A DNA stretch of 64,000 nucleotides from Plasmopara viticola (taxonomy: Eukaryota; Oomycota; Peronosporomycetes; Peronosporales; Peronosporaceae): the NCBI GenBank assembly GCA_001695595.3, contig MBPM02000051.1:496001-560000 (forward strand), given 5' to 3'. Both the position numbers and the translations under genes were made by a program. The notes under the pieces were generated by a model. It was not told where the DNA came from, ran no database searches, and saw only the letters and a list, made by a program, of their open reading frames with translations. Of this stretch, positions 1 through 64,000 are shown in pieces (positions within the stretch are counted from its first letter, which is position 1; every line of letters starts with the position of its first letter).

Positions 1-1169
1 ATTAGCGGCCATCACAGTATCTTCGGTCTCGACATGCATAATACAATTAAGATCAAGAACTGATTAAATAACTGCACTATTATTTCTTTATCTCATCATA
101 CCAATTTCTGTATCTGCTCTAGGATTCCACTCTGAGTTTGAGTAGGGTATAAATATGTTCCGGTATCATTCGAAATACTTCAGTATGCAAACCAATATAT
201 ACACCAGTAGTGCCTGTCGTGAATTAGGACCCACTATTCATTCAAATCCCTTTAAATGCGAAGCCAGCTTTTACTATTAAGGCTTGCTTTTTATTTAACG
301 CCTCTTTGCAGTTTTGCAATAATATGGTCGCTCTGTCGGTGGGACCGCTCCGCCTTTGAGGTACTAGTTTTGGATTAGTACTGGTTCTTGGATGATAGAT
401 TAATAATTCTTTTCTTAAAAACAGAAGCATTTTAAGTCTACCATCCAAGGTCCAGTGCTGTTTACAAACCAGCAGGATCCTTTTTTCAAAACCAGTAGCA
501 TTTAAGATGATTGCATTTTTATGACTTTTGTAGGACAAATTCCACTCTAAAAATCACAGAGCTTCACTTTTAGGTAATGAACCTACAAATGACAACGTGC
601 ATAGTGTTGCACAGACTACACCTCAAATTGAAGAAGTAAAATGAGTATAACAGCAAACTAGTGATCCCGCCTAGAATTAATAGCAATCATAATCAGCCTA
701 CCGCTCGCGCTTAAACAGCCGCAAAATGTCTAAAGGGAAAACATCCTAATGCTTAAGCAAGGCCGCATGCTCATGCTTAAATAAATCCAACAAACTTGAC
801 AACTGACCTCGTGCATCACACCATCCAAAATTTCTTACGCTGAGAAGACACCGATGAGCATTCTTGTCGATCGTCGACTTCGATCGACAACAACCTTAAA
901 TTCTACCTAGAACCTTGCGGCTTGTAAAAAACGCACAACCCTTCACAAGCTTGAAAGCCTTCACAAATGCCATGCGCAAAATTTACAAGCCATATTTGTA
1001 TATCGGACCCCAAGTTCTAAGTTTCTTCCAAAACCGATACCACCATCGTATCGTATAACTCTCAACTGACACACGTCGCTAGCGTTCGGCAATTTTGCTG
1101 GCATGATCAACAACTCCATTCTCTTGTCCTGCTGCCACCATTGAAGCACCAGCCGACTTCAACTGTCTG
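1..1169. other. Anonymous sequence, no gene recognised
   Basis: No conserved protein, RNA gene or repeat was recognised here. The longest open frame is 98 codons on the minus strand (242-538) and has no motif I know. It lies outside the LTR-bounded element. It could hold remnants of other elements too decayed to name. Confidence 0.5.
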
Positions 1170-1621
1170 TGTAACACAGTCGCGAAGAAAGTTGATTAAC
1201 GTCGGCCACAGTCGCGAAAGAAGTTGATTAACGTCGGCCGTCGGCCGACGGACGAGGCTGAGGCGCGGGCGAGGTGAAGTCGTAGAAGAGAAGGAGTGTT
1301 TGTTGAGCAAATTGAGAAATGATGTTAGATGGAGAGCTCATACGACTTATTTTCTTGCTGTAGCCTATCTGGTTGCTCTCAGCCATCTACTGCTACCATT
1401 CTCGAAGCTATCATTCTATATTATTCTATCTGGCTTTTAGCACATCCTAAATTTCATTTAGCCAATAAGCTTTCTAGATTTCCCATGATTATGGGTAATC
1501 TGAAATTGTCTTTTGGTCGTACTCTGTAAATGATATCTATAGTATTATTGGATATGTATTTCTGGGATATTTTCTTACTTTGCGTAGAAGCCGTTACCAC
1601 CAGAACGACATTTACGTTACA
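1170..1621 (-). repeat. 3' LTR of the gypsy element
   Basis: 452 nt with inverted termini TGTAAC...GTTACA, the TG...CA ends expected of an LTR. It aligns with 6763-7060 over the first ~230 nt (shared GGGCGAGGTGAAGT, GAGCTC, CTCTCAGCCAT) and again at TTACTTTGCGTA. Relative to the other LTR it has about 150 extra nt in the middle and a 32-bp tandem duplication near its left end. Confidence 0.78.
1175..1238. repeat. 32-bp tandem duplication inside the 3' LTR
   Basis: Two near-identical copies (1175-1206 and 1207-1238), each starting CACAGTCGCGAA and ending ACGTCGGC. The partner LTR has a single diverged copy, so the duplication arose after insertion. A GC-rich palindromic GTCGGCCGTCGGCCGAC tract follows at once. 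Confidence 0.8.
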
Positions 1622-1624
1622 TAA

Positions 1625-1632
1625 CCTTCCTT
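1625..1632 (-). other. Candidate polypurine tract
   Basis: Minus-strand AAGGAAGG lies three bases before the 3' LTR start, where plus-strand DNA synthesis would be primed. It is short and partly decayed, so this rests mainly on position. Confidence 0.4.
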
Positions 1633-1684
1633 CAAGAAGATGCCTACTTTTAAGGCAGGGCTCATCTTTTTGAGTCATAAAAAT

Positions 1685-1800
1685 TTTTTTTAGATTCTCC
1701 GCGGGCTCCCAGGTGCTTCTTTCTTGGTTTCACCAAGTCATCACACTTTACACTGTAAGTTTCCCTCGTACTTTAGATGTCTAAATACGGCATCAACGAT
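1685..1800 (-). pseudogene. Chromodomain remnant at the end of pol
   Basis: In two minus-strand frames separated by a frameshift the translation gives a KVxWLGE-like segment followed by STWEPAENL. The W-E-P-x-E-N-L pattern is the hallmark of chromodomains at the C-terminus of chromovirus integrases. The TGGGAGCCC codons lie at 1703-1711. The domain normally binds methylated histone tails and steers integration to heterochromatin. Here it is broken and cannot be made as one protein. Confidence 0.55.
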
Positions 1801-1845
1801 GTGCCCCTCGGAGCCTCCGACCAACATGACCTAAATCATCTTTTG

Positions 1846-3090
1846 CTAGGGGTCCAATTCCTTCGATAATATTGACTCATAGGAATCTCGGAAAAATCTT
1901 TTCTCGATCGGGAATGGGTCAATATATCTTGGCGCGGAATTTTTTGACTGAGCAAAAGCCTTGTGACGGACATCCAAATTCTCGTCGCACAAAAGCACCA
2001 TATCGCCAACTTTGAAGTCTTGGACAAGTCTATTCCTGTAATAGTAATACTTCATGCGCTCTTGTGCTTCGTTCATCCGGTCCTGCGTGACCTTGAGCAA
2101 CGTTTCTTGACTTATTGTGCTGATTTTCCAGCTTGTGATATTCTGGATCTGATGCCACATCATCCGGCTTATAAGGCACATAGCCTAGAACGGTGACATA
2201 TTATTTGTAGAGTGTATGCGTCGATTATAAGCTATTTCAGCCAAATGCAAAAAGTCATCGCAATCATTCGGCGCTGAATTGACGACACGTCGAGGGTAAT
2301 CTCCAAAAAAATGGTTTACACTTTCCTTCTGTCCATCCAATTGCGGCCTAAAAGCCGAAGCCAATTTGTGTTTCGTCCCCCAGTAGACACAGTTGTTTGC
2401 CATAACTTGGATGTAAAGTTAATGTCTCGGTCGGACACAATGATCTTTCGTATGCTTTGGTCTTTCATATACTTTTTCATGATTTTTTTTCAATTCCTGC
2501 AGTATCGTTTGTTGTCTTTTTAGCGATGAACATGGCCCTTTTTGGTAGTCAATCAACAATCATTATGACGGCACTTACCACTTTTGATCTCCGGTAAAGT
2601 TACGATGAAGTCTATTAAAATGTTGACCCAACCGCCTTTCAAAATATCCAGACACTGAAGTAATCCTGGCGATTTGATCTGCCAAGCCTTGTTGCGCTGA
2701 CGCATTTTGCATGTTTTGACATAGCGCTAGATTAAGTTTGTCGTCTTCGGCCAGTAGTAGTTTTGACGTACAGCCAGGTAGGTCTTTCAAAATCCTGGGC
2801 GGCCTGCCGATACAGAATTATGGTTTTCTCAGATGACGCAATTTTTCAGAATTTGTAGTCTGGAATATACAGTCGTGGAGTCTCATCTTTGCCAGTTTGG
2901 AAAGATAAATACCATCGTGCAATGAGTACTTTGGCCTATCATCTCTTTTTTTCAGCTTGTTGGTGATGTACTGTAGGTCTCTCTTCCGCGCATACATCGT
3001 CTTTGCAGATTGGACATCTGATACCTTGTTCCTCCTGATTGTCTTCACGATCTCGCGATTCCTAGCCGCTTCCAAAAGCTCTTGCAAGCA
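1846..3090 (-). pseudogene. Integrase, disrupted
   Basis: Several minus-strand fragments in different frames together look like a Ty3/gypsy integrase. The 2403-2185 piece has the GTKHKLASAFRPQLDGQKES stretch, equivalent to the C-terminal catalytic region, with the catalytic glutamate kept in QKES. It ends in the HSTNNMSPF motif typical of the family. The 2181-1846 piece contains GDMVLL and SAPRYIDPFPIEK, the C-terminal DNA-binding part. The upstream 3087-2575 pieces would hold the zinc-binding and first catalytic regions but are frameshifted and poorly preserved. It would have inserted the cDNA into the genome; in-frame stops rule out function. Confidence 0.78.
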
Positions 3091-3292
3091 GTTTCCCTTT
3101 CGAATTCCAGATTGCGTGCCAGTGTATCAGCCACGGTATTATTTCCAGCGAGAATCCTTTTGCCCAGGGCTGAAACTTAGCAAGCTTATTAAAAAGTCAG
3201 CGAATCTGTGATTTATAGTCGTCTGCATTAAAAACTTTTGTGATCCGTTTCGACCGTAAATGGTTAATCGAGAAGATACACACGCCATTCTT

Positions 3293-3510
3293 CTAGCGCA
3301 TGCATAACTGCAGATAGCTCTTGCTCACGAACGGGGAGTTCAACTCGGCTGGCTTCATCTTCCGACTAGTAATAACAATTGGATGCTCTTGCTCTCCCTC
3401 CTTTTGAAATAACTCTACTCCAATCTTAAAGTTTGAGGCGTCCATTCGTATACCAAATGGTTTTGAAAAGTTTGGAAAACTTAAAACGGGTGGAAGGGTC
3501 AAGCGACGCT
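3293..3510 (-). pseudogene. RNase H domain, disrupted
   Basis: An open stretch of ~70 codons includes PFGIRMDASNFKIGVELFQ, the first strand of a gypsy-type RNase H with the catalytic aspartate in the DAS motif. It continues to PIVITSRKMKPAE, matching the position of the conserved SRKL-like motif. RNase H removes the RNA template during reverse transcription. The fragment ends shortly after, with frame breaks between it and the integrase. Confidence 0.72.
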
Positions 3511-3539
3511 TGAAATCGGTGACGCAGCGTAGCTAATCG

Positions 3540-4370
3540 TCCGAGAGCTCCATCGCTTATCGAATACATGTTTTCTTAATACTGTCGTGGAGTGGTCCTG
3601 CAAATTGCGCAAAGCCCTTGCAAAAAATTAAGACAGAGACTGTAGCGCCTAGGAAGCACTGCATTTGGTTCTTTCTGTTGATTCTGCAATAACTTTAATC
3701 TTGTCGGGGTCCATTTGGACGCATTTTCGTCCGATAAAGTATCCAAGGCATGAGATCTCATCCACGTTGAACTGACACTTTCACAATTTGACGTAAAGTT
3801 GCTGTTTTTCACACCGTTAGAGTACATGGTCGAAAGACGTTGCGTGGTCTGAGATATACACTTTTTGTATGAACACGTAGATGTCGTCAAAGTAGATTAT
3901 CATTACATCCCTTAGATCTCGAAAGAATTTCTGCAAAAGCCGATTAAACGTACCCGGGCTTCCGTTCAGTCCCATGGGACTGACTAGATATTCAAAAAGA
4001 CCATCTGGGGTTAGAAAAGCGGTAGATGGGATATCCGATATACGTAAACTATTTCAAATAGTGACCACCAGGTAGGTCCATACACGAAAACCAATGACTT
4101 CCGGACATGGCGTCAAGGATGATTTACGCGGCAATGGTATCGCCCGCAAGATCGTCGCTAGATTTTGTTGACGATAATTGTGCACATTGCGTCAACCTAC
4201 AGACTTCTTGACACAAAACATTAGCGTTGAAAAGGCAGACGTGCATGGTCGAATTACCTGCTTGGACCATCTCTTTGGTCTTTTCTTGGATTTTCCTGCG
4301 CTGTTCTGGACTCTGGTGCCATCGTTTGACGGATATGGGTTTGGCACCAGGCTTGAGCAAACTTCTGTAC
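3540..4370 (-). pseudogene. Reverse transcriptase, disrupted
   Basis: The minus-strand piece starting at 4360 (LLKPGAKPISVKRW in context) matches the N-terminal part of gypsy reverse transcriptases, followed by an RRKIQEKTKEMVQAG segment before the fingers domain. The catalytic box survives as YFDD at 3883-3894, followed in frame by IYVF. Downstream, a CLGYFIG-like thumb motif is readable around 3750 after a stop. At least three frame changes and several stops interrupt the region. Confidence 0.8.
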
Positions 4371-4739
4371 TTAATACTTTTCCGTACTAGAGGTGTCTAG
4401 TTTAGAAATCCCGTGTTTTCGCATACTTGCGCAGCGTTTCATACGCCGGATGATCCTCAAGTAAATTTCACCCAAGATAATTGAAGAGCTCAATCTTTTC
4501 AGAATTGTGGGTGTTGACGCCAAAGACAGCTCCAATGTTCTCTATGATGCAACATTCTCAGGAACTGGTGAGAAGACATTAGCTGCTTAATTTCTTGAAG
4601 ACCATGGTAGCCTTGTGGCTCTGATTGAATCGAGCCTTGCGTTGTTCAGAAGTCCACTTGGACAGACATTGATTTTGCAGTTTTGGCCGAATCGCTGCGT
4701 GGTTGCTGCGAAGAGACATGCTCCCTGTAACCCAGTTGA

Positions 4740-5005
4740 TTTCTGAATTTTGCTCATGAAGCCACATCATGCCAATGATATCATCCGTATTTCCAGAACT
4801 TGGAACGTTTCCAATGTAACAGGAAAGCTAAGTATCTGTAAGTTCATGTGCACCGTTCGTCTGGGTCGGTGAACAACCTTGTCGTAATCAAGGTCAGATT
4901 GCATCATCTCACCTTTGATTACTTAGAGCTCAAGTCGCTTCATTGAATCTTTGGATAAAGTGTAAAGACTACATTTATTGTCAAAGAAAACGGTGACGGG
5001 CCTCT
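4740..5005 (-). pseudogene. Retroviral-type aspartic protease, decayed
   Basis: The segment following Gag reads VTVFFDNKCS near 5000, at the place of the D-S/T-G active site; the asparagine and lysine after the aspartate mean the site is not intact. About 80 codons later GMMWLHEQNSEINW (near 4770) matches the conserved C-terminal protease motif of gypsy elements (ILGMPWL-like). The protease would have cleaved the Gag-Pol polyprotein. Confidence 0.6.
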
Positions 5006-5029
5006 TTTGACCGACGTCTTGACCCACAA

Positions 5030-6034
5030 CGACACAATTGTTACATGTTGCCGATTGAGTACAGCTGTCGTTCTTGGCCTTTCTCTTTTTAAAATGCTTT
5101 TTTTCAGAGTTCGTGACTTGTCCGCGTGATAGCCTGATTCTGTAAGAACCGTTTTGAACGACTTGGCCGATATACGATTTGGCCTGCCCGATATTGGGCA
5201 ACCTCGAAATTGCAGGCAGCTTCAATGACCTCCTCGAGAGTATTTGGACTCTCTTACTTAATCTTCTGTGCGGTTTCTTCCCGTTATTATTCCGGAAAAA
5301 AGAATTGCTTTTCAAATTCACTAATTTCCAACTCAGGTTCGACCATCAAATTCTGGAATTCGGAGACGTATTTATGGATAGATTTCCTTTGTTTTAGGTG
5401 AAACATTCGCTCTCGAAGATTTTACTCGAAATCCTTAGGCCTGGAGCGTGTGCACAATTGAATTTTTAACAGTGCCCATGTCTCGTACAGGTTCATGCTC
5501 CAATAGTTGGCGATAAAGGCATGGTACAAGTTCAGTACGGAGTTGCCTAAATTATTTGAGATAAGTGTTACAAAGTCTGACGAATCTGTTGTCATCAAAT
5601 GACGCGTGTTGGCATAGTACTGTTTCGTTGCGATGATCCATAGACCAATATCTTCACCAAACATTTGTTTATAAACAGGAGGATTTTTTCTCTTCTGCTC
5701 GCCTCCTGATGCAACGAGAAACTCGAAGCGCTCATTGGCCTGTTGCATTTGGGCTTGCATTGAGCTCGCACCCGGCCTCTATATTTCTGTTCCTGCTGAG
5801 TGAGATACACTAGTAGTTGCTGCCCGTCGCTGCAGCGGTATCTTTATTCGGCTGAGCGATTTAACCCGCTTGGCCATTGGCACTTACCGCATTTTTCGGA
5901 GTCGGCGCTCGTGACCTTAAGCGCGACGTTGGTCGTAAAATTTTATTATTGTCACGATCGCTCATTTGGCTTTGTCGACGAGGTGTTGGGTTTGGAGACG
6001 GGCGCTCAGCCGTACGGCCTCTTTGTTGAGCCAT
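5030..6034 (-). pseudogene. Gag, disrupted, with degenerate zinc knuckle
   Basis: The candidate start is the minus-strand ATG at 6032-6034, opening with MAQQRGRTAERPSPNP, a low-complexity basic N-terminus. A stop and a frameshift follow before the capsid-like segment at 5760-5422, which contains FGEDIGLWIIATKQYY and the TWALLKIQL and RPKDFE motifs seen in gypsy Gag proteins. Near its end CNNC (5034-5045), followed by GQ where GH is expected, looks like a CCHC RNA-binding knuckle that has lost its histidine and last cysteine. Gag would form the virus-like particle. The similarity to oomycete Gag is from memory. Confidence 0.68.
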
Positions 6035-6744
6035 ACTTTCTGGACTTCTCGGCGCTCTTTGTATAATTTACCGAATCTTAATAAAACCTCAACTAATAAA
6101 AAACGGAACTGATAAAATTATGTTTTACAGTCCACTCTTTTTGTATGAATGGACATAGTAGTCTAATGAACCTCCCAAACGCTCTTGAGATTGCTAGATA
6201 CAGCACTTTGTGTTTTCAGTAATGTCATGCAATAAATTTCTGCCACCTGAGTCTTTGCAATCTTAAATATCGTTTCGGATAAGCTTGACAAGCTTCAGCT
6301 GCTTTACCGTTGATAACCATAAATCTTTTTGCACCTTGTCGAGCTCCTTGTTTCAGCTGGTTAAGAGCTCAGTGGTGGGTTGTGGTTTTCGATCTCATCG
6401 TTTTTCCCATAAAATGCCAAACAAAACAGCTCAATGGCTTTGAATGTAGATCAAGCAAAGACAAGTACGAAACTTATCTGGAAGTTATTCTAAGTTCTTT
6501 AGAAATGCATAAGAGATTTACCAAAATCCAAAAACAAAAATCCACAGACCCGCTAGAGAGTTCCAGATGTATTTACCACACTAGCGTGCAATTACACTAA
6601 CCAACCACTGAACGTCAAGTTTGTGCTGTACGACAACCCTTTGTAATCTAGTTCTTCCCACTATGTGGCTCGTACAAATAATCACAGAATGACTCGCTTC
6701 TCACTACGTGACCACAAGCACCCTTGCCTTGAACTTTTGAATTC
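6035..6744 (-). other. Leader region of the retroelement
   Basis: About 710 nt between the presumed Gag start and the primer-binding site. No coding motif was recognised; the 96-codon plus-strand frame at 6310-6600 has no family resemblance. A leader this long is common in LTR elements. Confidence 0.45.
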
Positions 6745-6762
6745 GATCTAGCATGGCTACCA
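6745..6762 (-). other. Primer-binding site, initiator-tRNA-like
   Basis: Directly inside the 5' LTR the minus strand reads TGGTAGCCATGCTAGATC. TGG pairs with a tRNA CCA end, and the implied primer has a 3' acceptor strand CATGGCT-A-CCA, so its first pair is A1:U72. That pair is characteristic of eukaryotic initiator tRNA-Met, the usual primer of many Ty3/gypsy elements. The primer identity is inferred. Confidence 0.55.
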
Positions 6763-7060
6763 TGTAACACAGTCGTGGAGAAATTTGATTAAGGTTTGCC
6801 GTCGAAAAAGACTGAAGTACGGGCGAGGTGAAGTTGTAAAAGAAGAGAAGTGCTTGTTTCTTAAATTGAATTGACAAGTGGTATTAGATGAAGAGCTCTT
6901 ACGACTCTTTTCTTGCAAGAGCCTAACTAATGACTCTCAGCCATTTACTGCTTCCATCCCAAAGCTATCGTTCAACTTTATACCACCTGGCTTCTGGAAT
7001 ATTTCCATTACTTTGCGTATAGCCGTACCGGCAAAATTGCCGGTGACGACAGTTACGTCA
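6763..7060 (-). repeat. 5' LTR of the gypsy element, shortened
   Basis: Begins TGTAACACAGTCG on the plus strand like the other LTR and aligns with it through GAGCTCTTACGACT, CTCTCAGCCAT and TTACTTTGCGTA. About 150 nt of the central part are missing. The right end is uncertain: ACAGTTACG at ~7050-7058 is the decayed counterpart of the intact GTTACA terminus. Confidence 0.7.
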
Positions 7061-7333
7061 GACAACTACCCTTTCCGTTTGGACTATTTAAGAAGGATGA
7101 GAGACACAAATCTACAGCTTCATATGAACTGAAAGAAGCATCTCATACTCGCATAATTTACTCGGACCCGAAAACAACTCACATTGACCATTCTTATATC
7201 ATCATGTTCGTTTGAGCTAAAAATTGTCACAAACAACACCGTGAAAAAGGTTATTAATCTTCGCGAATATAGATTGAAAAAAGAGAGCCATAAAGTCTTG
7301 ATCGCGACTTAACAAATAGCATATAGTATAATG
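7061..7333. repeat. Junction and most decayed tRNA-array unit
   Basis: The first ~110 nt show nothing recognisable. From ~7170 short matches to the array spacer appear (for example CATTCTTATATCATCA against CATTCTTATCTCATCAC). This is the eroded edge of the array, in the minus-gene orientation. Confidence 0.5.
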
Positions 7334-7406
7334 TACCCACACTGGAACACTTTCCCGGGTCTCTTGAATGAGAATCAGCTATCCTGACAGCCACGACTAT
7401 ATGGGA
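7334..7406 (-). pseudogene. Decayed tRNA-Glu pseudogene
   Basis: Aligns without gaps to the 73-nt consensus but has ~18 substitutions. The CTC anticodon triplet survives in loop TTCTCAT; the B box and the 3' side of the anticodon stem are destroyed. Confidence 0.8.
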
Positions 7407-7674
7407 AGGCTATGTGGAACAAACGTATAGATATATCAACGCGTACAACCATGGCACACACGCACTTTATTCTTGAAAAATATTCGCATGCGCTGAACGC
7501 GCTCGGCACGGGCACCTCTTTTAGCATCAAACGCGTATGCAAAGATTGTCACAAAAGAACAATCTTACGAATAACAGCAATCAATCAACGCAAGTAAGTC
7601 TCCTTAAGATGCTGCACTCTGATAAAGATGACACATCGACACTTGCAAAAAGAGGGAGCCAGAAGCATTTTGTT

Positions 7675-7744
7675 TTTTCAACACGACTCGAAACCGGGTC
7701 CACCGAGTGAGGCCAGAAATTCTAACCGCTTAATATATTCGCAA
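7675..7744 (-). pseudogene. Heavily decayed tRNA-Glu pseudogene
   Basis: Recognised from ACTCGAAACCGGGT, TTCTAACCGCTTA and the following AAGGCTGA flank. The anticodon arm has an indel and no stem. Ends are approximate. Confidence 0.6.
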
Positions 7745-8048
7745 AGGCTGAGTGGTGAAAGCTTTCAACAACATATAAACACGTACAACCATCGCAGACA
7801 CGCACAATCTGCTTGTACTCAAAAAAGCTTTTATTGGTCATTCTGATCTCATCCCAATCGCTTGCAACGTACGCGCTGGAAACTGGTACCTCTTTTAGCA
7901 CTTAGCGCGAATGCAAACATTTCACAAAAAGATACCGAGGTCGTGAATACAAATTATTAGTTCACGCAAATCAAACTTCCCAAAGAGAGAGACAATAAAT
8001 TGCTAGTTTAAATTGCCGCTTCATAAATAAGCAGCAATAAGTACAATG

Positions 8049-8121
8049 TTCCCACACCGGGACTCGAACCCGGGTCTGCTGGATGAGAGCCAGCTATCCT
8101 AACCGCCTAGACTATATGAGA
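8049..8121 (-). tRNA. tRNA-Glu(CUC)
   Basis: First complete copy from the left edge. Loop CTCTCAT, anticodon CTC, both boxes present. Acceptor starts TCTCATA, giving a U3-G70 wobble. Confidence 0.85.
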
Positions 8122-8418
8122 AGGCTGAAAAAAGGTTTTGATTTATATAAACACGTACAGTCATCGCACACAAGCAACGTCAATTTAGACAAAGAAAAGC
8201 TTCTTTCGATCATTCCTTTATCATCACAATCACTTGCAACGTACGCGCTCGGAGATGGCACCTCTTTTGGTATCCAGCGCGAATGCAAACATTTCACAAA
8301 AGAATTCCGAAGTCGTGAATACAAATTTTAAATTCACGCAATCTAAACTTCCCAAAAAGAGAGTCCATCAATTGATAGGTTATTGCCTCGTCGATATTAA
8401 GCAGCAACGAGTACAATG

Positions 8419-8491
8419 TTCCCACATCGGGACTCAAACCCGGGTCTCCTGGTCGTGAGCCAGCTATTCTAACCGCCTAGACTGAATGGGG
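8419..8491 (-). pseudogene. tRNA-Glu-derived copy with CAC in the anticodon position
   Basis: 73 nt, but loop is CTCACGA, placing CAC (valine) at 34-36. The outer anticodon pair is G-G and the B box is GGTTTGAGTCC. First acceptor base is C. Probably non-functional. Confidence 0.7.
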
Positions 8492-8792
8492 CTCACAAGA
8501 AAAAACCTTTTCGATTTATATATTTAGGTTCAACCACCGCACATACGCACAGTCTACTTGTACGCAGAAAAGCTCTTATTGGTCATTCTTATCTCATCCC
8601 AATCACTTGCAACGTACGCGCTCGAAACTGGCTCCTCTTTTGGCGTCTGGCGCGAAGCAAATATTTTACAAAAAGATACCGAAGTCGTGAATAAAAACTA
8701 TTGATCCATGCAAACCAAGCTTTCTAAAAAAAGAGCGCATGAATTGGTAGTATAAATATCCGCTTCGAAAGTAAGCAGTAATAAGTACAATG

Positions 8793-8865
8793 TTCCCACA
8801 CCGGGACTCGAACCCGGGTCTGCTGGGTGAGAGCCAGCTATCCTAACCGCCTAGACTATATGGGA
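8793..8865 (-). tRNA. tRNA-Glu(CUC)
   Basis: Exact consensus across all arms; the best-preserved gene of the minus arm together with 9918-9990. Confidence 0.92.
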
Positions 8866-9168
8866 AGGCTGACAGGAAAAATCTATTAGATTTATATAAA
8901 CACGTACAACCATCGCACACACGCAACGTCTATTTGGACAAAGAAAAGCTCCTTTCGCTCATTCCTTTATCATCACAATCACTTACAACGTACGCGCTCG
9001 ATTCTGGCACCTATTCAAGCATCCAGCACCAATGCAAACGTTTCACGAAAAGATACCAAAGACCGGGATAAAAACAATCAATCCACGCATATCAAGCTTC
9101 CCAAAAAAAAAACCTTGAATTGGTAGTAAAAATTGCCGCTTCGAAAAAAAGCAGTAACCAGTACAATG

Positions 9169-9241
9169 TTCCCACACTGGGACTCTAGCCCGGGTCTGCT
9201 GGGTGAGAGCCGGCTATCCTAACCGCCTAGACTATATGGAA
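9169..9241 (-). pseudogene. tRNA-Glu copy with broken T loop
   Basis: CTC loop kept, but the B box reads GGCTAGAGTCC, losing the invariant TTC of the T loop. Anticodon stem GCCGG/CCAGC has a C-A mismatch and acceptor starts TTCCATA. Confidence 0.7.
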
Positions 9242-9545
9242 AGGCTGACAGGAAAAAACTTTTAGATTTAAATAAACATGTACAGCCGTCGCACACACGC
9301 AAAGTCTATTTGGACAAAGATAAGCTCCTTTCGGTCAATCTTATCTCACCACAAGCACTTGCAACGTTCGCGGTCGTATCCGGCACCTCTTTAAGCATCT
9401 AGCGCAAATGCATACATTTTACAAAAAGATCCCGAAGTCGTTAATAAAAACTGTTGATCCATGCAAACCAAGCTTTTAAAAAAAAGAGCGCATGAATTGG
9501 TATTATAAATATCCGCTACGAAAATAAGCAGCAATAAGTACAATG

Positions 9546-9615
9546 TTCCCCCACCGGGACTCGAACCCGGGTTTGGGTGAGAGCCAGCCATTCTAACCGC
9601 CAAGACTATATGGGA
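9546..9615 (-). pseudogene. tRNA-Glu copy lacking three anticodon-stem bases
   Basis: 70 nt. The CTCTCAC loop is present but the 3' strand of its stem has lost three bases (CCAAA), so only part of the stem can pair. Boxes intact. Confidence 0.72.
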
Positions 9616-9917
9616 AGGCTGACAGGAAAACACTTTTAGATTTATATAAACACGTACAACTATCGCACACACGCAACGTCTATTTCGACAAAGAAAAGCT
9701 CTTTTCGGTCAATCTTATCTCATCACAAGCACTATCAACGTATGCGCTCGAATCTGGCACCTCTTTTAGCATCTAGCGCGTACGCGAACATTCTACAAAA
9801 AGATACCGAAGTCGTGAGAAAAAACTATAGATCGACGCAGTCCAAGCTCCCTAAAAAAGAGCGCATGAGTTGGTAGTATAAATATTTGCTTCGAAACTAA
9901 GCAGCAATTAGTACAAG

Positions 9918-9990
9918 TTCCCACACCGGGACTCGAACCCGGGTCTGCTGGGTGAGAGCCAGCTATCCTAACCGCCTAGACCATATGGGA
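9918..9990 (-). tRNA. tRNA-Glu(CUC)
   Basis: Consensus except A9-G10 region reads ATGGTCT (T-to-G change next to the acceptor). Anticodon arm, T arm and boxes are intact. Confidence 0.9.
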
Positions 9991-10292
9991 AGGCTGCTAG
10001 GAAAAAACTTTTAGATTTATATAATTACGTACAACCATCGCACACACGCAAAGTCTATTTGGACAAAGAAAAGCTCCTTTCTGTCAATCTTATCTCATCA
10101 CAAGCGCTTGCAACGTACGCGCTCGAATCTGGCACCTCGTTAAGCATCTAGTGCGAATGCAAACATTTAACAAAAAGATACCGAAGTCGTGAGTAACAAC
10201 TATAGATCAACGCAGACCAAGCTTCCTAAAAAAAACGCATGAGTTGGTAGTATAAATATCCGCTTCGAAACTAAGCAGCAATAAGTACAATG

Positions 10293-10362
10293 TTCCCACA
10301 CCGGGACTCGAACCCGGGTCTGGGTGGGAGCCAGCTATCTTAACCGCCTAGACTATATGGGA
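10293..10362 (-). pseudogene. tRNA-Glu-derived copy with CCC in the anticodon position
   Basis: 70 nt. Loop CTCCCAC places CCC (glycine) at 34-36, but three bases after the stem are gone and the outer stem pair is lost. Last gene before the inversion. Confidence 0.7.
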
Positions 10363-10570
10363 AGGCTGACAGGAAAAATCTTTTAGATTTATATAAACAC
10401 GTACAACCGTTGCACACACGCAACGTCTATTTGGACAAAGAAAAGCTTCTTTCTGTCAATCTTATCTCATCACAAGCACTTGCAACGTATGCGCTTGAAT
10501 TTGGCACCTCTTTAAGCATCTAGTGCGAATGCAAACATTTAACAAAAAGATACCGAAGTCGTGAGTAACA

Positions 10571-10600
10571 ACACGCAAAGTCCAAATAGACTTTGCGTGT
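10571..10600. repeat. Perfect 12-bp inverted repeat at the inversion point
   Basis: ACACGCAAAGTC (10571-10582) and its exact reverse complement (10589-10600) enclose CAAATA. The left arm belongs to the minus-type spacer and the right arm to the plus-type spacer, so this is the breakpoint where the array changes direction. Confidence 0.93.
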
Positions 10601-10620
10601 GTGCGATGGTTGTACGTGTT

Positions 10621-10628
10621 TATATAAA
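10621..10628 (+). promoter_or_regulatory. TATA-like box (representative)
   Basis: TATATAAA at -33 to -26 of the gene at 10654. Most units have it at this distance, as TATATAAA, TATATCAA or, in B-type units, TTTTTATAAA. Such upstream TATA elements aid Pol III start selection in plants and some yeasts. A T5-7 run follows at about -18 to -12. Confidence 0.65.
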
Positions 10629-10653
10629 TCCTAAAGTTTTTTCCTGTTAGCCT

Positions 10654-10726
10654 TCCCATATAGTCTAGGCGGTTAGGATAGCTGGCTCTCACCCAGCAGA
10701 CCCGGGTTCGAGTCCCGGTGTGGGAA
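10654..10726 (+). tRNA. tRNA-Glu(CUC)
   Basis: Exact 73-nt consensus; first plus-strand gene after the inversion. Confidence 0.93.
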
Positions 10727-10740
10727 CATTGTACTTATTA

Positions 10741-10759
10741 CTGCTTACTTTCGAAGCGG
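10741..10759 (+). other. Hairpin in the 3' trailer (representative)
   Basis: CTGCTT and AAGCGG can pair (six pairs, one wobble) around a 7-nt loop, ~14 nt after the tRNA. The pairing arms are kept in most units although loop bases vary (AGTTTCG, ACTTTCG; B type ACTTTTGA with one pair fewer). Confidence 0.5.
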
Positions 10760-10786
10760 ATATTTATACTACCAACTCATGCGCTC

Positions 10787-10792
10787 TTTTTT
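10787..10792 (+). terminator. Pol III T6 terminator (representative)
   Basis: First run of four or more T after the gene at 10654, beginning 61 nt past the discriminator. The same CTCTTTTTTAG occurs at this distance in nearly every unit. Nothing closer has more than three T. Confidence 0.65.
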
Positions 10793-11046
10793 AGGGAGCT
10801 TGGTCTGCGTTGGAGCTTGGTCTGCTTGAATCTATAGTTTTTACTCACGACTTCGGTATCTTTTTGTAAAATGTTTGCATTCGCGCTAGATGCTTAAAGA
10901 GGTGCCAGATACTACCGCGTACGTTGCAAAGGCTTGTGATGAGAAAAGATTGATCGAAAGAAGCTTTTCTTTGTTGAAAAAGACTTTGCGTGTGTGCGAT
11001 GGTTGTACGTGTTTATATCAATCTAAAAGATTTTTCCTGTCAGCCT

Positions 11047-11090
11047 TCCCATATAGTCTAGGCGGTTAGGATAGCTGGCTCTCACCCAGC
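11047..11090 (+). pseudogene. Truncated tRNA-Glu 5' half
   Basis: 44 nt identical to the consensus up to CCAGC, then fused directly to spacer TATAGTTTTAAGTC. Variable, T and 3' acceptor arms and the B box are absent. First of six with this breakpoint. Confidence 0.9.
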
Positions 11091-11304
11091 TATAGTTTTA
11101 AGTCACGACTTCGGTATCTTTTTGTAGAATGTTTGCATTCGCGCTAGATGCTTTAAGAGGTGCCAGATTCGAGCGCATACGTTGCAAGTGCTTGTGATGA
11201 GATAAGATTGACCGAAAGGAGCTTTTCTTCGTCCAAATTCACGTTGCTTGTGTGCGATGGCTGTACGTGTTTATATAAATCTAAAAGTTTTTTCTTGTCA
11301 GCCT

Positions 11305-11377
11305 TCCCATATAGTTTAGGCGGTTAGGATAGCTGGCTCTCTCCCAGCAGACCCGGGTTCGAGTCCCGGTGTGGGAA
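11305..11377 (+). tRNA. tRNA-Glu(CUC)
   Basis: A box changed to TAGTTTAGGCGG; loop CTCTCTC. CTC anticodon kept. Confidence 0.85.
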
Positions 11378-11698
11378 CATTGTACTCATTGCTGCTTTCG
11401 TTTAAAGCGGATATTTATACTACCAACTCATGCGCTCTTTTTTAGGGAGCTTGGTCTGCGTGGGAGCTTGGTTTGCGTGGATCTATAGTTGTTACTCACG
11501 ACTTCGGTATCTTTTTGTAAAATGTTTGCATTCGTGTTAGATGCTTAAAGAGGTGCCAGATACGACCGCATACGTTGCAAGTGCTTGTGATGAGATAAGA
11601 TTGACAGAAAGAAGTTTTTCTTTGTCCAAATAGACTTTGCGTGTGTGCGAAGGTTGCACGGGTTTATATCAATCTAAAAGTTTATTTCCTGTCAGCCT

Positions 11699-11769
11699 TC
11701 CCATATTGTCTAGGAGGTTAGGATAGCTGGCCCACCTAGTAGACCCGGGTTCGAGTCCCGGTGTGGGAA
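11699..11769 (+). pseudogene. tRNA-Glu-like, 5-nt anticodon loop
   Basis: First short-loop copy: GCTGG-CCCAC-CTAGT instead of GCTGG-CTCTCAC-CCAGC. Also A9 to T and a G-for-C change in the D loop. Confidence 0.85.
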
Positions 11770-12071
11770 CATTGTACTTATTGCTGCTACTTTCGAAGCG
11801 GATATTCATACTACCAACTCATGCGCTCTTTTTTAGAGAGCTTGGTCTGCTTGGATCTATAGTTTTTACTCACGACTTCGGTATCTTTTTGTAAAATGTT
11901 TGCATTCGCGCTAGATGCTTAACGAGGTGCCAGATACGACCGCATACGTTGCAAGTGCTTGTGATGAGATAAGATTGACAGAAAGAAGCTTTTCTTTGTC
12001 CAAAAAGACTTTGCGTGTGTGCGATGGTTGCACGTGTTTATATCAATCTAAAAGTTTTTTCCTGTCAGCCT

Positions 12072-12142
12072 TCCCATATAGTCTAGGCGGTTAGGATAGC
12101 TGGCCCACCCAGTAGACCCGGGTTCGAGTCCCGGTGTGGGAA
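12072..12142 (+). pseudogene. tRNA-Glu-like, 5-nt anticodon loop
   Basis: 71 nt, loop CCCAC with CCAGT on the 3' stem strand; this is the standard short-loop form. Boxes intact. Flank TATATCAA. Confidence 0.88.
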
Positions 12143-12444
12143 CATTGTACTTATTGCTGCTACTTTCGAAGCGGATATTCATACCACCGACTCATGCGCT
12201 CTTTTTTAGGGAGCTTGGTCTGCTTGGATCTATAGTTGTTACTCACGACTTCGGTATCTTTTTGTAAAATGTTTGCATTCGCGCTAGATGCTTAAAGAGG
12301 TGCCAGATACGACCGCGTACGTTGCAAGTGCTTGTGATGAGATAAGATTGACAGAAAGAAGCTTTTCTTTGTCCAAATAGACTTTGCGTGTGTGCGATGG
12401 TTGTACGTGTTTATATAAATCTAAAAGTTGTTTCCTGTTAGCAT

Positions 12445-12517
12445 TCCCATATAGTCTAGGCGGTTAGGATAGCTGGCTCTCACCCAGCAGACCCGGGTTC
12501 GAGTCCCGGTGTGGGAA
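12445..12517 (+). tRNA. tRNA-Glu(CUC)
   Basis: Consensus gene. 5' flank CATTCCC instead of CTTCCC; 3' flank lost two bases (GGGAACTTGTAC). Confidence 0.92.
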
Positions 12518-12819
12518 CTTGTACTTGATGCTGCTTACTTTCGAAGCGGATATTTATACTACCAACTCATGCGTTCTTTTTTAGGGAACTTGGTTTGCGT
12601 GGATCTATAGTTTTTAGTCACGACTTCGGAATCTTTTTGTAAAATGTTTGCATTCGCGCTAGATGCTTAAAGAGGTGCCAGATTCGAGCGCATACGTTGC
12701 AAGTGCTTGTGATGAGATAAGAATGACCGAAAGAAGCTTTTCTTTGTCCAAAAAGACGTTGCGTGTGTGCAATGGTTGTACGTGTTTATATAAATCTAAA
12801 AGTTTTTTCTTGTCAGCCT

Positions 12820-12892
12820 TCCCATATAGTCTAGGCGCTTAGGGTAGCTGGCTCTCACCCAGCAGACCCGGGTTCGAGTCACGGTGTGGGAA
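12820..12892 (+). tRNA. tRNA-Glu(CUC), T stem weakened
   Basis: T-stem 3' strand ACGG instead of CCGG and D arm CTTAGGGT. CTC loop intact. Confidence 0.8.
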
Positions 12893-13212
12893 CATTGTAC
12901 TTATTGCTGCTTAGTTTCGAAGCGGATATTTATACTACCAACTCATGCGCTCTTTTTTAGGGAGCTTGGTCTTCGTAGGAGCTTGGTTTGCGTGGATCTA
13001 TAGTTGTTACTCACGACTTCGGTATCTTTTTGTAAAATGTTTGCATTCGCGCTAGATGCTTAAAGAGGTGCCAGATACGACCGCGTACGTTGCAAGTGCT
13101 TGTGATGAGATAAGATTGACAGAAAGAAGCTTTTCTTTGTCCGAATAGACTTTGCGCGTGTGCGATGGTTGTACGTGTTTTTATAAATCTAAAAGTTTTT
13201 TTCTGTCAGCCT

Positions 13213-13283
13213 TCCCATATAGTCTAGGCGATTAGGATAGCTGGCCCACCCAGTAGACCCGGGTTCGAGTCCCGGTGTGGGAA
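13213..13283 (+). pseudogene. tRNA-Glu-like, 5-nt anticodon loop
   Basis: Short-loop form with GCGATTAGG in the D loop. Flank TTTTTATAAA. Confidence 0.87.
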
Positions 13284-13603
13284 CATTGTACTTATTGCTG
13301 CTTAGTTTCGAAGCGGATATTTATACTACCAACTCATGCGCTCATTTTTAGGGAGCTTGGTCTGCGTGGGAGCTTGGTCTGCTTGGATCTATAGTTGTTA
13401 CTCACGACTTCGGTATCTTTTTGTAAAATGTTTGCATTCGCGCTAGATGCTTAACGAGGTGCCAGATACGACCGCGTACGTTGCAAGTGCTTGTGATGAG
13501 ATAAGATTGACAGAAAGAAGCTTTTCTTTGTCCAAATAGACTTTCCGTGTGTGCGATGGTTGTACGTGTTTATATCAATCTAAAAGTTTTTTCCTGTCAG
13601 CCT

Positions 13604-13674
13604 TCCCATATAGTCTAGGCGGTTAGGATAGCTGGCCCACCCAGTAGACCCGGGTTCGAGTCCCGGTGTGGGAA
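13604..13674 (+). pseudogene. tRNA-Glu-like, 5-nt anticodon loop
   Basis: Standard short-loop form; flank TATATCAA. Confidence 0.88.
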
Positions 13675-13680
13675 CATTGT

Positions 13681-14339
13681 ACTTATTGCTGCTACTTTTG
13701 AAGCGGATATTCATACTACCAACTCATGCGCTCTTTTTTAGAGAGCTTGGTCTGCTTGGATCTATAGTTTTTACTCATGACTTCGGTATCTTTTTGTAAA
13801 ATGTTTGCATTCGCGCTAGATGCTTAACGAGGTGCCAGATTTGAGCGCATACGTTGCGAGTGCTTGTGATGAGATAAGATTGACAGAAAAGAGCTTTTCT
13901 TTGTCCAAATAGACTTTGCGTGTGTGTGATGGTTGAACGTGTTTTTATAAATCTAAAAGTTTTTTTCTGTCAGCCTTCCCATATAGTCTAGGAGGTTAGG
14001 ATAGCTGGCTCTCACCCAGCAGACCCGGGTTCGAGTCCCGGTGTGGGAACTTGTACTTAATGCTGCTTACTTTCGAAGCGGATATTTATACTACCAACTC
14101 ATGCGTTCTTTTTTAGGGAACTTGGTTTGCGTGGATCTATAGTTTTTAGTCACGACTTCGGAATCTTTTTGTAAAATGTTTGCATTCGCGCTAGATGCTT
14201 AAAGAGGTGCCAGATTCGAGCGCATACGTTGCAAGTGCTTGTGATGAGATAAGAATGACCGAAAGAAGCTTTTCTTTGTCCAAAAAGACATTGCGTGTGT
14301 GCAATGGTTGTACGTGTTTATATAAATCTAAAAGTTTTT
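13681..14339 (+). repeat. Exact ~659-bp duplication, copy 1
   Basis: Identical, by line-by-line reading, to 14821-15479 (offset 1140), including one whole tRNA and its spacers. The identity ends at a T-run length difference. Confidence 0.88.
13977..14049 (+). tRNA. tRNA-Glu(CUC)
   Basis: CTC loop intact but with a B-type 5' flank (GAACGTGTTTTTATAAA), normally linked to short-loop copies. D loop AGGAGG. Confidence 0.88.
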
Positions 14340-14350
14340 CTTGTCAGCCT

Positions 14351-14423
14351 TCCCATATAGTCTAGGCGCTTAGGGTAGCTGGCTCTCACCCAGCAGACCC
14401 GGGTTCGAGTCCCGGTTTGGGAA
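14351..14423 (+). tRNA. tRNA-Glu(CUC)
   Basis: D arm GCGCTTAGGGT and acceptor 3' strand TTTGGGA (U6-U67 mismatch). Confidence 0.82.
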
Positions 14424-14743
14424 CATTGTACTTATTGCTGCTTAGTTTCGAAGCGGATATTTATACTACCAACTCATGCGCTCTTTTTTAGGGAGCTTGG
14501 TCTGCGTGGGAGCTTGGTCTGCTTGGATCTATAGTTGTTACTCACGACTTCGGTATCTTTTTGTAAAATGTTTGCATTCGCGCTAGATGCTTAACGAGGT
14601 GCCAGATACGACCGCGTACGTTGCAAGTGCTTGTGATGAGATAAGATTGACAGAAAGAAGCTTTTCTTTGTCCAAATAGACTTTGCGTGTGTGTGATGGT
14701 TGAACGTGTTTTTATAAATCTAAAAGTTTTTTCCTGTCAGCCT

Positions 14744-14814
14744 TCCCATATAGTCTAGGCGGTTAGGATAGCTGGCCCACCCAGTAGACCCGGGTTCGAG
14801 TCCCGGTGTGGGAA
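14744..14814 (+). pseudogene. tRNA-Glu-like, 5-nt anticodon loop
   Basis: Standard short-loop form with B-type flank. Confidence 0.88.
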
Positions 14815-14820
14815 CATTGT

Positions 14821-15479
14821 ACTTATTGCTGCTACTTTTGAAGCGGATATTCATACTACCAACTCATGCGCTCTTTTTTAGAGAGCTTGGTCTGCTTGGA
14901 TCTATAGTTTTTACTCATGACTTCGGTATCTTTTTGTAAAATGTTTGCATTCGCGCTAGATGCTTAACGAGGTGCCAGATTTGAGCGCATACGTTGCGAG
15001 TGCTTGTGATGAGATAAGATTGACAGAAAAGAGCTTTTCTTTGTCCAAATAGACTTTGCGTGTGTGTGATGGTTGAACGTGTTTTTATAAATCTAAAAGT
15101 TTTTTTCTGTCAGCCTTCCCATATAGTCTAGGAGGTTAGGATAGCTGGCTCTCACCCAGCAGACCCGGGTTCGAGTCCCGGTGTGGGAACTTGTACTTAA
15201 TGCTGCTTACTTTCGAAGCGGATATTTATACTACCAACTCATGCGTTCTTTTTTAGGGAACTTGGTTTGCGTGGATCTATAGTTTTTAGTCACGACTTCG
15301 GAATCTTTTTGTAAAATGTTTGCATTCGCGCTAGATGCTTAAAGAGGTGCCAGATTCGAGCGCATACGTTGCAAGTGCTTGTGATGAGATAAGAATGACC
15401 GAAAGAAGCTTTTCTTTGTCCAAAAAGACATTGCGTGTGTGCAATGGTTGTACGTGTTTATATAAATCTAAAAGTTTTT
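14821..15479 (+). repeat. Exact ~659-bp duplication, copy 2
   Basis: Second copy of 13681-14339; the pair marks a very recent three-unit duplication. Confidence 0.88.
15117..15189 (+). tRNA. tRNA-Glu(CUC)
   Basis: Duplicate of 13977-14049, same AGGAGG D loop and B-type flank. Confidence 0.88.
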
Positions 15480-15491
15480 TCTTGTCAGCCT

Positions 15492-15564
15492 TCCCATATA
15501 GTCTAGGCGCTTAGGGTAGCTGGCTCTCACCCAGCAGACCCGGGTTCGAGTCCCGGTTTGGGAA
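15492..15564 (+). tRNA. tRNA-Glu(CUC)
   Basis: Duplicate of 14351-14423 with the same acceptor mismatch. Confidence 0.82.
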
Positions 15565-15884
15565 CATTGTACTTATTGCTGCTTAGTTTCGAAGCGGATA
15601 TTTATACTACCAACTCATGCGCTCTTTTTTAGGGAGCTTGGTCTTCGTGGGAGCTTGGTTTGCGTGGATCTATAGTTTTTACTCATGACTTCGGTATCTT
15701 TTTGTAAAATGTTTGCATTCGCGCTAGATGCTTAACGAGGTGCCAGATTTGAGCGCATACGTTGCAAGTGCTTGTGATGAGATAAGATTGACAGAAAAGA
15801 GCTTTTCTTTGTCCAAATAGACTTTGCGTGTGTGTGATGGTTGAACGTGTTTTTATAAATCTAAAAGTTTTTTTCTGTCAGCCT

Positions 15885-15955
15885 TCCCATATAGTCTAGG
15901 AGGTTAGGATAGCTGGCCCACCCAGTAGACCCGGGTTCGAGTCCCGGTTTGGGAA
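15885..15955 (+). pseudogene. tRNA-Glu-like, 5-nt anticodon loop
   Basis: Short-loop form with AGGAGG D loop and TTTGGGA acceptor strand. First gene of the five-gene block. Confidence 0.87.
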
Positions 15956-16275
15956 CATTGTACTTATTGCTGCTTAGTTTCGAAGCGGATATTTATACTA
16001 CCAACTCATGCGCTCTTTTTTAGGGAGCTTGGTCTGCGTGGGAGCTTGGTCTGCTTGGATCTATAGTTGTTACTCACGACTTCGGTATCTTTTTGTAAAA
16101 TGTTTACATTCGCGGTAGATGCTTAAAGAGGTGCCAGATACGACCGCATACGTTGCAAGTGCTTGTGATGAGATAAGATTGACAGAAAGGAGCTTTTCTT
16201 TGTCCAAATAGACTTTGCGTGTGTGCGATGGTTGTACGTGTTTATATAAATCTAATAGATTTTTCCTGTCAGCCT

Positions 16276-16348
16276 TCCCATATAGTCTACGCGGTTAGGA
16301 TAGCTGACTCTCACCCAGCAGACCCGGGTTCGAGTCCCGGTGTGGGAA
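16276..16348 (+). tRNA. tRNA-Glu(CUC), stem mismatch
   Basis: Anticodon stem GCTGA/CCAGC has an A-C pair next to the loop; A box TAGTCTACGCGG. CTC kept. Confidence 0.8.
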
Positions 16349-16651
16349 CATTGTACTAATTGCTGCTTAGTTTCGAAGCAAATATTTATACTACCAACTC
16401 ATGCGCTCTTTTTTAGGGAGCTTGGTCTGCGTGGATCTATAGTTGTTACTCACGATTTCGGTATCTTTTTGTAAAATGTTTGCATTCGCGCTAGATGCTT
16501 AAAGAGGTGCCAGATACGACCGCATACGTTGCAAGTGCTTGTGATGAGATAAGATTGATCGAAAGAAGCTTTTCTTTGTTGAAAAAGACTTTGCGTGTGT
16601 GCGATGGTTGTACGTGTTTATATAAATCTGAAAGATTTTTCCTGTCAGCCT

Positions 16652-16695
16652 TCCCATATAGTCTAGGCGGTTAGGATAGCTGGCTCTCACCCAGC
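16652..16695 (+). pseudogene. Truncated tRNA-Glu 5' half
   Basis: Same 44-nt fragment and junction as 11047-11090, flank TATATAAATCTGAAAG. Confidence 0.9.
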
Positions 16696-16909
16696 TATAG
16701 TTTTAAGTCACGACTTCGGTATCTTTTTGTAAAATGTTTGCATTCGCGCTAGATGCTTTAAGAGGTGCCAGATTCGAGCGCATACGTTGCAAGTGCTTGT
16801 GATGAGATAAGATTGACAGAAAGGAGCTTTTCTTTGTCCAAATAGACTTTGCGTGTGTGCGATGGCTGTACGTGTTTATATAAATCTAAAAGTTGTTTCC
16901 TGTTAGCAT

Positions 16910-16982
16910 TCCCATATTGTCTAGGCGGTTAGGATAGCTGGCTCTCACCCAGCAGACCCGGGTTCGAGTCCCGGTGTGGGAA
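16910..16982 (+). tRNA. tRNA-Glu(CUC)
   Basis: A9 to T (CCCATATTGTC), otherwise consensus. Flank GCATTCCC. Confidence 0.87.
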
Positions 16983-17284
16983 CTTGTACTTATTGCTGCT
17001 TACTTTCGAAGCGGATATTTATACTACCAACTCATGCGCTCTTTTTTAGGGAACTTGGTTTGCGTGGATCTATAGTTTTTAGTCACGACTTCGGAATCTT
17101 TTTGTAAAATGTTTGCATTCGCGCTAGATGCTTAAAGAGGTGCCAGATTCGAGCGCATACGTTGCAAGTGCTTGTGATGAGATAAGAATGACCGAAAGAA
17201 GCTTTTCTTTGTCCAAAAAGACGTTGCGTGTGTGCAATAGTTGTACGTGTTTATATAAATCTAAAAGTTTTTTTCTGTCAGCCT

Positions 17285-17355
17285 TTCTATATAGTCTAGG
17301 CGCTTAGGGTAGCTGGCCCACCCAGTAGACCCGGGTTCGAGTCCCGGTGTGGGAA
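17285..17355 (+). pseudogene. tRNA-Glu-like, 5-nt anticodon loop
   Basis: Short loop plus acceptor TTCTATA (two U-G wobbles) and D arm GCGCTTAGGGT. In other block copies this position may keep the CTC loop. Confidence 0.85.
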
Positions 17356-17657
17356 CATTATACTTATTGCTGCTACTTTTGAAGCGGATATTCATACTAC
17401 CAACTCATGCGCTCTTTTTTAGAGAGCTTGGTCTGCTTGGATCTATAGTTTTTACTCATGACTTCGGTATCTTTTTGTAAAATGTTTGCATTCGCGCTAG
17501 ATGCTTAACGAGGTGCCAGATTTGAGCGCATACGTTGCAAGTGCTTGTGATGAGATAAGATTGACAGAAAAGAGCTTTTCTTTGTCCAAATAGACTTTGC
17601 GTGTGTGTGATGGTTGAACGTGTTTTTATAAATCTAAAAGTTTTTTTCTGTCAGCCT

Positions 17658-17728
17658 TCCCATATAGTCTAGGAGGTTAGGATAGCTGGCCCACCCAGTA
17701 GACCCGGGTTCGAGTCCCGGTGTGGGAA
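17658..17728 (+). pseudogene. tRNA-Glu-like, 5-nt anticodon loop
   Basis: Short-loop form, AGGAGG D loop, B-type flank. Confidence 0.88.
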
Positions 17729-18047
17729 CATTGTACTTATTGCTGCTTAGTTTCGAAGCGGATATTTATACTACCAACTCATGCGCTCTTTTTAGGGAGC
17801 TTGGTCTTCGTGGGAGCTTGGTTTGCGTGGATCTATAGTTTTTACTCATGACTTCGGTATCTTTTTGTAAAATGTTTGCATTCGCGCTAGATGCTTAACG
17901 AGGTGCCAGATTTGAGCGCATACGTTGCAAGTGCTTGTGATGAGATAAGATTGACAGAAAAGAGCTTTTCTTTGTCCAAATAGACTTTGCGTGTGTGTGA
18001 TGGTTGAACGTGTTTTTATAAATCTAAAAGTTTTTTTCTGTCAGCCT

Positions 18048-18118
18048 TCCCATATAGTCTAGGAGGTTAGGATAGCTGGCCCACCCAGTAGACCCGGGTT
18101 CGAGTCCCGGTGTGGGAA
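18048..18118 (+). pseudogene. tRNA-Glu-like, 5-nt anticodon loop
   Basis: Near-copy of 17658-17728; the following spacer lacks ~10 nt (TTTTTGTAATTCGCGC), giving a 363-nt unit. Confidence 0.88.
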
Positions 18119-18410
18119 CATTATACTTATTGCTGCTACTTTTGAAGCGGATATTCATATTACCAACTCATGCGCTCTTTTTTAGAGAGCTTGGTCTGCT
18201 TGGATCTATAGTTTTTACTCATGACTTCGGTATCTTTTTGTAATTCGCGCTAGATGCTTAACGAGGTGCCAGATTTGAGCGCATACGTTGCAAGTGCTTG
18301 TGATGAGATAAGATTGACAGAAAAGAGCTTTTCTTTGTCCAAATAGACTTTGCGTGTGTGTGATGGTTGAACGTGTTTTTATAAATCTAAAAGTTTTTTT
18401 CTGTCAGCCT

Positions 18411-18481
18411 TCCCATATAGTCTAGGAGGTTAGGATAGCTGGCCCACCCAGTAGACCCGGGTTCGAGTCCCGGTGTGGGAA
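18411..18481 (+). pseudogene. tRNA-Glu-like, 5-nt anticodon loop
   Basis: Short-loop form, AGGAGG D loop; opens the second five-gene block. Confidence 0.88.
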
Positions 18482-18801
18482 CATTGTGCTTATTGCTGCT
18501 TAGTTTCGAAGCGGATATTTATACTACCAACTCATGCGCTCTTTTTTAGGGAGCTTGGTCTGCGTGGGAGCTTGGTCTGCTTGGATCTATAGTTGTTACT
18601 CACGACTTCGGTATCTTTTTGTAAAATGTTTACATTCGCGGTAGATGCTTAAAGAGGTGCCAGATACGACCGCATACGTTGCAAGTGCTTGTGATGAGAT
18701 AAGATTGACAGAAAGGAGCTTTTCTTTGTCCAAATAGACTTTGCGTGTGTGCGATGGTTGTACGTGTTTATATCAATCTAAAAGCTTTTTCCTGTCAGCC
18801 T

Positions 18802-18874
18802 TCCCATATAGTCTACGCGGTTAGGATAGCTGACTCTCACCCAGCAGACCCGGGTTCGAGTCCCGGTGTGGGAA
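18802..18874 (+). tRNA. tRNA-Glu(CUC), stem mismatch
   Basis: Same GCTGA stem and TAGTCTACGCGG box as 16276; flank TATATCAA instead of TATATAAA. Confidence 0.8.
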
Positions 18875-19177
18875 CATTGTACTAATTGCTGCTTAGTTTC
18901 GAAGCAAATATTTATACTACCAACTCATGCGCTCTTTTTTAGGGAGCTTGGTCTGCGTGGATCTATAGTTGTTACTCACGATTTCGGTATCTTTTTGTAA
19001 AATGTTTGCATTCGCGCTAGATGCTTAAAGAGGTGCCAGATACGACCGCATACGTTGCAAGTGCTTGTGATGAGATAAGATTGATCGAAAGAAGCTTTTC
19101 TTTGTTGAAAAAGACTTTGCGTGTGTGCGATGGTTGTACGTGTTTATATAAATCTGAAAGATTTTTCCTGTCAGCCT

Positions 19178-19221
19178 TCCCATATAGTCTAGGCGGTTAG
19201 GATAGCTGGCTCTCACCCAGC
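19178..19221 (+). pseudogene. Truncated tRNA-Glu 5' half
   Basis: Third copy of the half gene; identical junction. Confidence 0.9.
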
Positions 19222-19435
19222 TATAGTTTTAAGTCACGACTTCGGTATCTTTTTGTAAAATGTTTGCATTCGCGCTAGATGCTTTAAGAGGTGCCAGATT
19301 CGAGCGCATACGTTGCAAGTGCTTGTGATGAGATAAGATTGACAGAAAGGAGCTTTTCTTTGTCCAAATAGACTTTGCGTGTGTGCGATGGCTGTACGTG
19401 TTTATATAAATCTAAAAGTTGTTTCCTGTTGGCAT

Positions 19436-19508
19436 TCCCATATTGTCTAGGCGGTTAGGATAGCTGGCTCTCACCCAGCAGACCCGGGTTCGAGTCCCGG
19501 TGTGGGAA
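19436..19508 (+). tRNA. tRNA-Glu(CUC)
   Basis: A9-to-T variant, flank GGCATTCCC. Confidence 0.87.
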
Positions 19509-19810
19509 CTTGTACTTATTGCTGCTTACTTTCGAAGCGGATATTTATACTACCAACTCATGCGCTCTTTTTTAGGGAACTTGGTTTGCGTGGATCTATA
19601 GTTTTTAGTCACGACTTCGGAATCTTTTTGTAAAATGTTTGCATTCGCGCTAGATGCTTAAAGAGGTGCCAGATTCGAGCGCATACGTTGCAAGTGCTTG
19701 TGATGAGATAAGAATGACCGAAAGAAGCTTTTCTTTGTCCAAAAAGACGCTGCGTGTGTGCAATGGTTGTACGTGTTTATATAAATCTAAAAGTTTTTTT
19801 CTGTCAGCCT

Positions 19811-19883
19811 TTCTATATAGTCTAGGCGCTTAGGGTAGCTGGCTCTCACCCAGCAGACCCGGGTTCGAGTCCCGGTGTGGGAA
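19811..19883 (+). tRNA. tRNA-Glu(CUC)
   Basis: Acceptor TTCTATA and D arm GCGCTTAGGGT, but full CTCTCAC loop. Confidence 0.85.
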
Positions 19884-20203
19884 CATTGTACTTATTGCTG
19901 CTTAGTTTCGAAGCGGATATTTATACTACCAACTCATGCGCTCTTTTTTAGGGAGCTTGGTCTTCGTGGGAGCTTGGCTTGCGTGGATCTATAGTTGTTA
20001 CTCACGACTTCGGTATCTTTTTGTAAAATGTTTGCATTCGCGCTAGATGCTTAAAGAGGTGCCAGATACGACCGCGTACGTTGCAAGTGCTTGTGATGAG
20101 ATAAGATTGACAGAAAGAAGCTTTTCTTTGTCCAAATAGACTTTGCGCGTGTGCGATGGTTGTACGTGTTTTTATAAATCTAAAAGTTTTTTTCTGTCAG
20201 CCT

Positions 20204-20274
20204 TCCCATATAGTCTAGGCGATTAGGATAGCTGGCCCACCCAGTAGACCCGGATTCGAGTCCCGGTGTGGGAA
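20204..20274 (+). pseudogene. tRNA-Glu-like, 5-nt anticodon loop
   Basis: Short-loop form; B box reads GATTCGAGTCC, with an A-C mismatch closing the T stem. Confidence 0.86.
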
Positions 20275-20594
20275 CATTGTACTTATTGCTGCTTAGTTTC
20301 GAAGCGGATATTTATACTACCAACTCATGCGCTCTTTTTTAGGGAGCTTGGTCTGCGTGGGAGCTTGGTCTGCTTGGATCTATAGTTGTTACTCACGACT
20401 TCGGTATCTTTTTGTAAAATGTTTGCATTCGCGCTAGATGCTTAAAGAGGTGCCAGATACGACCGCGTACGTTGCAAGTGCTTGTGATGAGATAAGATTG
20501 ACAGAAAGAAGCTTTTCTTTGTCCAAATAGACTTTCCGTGTGTGCGATGGTTGTACGTGTTTATATCAATCTAAAAGTTTTTTCCTGTCAGCCT

Positions 20595-20665
20595 TCCCAT
20601 ATAGTCTAGGCGGTTAGGATAGCTGGCCCACCCAGTAGACCCGGGTTCGAGTCCCGGTGTGGGAA
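20595..20665 (+). pseudogene. tRNA-Glu-like, 5-nt anticodon loop
   Basis: Standard short-loop form; flank TATATCAA. Confidence 0.88.
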
Positions 20666-20967
20666 CATTGTACTTATTGCTGCTACTTTTGAAGCGGATA
20701 TTCATACTACCAACTCATGCGCTCTTTTTTAGAGAGCTTGGTCTGCTTGGATCTATAGTTTTTACTCATGACTTCGGTATCTTTTTGTAAAATGTTTGCA
20801 TTCGCGCTAGATGCTTAACGAGGTGCCAGATTTGAGCGCATACGTTGCAAGTGCTTGTGATGAGATAAGATTGACAGAAAAGAGCTTTTCTTTGTCCAAA
20901 TAGACTTTGCGTGTGTGTGATGGTTGAACGTGTTTTTATAAATCTAAAAGTTTTTTTCTGTCAGCCT

Positions 20968-21038
20968 TCCCATATAGTCTAGAAGGTTAGGATAGCTGGC
21001 CCACCCAGTAGACCCGGGTTCGAGTCCCGGTGTGGGAA
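20968..21038 (+). pseudogene. tRNA-Glu-like, 5-nt anticodon loop
   Basis: Short loop; A box ends TAGAAGG, weakening the invariant GG. B-type flank. Confidence 0.87.
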
Positions 21039-21358
21039 CATTGTACTTATTGCTGCTTAGTTTCGAAGCGGATATTTATACTACCAACTCATGCGCTCTT
21101 TTTTAGGGAGCTTGGTCTTCGTGGGAGCTTGGTTTGCGTGGATCTATAGTTTTTACTCATGACTTCGGTATCTTTTTGTAAAATGTTTGCATTCGCGCTA
21201 GATGCTTAACGAGGTGCCAGATTTGAGCGCATACGTTGCAAGTGCTTGTGATGAGATAAGATTGACAGAAAAGAGCTTTTCTTTGTCCAAATAGACTTTG
21301 CGTGTGTGTGATGGTTGAACGTGTTTTTATAAATCTAAAAGTTTTTTTCTGTCAGCCT

Positions 21359-21429
21359 TCCCATATAGTCTAGAAGGTTAGGATAGCTGGCCCACCCAGT
21401 AGACCCGGGTTCGAGTCCCGGTGTGGGAA
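21359..21429 (+). pseudogene. tRNA-Glu-like, 5-nt anticodon loop
   Basis: Shares TAGAAGG with the preceding copy, so the two are tandem duplicates. Confidence 0.87.
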
Positions 21430-21750
21430 CATTGTACTTATTGCTGCTTAGTTTCGAAGCGGATATTTATACTACCAACTCATGCGCTCTTTTTTTAGGG
21501 AGCTTGGTCTGCGTGGGAGCTTGGTCTGCTTGGATCTATAGTTGTTACTCACGACTTCGGTATCTTTTTGTAAAATGTTTGCATTCGCGCTAGATGCTTA
21601 AAGAGGTGCCAGTTACGACCGCGTACGTTGCAAGTGCTTGTGATGAGATAAGATTGACAGAAAGAAGCTTTTCTTTGTCCAAATAGACTTTCCGTGTGTG
21701 CGATGGTTGTACGTGTTTATATCAATCTAAAAGTTTTTTCCTGTCAGCCT

Positions 21751-21821
21751 TCCCATATAGTCTAGGCGGTTAGGATAGCTGGCCCACCCAGTAGACCCGG
21801 GTTCGAGTCCCGGTGTGGGAA
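21751..21821 (+). pseudogene. tRNA-Glu-like, 5-nt anticodon loop
   Basis: Standard short-loop form; 3' flank ACATTATAC. Confidence 0.88.
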
Positions 21822-22123
21822 CATTATACTTATTGCTGCTACTTTTGAAGCGGATATTCATACTACCAACTCATGCGCTCTTTTTTAGAGAGCTTGGTCT
21901 GCTTGGATCTATAGTTTTTACTCATGACTTCGGTATCTTTTTGTAAAATGTTTGCATTCGCGCTAGATGCTTAACGAGGTGCCAGATTTGAGCGCATACG
22001 TTGCAAGTGCTTGTGATGAGATAAGATTGACAGAAAAGAGCTTTTCTTTGTCCAAATAGACTTTGCGTGTGTGTGATGGTTGAACGTGTTTTTATAAATC
22101 TAAAAGTTTTTTTCTGTCAGCCT

Positions 22124-22194
22124 TCCCATATAGTCTAGGAGGTTAGGATAGCTGGCCCACCCAGTAGACCCGGGTTCGAGTCCCGGTGTGGGAA
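22124..22194 (+). pseudogene. tRNA-Glu-like, 5-nt anticodon loop
   Basis: Short loop, AGGAGG D loop, B-type flank. Confidence 0.88.
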
Positions 22195-22514
22195 CATTGT
22201 ACTTATTGCTGCTTAGTTTCGAAGCGGATATTTATACTACCAGCTCATGCGCTCTTTTTTAGGGAGCTTGGTCTGCGTGGGAGCTTGGTCTGCTTGGATC
22301 TATAGTTGTTACTCACGACTTCGGTATCTTTTTGTAAAATGTTTACATTCGCGGTAGATGCTTAAAGAGGTGCCAGATACGACCGCATACGTTGCAAGTG
22401 CTTGTGATGAGATAAGATTGACAGAAAGGAGCTTTTCTTTGTCCAAATAGACTTTGCGTGTGTGCGATGGTTGTACGTGTTTATATCAATCTAAAAGTTT
22501 TTTCCTGTCAGCCT

Positions 22515-22585
22515 TCCCATATAGTCTAGGCGGTTAGGATAGCTGGCCCACCCAGTAGACCCGGGTTCGAGTCCCGGTGTGGGAA
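22515..22585 (+). pseudogene. tRNA-Glu-like, 5-nt anticodon loop
   Basis: Standard short-loop form; flank TATATCAA. Confidence 0.88.
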
Positions 22586-22887
22586 CATTATACTTATTGC
22601 TGCTACTTTTGAAGCGGATATTCATACTACCAACTCATGCGCTCTTTTTTAGAGAGCTTGGTCTGCTTGGATCTATAGTTTATACTCATGACTTCGGTAT
22701 CTTTTTGTAAAATGTTTGCATTCGCGCTAGATGCTTAACGAGGTGCCAGATTTGAGCGCATACGTTGCAAGTGCTTGTGATGAGATAAGATTGACAGAAA
22801 AGAGCTTTTCTTTGTCCAAATAGACTTTGCGTGTGTGTGATGGTTGAACGTGTTTTTATAAATCTGAAAGTTTTTTTCTGTCAGCCT

Positions 22888-22958
22888 TCCCATATAGTCT
22901 AGGAGGTTAGGATAGCTGGCCCACCCAGTAGACCCGGGTTCGAGTCCCGGTGTGGGAA
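22888..22958 (+). pseudogene. tRNA-Glu-like, 5-nt anticodon loop
   Basis: Short loop, AGGAGG; opens the third five-gene block. Confidence 0.88.
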
Positions 22959-23278
22959 CATTGTACTTATTGCTGCTTAGTTTCGAAGCGGATATTTATA
23001 CTACCAACTCATGCGCTCTTTTTTAGGGAGCTTGGTCTGCGTGGGAGCTTGGTCTGCTTGGATCTATAGTTGTTACTCACGACTTCGGTATCTTTTTGTA
23101 AAATGTTTACATTCGCGGTAGATGCTTAAAGAGGTGCCAGATACGACCGCATACGTTGCAAGTGCTTGTGATGAGATAAGATTGACAGAAAGGAGCTTTT
23201 CTTTGTCCAAATAGACTTTGCGTGTGTGCGATGGTTGTACGTGTTTATATCAATCTAAAAGCTTTTTCCTGTCAGCCT

Positions 23279-23351
23279 TCCCATATAGTCTACGCGGTTA
23301 GGATAGCTGACTCTCACCCAGCAGACCCGGGTTCGAGTCCCGGTGTGGGAA
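23279..23351 (+). tRNA. tRNA-Glu(CUC), stem mismatch
   Basis: GCTGA stem variant, same as 18802. Confidence 0.8.
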
Positions 23352-23654
23352 CATTGTACTAATTGCTGCTTAGTTTCGAAGCAAATATTTATACTACCAA
23401 CTCATGCGCTCTTTTTTAGGGAGCTTGGTCTGCGTGGATCTATAGTTGTTACTCACGATTTCGGTATCTTTTTGTAAAATGTTTGCATTCGCGCTAGATG
23501 CTTAAAGAGGTGCCAGATACGACCGCATACGTTGCAAGTGCTTGTGATGAGATAAGATTGATCGAAAGAAGCTTTTCTTTGTTGAAAAAGACTTTGCGTG
23601 TGTGCGATGGTTGTACGTGTTTATATAAATCTGAAAGATTTTTCCTGTCAGCCT

Positions 23655-23698
23655 TCCCATATAGTCTAGGCGGTTAGGATAGCTGGCTCTCACCCAGC
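23655..23698 (+). pseudogene. Truncated tRNA-Glu 5' half
   Basis: Fourth half-gene copy. Confidence 0.9.
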
Positions 23699-23912
23699 TA
23701 TAGTTTTAAGTCACGACTTCGGTATCTTTTTGTAAAATGTTTGCATTCGCGCTAGATGCTTTAAGAGGTGCCAGATTCGAGCGCATACGTTGCAAGTGCT
23801 TGTGATGAGATAAGATTGACAGAGAGGAGCTTTTCTTTGTCCAAATAGACTTTGCGTGTGTGCGATGGCTGTACGTGTTTATATAAATCTAAAAGTTGTT
23901 TCCTGTTAGCAT

Positions 23913-23985
23913 TCCCATATTGTCTAGGCGGTTAGGATAGCAGGCTCTCACCCAGCAGACCCGGGTTCGAGTCCCGGTGTGGGAA
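23913..23985 (+). tRNA. tRNA-Glu(CUC), stem mismatch
   Basis: A9-to-T variant with anticodon stem GCAGG/CCAGC, adding an A-A mismatch in the middle of the stem. Confidence 0.78.
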
Positions 23986-24287
23986 CTTGTACTTATTGCT
24001 GCTTACTTTCGAAGCGGATATTTATACTACCAACTCATGCGCTCTTTTTTAGGGAACTTGGTTTGCGTGGATCTATAGTTTTTAGTCACGACTTCGGAAT
24101 CTTTTTGTAAAATGTTTGCATTCGCGCTAGATGCTTAAAGAGGTGCCAGATTCGAGCGCATACGTTGCAAGTGCTTGTGATGAGATAAGATTGACAGAAA
24201 GGAGCTTTTCTTTGTCCAAATAGACTTTGCGTGTGTGCGATGGTTGTACGTGTTTATATAAATCTGAAAGATTTTTCCTGTCAGCCT

Positions 24288-24331
24288 TCCCATATAGTCT
24301 AGGCGGTTAGGATAGCTGGCTCTCACCCAGC
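24288..24331 (+). pseudogene. Truncated tRNA-Glu 5' half
   Basis: Fifth copy, placed where other blocks have the TTCTATA gene; its own spacer TATAGTTTTAAGTC follows. Confidence 0.9.
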
Positions 24332-24545
24332 TATAGTTTTAAGTCACGACTTCGGTATCTTTTTGTAAAATGTTTGCATTCGCGCTAGATGCTTTAAGAG
24401 GTGCCAGATTCGAGCGCATACGTTGCAAGTGCTTGTGATGAGATAAGATTGACAGAAAAGAGCTTTTCTTTGTCCAAATAGACTTTGCGTGTGTGTGATG
24501 GTTGAACGTGTTTTTATAAATCTAAAAGTTTTTTTCTGTCAGCCT

Positions 24546-24616
24546 TCCCATATAGTCTAGGAGGTTAGGATAGCTGGCCCACCCAGTAGACCCGGGTTCG
24601 AGTCCCGGTGTGGGAA
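24546..24616 (+). pseudogene. tRNA-Glu-like, 5-nt anticodon loop
   Basis: Short loop, AGGAGG, B-type flank, 258 nt after the half gene. Confidence 0.88.
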
Positions 24617-24936
24617 CATTGTACTTATTGCTGCTTAGTTTCGAAGCGGATATTTATACTACCAGCTCATGCGCTCTTTTTTAGGGAGCTTGGTCTGCGT
24701 GGGAGCTTGGTCTGCTTGGATCTATAGTTGTTACTCACGACTTCGGTATCTTTTTGTAAAATGTTTACATTCGCGGTAGATGCTTAAAGAGGTGCCAGAT
24801 ACGACCGCATACGTTGCAAGTGCTTGTGATGAGATAAGATTGACAGAAAGGAGCTTTTCTTTGTCCAAATAGACTTTGCGTGTGTGCGATGGTTGTACGT
24901 GTTTATATCAATCTAAAAGTTTTTTCCTGTCAGCCT

Positions 24937-25007
24937 TCCCATATAGTCTAGGCGGTTAGGATAGCTGGCCAACCCAGTAGACCCGGGTTCGAGTCCCGGT
25001 GTGGGAA
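24937..25007 (+). pseudogene. tRNA-Glu-like, 5-nt anticodon loop
   Basis: Loop CCAAC rather than CCCAC. Confidence 0.86.
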
Positions 25008-25309
25008 CATTATACTTATTGCTGCTACTTTTGAAGCGGATATTCATACTACCAACTCATGCGCTCTTTTTTAGAGAGCTTGGTCTGCTTGGATCTATAG
25101 TTTTTACTCATGACTTCGGTATCTTTTTGTAAAATGTTTGCATTCGCGCTAGATGCTTAACGAGGTGCCAGATTTGAGCGCATACGTTGCAAGTGCTTGT
25201 GATGAGATAAGATTGACAGAAAAGAGCTTTTCTTTGTCCAAATAGACTTTGCGTGTGTGTGATGGTTGAACGTGTTTTTATAAATCTAAAAGTTTTTTTC
25301 TGTCAGCCT

Positions 25310-25380
25310 TCCCATATAGTCTAGGAGGTTAGGATAGCTGGCCCACCCAGTAGACCCGGGTTCGAGTCCCGGTGTGGGAA
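25310..25380 (+). pseudogene. tRNA-Glu-like, 5-nt anticodon loop
   Basis: Short loop, AGGAGG; opens the fourth five-gene block. Confidence 0.88.
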
Positions 25381-25700
25381 CATTGTACTTATTGATGCTT
25401 AGTTTCGAAGCGGATATTTATACTACCAACTCATGCGCTCTTTTTTAGGGAGCTTGGTCTGCGTGGGAGCTTGGTCTGCTTGGATCTATAGTTGTTACTC
25501 ACGACTTCGGTATCTTTTTGTAAAATGTTTACATTCGCGGTAGATGCTTAAAGAGGTGCCAGATACGACCGCATACGTTGCAAGTGCTTGTGATGAGATA
25601 AGATTGACAGAAAGGAGCTTTTCTTTGTCCAAATAGACTTTGCGTGTGTGCGATGGTTGTACGTGTTTATATCAATCTAAAAGCTTTTTCCTGTCAGCCT

Positions 25701-25773
25701 TCCCATATAGTCTACGCGGTTAGGATAGCTGACTCTCACCCAGCAGACCCGGGTTCGAGTCCCGGTGTGGGAA
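25701..25773 (+). tRNA. tRNA-Glu(CUC), stem mismatch
   Basis: GCTGA stem variant. Confidence 0.8.
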
Positions 25774-26076
25774 CATTGTACTAATTGCTGCTTAGTTTCG
25801 AAGCAAATATTTATACTACCAACTCATGCGCTCTTTTTTAGGGAGCTTGGTCTGCGTGGATCTATAGTTGTTACTCACGATTTCGGTATCTTTTTGTAAA
25901 ATGTTTGCATTCGCACTAGATGCTTAAAGAGGTGCCAGATACGACCGCGTACGTTGCAAAGGCTTGTGATGAGATAAGATTGATCGAAAGAAGCTTTTCT
26001 TTGTTGAAAAAGACTTTGCGTGTGTGCGATGGTTGTACGTGTTTATATAAATCTGAAAGATTTTTCCTGTCAGCCT

Positions 26077-26120
26077 TCCCATATAGTCTAGGCGGTTAGG
26101 ATAGCTGGCTCTCACCCAGC
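26077..26120 (+). pseudogene. Truncated tRNA-Glu 5' half
   Basis: Sixth and last half-gene copy; upstream spacer differs slightly (GCAAAGGCTTGTG). Confidence 0.9.
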
Positions 26121-26334
26121 TATAGTTTTAAGTCACGACTTCGGTATCTTTTTGTAAAATGTTTGCATTCGCGCTAGATGCTTTAAGAGGTGCCAGATTC
26201 GAGCGCATACGTTGCAAGTGCTTGTGATGAGATAAGATTGACAGAAAGGAGCTTTTCTTTGTCCAAATAGACTTTGCGTGTGTGCGATGGCTGTACGTGT
26301 TTATATAAATCTAAAAGTTGTTTCCTGTTAGCAT

Positions 26335-26407
26335 TCCCATATTGTCTAGGCGGTTAGGATAGCTGGCTCTCACCCAGCAGACCCGGGTTCGAGTCCCGGT
26401 GTGGGAA
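26335..26407 (+). tRNA. tRNA-Glu(CUC)
   Basis: A9-to-T variant, flank GCATTCCC. Last CUC copy before a 38-locus run of short-loop copies. Confidence 0.87.
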
Positions 26408-26709
26408 CTTGTACTTATTGCTGCTTACTTTCGAAGCGGATATTTATACTACCAACTCATGCGCTCTTTTTTAGGGAACTTGGTTTGCGTGGATCTATAG
26501 TTTTTAGTCACGACTTCGAAATCTTTTTGTAAAATGTTTGCATTCGCGCTAGATGCTTAAAGAGGTGCCAGATTCGAGCGCATACGTTGCAAGTGCTTGT
26601 GATGAGATAAGAATGACCGAAAGAAGCTTTTCTTTGTCCAAAAAGACGTTGCGTGTGTGCAATGGTTGTACGTGTTTATATAAATCTAAAAGTTTTTTTC
26701 TGTCAGCCT

Positions 26710-26780
26710 TTCTATATAGTCTAGGCGCTTAGGGTAGCTGGCCCACCCAGTAGACCCGGGTTCGAGTCCCGGTGTGGGAA
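26710..26780 (+). pseudogene. tRNA-Glu-like, 5-nt anticodon loop
   Basis: Short loop with TTCTATA acceptor; begins the uninterrupted short-loop run. Confidence 0.86.
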
Positions 26781-27081
26781 CATTATACTTATTGCTGCTA
26801 CTTTTGAAGCGGATATTCATACTACCAACTCATGCGCTCTTTTTTAGAGAGCTTGGTCCGCTTGGATCTATAGTTTTTACTCATGACTTCGGTATCTTTT
26901 TGTAAAATGTTTGCATTCGCGCTAGATGCTTAACGAGGTGCCAGATTTGAGCGCATACGTTGCAAGTGCTTGTGATGAGATAAGATTGACAGAAAAGAGC
27001 TTTTCTTTGTCCAAATAGACTTTGCGTGTGTGTGATGGTTGAACGTGTTTTTATAAATCTAAAAGTTTTTTCTGTCAGCCT

Positions 27082-27152
27082 TCCCATATAGTCTAGGAGG
27101 TTAGGATAGCTGGCCCACCCAGTAGACCCGGGTTCGAGTCCCGGTGTGGGAA
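27082..27152 (+). pseudogene. tRNA-Glu-like, 5-nt anticodon loop
   Basis: AGGAGG D loop, B-type flank. Confidence 0.88.
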
Positions 27153-27472
27153 CATTGTACTTATTGCTGCTTAGTTTCGAAGCGGATATTTATACTACCA
27201 ACTCATGCGCTCTTTTTTAGGGAGCTTGGTCTTCGTGGGAGCTTGGTTTGCGTGGATCTATAGTTTTTACTCATGACTTCGGTATCTTTTTGTAAAATGT
27301 TTGCATTCGCGCTAGATGCTTAACGAGGTGCCAGATTTGAGCGCATACGTTGCAAGTGCTTGTGATGAGATAAGATTGACAGAAAAGAGCTTTTCTTTGT
27401 CCAAATAGACTTTGCGTGTGTGTGATGGTTGAACGTGTTTTTATAAATCTAAAAGTTTTTTTCTGTCAGCCT

Positions 27473-27543
27473 TCCCATATAGTCTAGGAGGTTAGGATAG
27501 CTGGCCCACCCAGTAGACCCGGGTTCGAGTCCCGGTGTGGGAA
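27473..27543 (+). pseudogene. tRNA-Glu-like, 5-nt anticodon loop
   Basis: AGGAGG D loop, B-type flank. Confidence 0.88.
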
Positions 27544-27844
27544 CATTATACTTATTGCTGCTACTTTTGAAGCGGATATTCATATTACCAACTCATGCGC
27601 TCTTTTTTAGAGAGCTTGGTCTGCTTGGATCTATAGTTTTTACTCACGACTTCGGTATCTTTTTGTAAAATGTTTGCATTCGCGCTAGATGCTTAACGAG
27701 GTGCCAGATTTGAGCGCATACGTTGCAAGTGCTTGTGATGAGATAAGATTGACAGAAAAGAGCTTTTCTTTGTCCAAATAGACTTTGCGTGTGTGTGATG
27801 ATTGAACGTGTTTTTATAAATCTAAAAGTTTTTTCTGTCAGCCT

Positions 27845-27915
27845 TCCCATATAGTCTAGGCGATTAGGATAGCTGGCCCACCCAGTAGACCCGGGTTCGA
27901 GTCCCGGTGTGGGAA
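27845..27915 (+). pseudogene. tRNA-Glu-like, 5-nt anticodon loop
   Basis: D loop GCGATTAGG, B-type flank. Confidence 0.88.
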
Positions 27916-28235
27916 CATTGTACTTATTGCTGCTTAGTTTCGAAGCGGATATTTATACTACCAACTCATGCGCTCTTTTTTAGGGAGCTTGGTCTGCGTG
28001 GGAGCTTGGTCTGCTTGGATCTATAGTTGTTACTCACGACTTCGGTATCTTTTTGTAAAATGTTTGCATTCGCGCTAGATGCTTAAAGAGGTGCCAGATA
28101 CGACCGCATACGTTGCAAGTGCTTGTGATGAGATAAGATTGACAGAAAGGAGCTTTTCTTTGTCCAAATAGACTTTGCGTGTGTGCGATGGTTGTACGTG
28201 TTTATATCAATCTAAAAGTTTTTTCCTGTCAGCCT

Positions 28236-28306
28236 TCCCATATAGTCTAGGCGGTTAGGATAGCTGGCCCACCCAGTAGACCCGGGTTCGAGTCCCGGTG
28301 TGGGAA
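28236..28306 (+). pseudogene. tRNA-Glu-like, 5-nt anticodon loop
   Basis: Standard short-loop form, A-type flank (TATATCAA). Confidence 0.88.
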
Positions 28307-28608
28307 CATTGTACTTATTGCTGCTACGTTTGAAGCGGATATTCATACTACCAACTCATGCGCTCTTTTTTAGAGAGCTTGGTCTGCTTGGATCTATAGT
28401 TTTTACTCACGACTTCGGTATCTTTTTGTAAAATGTTTGCATTCGCGCTAGATGCTTAACGAGGTGCCAGATTCGAGTGCATACGTTGCAAGTGCTTGTG
28501 ATGAGATAAGATTGACAGAAAAGAGCTTTTCTTTGTCCAAATAGACTTTGCGTGTGTGAAATGGTTGAACGTGTTTTTATAAATCTAAAAGTTTTTTTCT
28601 GTCAGCCT

Positions 28609-28679
28609 TTCCATATAGTCTAGGCGGTTAGGATAGCTGGCCCACCCAGTAGACCCGGGTTCGAGTCCCGGTGTGGGAA
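28609..28679 (+). pseudogene. tRNA-Glu-like, 5-nt anticodon loop
   Basis: Acceptor TTCCATA (U2-G71), B flank. Confidence 0.87.
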
Positions 28680-28999
28680 CATTGTACTTATTGCTGCTTA
28701 GTTTCGAAGCGGATATTTATACTACCAACTCATGCGCTCTTTTTTAGGGAGCTTGGTCTGCGTGGGAGCTTGGTCTGCTTGGATCTATAGTTGTTACTCA
28801 CGACTTCGGTATCTTTTTGTAAAATGTTTGCATTCGCGCTAGATGCTTAAAGAGGTGCCAGATACGACCGCATACGTTGCAAGTGCTTGTGATGAGATAA
28901 GATTGACAGAAAGGAGCTTTTCTTTGTCCAAATAGACTTTGCGTGTGTGCGATGGTTGTACGTGTTTATATAAATCTAAAAGTATTTTCCTGTCAGCCT

Positions 29000-29072
29000 T
29001 CCCATATATAGTCTAGGCGGTTAGGATAGCTGGCCCACCCAGTAGACCCGGGTTCGAGTCCCGGTGTGGGAA
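29000..29072 (+). pseudogene. tRNA-Glu-like, 5-nt loop plus TA insertion
   Basis: CCCATATATAGTC: two extra bases between acceptor and D stems, so length is 73 despite the short loop. A flank. Confidence 0.87.
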
Positions 29073-29374
29073 CATTGTACTTATTTCTGCTACTTTTGAA
29101 GCGGATATTCATACTACCAACTCATGCGCTCTTTTTTAGAGAGCTTGGTCTGCTTGGATCTATAGTTTTTACTCACGACTTCGGTATCTTTTTGTAAAAT
29201 GTTTGCATTCGCGCTAGATGCTTAACGAGGTGCCAGATTTGAGCGCATACGTTGCAAGTGCTTGTGATGAGATAAGATTGACAGAAAGGAGCTTTTCTTT
29301 GTCCAAATAGACTTTGCGTGTGTGTGATGGTTGAACGTGTTTTTATAAATCTAAAAGTTTTTTTCTGTCAGCCT

Positions 29375-29445
29375 TCCCATATAGTCTAGGCGATTAGGAT
29401 AGCTGGCCCACCCAGTAGACCCGGGTTCGAGTCCCGGTGTGGGAA
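29375..29445 (+). pseudogene. tRNA-Glu-like, 5-nt anticodon loop
   Basis: GCGATTAGG D loop, B flank. Confidence 0.88.
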
Positions 29446-29765
29446 CATTGTACTTATTGCTGCTTAGTTTCGAAGCGGATATTTATACTACCAACTCATG
29501 CGCTCTTTTTTAGGGAGCTTGGTCTGCGTGGGAGCTTGGTCTGCTTGGATCTATAGTTGTTACTCACGACTTCGGTATCTTTTTGTAAAATGTTTGCATT
29601 CGCGCTAGATGCTTAACGAGGTGCCAGATTCGAGTGCATACGTTGCAAGTGCTTGTGATGAGATAAGATTGACAGAAAGGAGCTTTTCTTTGTCCAAATA
29701 GACTTTGCGTGTGTGTGATGGTTGAACGTGTTTTTATAAATCTAAAAGTTTTTTTCTGTCAGCCT

Positions 29766-29836
29766 TCCCATATAGTCTAGGCGATTAGGATAGCTGGCCC
29801 ACCCAGTAGACCCGGGTTCGAGTCCCGGTGTGGGAA
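29766..29836 (+). pseudogene. tRNA-Glu-like, 5-nt anticodon loop
   Basis: GCGATTAGG; A-type trailer precedes a B-type 5' flank, a mosaic unit. Confidence 0.88.
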
Positions 29837-30137
29837 CATTGTACTTATTGCTGCTACTTTTGAAGCGGATATTCATACTACCAACTCATGCGCTCTTTTT
29901 TAGAGAGCTTGGTCTGCTTGGATCTATAGTTTTTACTCATGACTTCGGTATCTTTTTGTAAAATGTTTGCATTCGCGCTAGATGCTTAACGAGGTGCCAG
30001 ATTTGAGCGCATACGTTGCAAGTGCTTGTGATGAGATAAGATTGACAGAAAGAGCTTTTCTTTGTCCAAATAGACTTTGCGTGTGTGTGATGATTGAACG
30101 TGTTTTTATAAATCTAAAAGTTTTTTTCTGTCAGCCT

Positions 30138-30208
30138 TCCCATATAGTCTAGGCGGTTAGGATAGCTGGCCCACCCAGTAGACCCGGGTTCGAGTCCCGG
30201 TGTGGGAA
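30138..30208 (+). pseudogene. tRNA-Glu-like, 5-nt anticodon loop
   Basis: Standard short-loop form, B flank. Confidence 0.88.
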
Positions 30209-30527
30209 CATTGTACTTATTGCTGCTTAGTTTCGAAGCGGATATTTATACTACCAACTCATGCGCTCTTTTTTAGGGAGCTTGGTCTGCGTGGGAGCTT
30301 GGTCTGCTTGGATCTATAGTTGTTACTCACGACTTCGGTATCTTTTTGTAAAATGTTTGCATTCGCGCTAGATGCTTAAAGAGGTGCCAGATACGACCGC
30401 ATACGTTGCAAGTGCTTGTGATGAGATAAGATTGACAGAAAGAGCTTTTCTTTGTCCAAATAGACTTTGCGTGTGTGCGATGGTTGTACGTGTTTATATC
30501 AATCTAAAAGTTTTTTCCTGTCAGCCT

Positions 30528-30598
30528 TCCCATATAGTCTAGGCGGTTAGGATAGCTGGCCCACCCAGTAGACCCGGGTTCGAGTCCCGGTGTGGGAA
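30528..30598 (+). pseudogene. tRNA-Glu-like, 5-nt anticodon loop
   Basis: Standard short-loop form, A flank (TATATCAA). Confidence 0.88.
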
Positions 30599-30897
30599 CA
30601 TTGTACTTATTGCTGCTACGTTTGAAGCGGATATTCATACTACCAACTCATGCGCTCTTTTTTAGAGAGCTTGGTCTGCTTGGATCTATAGTTTTTACTC
30701 ACGACTTCGGTATCTTTTTGTAAAATGTTTGCATTCGCGCTAGATGCTTAACGAGGTGCCAGATTCGAGTGCATACGTTGCAAGTGCTTGTGATGAGATA
30801 AGATTGACAGAAAGAGCTTTTCTTTGTCCAAATAGACTTTGCGTGTGTGATGGTTGAACGTGTTTTTATAAATCTAAAAGTTTTTTTCTGTCAGCCT

Positions 30898-30968
30898 TTC
30901 CATATAGTCTAGGCGGTTAGGATAGCTGGCCCACCCAGTAGACCCGGGTTCGAGTCCCGGTGTGGGAA
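30898..30968 (+). pseudogene. tRNA-Glu-like, 5-nt anticodon loop
   Basis: Acceptor TTCCATA, B flank. Confidence 0.87.
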
Positions 30969-31286
30969 CATTGTACTTATTGCTGCTTAGTTTCGAAGCG
31001 GATATTTATACTACCAACTCATGCGCTCTTTTTTAGGGAGCTTGGTCTGCGTGGGAGCTTGGTCTGCTTGGATCTATAGTTGTTACTCACGACTTCGGTA
31101 TCTTTTTGTAAAATGTTTGCATTCGCGCTAGATGCTTAAAGAGGTGCCAGATACGACGCATACGTTGCAAGTGCTTGTGATGAGATAAGATTGACAGAAA
31201 GGAGCTTTTCTTTGTCCAAATAGACTTTGCGTGTGTGCGATGGTTGTACGTGTTTATATAAATCTAAAAGTTTTTCCTGTCAGCCT

Positions 31287-31357
31287 TCCCATATAGTCTA
31301 GGCGGTTAGGATAGCTGGCCCACCCAGTAGACCCGGGTTCGAGTCCCGGTGTGGGAA
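31287..31357 (+). pseudogene. tRNA-Glu-like, 5-nt anticodon loop
   Basis: Standard short-loop form, A flank. Confidence 0.88.
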
Positions 31358-31658
31358 CATTGTACTTATTGCTGCTACTTTGAAGCGGATATTCATACTA
31401 CCAACTCATGCGCTCTTTTTTAGAGAGCTTGGTCTGCTTGGATCTATAGTTTTTACTCACGACTTCGGTATCTTTTTGTAAAATGTTTGCATTCGCGCTA
31501 GATGCTTAACGAGGTGCCAGATTTGAGCGCATACGTTGCAAGTGCTTGTGATGAGATAAGATTGACAGAAAGGAGCTTTTCTTTGTCCAAATAGACTTTG
31601 CGTGTGTGTGATGGTTGAACGTGTTTTTATAAATCTAAAAGTTTTTTTCTGTCAGCCT

Positions 31659-31729
31659 TCCCATATAGTCTAGGCGGTTAGGATAGCTGGCCCACCCAGT
31701 AGACCCGGGTTCGAGTCCCGGTGTGGGAA
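31659..31729 (+). pseudogene. tRNA-Glu-like, 5-nt anticodon loop
   Basis: Standard short-loop form, B flank. Confidence 0.88.
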
Positions 31730-32046
31730 CATTGTACTTATTGCTGCTTAGTTTCGAAGCGGATATTTATACTACCAACTCATGCGCTCTTTTTTAGGGA
31801 GCTTGGTCTGCGTGGGAGCTTGGTCTGCTTGGATCTATAGTTGTTACTCACGACTTCGGTATCTTTTTGTAAAATGTTTGCATTCGCGCTAGATGCTTAA
31901 CGATGTGCCAGATTCGAGCGCATACGTTGCAAGTGCTTGTGATGAGATAAGATTGACAGAAAGAGCTTTTCTTTGTCCAAATAGACTTTGCGTGTGTGTG
32001 ATGGTTGAACGTGTTTTATAAATCTAAAAGTTTTTTCTGTCAGCCT

Positions 32047-32117
32047 TCCCATATAGTCTAGGCGGTTAGGATAGCTGGCCCACCCAGTAGACCCGGGTTC
32101 GAGTCCCGGTGTGGGAA
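32047..32117 (+). pseudogene. tRNA-Glu-like, 5-nt anticodon loop
   Basis: B-type flank one T shorter (GTTTTATAAA); phase slip in the dimer. Confidence 0.88.
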
Positions 32118-32434
32118 CATTGTACTTATTGCTGCTTAGTTTCGAAGCGGATATTTATACTACCAACTCATGCGCTCTTTTTTAGGGAGCTTGGTCTGCG
32201 TGGGAGCTTGGTCTGCTTGGATCTATAGTTTTACTCACGACTTCGGTATCTTTTTGTAAAATGTTTGCATTCGCGCTAGATGCTTAAAGAGGTGCCAGAT
32301 ACGACGCATACGTTGCAAGTGCTTGTGATGAGATAAGATTGACAGAAAGGAGCTTTTCTTTGTCCAAATAGACTTTGCGTGTGTGCGATGGTTGTACGTG
32401 TTTATATAATCTAAAAGTTTTTTCCTGTCAGCCT

Positions 32435-32505
32435 TCCCATATAGTCTAGGCGGTTAGGATAGCTGGCCCACCCAGTAGACCCGGGTTCGAGTCCCGGTGT
32501 GGGAA
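32435..32505 (+). pseudogene. tRNA-Glu-like, 5-nt anticodon loop
   Basis: A flank reduced to TATATAATC. Confidence 0.88.
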
Positions 32506-32803
32506 CATTGTACTTATTGCTGCTACGTTTGAAGCGGATATTCATACTACCAACTCATGCGCTCTTTTTTAGAGAGCTTGGTCTGCTTGGATCTATAGTT
32601 TTTACTCACGACTTCGGTATCTTTTTGTAAAATGTTTGCATTCGCGCTAGATGCTTAACGAGGTGCCAGATTCGAGTGCATACGTTGCAAGTGCTTGTGA
32701 TGAGATAAGATTGACAGAAAGAGCTTTTCTTTGTCCAAATAGACTTTGCGTGTGTGATGGTTGAACGTGTTTTTATAAATCTAAAAGTTTTTTCTGTCAG
32801 CCT

Positions 32804-32873
32804 TCCATATAGTCTAGGCGGTTAGGATAGCTGGCCCACCCAGTAGACCCGGGTTCGAGTCCCGGTGTGGGAA
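32804..32873 (+). pseudogene. tRNA-Glu-like, 5-nt loop, one acceptor base missing
   Basis: 70 nt: CCC reduced to CC in the acceptor, shifting its pairing. Possibly a homopolymer sequencing error. Confidence 0.84.
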
Positions 32874-33191
32874 CATTGTACTTATTGCTGCTTAGTTTCG
32901 AAGCGGATATTTATACTACCAACTCATGCGCTCTTTTTTAGGGAGCTTGGTCTGCGTGGGAGCTTGGTCTGCTTGGATCTATAGTTGTTACTCACGACTT
33001 CGGTATCTTTTTGTAAAATGTTTGCATTCGCGCTAGATGCTTAAAGAGGTGCCAGATACGACCGCATACGTTGCAAGTGCTTGTGATGAGATAAGATTGA
33101 CAGAAAGAGCTTTTCTTTGTCCAAATAGACTTTGCGTGTGTGCGATGGTTGTACGTGTTTATATAATCTAAAAGTTTTTTCCTGTCAGCCT

Positions 33192-33262
33192 TCCCATATA
33201 GTCTAGGCGGTTAGGATAGCTGGCCCACCCAGTAGACCCGGGTTCGAGTCCCGGTGTGGGAA
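33192..33262 (+). pseudogene. tRNA-Glu-like, 5-nt anticodon loop
   Basis: Standard short-loop form, A flank TATATAATC. Confidence 0.88.
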
Positions 33263-33560
33263 CATTGTACTTATTGCTGCTACGTTTGAAGCGGATATTC
33301 ATACTACCAACTCATGCGCTCTTTTTTAGAGAGCTTGGTCTGCTTGGATCTATAGTTTTTACTCACGACTTCGGTATCTTTTTGTAAAATGTTTGCATTC
33401 GCGCTAGATGCTTAACGAGGTGCCAGATTCGAGCGCATACGTTGCAAGTGCTTGTGATGAGATAAGATTGACAGAAAGAGCTTTTCTTTGTCCAAATAGA
33501 CTTTGCGTGTGTGATGGTTGAACGTGTTTTATAAATCTAAAAGTTTTTTTCTGTCAGCCT

Positions 33561-33631
33561 TCCCATATAGTCTAGGCGGTTAGGATAGCTGGCCCACCCA
33601 GTAGACCCGGGTTCGAGTCCCGGTGTGGGAA
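33561..33631 (+). pseudogene. tRNA-Glu-like, 5-nt anticodon loop
   Basis: Standard short-loop form, B flank. Confidence 0.88.
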
Positions 33632-33951
33632 CATTGTACTTATTGCTGCTTAGTTTCGAAGCGGATATTTATACTACCAACTCATGCGCTCTTTTTTAGG
33701 GAGCTTGGTCTGCGTGGGAGCTTGGTCTGCTTGGATCTATAGTTGTTACTCACGACTTCGGTATCTTTTTGTAAAATGTTTGCATTCGCGCTAGATGCTT
33801 AAAGAGGTGCCAGATACGACCGCATACGTTGCAAGTGCTTGTGATGAGATAAGATTGACAGAAAGGAGCTTTTCTTTGTCCAAATAGACTTTGCGTGTGT
33901 GCGATGGTTGTACGTGTTTATATAAATCTAAAAGTATTTTCCTGTCAGCCT

Positions 33952-34022
33952 TCCCATATAGTCTAGGCGGTTAGGATAGCTGGCCCACCCAGTAGACCCG
34001 GGTTCGAGTCCCGGTGTGGGAA
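33952..34022 (+). pseudogene. tRNA-Glu-like, 5-nt anticodon loop
   Basis: A flank with AAAGTATTTTCC, as at 29000. Confidence 0.88.
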
Positions 34023-34322
34023 CATTGTACTTATTGCTGCTACTTTTGAAGCGGATATTCATACTACCAACTCATGCGCTCTTTTTTAGAGAGCTTGGTC
34101 TGCTTGGATCTATAGTTTTTACTCACGACTTCGGTATCTTTTTGTAAAATGTTTGCATTCGCGCTAGATGCTTAACGAGGTGCCAGATTGAGCGCATACG
34201 TTGCAAGTGCTTGTGATGAGATAAGATTGACAGAAAGAGCTTTTCTTTGTCCAAATAGACTTTGCGTGTGTGTGATGGTTGAACGTGTTTTTATAAATCT
34301 AAAAGTTTTTTTCTGTCAGCCT

Positions 34323-34393
34323 TCCCATATAGTCTAGGCGATTAGGATAGCTGGCCCACCCAGTAGACCCGGGTTCGAGTCCCGGTGTGGGAA
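34323..34393 (+). pseudogene. tRNA-Glu-like, 5-nt anticodon loop
   Basis: GCGATTAGG D loop, B flank. Confidence 0.88.
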
Positions 34394-34710
34394 CATTGTA
34401 CTTATTGCTGCTTAGTTTCGAAGCGGATATTTATACTACCAACTCATGCGCTCTTTTTTAGGGAGCTTGGTCTCGTGGGAGCTTGGTTGCTGGATCTATA
34501 GTTGTTACTCACGACTTCGGTATCTTTTTGTAAAATGTTTGCATTCGCGCTAGATGCTTAAAGAGGTGCCAGATACGACCGCATACGTTGCAAGTGCTTG
34601 TGATGAGATAAGATTGACAGAAAGAAGCTTTTCTTTGTCCAAATAGACTTTGCGTGTGTGCGATGGTTGTACGTGTTTATATCAATCTAAAAGTTTTTTC
34701 CTGTCAGCCT

Positions 34711-34781
34711 TCCCATATAGTCTAGGCGGTTAGGATAGCTGGCCCACCCAGTAGACCCGGGTTCGAGTCCCGGTGTGGGAA
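34711..34781 (+). pseudogene. tRNA-Glu-like, 5-nt anticodon loop
   Basis: Standard form, A flank TATATCAA; its spacer has lost several single bases (GTCTCGTGGGAGCTTGGTTGC). Confidence 0.88.
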
Positions 34782-35079
34782 CATTGTACTTATTGCTGCT
34801 ACTTTTGAAGCGGATATTCATACTACCAACTCATGCGCTCTTTTTTAGAGAGCTTGGTCTGCTTGGATCTATAGTTTTTACTCACGACTTCGGTATCTTT
34901 TTGTAAAATGTTTGCATTCGCGCTAGATGCTTAACGAGGTGCCAGATTCGAGTGCATACGTTGCAAGTGCTTGTGATGAGATAAGATTGACAGAAAGAGC
35001 TTTTCTTTGTCCAAATAGACTTTGCGTGTGTGATGGTTGAACGTGTTTTTATAAATCTAAAAGTTTTTTCTGTCAGCCT

Positions 35080-35150
35080 TTCCATATAGTCTAGGCGGTT
35101 AGGATAGCTGGCCCACCCAGTAGACCCGGGTTCGAGTCCCGGTGTGGGAA
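35080..35150 (+). pseudogene. tRNA-Glu-like, 5-nt anticodon loop
   Basis: Acceptor TTCCATA, B flank. Confidence 0.87.
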
Positions 35151-35469
35151 CATTGTACTTATTGCTGCTTAGTTTCGAAGCGGATATTTATACTACCAAC
35201 TCATGCGCTCTTTTTTAGGGAGCTTGGTCTGCGTGGGAGCTTGGTCTGCTTGGATCTATAGTTGTTACTCACGACTTCGGTATCTTTTTGTAAAATGTTT
35301 GCATTCGCGCTAGATGCTTAAAGAGGTGCCAGATACGACCGCATACGTTGCAAGTGCTTGTGATGAGATAAGATTGACAGAAAGAGCTTTTCTTTGTCCA
35401 AATAGACTTTGCGTGTGTGCGATGGTTGTACGTGTTTATATAAATCTAAAAGTTTTTTCCTGTCAGCCT

Positions 35470-35540
35470 TCCCATATAGTCTAGGCGGTTAGGATAGCTG
35501 GCCCACCCAGTAGACCCGGGTTCGAGTCCCGGTGTGGGAA
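35470..35540 (+). pseudogene. tRNA-Glu-like, 5-nt anticodon loop
   Basis: Standard form, A flank. Confidence 0.88.
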
Positions 35541-35838
35541 CATTGTACTTATTGCTGCTACGTTTGAAGCGGATATTCATACTACCAACTCATGCGCTCT
35601 TTTTTAGAGAGCTTGGTCTGCTTGGATCTATAGTTTTTACTCACGACTTCGGTATCTTTTTGTAAAATGTTTGCATTCGCGCTAGATGCTTAACGAGGTG
35701 CCAGATTCGAGTGCATACGTTGCAAGTGCTTGTGATGAGATAAGATTGACAGAAAGAGCTTTTCTTTGTCCAAATAGACTTTGCGTGTGTGATGGTTGAA
35801 CGTGTTTTATAAATCTAAAAGTTTTTTTCTGTCAGCCT

Positions 35839-35909
35839 TCCCATATAGTCTAGGCGGTTAGGATAGCTGGCCCACCCAGTAGACCCGGGTTCGAGTCCCG
35901 GTGTGGGAA
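35839..35909 (+). pseudogene. tRNA-Glu-like, 5-nt anticodon loop
   Basis: Standard form, B flank (GTTTTATAAA). Confidence 0.88.
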
Positions 35910-36227
35910 CATTGTACTTATTGCTGCTTAGTTTCGAAGCGGATATTTATACTACCAACTCATGCGCTCTTTTTTAGGGAGCTTGGTCTGCGTGGGAGCT
36001 TGGTCTGCTTGGATCTATAGTTGTTACTCACGACTTCGGTATCTTTTTGTAAAATGTTTGCATTCGCGCTAGATGCTTAAAGAGGTGCCAGATACGACCG
36101 CATACGTTGCAAGTGCTTGTGATGAGATAAGATTGACAGAAAGAGCTTTTCTTTGTCCAAATAGACTTTGCGTGTGTGCGATGGTTGTACGTGTTTATAT
36201 AAATCTAAAAGTTTTTCCTGTCAGCCT

Positions 36228-36298
36228 TCCCATATAGTCTAGGCGGTTAGGATAGCTGGCCCACCCAGTAGACCCGGGTTCGAGTCCCGGTGTGGGAA
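36228..36298 (+). pseudogene. tRNA-Glu-like, 5-nt anticodon loop
   Basis: Standard form, A flank. Confidence 0.88.
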
Positions 36299-36598
36299 CA
36301 TTGTACTTATTGCTGCTACTTTTGAAGCGGATATTCATACTACCAACTCATGCGCTCTTTTTTAGAGAGCTTGGTCTGCTTGGATCTATAGTTTTTACTC
36401 ACGACTTCGGTATCTTTTTGTAAAATGTTTGCATTCGCGCTAGATGCTTAACGAGGTGCCAGATTTGAGCGCATACGTTGCAAGTGCTTGTGATGAGATA
36501 AGATTGACAGAAAGAGCTTTTCTTTGTCCAAATAGACTTTGCGTGTGTGTGATGGTTGAACGTGTTTTTATAAATCTAAAAGTTTTTTCTGTCAGCCT

Positions 36599-36668
36599 TC
36601 CCATATAGTCTAGGCGTTAGGATAGCTGGCCCACCCAGTAGACCCGGGTTCGAGTCCCGGTGTGGGAA
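36599..36668 (+). pseudogene. tRNA-Glu-like, 5-nt loop, D loop one base short
   Basis: 70 nt: GCGTTAGG instead of GCGGTTAGG, removing one G of the A-box GG. B flank. Confidence 0.85.
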
Positions 36669-36987
36669 CATTGTACTTATTGCTGCTTAGTTTCGAAGCG
36701 GATATTTATACTACCAACTCATGCGCTCTTTTTTGGGGAGCTTGGTCTTCGTGGGAGCTTGGTTTGCGTGGATCTATAGTTGTTACTCACGACTTCGGTA
36801 TCTTTTTGTAAAATGTTTGCATTCGCGCTAGATGCTTAAAGAGGTGCCAGATACGACCGCGTACGTTGCAAGTGCTTGTGATGAGATAAGATTGACAGAA
36901 AGAAGCTTTTCTTTGTCCAAATAGACTTTCCGTGTGTGCGATGGTTGTACGTGTTTATATAATCTAAAAGTTTTTTCCTGTCAGCCT

Positions 36988-37058
36988 TCCCATATAGTCT
37001 AGGCGGTTAGGATAGCTGGCCCACCCAGTAGACCCGGGTTCGAGTCCCGGTGTGGGAA
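36988..37058 (+). pseudogene. tRNA-Glu-like, 5-nt anticodon loop
   Basis: Standard form, A flank TATATAATC. Confidence 0.88.
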
Positions 37059-37356
37059 CATTGTACTTATTGCTGCTACTTTTGAAGCGGATATTCATAC
37101 TACCAACTCATGCGCTCTTTTTTAGAGAGCTTGGTCTGCTTGGATCTATAGTTTTTACTCACGACTTCGGTATCTTTTTGTAAAATGTTTGCATTCGCGC
37201 TAGATGCTTAACGAGGTGCCAGATTCGAGTGCATACGTTGCAAGTGCTTGTGATGAGATAAGATTGACAGAAAGAGCTTTTCTTTGTCCAAATAGACTTT
37301 GCGTGTGTGATGGTTGAACGTGTTTTATAAATCTAAAAGTTTTTTTCTGTCAGCCT

Positions 37357-37426
37357 TCCATATAGTCTAGGCGGTTAGGATAGCTGGCCCACCCAGTAGA
37401 CCCGGGTTCGAGTCCCGGTGTGGGAA
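37357..37426 (+). pseudogene. tRNA-Glu-like, 5-nt loop, one acceptor base missing
   Basis: 70 nt, CCC reduced to CC; B flank. Confidence 0.84.
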
Positions 37427-37745
37427 CATTGTACTTATTGCTGCTTAGTTTCGAAGCGGATATTTATACTACCAACTCATGCGCTCTTTTTTAGGGAGCT
37501 TGGTCTGCGTGGGAGCTTGGTCTGCTTGGATCTATAGTTGTTACTCACGACTTCGGTATCTTTTTGTAAAATGTTTGCATTCGCGCTAGATGCTTAAAGA
37601 GGTGCCAGATACGACCGCATACGTTGCAAGTGCTTGTGATGAGATAAGATTGACAGAAAGAGCTTTTCTTTGTCCAAATAGACTTTGCGTGTGTGCGATG
37701 GTTGTACGTGTTTATATAAATCTAAAAGTTTTTTCCTGTCAGCCT

Positions 37746-37816
37746 TCCCATATAGTCTAGGCGGTTAGGATAGCTGGCCCACCCAGTAGACCCGGGTTCG
37801 AGTCCCGGTGTGGGAA
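37746..37816 (+). pseudogene. tRNA-Glu-like, 5-nt anticodon loop
   Basis: Standard form, A flank. Confidence 0.88.
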
Positions 37817-38113
37817 CATTGTACTTATTGCTGCTACTTTGAAGCGGATATTCATACTACCAACTCATGCGCTCTTTTTTAGAGAGCTTGGTCTGCTTGG
37901 ATCTATAGTTTTTACTCACGACTTCGGTATCTTTTTGTAAAATGTTTGCATTCGCGCTAGATGCTTAACGAGGTGCCAGATTCGAGCGCATACGTTGCAA
38001 GTGCTTGTGATGAGATAAGATTGACAGAAAGAGCTTTTCTTTGTCCAAATAGACTTTGCGTGTGTGATGGTTGAACGTGTTTTTATAAATCTAAAAGTTT
38101 TTTCTGTCAGCCT

Positions 38114-38184
38114 TCCCATATAGTCTAGGCGATTAGGATAGCTGGCCCACCCAGTAGACCCGGGTTCGAGTCCCGGTGTGGGAA
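38114..38184 (+). pseudogene. tRNA-Glu-like, 5-nt anticodon loop
   Basis: GCGATTAGG, B flank. Confidence 0.88.
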
Positions 38185-38503
38185 CATTGTACTTATTGCT
38201 GCTTAGTTTCGAAGCGGATATTTATACTACCAACTCATGCGCTCTTTTTTAGGGAGCTTGGTCTGCGTGGGAGCTTGGTCTGCTTGGATCTATAGTTGTT
38301 ACTCACGACTTCGGTATCTTTTTGTAAAATGTTTGCATTCGCGCTAGATGCTTAAAGAGGTGCCAGATACGACCGCATACGTTGCAAGTGCTTGTGATGA
38401 GATAAGATTGACAGAAAGAGCTTTTCTTTGTCCAAATAGACTTTGCGTGTGTGCGATGGTTGTACGTGTTTATATAAATCTAAAAGTTTTTTCCTGTCAG
38501 CCT

Positions 38504-38574
38504 TCCCATATAGTCTAGGCGGTTAGGATAGCTGGCCCACCCAGTAGACCCGGGTTCGAGTCCCGGTGTGGGAA
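38504..38574 (+). pseudogene. tRNA-Glu-like, 5-nt anticodon loop
   Basis: Standard form, A flank. Confidence 0.88.
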
Positions 38575-38875
38575 CATTGTACTTATTGCTGCTACTTTTG
38601 AAGCGGATATTCATACTACCAACTCATGCGCTCTTTTTTAGAGAGCTTGGTCTGCTTGGATCTATAGTTTTTACTCACGACTTCGGTATCTTTTTGTAAA
38701 ATGTTTGCATTCGCGCTAGATGCTTAACGAGGTGCCAGATTCGAGCGCATACGTTGCAAGTGCTTGTGATGAGATAAGATTGACAGAAAGGAGCTTTTCT
38801 TTGTCCAAATAGACTTTGCGTGTGTGTGATGGTTGAACGTGTTTTTATAAATCTAAAAGTTTTTTCTGTCAGCCT

Positions 38876-38946
38876 TCCCATATAGTCTAGGCGGTTAGGA
38901 TAGCTGGCCCACCCAGTAGACCCGGGTTCGAGTCCCGGTGTGGGAA
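38876..38946 (+). pseudogene. tRNA-Glu-like, 5-nt anticodon loop
   Basis: Standard form, B flank. The next spacer is eroded by single-base losses (CTTTTTGGGAGC), shortening both the T-run and the unit (383 nt). Confidence 0.88.
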
Positions 38947-39258
38947 CATTGTACTTATTGCTGCTTAGTTTCGAAGCGGATATTTATACTACCAACTCAT
39001 GCGCTCTTTTTGGGAGCTTGGTCTCGTGGGAGCTTGGTTGCGGATCTATAGTTGTTACTCACGACTTCGGTATCTTTTTGTAAAATGTTTGCATTCGCGC
39101 TAGATGCTTAAAGAGGTGCCAGATACGACGCATACGTTGCAAGTGCTTGTGATGAGATAAGATTGACAGAAAGAAGCTTTTCTTTGTCCAAATAGACTTT
39201 GCGTGTGTGCGATGGTTGTACGTGTTTATATAATCTAAAAGTTTTTTCCTGTCAGCCT

Positions 39259-39329
39259 TCCCATATAGTCTAGGCGGTTAGGATAGCTGGCCCACCCAGT
39301 AGACCCGGGTTCGAGTCCCGGTGTGGGAA
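39259..39329 (+). pseudogene. tRNA-Glu-like, 5-nt anticodon loop
   Basis: Standard form, A flank TATATAATC. Confidence 0.88.
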
Positions 39330-39629
39330 CATTGTACTTATTGCTGCTACTTTTGAAGCGGATATTCATACTACCAACTCATGCGCTCTTTTTTAGAGAG
39401 CTTGGTCTGCTTGGATCTATAGTTTTTACTCACGACTTCGGTATCTTTTTGTAAAATGTTTGCATTCGCGCTAGATGCTTAACGAGGTGCCAGATTCGAG
39501 TGCATACGTTGCAAGTGCTTGTGATGAGATAAGATTGACAGAAAGGAGCTTTTCTTTGTCCAAATAGACTTTGCGTGTGTGTGATGGTTGTACGTGTTTT
39601 ATAAATCTAAAAGTTTTTTCTGTCAGCCT

Positions 39630-39700
39630 TCCCATATAGTCTAGGCGATTAGGATAGCTGGCCCACCCAGTAGACCCGGGTTCGAGTCCCGGTGTGGGAA
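39630..39700 (+). pseudogene. tRNA-Glu-like, 5-nt anticodon loop
   Basis: GCGATTAGG; flank is a mosaic (GTACGTGTTTTATAAA). Confidence 0.88.
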
Positions 39701-40019
39701 CATTGTACTTATTGCTGCTTAGTTTCGAAGCGGATATTTATACTACCAACTCATGCGCTCTTTTTTAGGGAGCTTGGTCTGCGTGGGAGCTTGGTCTGCT
39801 TGGATCTATAGTTGTTACTCACGACTTCGGTATCTTTTTGTAAAATGTTTGCATTCGCGCTAGATGCTTAAAGAGGTGCCAGATACGACCGCATACGTTG
39901 CAAGTGCTTGTGATGAGATAAGATTGACAGAAAGAAGCTTTTCTTTGTCCAAATAGACTTTGCGTGTGTGCGATGGTTGTACGTGTTTATATAATCTAAA
40001 AGTTTTTTCCTGTCAGCCT

Positions 40020-40090
40020 TCCCATATAGTCTAGGCGGTTAGGATAGCTGGCCCACCTAGTAGACCCGGGTTCGAGTCCCGGTGTGGGAA
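40020..40090 (+). pseudogene. tRNA-Glu-like, 5-nt anticodon loop
   Basis: CCCACCTAGT, the stem variant also seen at 11699 and 42303. Confidence 0.87.
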
Positions 40091-40389
40091 CATTGTACTT
40101 ATTGCTGCTACTTTCGAAGCGGATATTTATACTACCAACTCATGCGCTCTTTTTTAGAGAGCTTGGTCTGCTTGGATCTATAGTTTTTACTCACGACTTC
40201 GGTATCTTTTTGTAAAATGTTTGCATTCGCGCTAGATGCTTAACGAGGTGCCAGATTCGAGTGCATACGTTGCAAGTGCTTGTGATGAGATAAGATTGAC
40301 AGAAAGAGCTTTTCTTTGTCCAAATAGACTTTGCGTGTGTGATGGTTGTACGTGTTTTTATAAATCTAAAAGTTTTTTCCTGTCAGCCT

Positions 40390-40460
40390 TCCCATATAGT
40401 CTAGGCGGTTAGGATAGCTGGCCCACCCAGTAGACCCGGGTTCGAGTCCCGGTGTGGGAA
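40390..40460 (+). pseudogene. tRNA-Glu-like, 5-nt anticodon loop
   Basis: Standard form; mosaic flank GTACGTGTTTTTATAAA. Confidence 0.88.
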
Positions 40461-40778
40461 CATTGTACTTATTGCTGCTTAGTTTCGAAGCGGATATTTA
40501 TACTACCAACTCATGCGCTCTTTTTTAGGGAGCTTGGTCTGCGTGGGAGCTTGGTCTGCTTGGATCTATAGTTGTTACTCACGACTTCGGTATCTTTTTG
40601 TAAAATGTTTGCATTCGCGCTAGATGCTTAAAGAGGTGCCAGATACGACCGCGTACGTTGCAAGTGCTTGTGATGAGATAAGATTGACAGAAAGAGCTTT
40701 TCTTTGTCCAAATAGACTTTGCGTGTGTGCGATGGTTGTACGTGTTTATATAAATCTAAAAGTTTTTCCTGTCAGCCT

Positions 40779-40849
40779 TCCCATATAGTCTAGGCGGTTA
40801 GGATAGCTGGCCCACCCAGTAGACCCGGGTTCGAGTCCCGGTGTGGGAA
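40779..40849 (+). pseudogene. tRNA-Glu-like, 5-nt anticodon loop
   Basis: Last of the 38-locus run. Its trailer (ACTAATTGCTGC...GAAGCAAAT) matches those after 16276, 18802, 23279 and 25701. Confidence 0.88.
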
Positions 40850-41151
40850 CATTGTACTAATTGCTGCTTAGTTTCGAAGCAAATATTTATACTACCAACT
40901 CATGCGCTCTTTTTTAGAGAGCTTGGTCTGCTTGGATCTATTGTTGTTACTCACGACTTCGGTATCTTTTTGTAAAATGTTTGCATTCGCGCTAGATGCT
41001 TAACGAGGTGCCAGATTGAGCGCATACGTTGCAAGTGCTTGTGATGAGATAAGATTGACAGAAAGAGCTTTTCTTTGTCCAAATAGACTTTGCGTGTGTG
41101 TGTGATGGTTGTACGTGTTTAATAAATCTAAAAGATTTTTCCTGTCAGCCT

Positions 41152-41224
41152 TCCCATATAGTCTAGGCGGTTAGGATAGCTGGCTCTCACCCAGCAGACC
41201 CGGGTTCGAGTCCCGGTGTGGGAA
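41152..41224 (+). tRNA. tRNA-Glu(CUC)
   Basis: Exact consensus gene isolated among short-loop copies; flank TTTAATAAATC. Confidence 0.92.
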
Positions 41225-41541
41225 CATTGTACTTATTGCTGCTTAGTTTCGAAGCGGATATTTATACTACCAACTCATGCGCTCTTTTTTGGGAGCTTGG
41301 TCTCGTGGGAGCTTGGTCTGCTTGGATCTATAGTTGTTACTCACGACTTCGGTATCTTTTTGTAAAATGTTTGCATTCGCGCTAGATGCTTAAAGAGGTG
41401 CCAGATACGACGCATACGTTGCAAGTGCTTGTGATGAGATAAGATTGACAGAAAGAAGCTTTTCTTTGTCCAAATAGACTTTGCGTGTGTGCGATGGTTG
41501 TACGTGTTTATATAAATCTAAAAGTTTTTTCCTGTCAGCCT

Positions 41542-41612
41542 TCCCATATAGTCTAGGCGGTTAGGATAGCTGGCCCACCCAGTAGACCCGGGTTCGAGTC
41601 CCGGTGTGGGAA
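41542..41612 (+). pseudogene. tRNA-Glu-like, 5-nt anticodon loop
   Basis: Standard form, A flank. Confidence 0.88.
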
Positions 41613-41911
41613 CATTGTACTTATTGCTGCTTACTTTCGAAGCGGATATTTATACTACCAACTCATGCGCTCTTTTTTAGGAGCTTGGTCTGCTTGGATC
41701 TATAGTTTTTACTCACGACCTCGGTATCTTTTTGTAAAATGTTTGCATTCGCGCTAGATGCTTAACGAGGTGCCAGATTCGAGCGCATACGTTGCAAGTG
41801 CTTGTGATGAGATAAGATTGACAGAAAGAGCTTTTCTTTGTCCAAATAGACTTTGCGTGTGTGTGATGGTTGTACGTGTTTTATAAATCTAAAAGTTTTT
41901 TCTGTCAGCCT

Positions 41912-41982
41912 TCCCATATAGTCTAGGCGGTTAGGATAGCTGGCCCACCCAGTAGACCCGGGTTCGAGTCCCGGTGTGGGAA
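41912..41982 (+). pseudogene. tRNA-Glu-like, 5-nt anticodon loop
   Basis: Standard form; mosaic flank GTACGTGTTTTATAAA. Confidence 0.88.
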
Positions 41983-42302
41983 CATTGTACTTATTGCTGC
42001 TTAGTTTCGAAGCGGATATTTATACTACCAACTCATGCGCTCTTTTTTAGGGAGCTTGGTCTGCGTGGGAGCTTGGTCTGCTTGGATCTGTAGTTGTTAC
42101 TCACGACTTCGGTATCTTTTTGTAAAATGTTTGCATTCGTGCTAGATGCTTAAAGAGGTGCCAGATACGACCGCATACGTTGCAAGTGCTTGTGATGAGA
42201 TAAGATTGACAGAAAGAAGTTTTTCTTTGTCCAAATAGACTTTGCGTGTGTGCGATGGTTGTACGTGTTTATATAAATCTAAAAGTTTTTTCCTGTCAGC
42301 CT

Positions 42303-42373
42303 TCCCATATTGTCTAGGCGGTTAGGATAGCTGGCCCACCTAGTAGACCCGGGTTCGAGTCCCGGTGTGGGAA
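42303..42373 (+). pseudogene. tRNA-Glu-like, 5-nt anticodon loop
   Basis: Last short-loop copy in the window: CCCACCTAGT plus A9 to T, almost as in the first one at 11699. Confidence 0.87.
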
Positions 42374-42692
42374 CATTGTACTTATTGCTGCTACTTTCGA
42401 AGCGGATATTCATACTACCAACTCATGCGCTCTTTTTTAGAGAGCTTGGTCTGCGTGGGAGCTTGGTCTGCTTGGATCTATAGTTTTTACTCATGACTTC
42501 GGTATCTTTTTGTAAAATGTTTGCATTCGCGCTAGATGCTTAACGAGGTGCCAAATTCGAGCGCATACGTTGCAAGTGCTTGTGATGAGATAAGATTGAC
42601 AGAAAGAAGCTTTTCTTTGTCCAAATAGACTTTGCGTGTGTGCGATGGTTGTACGTGTTTATATAAATCTAAAAGTTTTTTCCTGTCAGCCT

Positions 42693-42765
42693 TCCCATAT
42701 AGTCTAGGCGGTTAAGATAGCTGGCTCTCACCCAGCAGACCCGGGTTCGAGTCCCGGTGTGGGAA
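42693..42765 (+). tRNA. tRNA-Glu(CUC)
   Basis: D arm GTTAAGAT (G-to-A in the D stem). From here every locus keeps the 7-nt CTC loop. Confidence 0.86.
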
Positions 42766-43070
42766 CATTGTACTTATTGCTGCTTAGTTTCGAAGCGGAT
42801 ATTTATACTACCAACTCATGCGCTCTTTTTTTAGAAAGCTTGGTCTGCGTTGATCTATAGTTGTTTCTCACGACTTCGGTATCTTTTTGTTAAATGTCTG
42901 CATTCGCACTAGATGCTTAACGAGGTGCCAAATTCTAGCGCATACGTTGCAAGTGCTTGTGATGAGATAAGATTGACAGAAAGAAGCTTTTCTTTGTCCA
43001 AATAGACTTTGCGTGTGTGCAATGGTTGTACGTGTTTATATAAATCTAAAAGTTTTTTTCCTGTCAGCCT

Positions 43071-43143
43071 TCCCATATAGTCTAGGCGGTTAGGATAGCT
43101 GGCTCTCACCCAGTAGACCCGGGTTCGAGTTCCGGTGTGGGAA
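43071..43143 (+). tRNA. tRNA-Glu(CUC)
   Basis: CCAGT on the 3' anticodon strand with full CTC loop: a possible intermediate toward the short-loop form. T stem has one wobble (TCCGG). Confidence 0.86.
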
Positions 43144-43446
43144 CATTGTACTTATTGCTGCTTAGTTTCGACGCAGATATTTTTACTACCAACTCATGCG
43201 CTCTTTTTTAGCAAGCTTGCTCTGCGTTGGTCTATAGTTGTTACTCACGACTTCGGTATCTTCTTGTAGAATGTTTGCATTCGCGCTAGATGCTTAACGA
43301 GGTGCCAGAGACGACCGCGTACGTCGCAAGCGCTTGTGATGAGATAAGATTGACAGAAAGGAGCTTTTCTTTGTCCAAATAGACTTTGCATGTGTGCGAT
43401 GGTTGTACGTGTTTATATAAATCTAAAGTTTTTTTCCTGTCAGCCT

Positions 43447-43519
43447 TCCCATATAGTCTAGGCGGTTAGGATAGCTGGCTCTCACCCAGCAGACCCGGGT
43501 TCGAGTCCCGGTGTGGGAA
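43447..43519 (+). tRNA. tRNA-Glu(CUC)
   Basis: Exact consensus. Confidence 0.93.
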
Positions 43520-43821
43520 CATTGTACTTATTGCTGCTTAGTTTCGAAGCGGATATTTATACTACCAACTCATGCGCTCTTTTTTAGGAGCTTGGTCTGC
43601 GTTGGATCTATAGTTTTACTCACGACTTCGGTATCTTTTTGTTAAATGTTTGCTTTCGCACTAGATGCTTAACGAGGTGCCAGATTCGAGCGCGTACGTT
43701 GCAAGCGCTTGTGATGAGATAAGATTGACAGAAAGGAGCTTTTCTTTGTCCAAATAGACTTTGCGTGTGTGCGATGGTTGTACGTGTTTATATCAATCTA
43801 AACGTTTTTTCCTGTCAGCCT

Positions 43822-43894
43822 TCCCATATAGTCTAGGCGGTTAGGATAGCTGGCTCTCACCCAGCAGACCCGGGTTCGAGTCCCGGTGTGGGAA
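43822..43894 (+). tRNA. tRNA-Glu(CUC)
   Basis: Exact consensus; flank TATATCAA. Confidence 0.93.
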
Positions 43895-44199
43895 CATTGT
43901 ACTTATTGCTGCTTAGTTTCGAAGCAGATATTTGTACTACCAACTCATGCGCTCTTTTTTAGGGAGCTTGGTCTGCGTGGATCTATAGTTTTTACTCACG
44001 ACTTCGGTATCTTTTCTGTAAAATGTTTGCATTCGCGCTAGATGCTTAAAGAGGTGCCAGATACGACCGCATACGTTGCAATTGCTTGTGATGAGATAAG
44101 AATGACCGAAAGAAGCTTTTCTTTGTCCAAATAGACTTTGCGTGTGTGTGTGATGGTTGTACGTGTTTATTAAATCTAAAAGTTTTTTTCTGCCAGCCT

Positions 44200-44272
44200 T
44201 CCCATATAGTCTAGGCTGTTAGGATAGCTGGCTCTCACCCAGCAGACCCGGGTTCGAGTCCCGGTGTGGGAA
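44200..44272 (+). tRNA. tRNA-Glu(CUC)
   Basis: D loop GCTGTTAGG; flank TTATTAAA; 3' flank ACATTGAAC. Confidence 0.9.
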
Positions 44273-44575
44273 CATTGAACTTATTGCTGCTTAGTTTCGA
44301 AGCGGATATTTATACTACCAACTCATGCGCTCTTTTTTAGGGAGCTTGGTCTGCGTGGATCTATAGTTTTTACTCACGACTTCGGTATCTTTTTGTAAAA
44401 TGTTTGCATTCGCGCTAGATGCTTAAAGAGGTGCCAGATTCGAGCGCATACGTTGCAAGTGCTTGTGATGAAATAAGAATGACCGAAAGAAGCTTTTCTT
44501 TGTCCAAATAGACTTTGCGTGTGTGTGATGGTTGTACGTGTTTATATAAATCTAAAAGTTTTTTCCTGTCAGCCT

Positions 44576-44647
44576 TCCCATATAGTCTAGGCGTTAGGAT
44601 AGCTGGCTCTCACCCAGCAGACCCGGGTTCGAGTCCCGGTGTGGGAA
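44576..44647 (+). tRNA. tRNA-Glu(CUC), D loop one base short
   Basis: 72 nt, GCGTTAGG: one G of the D-loop GG pair missing, or a homopolymer error. Confidence 0.86.
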
Positions 44648-44949
44648 CATTGAACTTATTGCTGCTTAGTTTCGAAGAGGATATTTATACTACCAACTCA
44701 TGCGCTCTTTTTTAGGGAGCTTGGTCTGCGTGGATCTATAGTTTTTACTCACGACTTCGGTATCTTTTTGTAAAATGTTTGCATTCGCGCTAGATGCTTA
44801 ACGAGGTGCCAGATTCGAGCGCATACGTTGCAAGTGCTTGTGATGAGATAAGATTGACCGAAAGAAGCTTTTCTTTGTCCAAATAGACTTTGCGTGTGTG
44901 TGATGGTTGTACATGTTTATATAAATCTAAAGATTTTTCCTGTCAGCCT

Positions 44950-45022
44950 TCCCATATAGTCTAGGCGGTTAGGATAGCTGGCTCTCACCCAGCAGACCCG
45001 GGTTCGAGTCCCGGTGTGGGAA
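44950..45022 (+). tRNA. tRNA-Glu(CUC)
   Basis: Exact consensus. Confidence 0.93.
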
Positions 45023-45342
45023 CATTGTACTTATTGCTGCTTACTTTCGAAGCGGATATTTATACTACCAACTCATGCGCTCTTTTTTAGGGAGCTTGGT
45101 CTGCGTGGGATCTTGGTCTGCGTGGATCTACAGTTTTTAGTCACGACTTCGGTATCTTTTTGTAAAATGTTTGCATTCGCGCTAGATGCTTAAAGAGGTG
45201 CCAGATTCGAGCGCATACGTTGCAAGTGCTTGTGATGAGATAAGATGGACCGAAAGAAGCTTTTCTTTGTCCAAATAGACTTTGCGTGTGTGTGATGGTT
45301 GTACGTGTTTATATAAATCTAAAAGTTTTTTCCTGTCAGCCT

Positions 45343-45415
45343 TCCCATATAGTCTAGGCGGTTAGGATAGCTGGCTCTCACCCAGCAGACCCGGGTTCGA
45401 GTCCCGGTGTGGGAA
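45343..45415 (+). tRNA. tRNA-Glu(CUC)
   Basis: Exact consensus. Confidence 0.93.
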
Positions 45416-45717
45416 CATTGTACTTATTGCTGCTTAGTTTCGAAGAGGATATTTATACTACCAACTCATGCGCTCTTTTTTAGGGAGCTTGGTCTGCGTG
45501 GATCTATAGTTTTTACTCACGACTTCGGTATCTTTTTGTAAAATGTTTGCATTCGCGCTAGATGCTTAAAGAGGTGCCAGATTCGAGCGCATACGTTGCA
45601 AGTGCTTGTGATGAGATAAGATGACCGAAAGAAGCTTTTCTTTGTCCAAATAGACTTTGCGTGTGTGTGATGGTTGTACGTGTTTATATAAATCTAAAAG
45701 TTTTTTCCTGTCAGCCT

Positions 45718-45790
45718 TCCCATATAGTCTAGGCGGTTAGGATAGCTGGCTCTCACCCAGCAGACCCGGGTTCGAGTCCCGGTGTGGGAA
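45718..45790 (+). tRNA. tRNA-Glu(CUC)
   Basis: Exact consensus. Confidence 0.93.
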
Positions 45791-46092
45791 CATTGTACTT
45801 ATTGCTGCTTAGTTTCGAAGCGGATATTTATACTACCAACTCATGCGCTCTTTTTTAGGGAGCTTGGTCTGCGTGGATCTATAGTTTTTACTCACGACTT
45901 CGGTATCTTTTTGTAAAATGTTTGCATTCGCGCTAGATGCTTAAAGAGGTGCCAGATTCGAGCGCATACGTTGCAAGTGCTTGTGATGAGATAAGATTGA
46001 CCGAAAGAAGCTTTTCTTTGTCCAAATAGACTTTGCGTGTGTGTGATGGTTGTACGTGTTTATATAAATCTAAAGATTTTTCCTGTCAGCCT

Positions 46093-46165
46093 TCCCATAT
46101 AGTCTAGGTGGTTAGGATAGCTGGCTCTCACCCAGCAGACCCGGGTTCGAGTCCCGGTGTGGGAA
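46093..46165 (+). tRNA. tRNA-Glu(CUC)
   Basis: D loop AGGTGGTT, otherwise consensus. Confidence 0.91.
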
Positions 46166-46482
46166 CATTGTACTTATTACTGATTACTTTCGAAGCGGAT
46201 ATTTATACTACCAACTCATGCGCTCTTTTTTAGGGAGCTTGGTCTGCGTGGGATCTTGGTCTGCGTGGATTATAGTTTTTACTCACGACTTCGGTATCTT
46301 TTTGTAAAATGTTTGCATTCGCGCTAGATGCTTAAAGAGGTGCCAGATTCGAGCGCATACGTTGCAAGTGCTTGTGATGAGATAAGATGACCGAAAGAAG
46401 CTTTTCTTTGTCCAAATAGACTTTGCGTGTGTGTGATGGTTGTACGTGTTTATATAAATCTAAAGATTTTTCCTGTCAGCCT

Positions 46483-46555
46483 TCCCATATAGTCTAGGCG
46501 GTTAGGATAGCTGGCTCTCACCCAGCAGACCCGGGTTCGAGTCCCGGTGTGGGAA
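46483..46555 (+). tRNA. tRNA-Glu(CUC)
   Basis: Exact consensus. Confidence 0.93.
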
Positions 46556-46857
46556 CATTGTACTTATTGCTGCTTAGTTTCGAAGCGGATATTTATACTA
46601 CCAACTCATGCGCTCTTTTTTAGGGAGCTTGGTCTGCGTGGATCTATAGTTTTTACTCACGACTTCGGTATCTTTTTGTAAAATGTTTGCATTCGCGCTA
46701 GATGCTTAAAGAGGTGCCAGATTCGAGCGCATACGTTGCAAGTGCTTGTGATGAGATAAGAATGACCGAAAGAAGCTTTTCTTTGTCCAAATAGACTTTG
46801 CGTGTGTGTGATGGTTGTACGTGTTTATATAAATCTAAAAGTTTTTCCTGTCAGCCT

Positions 46858-46930
46858 TCCCATATAGTCTAGGCTGTTAGGATAGCTGGCTCTCACCCAG
46901 CAGACCCGGGTTCGAGTCCCGGTGTGGGAA
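46858..46930 (+). tRNA. tRNA-Glu(CUC)
   Basis: D loop GCTGTTAGG, shared with 44200 and 49560. Confidence 0.9.
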
Positions 46931-47232
46931 CATTGTACTTATTGCTGCTTAGTTTCGAAGCGGATATTTATACTACCAACTCATGCGCTCTTTTTTAGGG
47001 AGCTTGGTCTGCGTGGATCTATAGTTTTTACTCACGACTTCGGTATCTTTTTGTAAAATGTTTGCATTCGCGCTAGATGCTTAACGAGGTGCCAGATTCG
47101 AGCGCATACGTTGCAAGTGCTTGTGATGAGATAAGATTGACCGAAAGAAGCTTTTCTTTGTCCAAATAGACTTTGCGTGTGTGTGATGGTTGTACATGTT
47201 TATATAAATCTAAAGATTTTTCCTGTCAGCCT

Positions 47233-47305
47233 TCCCATATAGTCTAGGTGGTTAGGATAGCTGGCTCTCACCCAGCAGACCCGGGTTCGAGTCCCGGTGT
47301 GGGAA
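47233..47305 (+). tRNA. tRNA-Glu(CUC)
   Basis: AGGTGGTT D loop, shared with 46093 and 50719. Confidence 0.91.
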
Positions 47306-47625
47306 CATTGTACTTATTACTGCTTACTTTCGAAGCGGATATTTATACTACCAACTCATGCGCTCTTTTTTAGGGAGCTTGGTCTGCGTGGGATCTTGGT
47401 CTGCTTGGATCTATAGTTTTTAGTCACGACTTCGGTATCTTTTTGTAAAATGTTTGCATTCGCGCTAGATGCTTAAAGAGGTGCCAGATTCGAGCGCATA
47501 CGTTGCAAGTGCTTGTGATGAGATAAGAATGACCGAAAGAAGCTTTTCTTTGTCCAAATAGACTTTGCGTGTGTGTGATGGTTGTACGTGTTTATATAAA
47601 TCTAATAGATTTTTCCTGTCAGCCT

Positions 47626-47698
47626 TCCCATATAGTCTAGGCGGTTAGGATAGCTGGCTCTCACCCAGCAGACCCGGGTTCGAGTCCCGGTGTGGGAA
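47626..47698 (+). tRNA. tRNA-Glu(CUC)
   Basis: Exact consensus; flank TATATAAATCTAATAG. Confidence 0.93.
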
Positions 47699-48013
47699 CA
47701 TTGTACTTATTGCTGCTTACTTTCGAAGCGGATATTTATACAACCAACTCATGCGCTCTTTTTTAGGGAGCTTGGTCTGCGTGGGATCTTGGTCTGCTTG
47801 GATCTATAGTTTTAGTCACGACTTCGGTATCTTTTTGTAAAATGTTTGCATTCGCGCTAGATGCTTAAGAGGTGCCAGATTCGAGCGCATACGTTGCAAG
47901 TGCTTGTGATGAGATAAGATGACCGAAAGAAGCTTTTCTTTGTCCAAATAGACTTTGCGTGTGTGTGATGGTTGTACGTGTTTATATAAATCTAAAGTTT
48001 TTCCTGTCAGCCT

Positions 48014-48086
48014 TCCCATATAGTCTAGGCGGTTAGGATAGCTGGCTCTCACCCAGCAGACCCGGGTTCGAGTCCCGGTGTGGGAA
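48014..48086 (+). tRNA. tRNA-Glu(CUC)
   Basis: Exact consensus. Confidence 0.93.
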
Positions 48087-48405
48087 CATTGTACTTATTA
48101 CTGCTTACTTTCGAAGCGGATATTTATACTACCAACTCATGCGCTCTTTTTTAGGGAGCTTGGTCTGCGTGGGATCTTGGTCTGCTTGGATCTATAGTTT
48201 TTACTCACGACTTCGGTATCTTTTTGTAAAATGTTTGCATTCGCGCTAGATGCTTAAAGAGGTGCCAGATTCGAGCGCATACGTTGCAAGTGCTTGTGAT
48301 GAGATAAGATGACCGAAAGAAGCTTTTCTTTGTCCAAATAGACTTTGCGTGTGTGTGATGGTTGTACGTGTTTATATAAATCTAATAGATTTTTCCTGTC
48401 AGCCT

Positions 48406-48478
48406 TCCCATATAGTCTAGGCGGTTAGGATAGCTGGCTCTCACCCAGCAGACCCGGGTTCGAGTCCCGGTGTGGGAA
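48406..48478 (+). tRNA. tRNA-Glu(CUC)
   Basis: Exact consensus. Confidence 0.93.
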
Positions 48479-48795
48479 CATTGTACTTATTACTGCTTAC
48501 TTTCGAAGCGGATATTTATACTACCAACTCATGCGCTCTTTTTTAGGGAGCTTGGTCTGCGTGGGATCTTGGTCTGCTTGGATCTATAGTTTTAGTCACG
48601 ACTTCGGTATCTTTTTGTAAAATGTTTGCATTCGCGCTAGATGCTTAAGAGGTGCCAGATTCGAGCGCATACGTTGCAAGTGCTTGTGATGAGATAAGAT
48701 GACCGAAAGAAGCTTTTCTTTGTCCAAATAGACTTTGCGTGTGTGTGATGGTTGTACGTGTTTATATAAATCTAAAAGATTTTTCCTGTCAGCCT

Positions 48796-48868
48796 TCCCA
48801 TATAGTCTAGGCGGTTAGGATAGCTGGCTCTCACCCAGCAGACCCGGGTTCGAGTCCCGGTGTAAGAA
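48796..48868 (+). tRNA. tRNA-Glu(CUC), acceptor stem damaged
   Basis: 3' acceptor strand TGTAAGA replaces TGTGGGA, leaving two C-A mismatches; likely poorly processed. Confidence 0.78.
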
Positions 48869-49169
48869 CATTGTACTTATTACTGCTTACTTTCGAAGCG
48901 GATATTTATACTACCAACTCATGCGCTCTTTTTTAGGGAGCTTGGTCTGCGTGGATCAATAGTTGTTACTCACGACTTCGGTACTTTTTTGTAAAATGTT
49001 TGCATTCGCGCTAGATGCTTAAAGAGGTGCCAGATACGACGCATACGTTGCAAGTGCTTGTGATGAGATAAGATTGACGAAAGAAGCTTTTCTTTGTCCA
49101 AATAGACGTTGCGTGTGTGCGATGGTTGTACGTGTTTATATAAATCTAAAAGATTTTTCCTGTAAGCCT

Positions 49170-49242
49170 TCCCATATAGTCTAGGCGGTTAGGATAGCTG
49201 GCTCTCACCCAGCAGACCCGGGTTCGAGTCCCGGTGTGGGAA
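49170..49242 (+). tRNA. tRNA-Glu(CUC)
   Basis: Exact consensus; flank CTGTAAGCC. Confidence 0.93.
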
Positions 49243-49559
49243 CTTTGTACTTATTACTGCTTACTTTCGAAGCGGATATTTATACTACCAACTCATGCGC
49301 TCTTTTTTAGGACTTGGTCTGCGTGGGATCTTGGTCTGCGTGGATCTATAGTTTTTAGTCACGACTTCGGTATCTTTTTGTAAAAAGTTCGCTTTCGCGC
49401 TAGATGCTTAAAGAGGTGCCAGATACGAGCGCATACGTTGCAAGTGCTTGTGATGAGATAAGAATGACCGAAAGAAGCTTTTCTTTGTCCAAATAGACTT
49501 TGCGTGTGTGTGATGGTTGTACGTGTTTATATAAATCTAAAAGTTTTTCCTGTCAGCCT

Positions 49560-49632
49560 TCCCATATAGTCTAGGCTGTTAGGATAGCTGGCTCTCACCC
49601 AGCAGACCCGGGTTCGAGTCCCGGTGTGGGAA
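49560..49632 (+). tRNA. tRNA-Glu(CUC)
   Basis: D loop GCTGTTAGG. Confidence 0.9.
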
Positions 49633-49934
49633 CATTGAACTTATTGCTGCTTAGTTTCGAAGCGGATATTTATACTACCAACTCATGCGCTCTTTTTTAG
49701 GGAGCTTGGTCTGCGTGGATCTATAGTTTTTACTCACGACTTCGGTATCTTTTTGTAAAATGTTTGCATTCGCGCTAGATGCTTAAAGAGGTGCCAGATT
49801 CGAGCGCATACGTTGCAAGTGCTTGTGATGAGATAAGATTGACCGAAAGAAGCTTTTCTTTGTCCAAATAGACTTTGCGTGTGTGTGATGGTTGTACGTG
49901 TTTATATAAATCTAAAGATTTTTCCTGTCAGCCT

Positions 49935-50007
49935 TCCCATATAGTCTAGGCGGTTAGGATAGCTGGCTCTCACCCAGCAGACCCGGGTTCGAGTCCCGGT
50001 GTGGGAA
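49935..50007 (+). tRNA. tRNA-Glu(CUC)
   Basis: Exact consensus. Its trailer T-run is interrupted (CTTTTTCAGG). Confidence 0.93.
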
Positions 50008-50326
50008 CATTGTACTTATTACTGCTTACTTTCGAAGCGGATATTTATACTACCAACTCATGCGCTCTTTTTCAGGAAGCTTGGTCTGCGTGGGAGCTTG
50101 GTCTGCTTGGATCTATAGTTTTACTCACGACTTCGGTATCTTTTTGTAAAATGTTTGCATTCGCGCTAGATGCTTAAAGAGGTGCCAGATTCGAGCGCAT
50201 ACGTTGCAAGTGCTTGTGATGAGATAAGATTGACCGAAAGAAGCTTTTCTTTGTCCAAATAGACTTTGCGTGTGTGTGATGGTTGTACGTGTTTATATAA
50301 ATCTAATAGATTTTTCCTGTCAGCCT

Positions 50327-50399
50327 TCCCATATAGTCTAGGCGGTTAGGATAGCTGGCTCTCACCCAGCAGACCCGGGTTCGAGTCCCGGTGTGGGAA
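50327..50399 (+). tRNA. tRNA-Glu(CUC)
   Basis: Exact consensus. Confidence 0.93.
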
Positions 50400-50718
50400 C
50401 ATTGTACTTATTACTGCTTACTTTCGAAGCGGATATTTATACTACCAACTCATGCGCTCTTTTTTAGGGAGCTTGGTCTGCGTGGGAGCTTGGTCTGCTT
50501 GGATCTATAGTTTTACTCACGACTTCGGTATCTTTTTGTAAAATGTTTGCATTCGCGCTAGATGCTTAAAGAGGTGCCAGATTCGAGCGCATACGTTGCA
50601 AGTGCTTGTGATGAGATAAGATTGACCGAAAGAAGCTTTTCTTTGTCCAAATAGACTTTGCGTGTGTGTGATGGTTGTACATGTTTATATAAATCTAATA
50701 GATTTTTCCTGTCAGCCT

Positions 50719-50791
50719 TCCCATATAGTCTAGGTGGTTAGGATAGCTGGCTCTCACCCAGCAGACCCGGGTTCGAGTCCCGGTGTGGGAA
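50719..50791 (+). tRNA. tRNA-Glu(CUC)
   Basis: AGGTGGTT D loop. Confidence 0.91.
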
Positions 50792-51110
50792 CATTGTACT
50801 TATTACTGATTACTTTCGAAGCGGATATTTATACTACCAACTCATGCGCTCTTTTTTAGGGAGCTTGGTCTGCGTGGGATCTTGGTCTGCTTGGATCTAT
50901 AGTTTTTAGTCACGACTTCGGTATCTTTTTGTAAAATGTTTGCATTCGCGCTAGATGCTTAAAGAGGTGCCAGATTCGAGCGCATACGTTGCAAGTGCTT
51001 GTGATGAGATAAGATGACCGAAAGAAGCTTTTCTTTGTCCAAATAGACTTTGCGTGTGTGTGATGGTTGTACGTGTTTATATAAATCTAATAGATTTTTC
51101 CTGTCAGCCT

Positions 51111-51183
51111 TCCCATATAGTCTAGGCGGTTAGGATAGCTGGCTCTCACCCAGCAGACCCGGGTTCGAGTCCCGGTGTGGGAA
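51111..51183 (+). tRNA. tRNA-Glu(CUC)
   Basis: Exact consensus. Confidence 0.93.
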
Positions 51184-51500
51184 CATTGTACTTATTACTG
51201 CTTACTTTCGAAGCGGATATTTATACTACCAACTCATGCGCTCTTTTTTAGGGAGCTTGGTCTGCGTGGGATCTTGGTCTGCTTGGATCTATAGTTTTAG
51301 TCACGACTTCGGTATCTTTTTGTAAAATGTTTGCATTCGCGCTAGATGCTTAAGAGGTGCCAGATTCGAGCGCATACGTTGCAAGTGCTTGTGATGAGAT
51401 AAGATGACCGAAAGAAGCTTTTCTTTGTCCAAATAGACTTTGCGTGTGTGTGATGGTTGTACGTGTTTATATAAATCTAATAGATTTTTCCTGTCAGCCT

Positions 51501-51573
51501 TCCCATATAGTCTAGGCGGTTAGGATAGCTGGCTCTCACCCAGCAGACCCGGGTTCGAGTCCCGGTGTGGGAA
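51501..51573 (+). tRNA. tRNA-Glu(CUC)
   Basis: Exact consensus. Confidence 0.93.
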
Positions 51574-51893
51574 CATTGTACTTATTACTGCTTACTTTCG
51601 AAGCGGATATTTATACTACCAACTCATGCGCTCTTTTTTAGGGAGCTTGGTCTGCGTGGGATCTTGGTCTGCTTGGATCTATAGTTTTTAGTCACGACTT
51701 CGGTATCTTTTTGTAAAATGTTTGCATTCGCGCTAGATGCTTAAAGAGGTGCCAGATTCGAGCGCATACGTTGCAAGTGCTTGTGATGAGATAAGATTGA
51801 CCGAAAGAAGCTTTTCTTTGTCCAAATAGACTTTGCGTGTGTGTGATGGTTGTACATGTTTATATAAATCTAATAGATTTTTCCTGTCAGCCT

Positions 51894-51966
51894 TCCCATA
51901 TAGTCTAGGCGGTTAGGATAGCTGGCTCTCACCCAGCAGACCCGGGTTCGAGTCCCGGTGTGGGAA
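51894..51966 (+). tRNA. tRNA-Glu(CUC)
   Basis: Exact consensus. Confidence 0.93.
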
Positions 51967-52284
51967 CATTGTACTTATTACTGCTTACTTTCGAAGCGGA
52001 TATTTATACTACCAACTCATGCGCTCTTTTTTAGGGAGCTTGGTCTGCGTGGGATCTTGGTCTGCTTGGATCTATAGTTTTAGTCACGACTTCGGTATCT
52101 TTTTGTAAAATGTTTGCATTCGCGCTAGATGCTTAAGAGGTGCCAGATTCGAGCGCAAACGTTGCAAGTGCTTGTGATGAGATAAGAATGACCGAAAGAA
52201 GCTTTTCTTTGTCCAAATAGACTTTGCGTGTGTGTGATGGTTGTACGTGTTTATATAAATCTAATAGATTTTTCCTGTCAGCCT

Positions 52285-52357
52285 TCCCATATAGTCTAGG
52301 CGGTTAGGATAGCTGGCTCTCACCCAGCAGACCCGGGTTCGAGTCCCGGTGTGGGAA
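52285..52357 (+). tRNA. tRNA-Glu(CUC)
   Basis: Exact consensus. Confidence 0.93.
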
Positions 52358-52677
52358 CATTGTACTTATTACTGATTACTTTCGAAGCGGATATTTATAC
52401 TACCAACTCATGCGCTCTTTTTTAGGGAGCTTGGTCTGCGTGGGATCTTGGTCTGCTTGGATCTATAGTTTTTAGTCACGACTTCGGTATCTTTTTGTAA
52501 AATGTTTGCATTCGCGCTAGATGCTTAAAGAGGTGCCAGATTCGAGCGCATACGTTGCAAGTGCTTGTGATGAGATAAGAATGACCGAAAGAAGCTTTTC
52601 TTTGTCCAAATAGACTTTGCGTGTGTGTGATGGTTGTACGTGTTTATATAAATCTAATAGATTTTTCCTGTCAGCCT

Positions 52678-52750
52678 TCCCATATAGTCTAGGCGGTTAG
52701 GATAGCTGGCTCTCACCCAGCAGACCCGGGTTCGAGTCCCGGTGTGGGAA
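52678..52750 (+). tRNA. tRNA-Glu(CUC)
   Basis: Exact consensus. Confidence 0.93.
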
Positions 52751-53050
52751 CATTGTACTTATTACTGCTTACTTTCGAAGCGGATATTTATACTACCAAC
52801 TCATGCGCTCTTTTTTAGGGAGCTTGGTCTGCGTGGATCTATAGTTTTACTCACGACTTCGGTATCTTTTTGTAAAATGTTTGCATTCGCGCTAGATGCT
52901 TAAAGAGGTGCCAGATACGACCGCGTACGTTGCAAGTGCTTGTGATGAGATAAGATTGACGAAAGAAGCTTTTCTTTGTCCAAATAGACTTTGCGTGTGT
53001 GCGATGGTTGTACGTGTTTATATAAATCTAAAGATTTTTCCTGTCAGCCT

Positions 53051-53123
53051 TCCCATATAGTCTAGGCGGTTAGGATAGCTGGCTCTCACCCAGCAGACCC
53101 GGGTTCGAGTCCCGGTGTGGGAA
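53051..53123 (+). tRNA. tRNA-Glu(CUC)
   Basis: Exact consensus. Confidence 0.93.
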
Positions 53124-53441
53124 CATTGTACTTATTACTGCTTACTTTCGAAGCGGATATTTATACTACCAACTCATGCGCTCTTTTTTAGGAACTTGGT
53201 CTGCGTGGGATCTTGGTCTGCGTGGATCTATAGTTTTAAGTCACGACTTCGGTATCTTTTTGTAAAATGTTTGCATTCGCGCTAGATGCTTAAAGAGGTG
53301 CCAGATACGAGCGCATACGTTGCAAGTGCTTGTGATGAGATAAGAATGACCGAAAGAAGCTTTTCTTTGTCCAAATAGACTTTGCGTGTGTGTGATGGTT
53401 GTACGTGTTTATATAAATCTAAAGATTTTTCCTGTCAGCCT

Positions 53442-53514
53442 TCCCATATAGTCTAGGCGGTTAGGATAGCTGGCTCTCACCCAGCAGACCCGGGTTCGAG
53501 TCCCGGTGTGGGAA
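53442..53514 (+). tRNA. tRNA-Glu(CUC)
   Basis: Exact consensus. Confidence 0.93.
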
Positions 53515-53829
53515 CATTGTACTTATTACTGCTTACTTTCGAAGCGGATATTTATACTACCAACTCATGCGCTCTTTTTTAGGAGCTTGGTCTGCGTGGG
53601 AGCTTGGTCTGCTTGGATCTATAGTTTTTACTCACGACTTAGGTATCTTTTTGTAAAATGTTTGCATTCGCGCTAGATGCTTAAAGAGGTGCCAGATACG
53701 ACCGCGTACGTTGCAAGTGCTTGTGATGAGATAAGATGACGAAAGAAGCTTTTCTTTGTCCAAATAGACTTTGCGTGTGTGCGATGGTTGTACGTGTTTA
53801 TATAAATCTAAAGTTTTTCCTGTCAGCCT

Positions 53830-53902
53830 TCCCATATAGTCTAGGCGGTTAGGATAGCTGGCTCTCACCCAGCAGACCCGGGTTCGAGTCCCGGTGTGGG
53901 AA
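53830..53902 (+). tRNA. tRNA-Glu(CUC)
   Basis: Exact consensus; its trailer has a shortened T5 run. Confidence 0.93.
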
Positions 53903-54220
53903 CATTGTACTTATTACTGCTTACTTTCGAAGCGGATATTTATACTACCAACTCATGCGCTCTTTTTAGGGAGCTTGGTCTGCGTGGGAGCTTGGTCTGC
54001 TTGGATCTATAGTTTTACTCACGACTTCGGTATCTTTTTGTAAAATGTTTGCATTCGCGCTAGATGCTTAAAGAGGTGCCAGATACGACCGCGTACGTTG
54101 CAAGTGCTTGTGATGAGATAAGATTGACCGAAAGAAGCTTTTCTTTGTCCAAATAGACTTTGCGTGTGTGTGATGGTTGTACGTGTTTATATAAATCTAA
54201 TAGATTTTTCCTGTCAGCCT

Positions 54221-54292
54221 TCCCATATAGTCTAGGCGGTTAGGATAGCTGGCTCTCACCCAGCAGACCCGGGTTCGAGTCCGGTGTGGGAA
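54221..54292 (+). tRNA. tRNA-Glu(CUC), T arm one base short
   Basis: 72 nt: TCCGG instead of TCCCGG removes a C from the T stem, or a homopolymer error. Confidence 0.83.
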
Positions 54293-54610
54293 CATTGTAC
54301 TTATTGCTGCTTACTTTCGAAGCGGATATTTATACTACCAACTCATGCGCTCTTTTTTAGGGAGCTTGGTCTGCGTGGGAGCTTGGTCTGCTTGGATCTA
54401 TAGTTTTTACTCACGACTTCGGTATCTTTTTGTAAAATGTTTGCATTCGCACTAGATGCTTAAAGAGGTGCCAGATACGACGCGTACGTTGCAAGTGCTT
54501 GTGATGAGATAAGATTGACGAAAGAAGCTTTTCTTTGTCCAAATAGACGTTGCGTGTGTGCGATGGTTGTACGTGTTTATATAAATCTTAAAGTTTTTTC
54601 CTGTCAGCCT

Positions 54611-54683
54611 TCCCATATAGTCTAGGCGGTTAGGATAGCTGGCTCTCACCCAGCAGACCCGGGTTCGAGTCCCGGTGTGGGAA
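54611..54683 (+). tRNA. tRNA-Glu(CUC)
   Basis: Exact consensus. Its trailer T-run is cut to T5 (CTCGTTTTTAGC). Confidence 0.93.
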
Positions 54684-55003
54684 CATTGTACTTATTACTG
54701 CTTACTTTCGAAGCGGATATTTATACTACCAACTCATGCGCTCGTTTTTAGCGAACTTGGTCTGCGTGGGATCTTGGTCTGCGTGGATCTATAGTTTTTA
54801 GTCACGACTTCGGTATCTTTTTGTAAAATTCTTGCTTTCGCGCTAGATGCTTAAAGAGGTGCCAGATACGACCGCGTACGTTGCAAAGGCTTGTGATGAG
54901 ATAAAATGGATCGAAAGAAGCTTTTCTTTGTCGAAAAAGACTTTGCGTGTGTACGATGGTTGTACGTGTTTATATAAATTTAAAAGATTTTTCCTGTCAG
55001 CCT

Positions 55004-55076
55004 TCCCATATAGTCTAGGCGGTTAGGATAGCTGGCTCTCACCCAGCAGACCCGGGTTCGAGTCCCGGTGTGGGAA
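55004..55076 (+). tRNA. tRNA-Glu(CUC)
   Basis: Exact consensus; flank TATATAAATTTAAAAG. Confidence 0.93.
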
Positions 55077-55387
55077 CATTGTACTTATTACTGCTTACTT
55101 TCGAAGCGGATATTTATACTTCCAACTCATGCGCTCTTTTTTAGGGAGCTTGGTCTGCGTGGGAGCTTGGATCTATAGTTGTTACTCACGACTTCGGTAT
55201 CTTTTTGTAAAATGTTTGCATTCGCACTAGATGCTTAAAGAGGTGCCAGATACGACCGCGTACGTTGCAAGTGCTTGTGATGAGATAAGATTGACCGAGA
55301 GAAGCTTTTCTTTGTCCAAATAGACGTTGCGTGTGTGTGATGGTTGTACGTGTTTATATAAATCTAATAGATTTTTCCTGTCAGCCT

Positions 55388-55460
55388 TCCCATATAGTCT
55401 AGGCGGTTAGGATAGCTGGCTCTCACCCAGCAGACCCGGGTTCGAGTCATGGTGTGGGAA
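55388..55460 (+). tRNA. tRNA-Glu(CUC), T stem broken
   Basis: T-stem 3' strand CATGG instead of CCCGG (two mismatches), the same lesion as at 61977. Confidence 0.78.
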
Positions 55461-55776
55461 CATTGTACTTATTACTGCTTACTTTCGAAGCGGATATTTA
55501 TACTACCAACTCATGCGCTCTTTTTTAGGGAGCTTGGTCTGCGTGGGAGCTTGGTCTGCTTGGATCTATAGTTTTTACTCACGACTTCGGTATCTTTTTG
55601 TAAAATGTTTGCATTCGCGCTAGATGCTTAAAGAGGTGCCAGATACGACTGCGTACGTTGCAAAGGCTTGTGATGAGATAAGATTGACGAAAGAAGCTTT
55701 TCTTTGTCCAAAAGACTTTGCGTGTGTGCGATGGTTGTACGTGTTTATATAAATCTAAAGTTTTTCCTGTCAGCCT

Positions 55777-55848
55777 TCCATATAGTCTAGGCGGTTAGGA
55801 TAGCTGGCTCTCACCCAGCAGACCCGGGTTCGAGTCCCGGTGTGGGAA
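55777..55848 (+). tRNA. tRNA-Glu(CUC), one acceptor base missing
   Basis: 72 nt: CCC reduced to CC at the 5' end. Confidence 0.83.
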
Positions 55849-56167
55849 CATTGTACTTATTGCTGCTTACTTTCGAAGCGGATATTTATACTACCAACTC
55901 ATGCGCTCTTTTTTAGCGAACTTGGTCTGCGTGGGATCTTGGTCTGCGTGGATCTATAGTTTTTAGTCACGACTTCGGTATCTTTTTGTAAAATGTTTGC
56001 ATTCGCGCTAGATGCTTAAAGAGGTGCCAGATACGACCGCATACGTTGCAAGTGCTTGTGATGAGATAAGAATGACCGAAAGAAGCTTTTCTTTGTCCAA
56101 ATAGACTTTGCGTGTGTGTGATGGTTGTACGTGTTTATATAAATCTAAAGTTTTTTCCTGTCAGCCT

Positions 56168-56240
56168 TCCCATATAGTCTAGGCGGTTAGGATAGCTGGC
56201 TCTCACCCAGCAGACCCGGGTTCGAGTCCCGGTGTGGGAA
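56168..56240 (+). tRNA. tRNA-Glu(CUC)
   Basis: Exact consensus. Confidence 0.93.
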
Positions 56241-56540
56241 CATTGTACTTATTACTGCTTACTTTCGAAGCGGATATTTATACTACCAACTCATGCGCTC
56301 TTTTTTAGGGAGCTTGGTCTGCGTGGATCTATAGTTGTTACTCACGACTTCGGTATCTTTTTGTAAAATGTTTGCATTCGCGCTAGATGCTTAAAGAGGT
56401 GCCAGATACGACCGCATACGTTGCAAGTGCTTGTGATGAGATAAGATTGATCGAAAGAAGCTTTTCTTTGTCAAAAGACTTTGCGTGTGTGCGATGGTTG
56501 TACGTGTTTATATAAATTAAAAGATTTTTCCTGTCAGCCT

Positions 56541-56613
56541 TCCTATATAGTCTAGGCGGTTAGGATAGCTGGCTCTCACCCAGCAGACCCGGGTTCGAGT
56601 CCCGGTGTGGGAA
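56541..56613 (+). tRNA. tRNA-Glu(CUC)
   Basis: Acceptor TCCTATA (U4-G69 wobble); first of five such copies to 61192. Confidence 0.9.
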
Positions 56614-56932
56614 CATTGTACTTATTGCTGCTTACTTTCGAAGCGGATATTTATACTACCAACTCATGCGCTCTTTTTTAGCGAACTTGGTCTGCGTGGG
56701 ATCTTGGTCTGCGTGGATCTATAGTTTTTGCTCACGACTTCGGTATCTTTTTGTAAAATGTTTGCTTTCGCGCTAGATGCTTAAAGAGGTGCCAGATACG
56801 ACCGCATACGTTGCAAGTGCTTGTGATGAGATAAGAATGACCGAAAGAAGCATTTCTTTGTCCAAATAGACTTTGCGTGTGTGTGATGGTTGTACGTGTT
56901 CATATAAATCTAAAAGTTTTTCCTGTCAGCCT

Positions 56933-57005
56933 TCCCATATAGTCTAGGCGGTTAGGATAGCTGGCTCTCACCCAGCAGACCCGGGTTCGAGTCCCGGTGT
57001 GGGAA
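56933..57005 (+). tRNA. tRNA-Glu(CUC)
   Basis: Exact consensus; flank CATATAAA weakens the TATA-like box. Confidence 0.93.
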
Positions 57006-57307
57006 CATTGTACTTATTACTGCTTACTTTCGAAGCGGATATTTATACTACCAACTCATGCGCTCTTTTTTAGGGAGCTTGGTCTGCGTGGATCTATAGT
57101 TGTTACTCACGACTTCGGTATCTTTTTGTAAAATGTTTGCATTCGCGCTAGATGCTTAAAGAGGTGCCAGATACGACCGCATACGTTGCAAGTGCTTGTG
57201 ATGAGATAAGATTGATCGAAAGAAGCTTTTCTTTGTCCAAAAGACTTTGCGTGTGTGCGATGGTTGTACGTGTTTATATAAATCTAAAAGATTTTTCCTG
57301 TCAGCCT

Positions 57308-57380
57308 TCCCATATAGTCTAGGCGGTTAGGATAGCTGGCTCTCACCCAGCAGACCCGGGTTCGAGTCCCGGTGTGGGAA
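57308..57380 (+). tRNA. tRNA-Glu(CUC)
   Basis: Exact consensus. Confidence 0.93.
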
Positions 57381-57699
57381 CATTGTACTTATTGCTGCTT
57401 ACTTTCGAAGCGGATATTTATACTACCAACTCATGCGCTCTTTTTTAGCGAACTTGGTCTGCGTGGGATCTTGGTCTGCGTGGATCTATAGTTTTTGCTC
57501 ACGACTTCGGTATCTTTTTGTAAAATGTTTGCTTTCGCGCTAGATGCTTAAAGAGGTGCCAGATACGACCGCATACGTTGCAAGTGCTTGTGATGAGATA
57601 AGAATGACCGAAAGAAGCTTTTCTTTGTCCAAATAGACTTTGCGTGTGTGTGATGGTTGTACGTGTTTATATAAATCTAAAAGTTTTTCCTGTCAGCCT

Positions 57700-57772
57700 T
57701 CCCATATAGTCTAGGCGGTTAGGATAGCTGGCTCTCACCCAGCAGACCCGGGTTCGAGTCCCGGTGTGGGAA
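57700..57772 (+). tRNA. tRNA-Glu(CUC)
   Basis: Exact consensus. Confidence 0.93.
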
Positions 57773-58073
57773 CATTGTACTTATTACTGCTTACTTTCGA
57801 AGCGGATATTTATACTACCAACTCATGCGCTCTTTTTTAGGGAGCTTGGTCTGCGTGGATCTATAGTTTTACTCACGACTTCGGTATCTTTTTGTAAAAT
57901 GTTTGCATTCGCGCTAGATGCTTAAAGAGGTGCCAGATACGACCGCATACGTTGCAAGTGCTTGTGATGAGATAAGATTGATCGAAAGAAGCTTTTCTTT
58001 GTCCAAAAGACTTTGCGTGTGTGCGATGGTTGTACGTGTTTATATAAATCTAAAAGATTTTTCCTGTCAGCCT

Positions 58074-58146
58074 TCCTATATAGTCTAGGCGGTTAGGATA
58101 GCTGGCTCTCACCCAGCAGACCCGGGTTCGAGTCCCGGTGTGGGAA
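58074..58146 (+). tRNA. tRNA-Glu(CUC)
   Basis: Acceptor TCCTATA variant. Confidence 0.9.
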
Positions 58147-58466
58147 CATTGTACTTATTGCTGCTTACTTTCGAAGCGGATATTTATACTACCAACTCAT
58201 GCGCTCTTTTTTAGCGAACTTGGTCTGCGTGGGATCTTGGTCAGCGTGGATCTATAGTTTTTGCTCACGACTTCGGTATCTTTTTGTAAAATGTTTGCAT
58301 TCGCGCTAGATGCTTAAAGAGGTGCCAGATACGACCGCGTACGTTGCAAAGGCTTGTGATGAGATAAGATTGATCGAAAGAAGCTTTTCTTTGTCGAAAA
58401 AGACTTTGCGTGTGTGCGATGGTTGTACGTGTTTATATAAATTTAAAAGATTTTTCCTGTCAGCCT

Positions 58467-58538
58467 TCCATATAGTCTAGGCGGTTAGGATAGCTGGCTC
58501 TCACCCAGCAGACCCGGGTTCGAGTCCCGGTGTGGGAA
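58467..58538 (+). tRNA. tRNA-Glu(CUC), one acceptor base missing
   Basis: 72 nt, CCC reduced to CC; sits where neighbours have TCCTATA, so the true base may be a miscalled T. Confidence 0.83.
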
Positions 58539-58858
58539 CATTGTACTTATTGCTGCTTACTTTCGAAGCAGATATTTATACTACCAACTCATGCGCTCTT
58601 TTTTAGCGAACTTGGTCTGCGTGGGATCTTGGTCTGCGTGGATCTATAGTTTTTAGTCACGACTTCGGTATCTTTTTGTAAAATTCTTGCTTTCGCGCTA
58701 GATGCTTAAAGAGGTGCCAGATACGACCGCATACGTTGCAAGTGCTTGTGATGAGATAAGAATGACCGAAAGAAGCTTTTCTTTGTCCAAATAGACTTTG
58801 CGTGTGTGCGATGGTTGTACGTGTTTATATAAATCTAAAAGTTTTTTCCTGTCAGCCT

Positions 58859-58931
58859 TCCCATATAGTCTAGGCGGTTAGGATAGCTGGCTCTCACCCA
58901 GCAGACCCGGGTTCGAGTCCCGGTGTGGGAA
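58859..58931 (+). tRNA. tRNA-Glu(CUC)
   Basis: Exact consensus. Confidence 0.93.
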
Positions 58932-59249
58932 CATTGTACTTATTACTGCTTACTTTCGAAGCGGATATTTATACTACCAACTCATGCGCTCTTTTTTAGG
59001 GAGCTTGGTCTGCGTGGGATCTTGGTCAGCGTGGATCTATAGTTTTTGCTCACGACTTCGGTATCTTTTTGTAAAATGTTTGCATTCGCGCTAGATGCTT
59101 AAAGAGGTGCCAGATACGACCGCGTACGTTGCAAGGCTGTGATGAGATAAGATTGATCGAAAGAAGCTTTTCTTTGTCGAAAAAGACTTTGCGTGTGTGC
59201 GATGGTTGTACGTGTTTATATAAATTTAAAAGATTTTTCCTGTCAGCCT

Positions 59250-59322
59250 TCCTATATAGTCTAGGCGGTTAGGATAGCTGGCTCTCACCCAGCAGACCCG
59301 GGTTCGAGTCCCGGTGTGGGAA
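59250..59322 (+). tRNA. tRNA-Glu(CUC)
   Basis: Acceptor TCCTATA variant. Confidence 0.9.
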
Positions 59323-59642
59323 CATTGTACTTATTGCTGCTTACTTTCGAAGCAGATATTTATACTACCAACTCATGCGCTCTTTTTTAGCGAACTTGGT
59401 CTGCGTGGGATCTTGGTCTGCGTGGATCTATAGTTTTTAGTCACGACTTCGGTATCTTTTTGTAAAATGTTTGCTTTCGCGCTAGATGCTTAAAGAGGTG
59501 CCAGATACGACCGCATACGTTGCAAGTGCTTGTGATGAGATAAGAATGACCGAAAGAAGCTTTTCTTTGTCCAAATAGACGTTGCGTGTGTGCGATGGTT
59601 GTACGTGTTTATATAAATCTAAAAGTTTTTTCCTGTCAGCCT

Positions 59643-59715
59643 TCCCATATAGTCTAGGCGGTTAGGATAGCTGGCTCTCACCCAGCAGACCCGGGTTCGA
59701 GTCCCGGTGTGGGAA
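59643..59715 (+). tRNA. tRNA-Glu(CUC)
   Basis: Exact consensus. Confidence 0.93.
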
Positions 59716-60031
59716 CATTGTACTTATTACTGCTTACTTTCGAAGCGGATATTTATACTACCAACTCATGCGCTCTTTTTTAGGGAGCTTGGTCTGCGTG
59801 GGAGCTTGGTCTGCTTGGATCTATAGTTTTTACTCACGACTTCGGTATCTTTTTGTAAAATGTTTGCATTCGCGCTAGATGCTTAAAGAGGTGCCAGATA
59901 CGACCGCGTACGTTGCAAGGCTTGTGATGAGATAAATGATCGAAAGAAGCTTTTCTTTGTCCAAAAGACTTTGCGTGTGTGCGATGGTTGTACGTGTTTA
60001 TATAAATCTAAAAGATTTTTCCTGTCAGCCT

Positions 60032-60103
60032 TCCATATAGTCTAGGCGGTTAGGATAGCTGGCTCTCACCCAGCAGACCCGGGTTCGAGTCCCGGTGTGG
60101 GAA
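60032..60103 (+). tRNA. tRNA-Glu(CUC), one acceptor base missing
   Basis: 72 nt, CCC reduced to CC. Confidence 0.83.
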
Positions 60104-60422
60104 CATTGTACTTATTGCTGCTTACTTTCGAAGCGGATATTTATACTACCAACTCATGCGCTCTTTTTTAGCGAACTTGGTCTGCGTGGGATCTTGGTCT
60201 GCGTGGATCTATAGTTTTTGCTCACGACTTCGGTATCTTTTTGTAAAATGTTTGCATTCGCGCTAGATGCTTAAAGAGGTGCCAGATACGACCGCGTACG
60301 TTGCAAAGGCTTGTGATGAGATAAGATTGATCGAAAGAAGCTTTTCTTTGTCGAAAAAGACTTTGCGTGTGTGCGATGGTTGTACGTGTTTATATAAATT
60401 AAAAGATTTTTCCTGTCAGCCT

Positions 60423-60495
60423 TCCTATATAGTCTAGGCGGTTAGGATAGCTGGCTCTCACCCAGCAGACCCGGGTTCGAGTCCCGGTGTGGGAA
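60423..60495 (+). tRNA. tRNA-Glu(CUC)
   Basis: Acceptor TCCTATA variant; flank TATATAAATTAAAAG. Confidence 0.9.
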
Positions 60496-60798
60496 CATTG
60501 TACTTATTGCTGCTTACTTTCGAAGCGGATATTTATACTACCAACTCATGCGCTCTTTTTTAGCGAACTTGGTCTGCGTGGATCTATAGTTTTTAGTCAC
60601 GACTTCGGTATCTTTTTGTAAAATGTTTGCTTTCGCGCTAGATGCTTAAAGAGGTGCCAGATACGACCGCATACGTTGCAAGTGCTTGTGATGAGATAAG
60701 AATGACCAAAAGAAGCTTTTTTTTGTCCAAATAGACTTTGCGTGTGTGTGATGGTTGTACGTGTTTATATAAATCTAATAGATTTTTCCTGTCAGCCT

Positions 60799-60871
60799 TC
60801 CCATATAGTCTAGGCGGTTAGGATAGCTGGCTCTCACCCAGCAGACCCGGGTTCGAGTCCCGGTGTGGGAA
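60799..60871 (+). tRNA. tRNA-Glu(CUC)
   Basis: Exact consensus; upstream spacer carries a T-rich change (GCTTTTTTTTGTCC). Confidence 0.93.
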
Positions 60872-61191
60872 CATTGTACTAGTTACTGCTTACTTTCGAA
60901 GCGGATATTTATACTACCAACTCATGCGCTCTTTTTTAGCGAACTTGGTCTGCGTGGGATCTTGGTCTGCGTGGATCTATAGTTTTTAGTCACGACTTCG
61001 GTATCTTTTTGTAAAATGTTTGCATTCGCGCTAGATGCTTAAAGAGGTGCCAGATACGACCGCGTACGTTGCGAAGGCTTGTGAGGAGATAAGATTGATC
61101 GAAAGAAGCTTTTCTTTGTCGAAAAAGACTTTGCGTGTGTGCGATGGTTGTACGTGTTTATATAAATTTAAAAGATTTTTCCTGTCAGCCT

Positions 61192-61264
61192 TCCTATATA
61201 GTCTAGGCGGTTAGGATAGCTGGCTCTCACCCAGCAGACCCGGGTTCGAGTCTCGGTGTGGGAA
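61192..61264 (+). tRNA. tRNA-Glu(CUC)
   Basis: Acceptor TCCTATA and T-stem TCTCGG (one wobble). Confidence 0.88.
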
Positions 61265-61584
61265 CATTGTACTTATTGCTGCTTACTTTCGAAGCGGATA
61301 TTTATACTACCAACTCATGCGCTCTTTTTTAGCGAACTTGGTCTGCGTGGGATCTTGGTCTGCGTGGATCTATAGTTTTTAGTCACGACTTCGGTATCTT
61401 TTTGTAAAATGTTTGCTTTCGCGCTAGATGCTTAAAGAGGTGCCAGATACGACCGCATACGTTGCAAGTGCTTGTGATGAGATAAGAATGACCGAAAGAA
61501 GCTTTTCTTTGTCCAAATAGACTTTGCGTGTGTGTGATGGTTGTACGTGTTTATATAAATCTAATAGATTTTTCCTGTCAGCCT

Positions 61585-61657
61585 TCCCATATAGTCTAGG
61601 CGGTTAGGATAGCTGGCTCTCACCCAGCAGACCCGGGTTCGAGTCCCGGTGTGGGAA
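61585..61657 (+). tRNA. tRNA-Glu(CUC)
   Basis: Exact consensus. Confidence 0.93.
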
Positions 61658-61976
61658 CATTGTACTTATTACTGCTTACTTTCGAAGCGGATATTTATAC
61701 TACCAACTCATGCGCTCTTTTTTAGCGAACTTGGTCTGCGTGGGATCTTGGTCTGCGTGGATCTATAGTTTTTACTCACGACTTCGGTATCTTTTTGTAA
61801 AATGTTTGCTTTCGCGCTAGATGCTTAAAGAGGTGCCAGATACGACCGCATACGTTGCAAGTGCTTGTGATGAGATAAGAATGACCGAAAGAAGCTTTTC
61901 TTTGTCCAAATAGACTTTGCGTGTGTGTGTGGTTGTACGTGTTTATATAAATCTAATAGATTTTTCCTGTCAGCCT

Positions 61977-62049
61977 TCCCATATAGTCTAGGCGGTTAGG
62001 ATAGCTGGCTCTCACCCAGCAGACCCGGGTTCGAGTCATGGTGTGGGAA
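61977..62049 (+). tRNA. tRNA-Glu(CUC), T stem broken
   Basis: CATGG T-stem strand, identical lesion to 55388. Confidence 0.78.
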
Positions 62050-62367
62050 CATTGTACTTATTACTGCTTACTTTCGAAGCGGATATTTATACTACCAACT
62101 CATGCGCTCTTTTTAGGGAGCTTGGTCTGCGTGGGAGCTTGGTCTGCTTGGATCTATAGTTTTTACTCACGACTTCGGTATCTTTTTGTAAAATGTTTGC
62201 ATTCGCGCTAGATGCTTAAAGAGGTGCTAGATACGACCGCGTACGTTGCAAAGGCTTGTGATGAGATAAGATTGATCGAAAGAAGCTTTTCTTTGTCCAA
62301 ATAGACGTTGCGTGTGTGCGATGGTTGTACGTGTTTATATAAATCTAAACGTTTTTCCTGTCAGCCT

Positions 62368-62440
62368 TCCCATATAGTCTAGGCGGTTAGGATAGCTGGC
62401 TCTCACCCAGCAGACCCGGGTTCGAGTCCCGGTGTGGGAA
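62368..62440 (+). tRNA. tRNA-Glu(CUC)
   Basis: Exact consensus. Confidence 0.93.
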
Positions 62441-62760
62441 CATTGTACTTATTACTGCTTACTTTCGAAGCGGATATTTATACTACCAACTCATGCGCTC
62501 TTTTTTAGGGAGCTTGGTCTGCGTGGGAGCTTGGTCTGCTTGGATCTATAGTTTTTACTTACGACTTCGGTATCTTTTTGTAAAATGTTTGCATTTGCGC
62601 TAGATGCTTAAAGAGGTGCCAGATACGACCGCATACGTTGCAAGTGCTTGTGGTGAGATAAGATTGATCGAAAGAAGCTTTTCTTTGTCCAAATAGACGT
62701 TGCGTGTGTGCGATGGTTGTACGTGTTTATATAAATCTAAAAGTTTTTTCCTGTCAGCCT

Positions 62761-62833
62761 TCCCATATAGTCTAGGCGGTTAGGATAGCTGGCTCTCACC
62801 CAGCAGACCCGGGTTCGAGTCCCGGTGTGGGAA
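62761..62833 (+). tRNA. tRNA-Glu(CUC)
   Basis: Exact consensus. Confidence 0.93.
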
Positions 62834-63136
62834 CATTGTACTTATTACTGCTTACTTTCGAAGCGGATATTTATACTACCAACTCATGCGCTCTTTTCTA
62901 GGGATCTTGGTCTGCTTGGATCTGTAGTTTTAAGTCACGACTTCGGTATCTTTTTGTAAAATGTTTGCATTCGCGCTAGATGCTTTAAGAGGTGCCAGAT
63001 TCGAGCGCATACGTTGCAAGTGCTTGTGATGAGATAAGAATGACCGAAAGAAGCTTTTCTTTGTCCAAATAGACTTTGCGTGTGTGTGATGGTTGTACGT
63101 GTTTATATAAATCTAAAAGTTTTTTTCTGTCAGCCT

Positions 63137-63209
63137 TTCCATGTAGTCTAGGCGGTTAGGATAGCTGGCTCTCACCCAGCAGACCCGGGTTCGAGTCCCG
63201 GTGTGGGAC
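63137..63209 (+). tRNA. tRNA-Glu(CUC), discriminator changed
   Basis: Acceptor TTCCATG; 3' end GGGACATT lacks one A, so the discriminator becomes C or the gene ends one base early. Confidence 0.82.
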
Positions 63210-63275
63210 ATTGTACTTGTTACTGCTTACTTTCGAAGCGGATATTTATACTACCAACTCATGCGCTCTTTTTTT

Positions 63276-63326
63276 GGGAGCTTGGTCTGCGTGGGAGCTT
63301 GGTCTGCGTGGGAGCTTGGTCTGCGT
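63276..63326 (+). repeat. 17-bp minisatellite, three copies
   Basis: GGGAGCTTGGTCTGCGT repeated three times without change. Other units have one or two copies; copy number explains the ~373, ~391 and (here) 409 nt spacings. Confidence 0.92.
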
Positions 63327-63545
63327 GGTTCTATAGTTGTTACTCACGACTTCGGTATCTTTTTGTAAAATGTTTGTATTCGCGCTAGATGCTTAAAGAG
63401 GTGCCAGATACGACCGCATACGTTGCAAGTGCTTGTGATGAAATAAGAATGACCGAAAGAAGCTTTTCTTTGTTCAAATAGACTTTGCGTGTGTGTGATG
63501 GTTGTACGTGTTTATATAAATCTAATAGATTTTTCCTGTCAGCCT

Positions 63546-63618
63546 TCCCATATAGTCTAGGCGGTTAGGATAGCTGGCTCTCACCCAGCACACCCGGGTT
63601 CGAGTCCCGGTGTGGGAA
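63546..63618 (+). tRNA. tRNA-Glu(CUC)
   Basis: Variable loop ACAC instead of AGAC; otherwise consensus. Confidence 0.9.
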
Positions 63619-63921
63619 CATTGTACTTATTACTGCTTACTTTCGAAGCGGATATTTATACTACCAACTCATGCGCTCTTTTTTAGGGAGCTTGATCTGC
63701 TTGGATCTATAGTTTTAAGTCACGACTTCGGTATCTTTTTGTAAAATGTTTGCATCCGCGCCAGATGCATTAAGAGGTGCCAGATTCGAGCGCATACGTT
63801 GCAAGTGCTTGTGATGAGATAAGAATGACCTTAAGAAGCTTTTCTTTGTCCAAATAGACTTTGCGTGTGTGTGATGGTTGTACGTGTTTATATAAATTTA
63901 AAAGTTTTTTCCTGTCAGCCT

Positions 63922-63994
63922 TTCCACATAGTCTAGGCGGTTAGAATAGCTGGCTCTCACCCAGCAGACCCGGGTTCGAGTCCCGGTGTGGGAC
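63922..63994 (+). tRNA. tRNA-Glu(CUC), discriminator changed
   Basis: Last gene in the window. Acceptor TTCCACA, D stem TTAGAAT, and the same GGGACATT end as 63137. The array continues past the window. Confidence 0.82.
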
Positions 63995-64000
63995 ATTGTA

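Follow-up and report, generated by a model that had tools for sequence, protein, structure and literature searches.

The window analysed here, a 64,000-nt stretch of Plasmopara viticola contig MBPM02000051.1 (C51; positions 496,001 to 560,000), contains a long tandem array of tRNA-Glu-derived loci. An nhmmer search with a 73-nt tRNA-Glu query places 151 such loci in the window, 142 on the plus and 9 on the minus strand and the first at 7336, a count identical to that of an earlier sequence-only reading of the same DNA. ARAGORN makes 137 calls in the window (78 Glu-CTC, 57 Trp-CCA, 1 Ala and 1 Leu), and the Rfam tRNA model gives 138 matches above its gathering score, with E-values between 3.9e-11 and 0.0014. 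Every unit carries one tRNA, multi-tRNA units are not found, and the spacing of the units peaks at 368-378 and 383-397 bp. The tandem-repeat search which the sequence-only reading had proposed recovers the array, with a TRF period of 391 in 136.8 copies (11462-64000) and a second array of period 372 (7773-10572), and bears out the satellite-like organisation of a single tRNA in ~380-bp units. Many spacers additionally carry a short 17-bp repeat in about two copies, the only such repeat detected there by TRF. The main features are collected in Table 1.

Table 1. Features of the window, with positions on the window scale
Feature	Position	Strand	Evidence or remark
Degenerate LTR-retrotransposon-like remnant, in the flank outside the array	1170..6993	-	repeats 72% identical (1207-1436 and 6768-6993)
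Tandem array of 151 tRNA-Glu loci with units mainly of ~370-395 bp	7336..64000	.	runs past the window to the contig end
Left segment, 9 loci, 7 of them truncated or altered in the anticodon arm	7336..10362	-	locus search and class count
Head-to-head inversion junction with short inverted repeat	10560..10600	.	two 1.5-kb arms align at 84-93% identity
Plus-strand array, 142 loci	10654..64000	+	nhmmer, ARAGORN
Region of all 62 loop-deleted loci (2-nt deletion and C-to-T in the anticodon arm)	11699..42373	+	
tRNA-Glu(CUC) block, 55 of 56 loci with intact anticodon arm	42693..63994	+	ARAGORN, Rfam, class count
Typical intact tRNA-Glu(CUC) gene	43447..43519	+	Rfam; cloverleaf fold
Candidate TATA-like element TATATAAA, 33 bp upstream of the tRNA	43414..43421	+	putative function
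T6 run 60 nt downstream of the tRNA, candidate Pol III terminator	43580..43585	+	putative function

The array has no end within the window, as had been claimed before, and continues to the contig end at C51:591150, where the total on this contig reaches 221 loci. Since it stops only there, it may be longer than assembled. On the left, degenerate remnants of the unit begin at ~7060 (unit HMM, E 4.2e-5), and a scan of C51:476001-504500 gives no unit-HMM match at E<=10 to the left of window position ~7050. The LTR-like remnant in this flank yields one weak Tf2-1 SH3 match below the Pfam cut-off, and five of its six pieces are without a match. A telomere link was considered and rejected: tandem pairs of TTTAGGG, which we take to be the telomere motif, are absent from both strands of a 95-kb stretch of C51 and of C1:1-10000.

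The orientation of the array switches once within the window, at ~10.57 kb (~10572), and once beyond it, at a point corresponding to ~80.8 kb in window numbering. Because the arms flanking these two flips are only 73-95% identical, a palindrome or hairpin-read artefact is ruled out at both. Local duplication is equally visible within the array: each of the 23 plus-arm pieces of 1.5 kb that were tested has, as its best match other than itself over at least 1 kb, a stretch of 92.3-99.7% identity at an offset of 0.76-28.8 kb.

A typical intact unit presents the features expected of a functional gene, namely a cloverleaf (taken from one folded locus), the CUC anticodon and A and B boxes; the fold of the intact tRNA is no better than that of shuffled sequences, 47 of 200 shuffles being as good. 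Its putative flanking signals recur along the contig: among 186 C51 units with an intact 3' end (14 of 200 units were dropped), 162 have the TATA-like element and 174 have their first run of at least five T at 57-61 nt downstream of the tRNA. Box counts rest on A- and B-box motifs that we assumed, and the window holds 135 exact B boxes.

The loci are of several types, which are ordered by region along the array. In 69 of the 151 loci in the window the tRNA is full-length and its CUC anticodon arm intact; in 52 an intact arm goes together with acceptor ends that are intact and an exact B box. A common 2-nt deletion in the anticodon loop is found in 62, and the remainder are either shorter than 60 nt (7 loci) or otherwise changed in the anticodon arm (13 loci). 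The sequence-only reading of an array made only of tRNA-Glu(CUC) therefore holds for the lineage, which is that of a single isoacceptor, and fails for the individual copies. The loop-deleted allele has spread regionally, so that between 26.7 and 42.4 kb it occupies 41 of 42 loci, and all 57 exact copies of the loop-deleted arm in the genome lie on C51. These units underlie the 57 Trp-CCA calls of ARAGORN, a label we reject in favour of Glu units with the common deletion. A tRNA-Trp(CCA) has a cloverleaf, a 7-nt loop, U33 and a CCA anticodon, whereas the one loop-deleted example that was folded forms no cloverleaf and, when read as CCA, has C rather than U at position 33. To judge from the sequence, the deletion should prevent these copies, about sixty in number, from functioning as glutamate tRNAs.

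Related arrays lie elsewhere in the genome. The intact CUC arm has 364 exact copies, 121 of them on C51; among the 100 of these matches that were listed, in apparent contig order, the first is on C51, and contigs C1-C50 would thus appear to lack the arm. A search with one alternative Glu-CUC body pattern gave no match. Arrays of tRNA-Glu(UUC), whose gene reads CTTTCAC rather than TTTTCAC, are located on C1 and C118, and a genome pattern search finds 242 exact UUC arms, which disposes of the idea of a nearly single-copy UUC gene; the C1 array, being UUC, likewise does not represent a far end of the CUC array. On C118 the two arrays adjoin: the plus-strand CUC genes end with the one at 61,271, which is followed at 61,590 by a UUC gene on the minus strand. 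The consensus tRNAs of the two arrays differ at one of 73 bases, the wobble base that separates GAG from GAA decoding. Their spacers, which appeared unrelated by BLAST, align weakly (score 204.5 versus 147.6 +/- 8.9, maximum 171.5, for 200 shuffles), and global alignment together with HMM matches indicates diverged homology. Other tRNAs occupy arrays of their own: ARAGORN samples reveal Lys-UUU arrays on C27 and C140, ARAGORN finds a Thr-UGU array on C16, and the Lys-UUU pattern also occurs on C147 and C233 among 100 of 130 matches listed. With 63 of 13,680 candidates scored, the Rfam genome search provides no genome-wide tRNA total, and the 14 matches of a DNA-mode genome search are an undercount.

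In the intact block substitutions are distributed unevenly between tRNA and spacer. Among 95 intact units of the plus strand that lie beyond 42 kb, variation affects 5 of 49 scored tRNA sites and, in the spacer, 39 of 110 (Fisher p 0.00095). The outcome of a circular-window test is modest, 17 of 393 windows being lower in the intact block. The contrast is weak across all 200 units (21/50 versus 82/138, p 0.046) and not significant in the minus block (1/40 versus 28/237, p 0.09) or the loop-deleted block (1/51 versus 8/163, p 0.69), and 20 UUC units, with 0 of 73 tRNA and 0 of 120 spacer sites varying, are uninformative. When indels are included, diversity is 0.0226 in the tRNA and 0.0953 in the spacer of the intact block, and 0.0133 and 0.0722 in the loop-deleted block, where that of the B box is 0.0000. 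Because the loop-deleted block has the same contrast, low tRNA diversity alone is no proof of selection for decoding.

We consider it probable that the array consists of genuine nuclear tRNA-Glu(CUC) genes which were amplified in tandem and owe their continued similarity to unequal exchange and gene conversion. One tRNA-Glu gene with its own flanks would have been multiplied as a ~380-bp unit, presumably by unequal exchange rather than by another amplification route, and the same exchange together with gene conversion would keep the units alike. The CUC array and its adjoining UUC sister probably descend from one ancestral unit, and gene conversion restricted to the tRNA could also have caused the likeness of the two isoacceptors. 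Intact copies would serve as Pol III templates and provide tRNA-Glu, loop-deleted copies may be passengers that do not decode Glu, and the copy number would drift above need. A need for tRNA in large amounts appears doubtful, because 62 of the 151 loci are without a normal Glu anticodon loop. If this explanation is correct, an essential tRNA family evolves in the fashion of a satellite. From the regional spread of the loop-deleted allele it would seem that copies which cannot decode Glu can be propagated by homogenisation, and the share of this allele among the window copies suggests that homogenisation can outrun dosage selection.

A SINE-like element, in which the unit is a tRNA-headed retroelement and the tRNA part merely its promoter, would fit a tRNA head with a ~310-bp body in hundreds of copies, and has been proposed in print for comparable clusters of Peronospora effusa (Skiadas et al., 2024; PMC11540230). 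We regard it as unlikely here. One spacer marker is confined to C51 and C279 (20 of 20 matches) and another, among 100 of 168 matches listed, to C51, C118 and C204, with tandem-like spacing and no dispersed copy among those listed; the same authors describe each family as location-specific and likely unable to mobilise. Furthermore, the CUC and UUC arrays retain 72 of 73 tRNA bases and differ solely at the wobble base, which speaks against a SINE, for which retaining such a pattern would serve no evident purpose. The adjoining arrays thereby offer a test of whether oomycete tRNA clusters are better read as tRNA genes or as SINE-like elements.

A structural or selfish satellite, would persist through TFIIIC-based chromatin organisation or recombination drive with its tRNA output irrelevant. 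The sequence-only reading had raised a chromatin boundary or heterochromatin block as well as selfish satellite DNA, and of these selfish behaviour is partly compatible with the observations. The normal Glu anticodon loop is missing from many loci, yet the B box is invariant in the loop-deleted block and the tRNA diversity of that block is as low as in the intact block; a role in nuclear organisation has been posed as a question (Matson et al., 2022; PMC9584435). The spacer of the loop-deleted block is homogeneous too, however, and the uniformity of its B box is thus not special, while the intact-block tRNA varies less than its spacer in substitutions and the UUC sister array retains an identical body, and we find a satellite explanation of the whole array quite improbable. 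Equally hard to favour is a variant in which the loop-deleted block alone is a selected non-decoding Pol III element, serving TFIIIC-based chromatin structure or as a source of tRNA fragments, and grows within an array which otherwise continues to provide an essential tRNA. That collapsed, expanded or hairpin-read sequence inflates the array seems very improbable. The copy number rests on one assembly, the array stops at a contig end, related units occur on several contigs, and published tRNA counts differ among assemblies of a single species (PMC9584435). The inverted arms are not mirror copies, however, the variant types are regionally ordered, the P. viticola assembly was built with PacBio reads and has a published mean depth of 185x, and counts in Phytophthora infestans were confirmed by Illumina read depth (Matson et al., 2022; PMC9584435).

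The array does not represent a new kind of object, since single-tRNA arrays have been published (PMC9584435, PMC11540230). A literature search on tandem tRNA arrays as satellite DNA returned no paper. The difference from Entamoeba that had been pointed out does hold: almost all its tRNA genes are likewise arrayed in tandem, with up to 5 per unit as opposed to one here and, in E. histolytica, microsatellite-like repeats between the genes (PMC2652664). The tRNA Ser/Tyr cluster of Arabidopsis shares the redundant tandem genes and differs in comprising two isotypes and being silenced in most tissues (PMC12308677). Closer likenesses are found among oomycetes, whose homogeneous arrays have the same tRNA once per unit and other tRNAs in arrays of their own, as is the case here. 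Matson et al. (2022; PMC9584435) predicted 7,519 tRNA genes, and the monomeric arrays of P. infestans have one tRNA in each unit, the unit measuring a few hundred bp and occurring in hundreds of copies, with variants grouped and roughly two-thirds of the families each confined to one chromosome; these single-chromosome arrays are described as consisting of nearly identical copies, in contrast to the P. viticola window, in which 62 of 151 loci carry the loop-deleted allele. In each P. effusa isolate, Skiadas et al. (2024; PMC11540230) count 33-39 tRNA clusters of between ten and 970 genes, which resemble the present array in their single tRNA, in a tRNA more conserved than the rest of the unit, and in recent-expansion subgroups and internal inversions. 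The main text of that paper, in which the terms glutam, isoaccept, anticodon and pol III are absent, reads the unit as SINE-like, whereas the CUC/UUC comparison in P. viticola favours true tRNA genes. Single-tRNA tandem arrays are thus already known in relatives, and the P. viticola Glu array adds one more member.

A search with a 73-nt tRNA-Glu query recovers 151 tRNA-Glu loci in the window, 142 on the plus and 9 on the minus strand, and 221 on this contig (C51) as far as its end; the window tRNA calls number 137 with ARAGORN and 138 with Rfam. Locus-to-locus distances peak at 368-378 and 383-397 bp, and minor forms include a 257-bp spacing and a truncated 44-nt tRNA, each seen six times. A 17-bp direct repeat, usually in two copies, lies in many window spacers (example in the table), and its presence or absence may account for unit lengths of ~390 vs ~372 bp. 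Since C51 terminates within its array, the assembly probably stopped short there.

Features of the tRNA-Glu array and its flank, in window coordinates
Feature	Position	Strand	Remarks
Degenerate LTR-retrotransposon-like remnant	1170-6993	minus	beside the array; repeats 72% identical; weak Tf2-1 SH3 match in one of six pieces
tRNA-Glu(CUC)-derived array	7336 to past window end
17-bp direct repeat, example	11445-11480
Loop-deleted loci, all	11,699-42,373
Leu(CAA) call of ARAGORN	24937		a loop-deleted unit

The units fall into two principal classes. Full-length loci with an intact CUC anticodon arm make up 69 of the 151, and in 62 (loop-deleted units) a 2-nt deletion in the loop is linked to a C-to-T change; 7 are shorter than 60 nt, 13 have other anticodon-arm changes, and 36 loci are identical to the query. 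Loop-deleted units account for 41 of 42 loci between 26.7 and 42.4 kb, and intact arms for 55 of 56 past 42.6 kb. All 57 genome copies of the exact loop-deleted arm are on C51. ARAGORN labels 57 loci tRNA-Trp(CCA), an identity that was rejected, and one Leu(CAA); all of these loci are loop-deleted units. When one unit of each class was folded, the intact one gave a cloverleaf, though its fold did not beat those of shuffled sequences (47 of 200 were as good), and the loop-deleted one took a different shape of lower energy.

The intact CUC arm has 364 copies in the genome, 121 of them on C51, the first contig among the matches listed, apparently in contig order; the other 243 are not individually placed. 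Spacer markers (20 of 20 and 100 of 168 matches listed) reveal further CUC array on contigs C118, C204 and C279. The sister UUC arm has 242 copies, and the 100 matches listed are all on contig C1, where other sequence comes first and the array sets in no more than about 1 kb from the contig end; a sample at 60 kb on C1 still contains this array, and five samples at 90 to 181 kb lack it. On C118 (sampled locus L063), CUC genes run up to 61,271 and are followed by an opposite-strand UUC gene at 61,590, such that the two arrays abut. Their consensus tRNAs differ at the wobble base only, and their spacers are homologous and diverged. Single ARAGORN calls within Glu array, Gln(CUG) at position 5235 of a C51 sample (L012) and Lys(CUU) at C118:56707, are perhaps anticodon point variants.

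That the tRNAs of the abutting isoacceptor arrays differ by one base speaks for genuine tRNA genes rather than a SINE. The simplest account is that unequal exchange both enlarged and homogenised a tRNA gene family. In the plus arm, which follows the first of two orientation reversals (about 10.57 and 80.8 kb, window scale), each of the 23 tested 1.5-kb pieces matches sequence other than itself over 1 kb or more at 92.3-99.7% identity, as expected from segmental duplication and conversion. Alignments across both flips are 73.5-94.9% identical, and the arms are therefore not mirror copies. An upstream TATA-like element is present in 162, and a first run of at least five T 57-61 nt downstream in 174, of 186 units whose 3' end is intact (14 of 200 were left out); both are candidate Pol III signals.

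Site variation was compared between tRNA and spacer using substitutions alone, with near-indel sites removed, a filter that cost many sites. Variable sites were 5/49 in the tRNA vs 39/110 in the spacer for intact plus-strand units past 42 kb (n=95, p 0.00095), 1/51 vs 8/163 for loop-deleted units (n=41, p 0.69), 1/40 vs 28/237 for minus-strand units (n=18, p 0.09) and 21/50 vs 82/138 for all units (n=200, p 0.046); UUC units (n=20) had none at 73 tRNA and 120 spacer sites. With gaps counted, tRNA is less diverse than spacer to a like degree in both blocks, at 0.0226 vs 0.0953 in the intact and 0.0133 vs 0.0722 in the loop-deleted block, and hence this measure cannot tell decoding copies from others. 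Windowed diversity tests gave modest results: of 388-393 windows, 6 to 20 were lower. The loop-deleted allele has spread, which suggests that copy number is not tightly required.

Other tRNA arrays occur in the assembly: tRNA-Lys(UUU) on C27 (L045) and C140 (L046), spaced 517-587 bp, and tRNA-Thr(UGU) on C16 (L047), spaced 312-317 bp. The Lys pattern recurs on C147 and C233. None of 21 Lys genes sampled has a five-T run within 200 bp downstream. Among the matches listed, titles and abstract openings yielded no published account of the P. viticola tRNA-Glu array in particular, and the main text of the P. viticola genome paper (PMC6660063) contains 'tRNA' once and 'tandem' not at all. Single-tRNA tandem arrays as a kind have already been published (Matson et al., 2022, PMC9584435; Skiadas et al., 2024, PMC11540230), and the supplementary comparison of Matson et al. 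takes in a P. viticola assembly, GCA_001974925.1.
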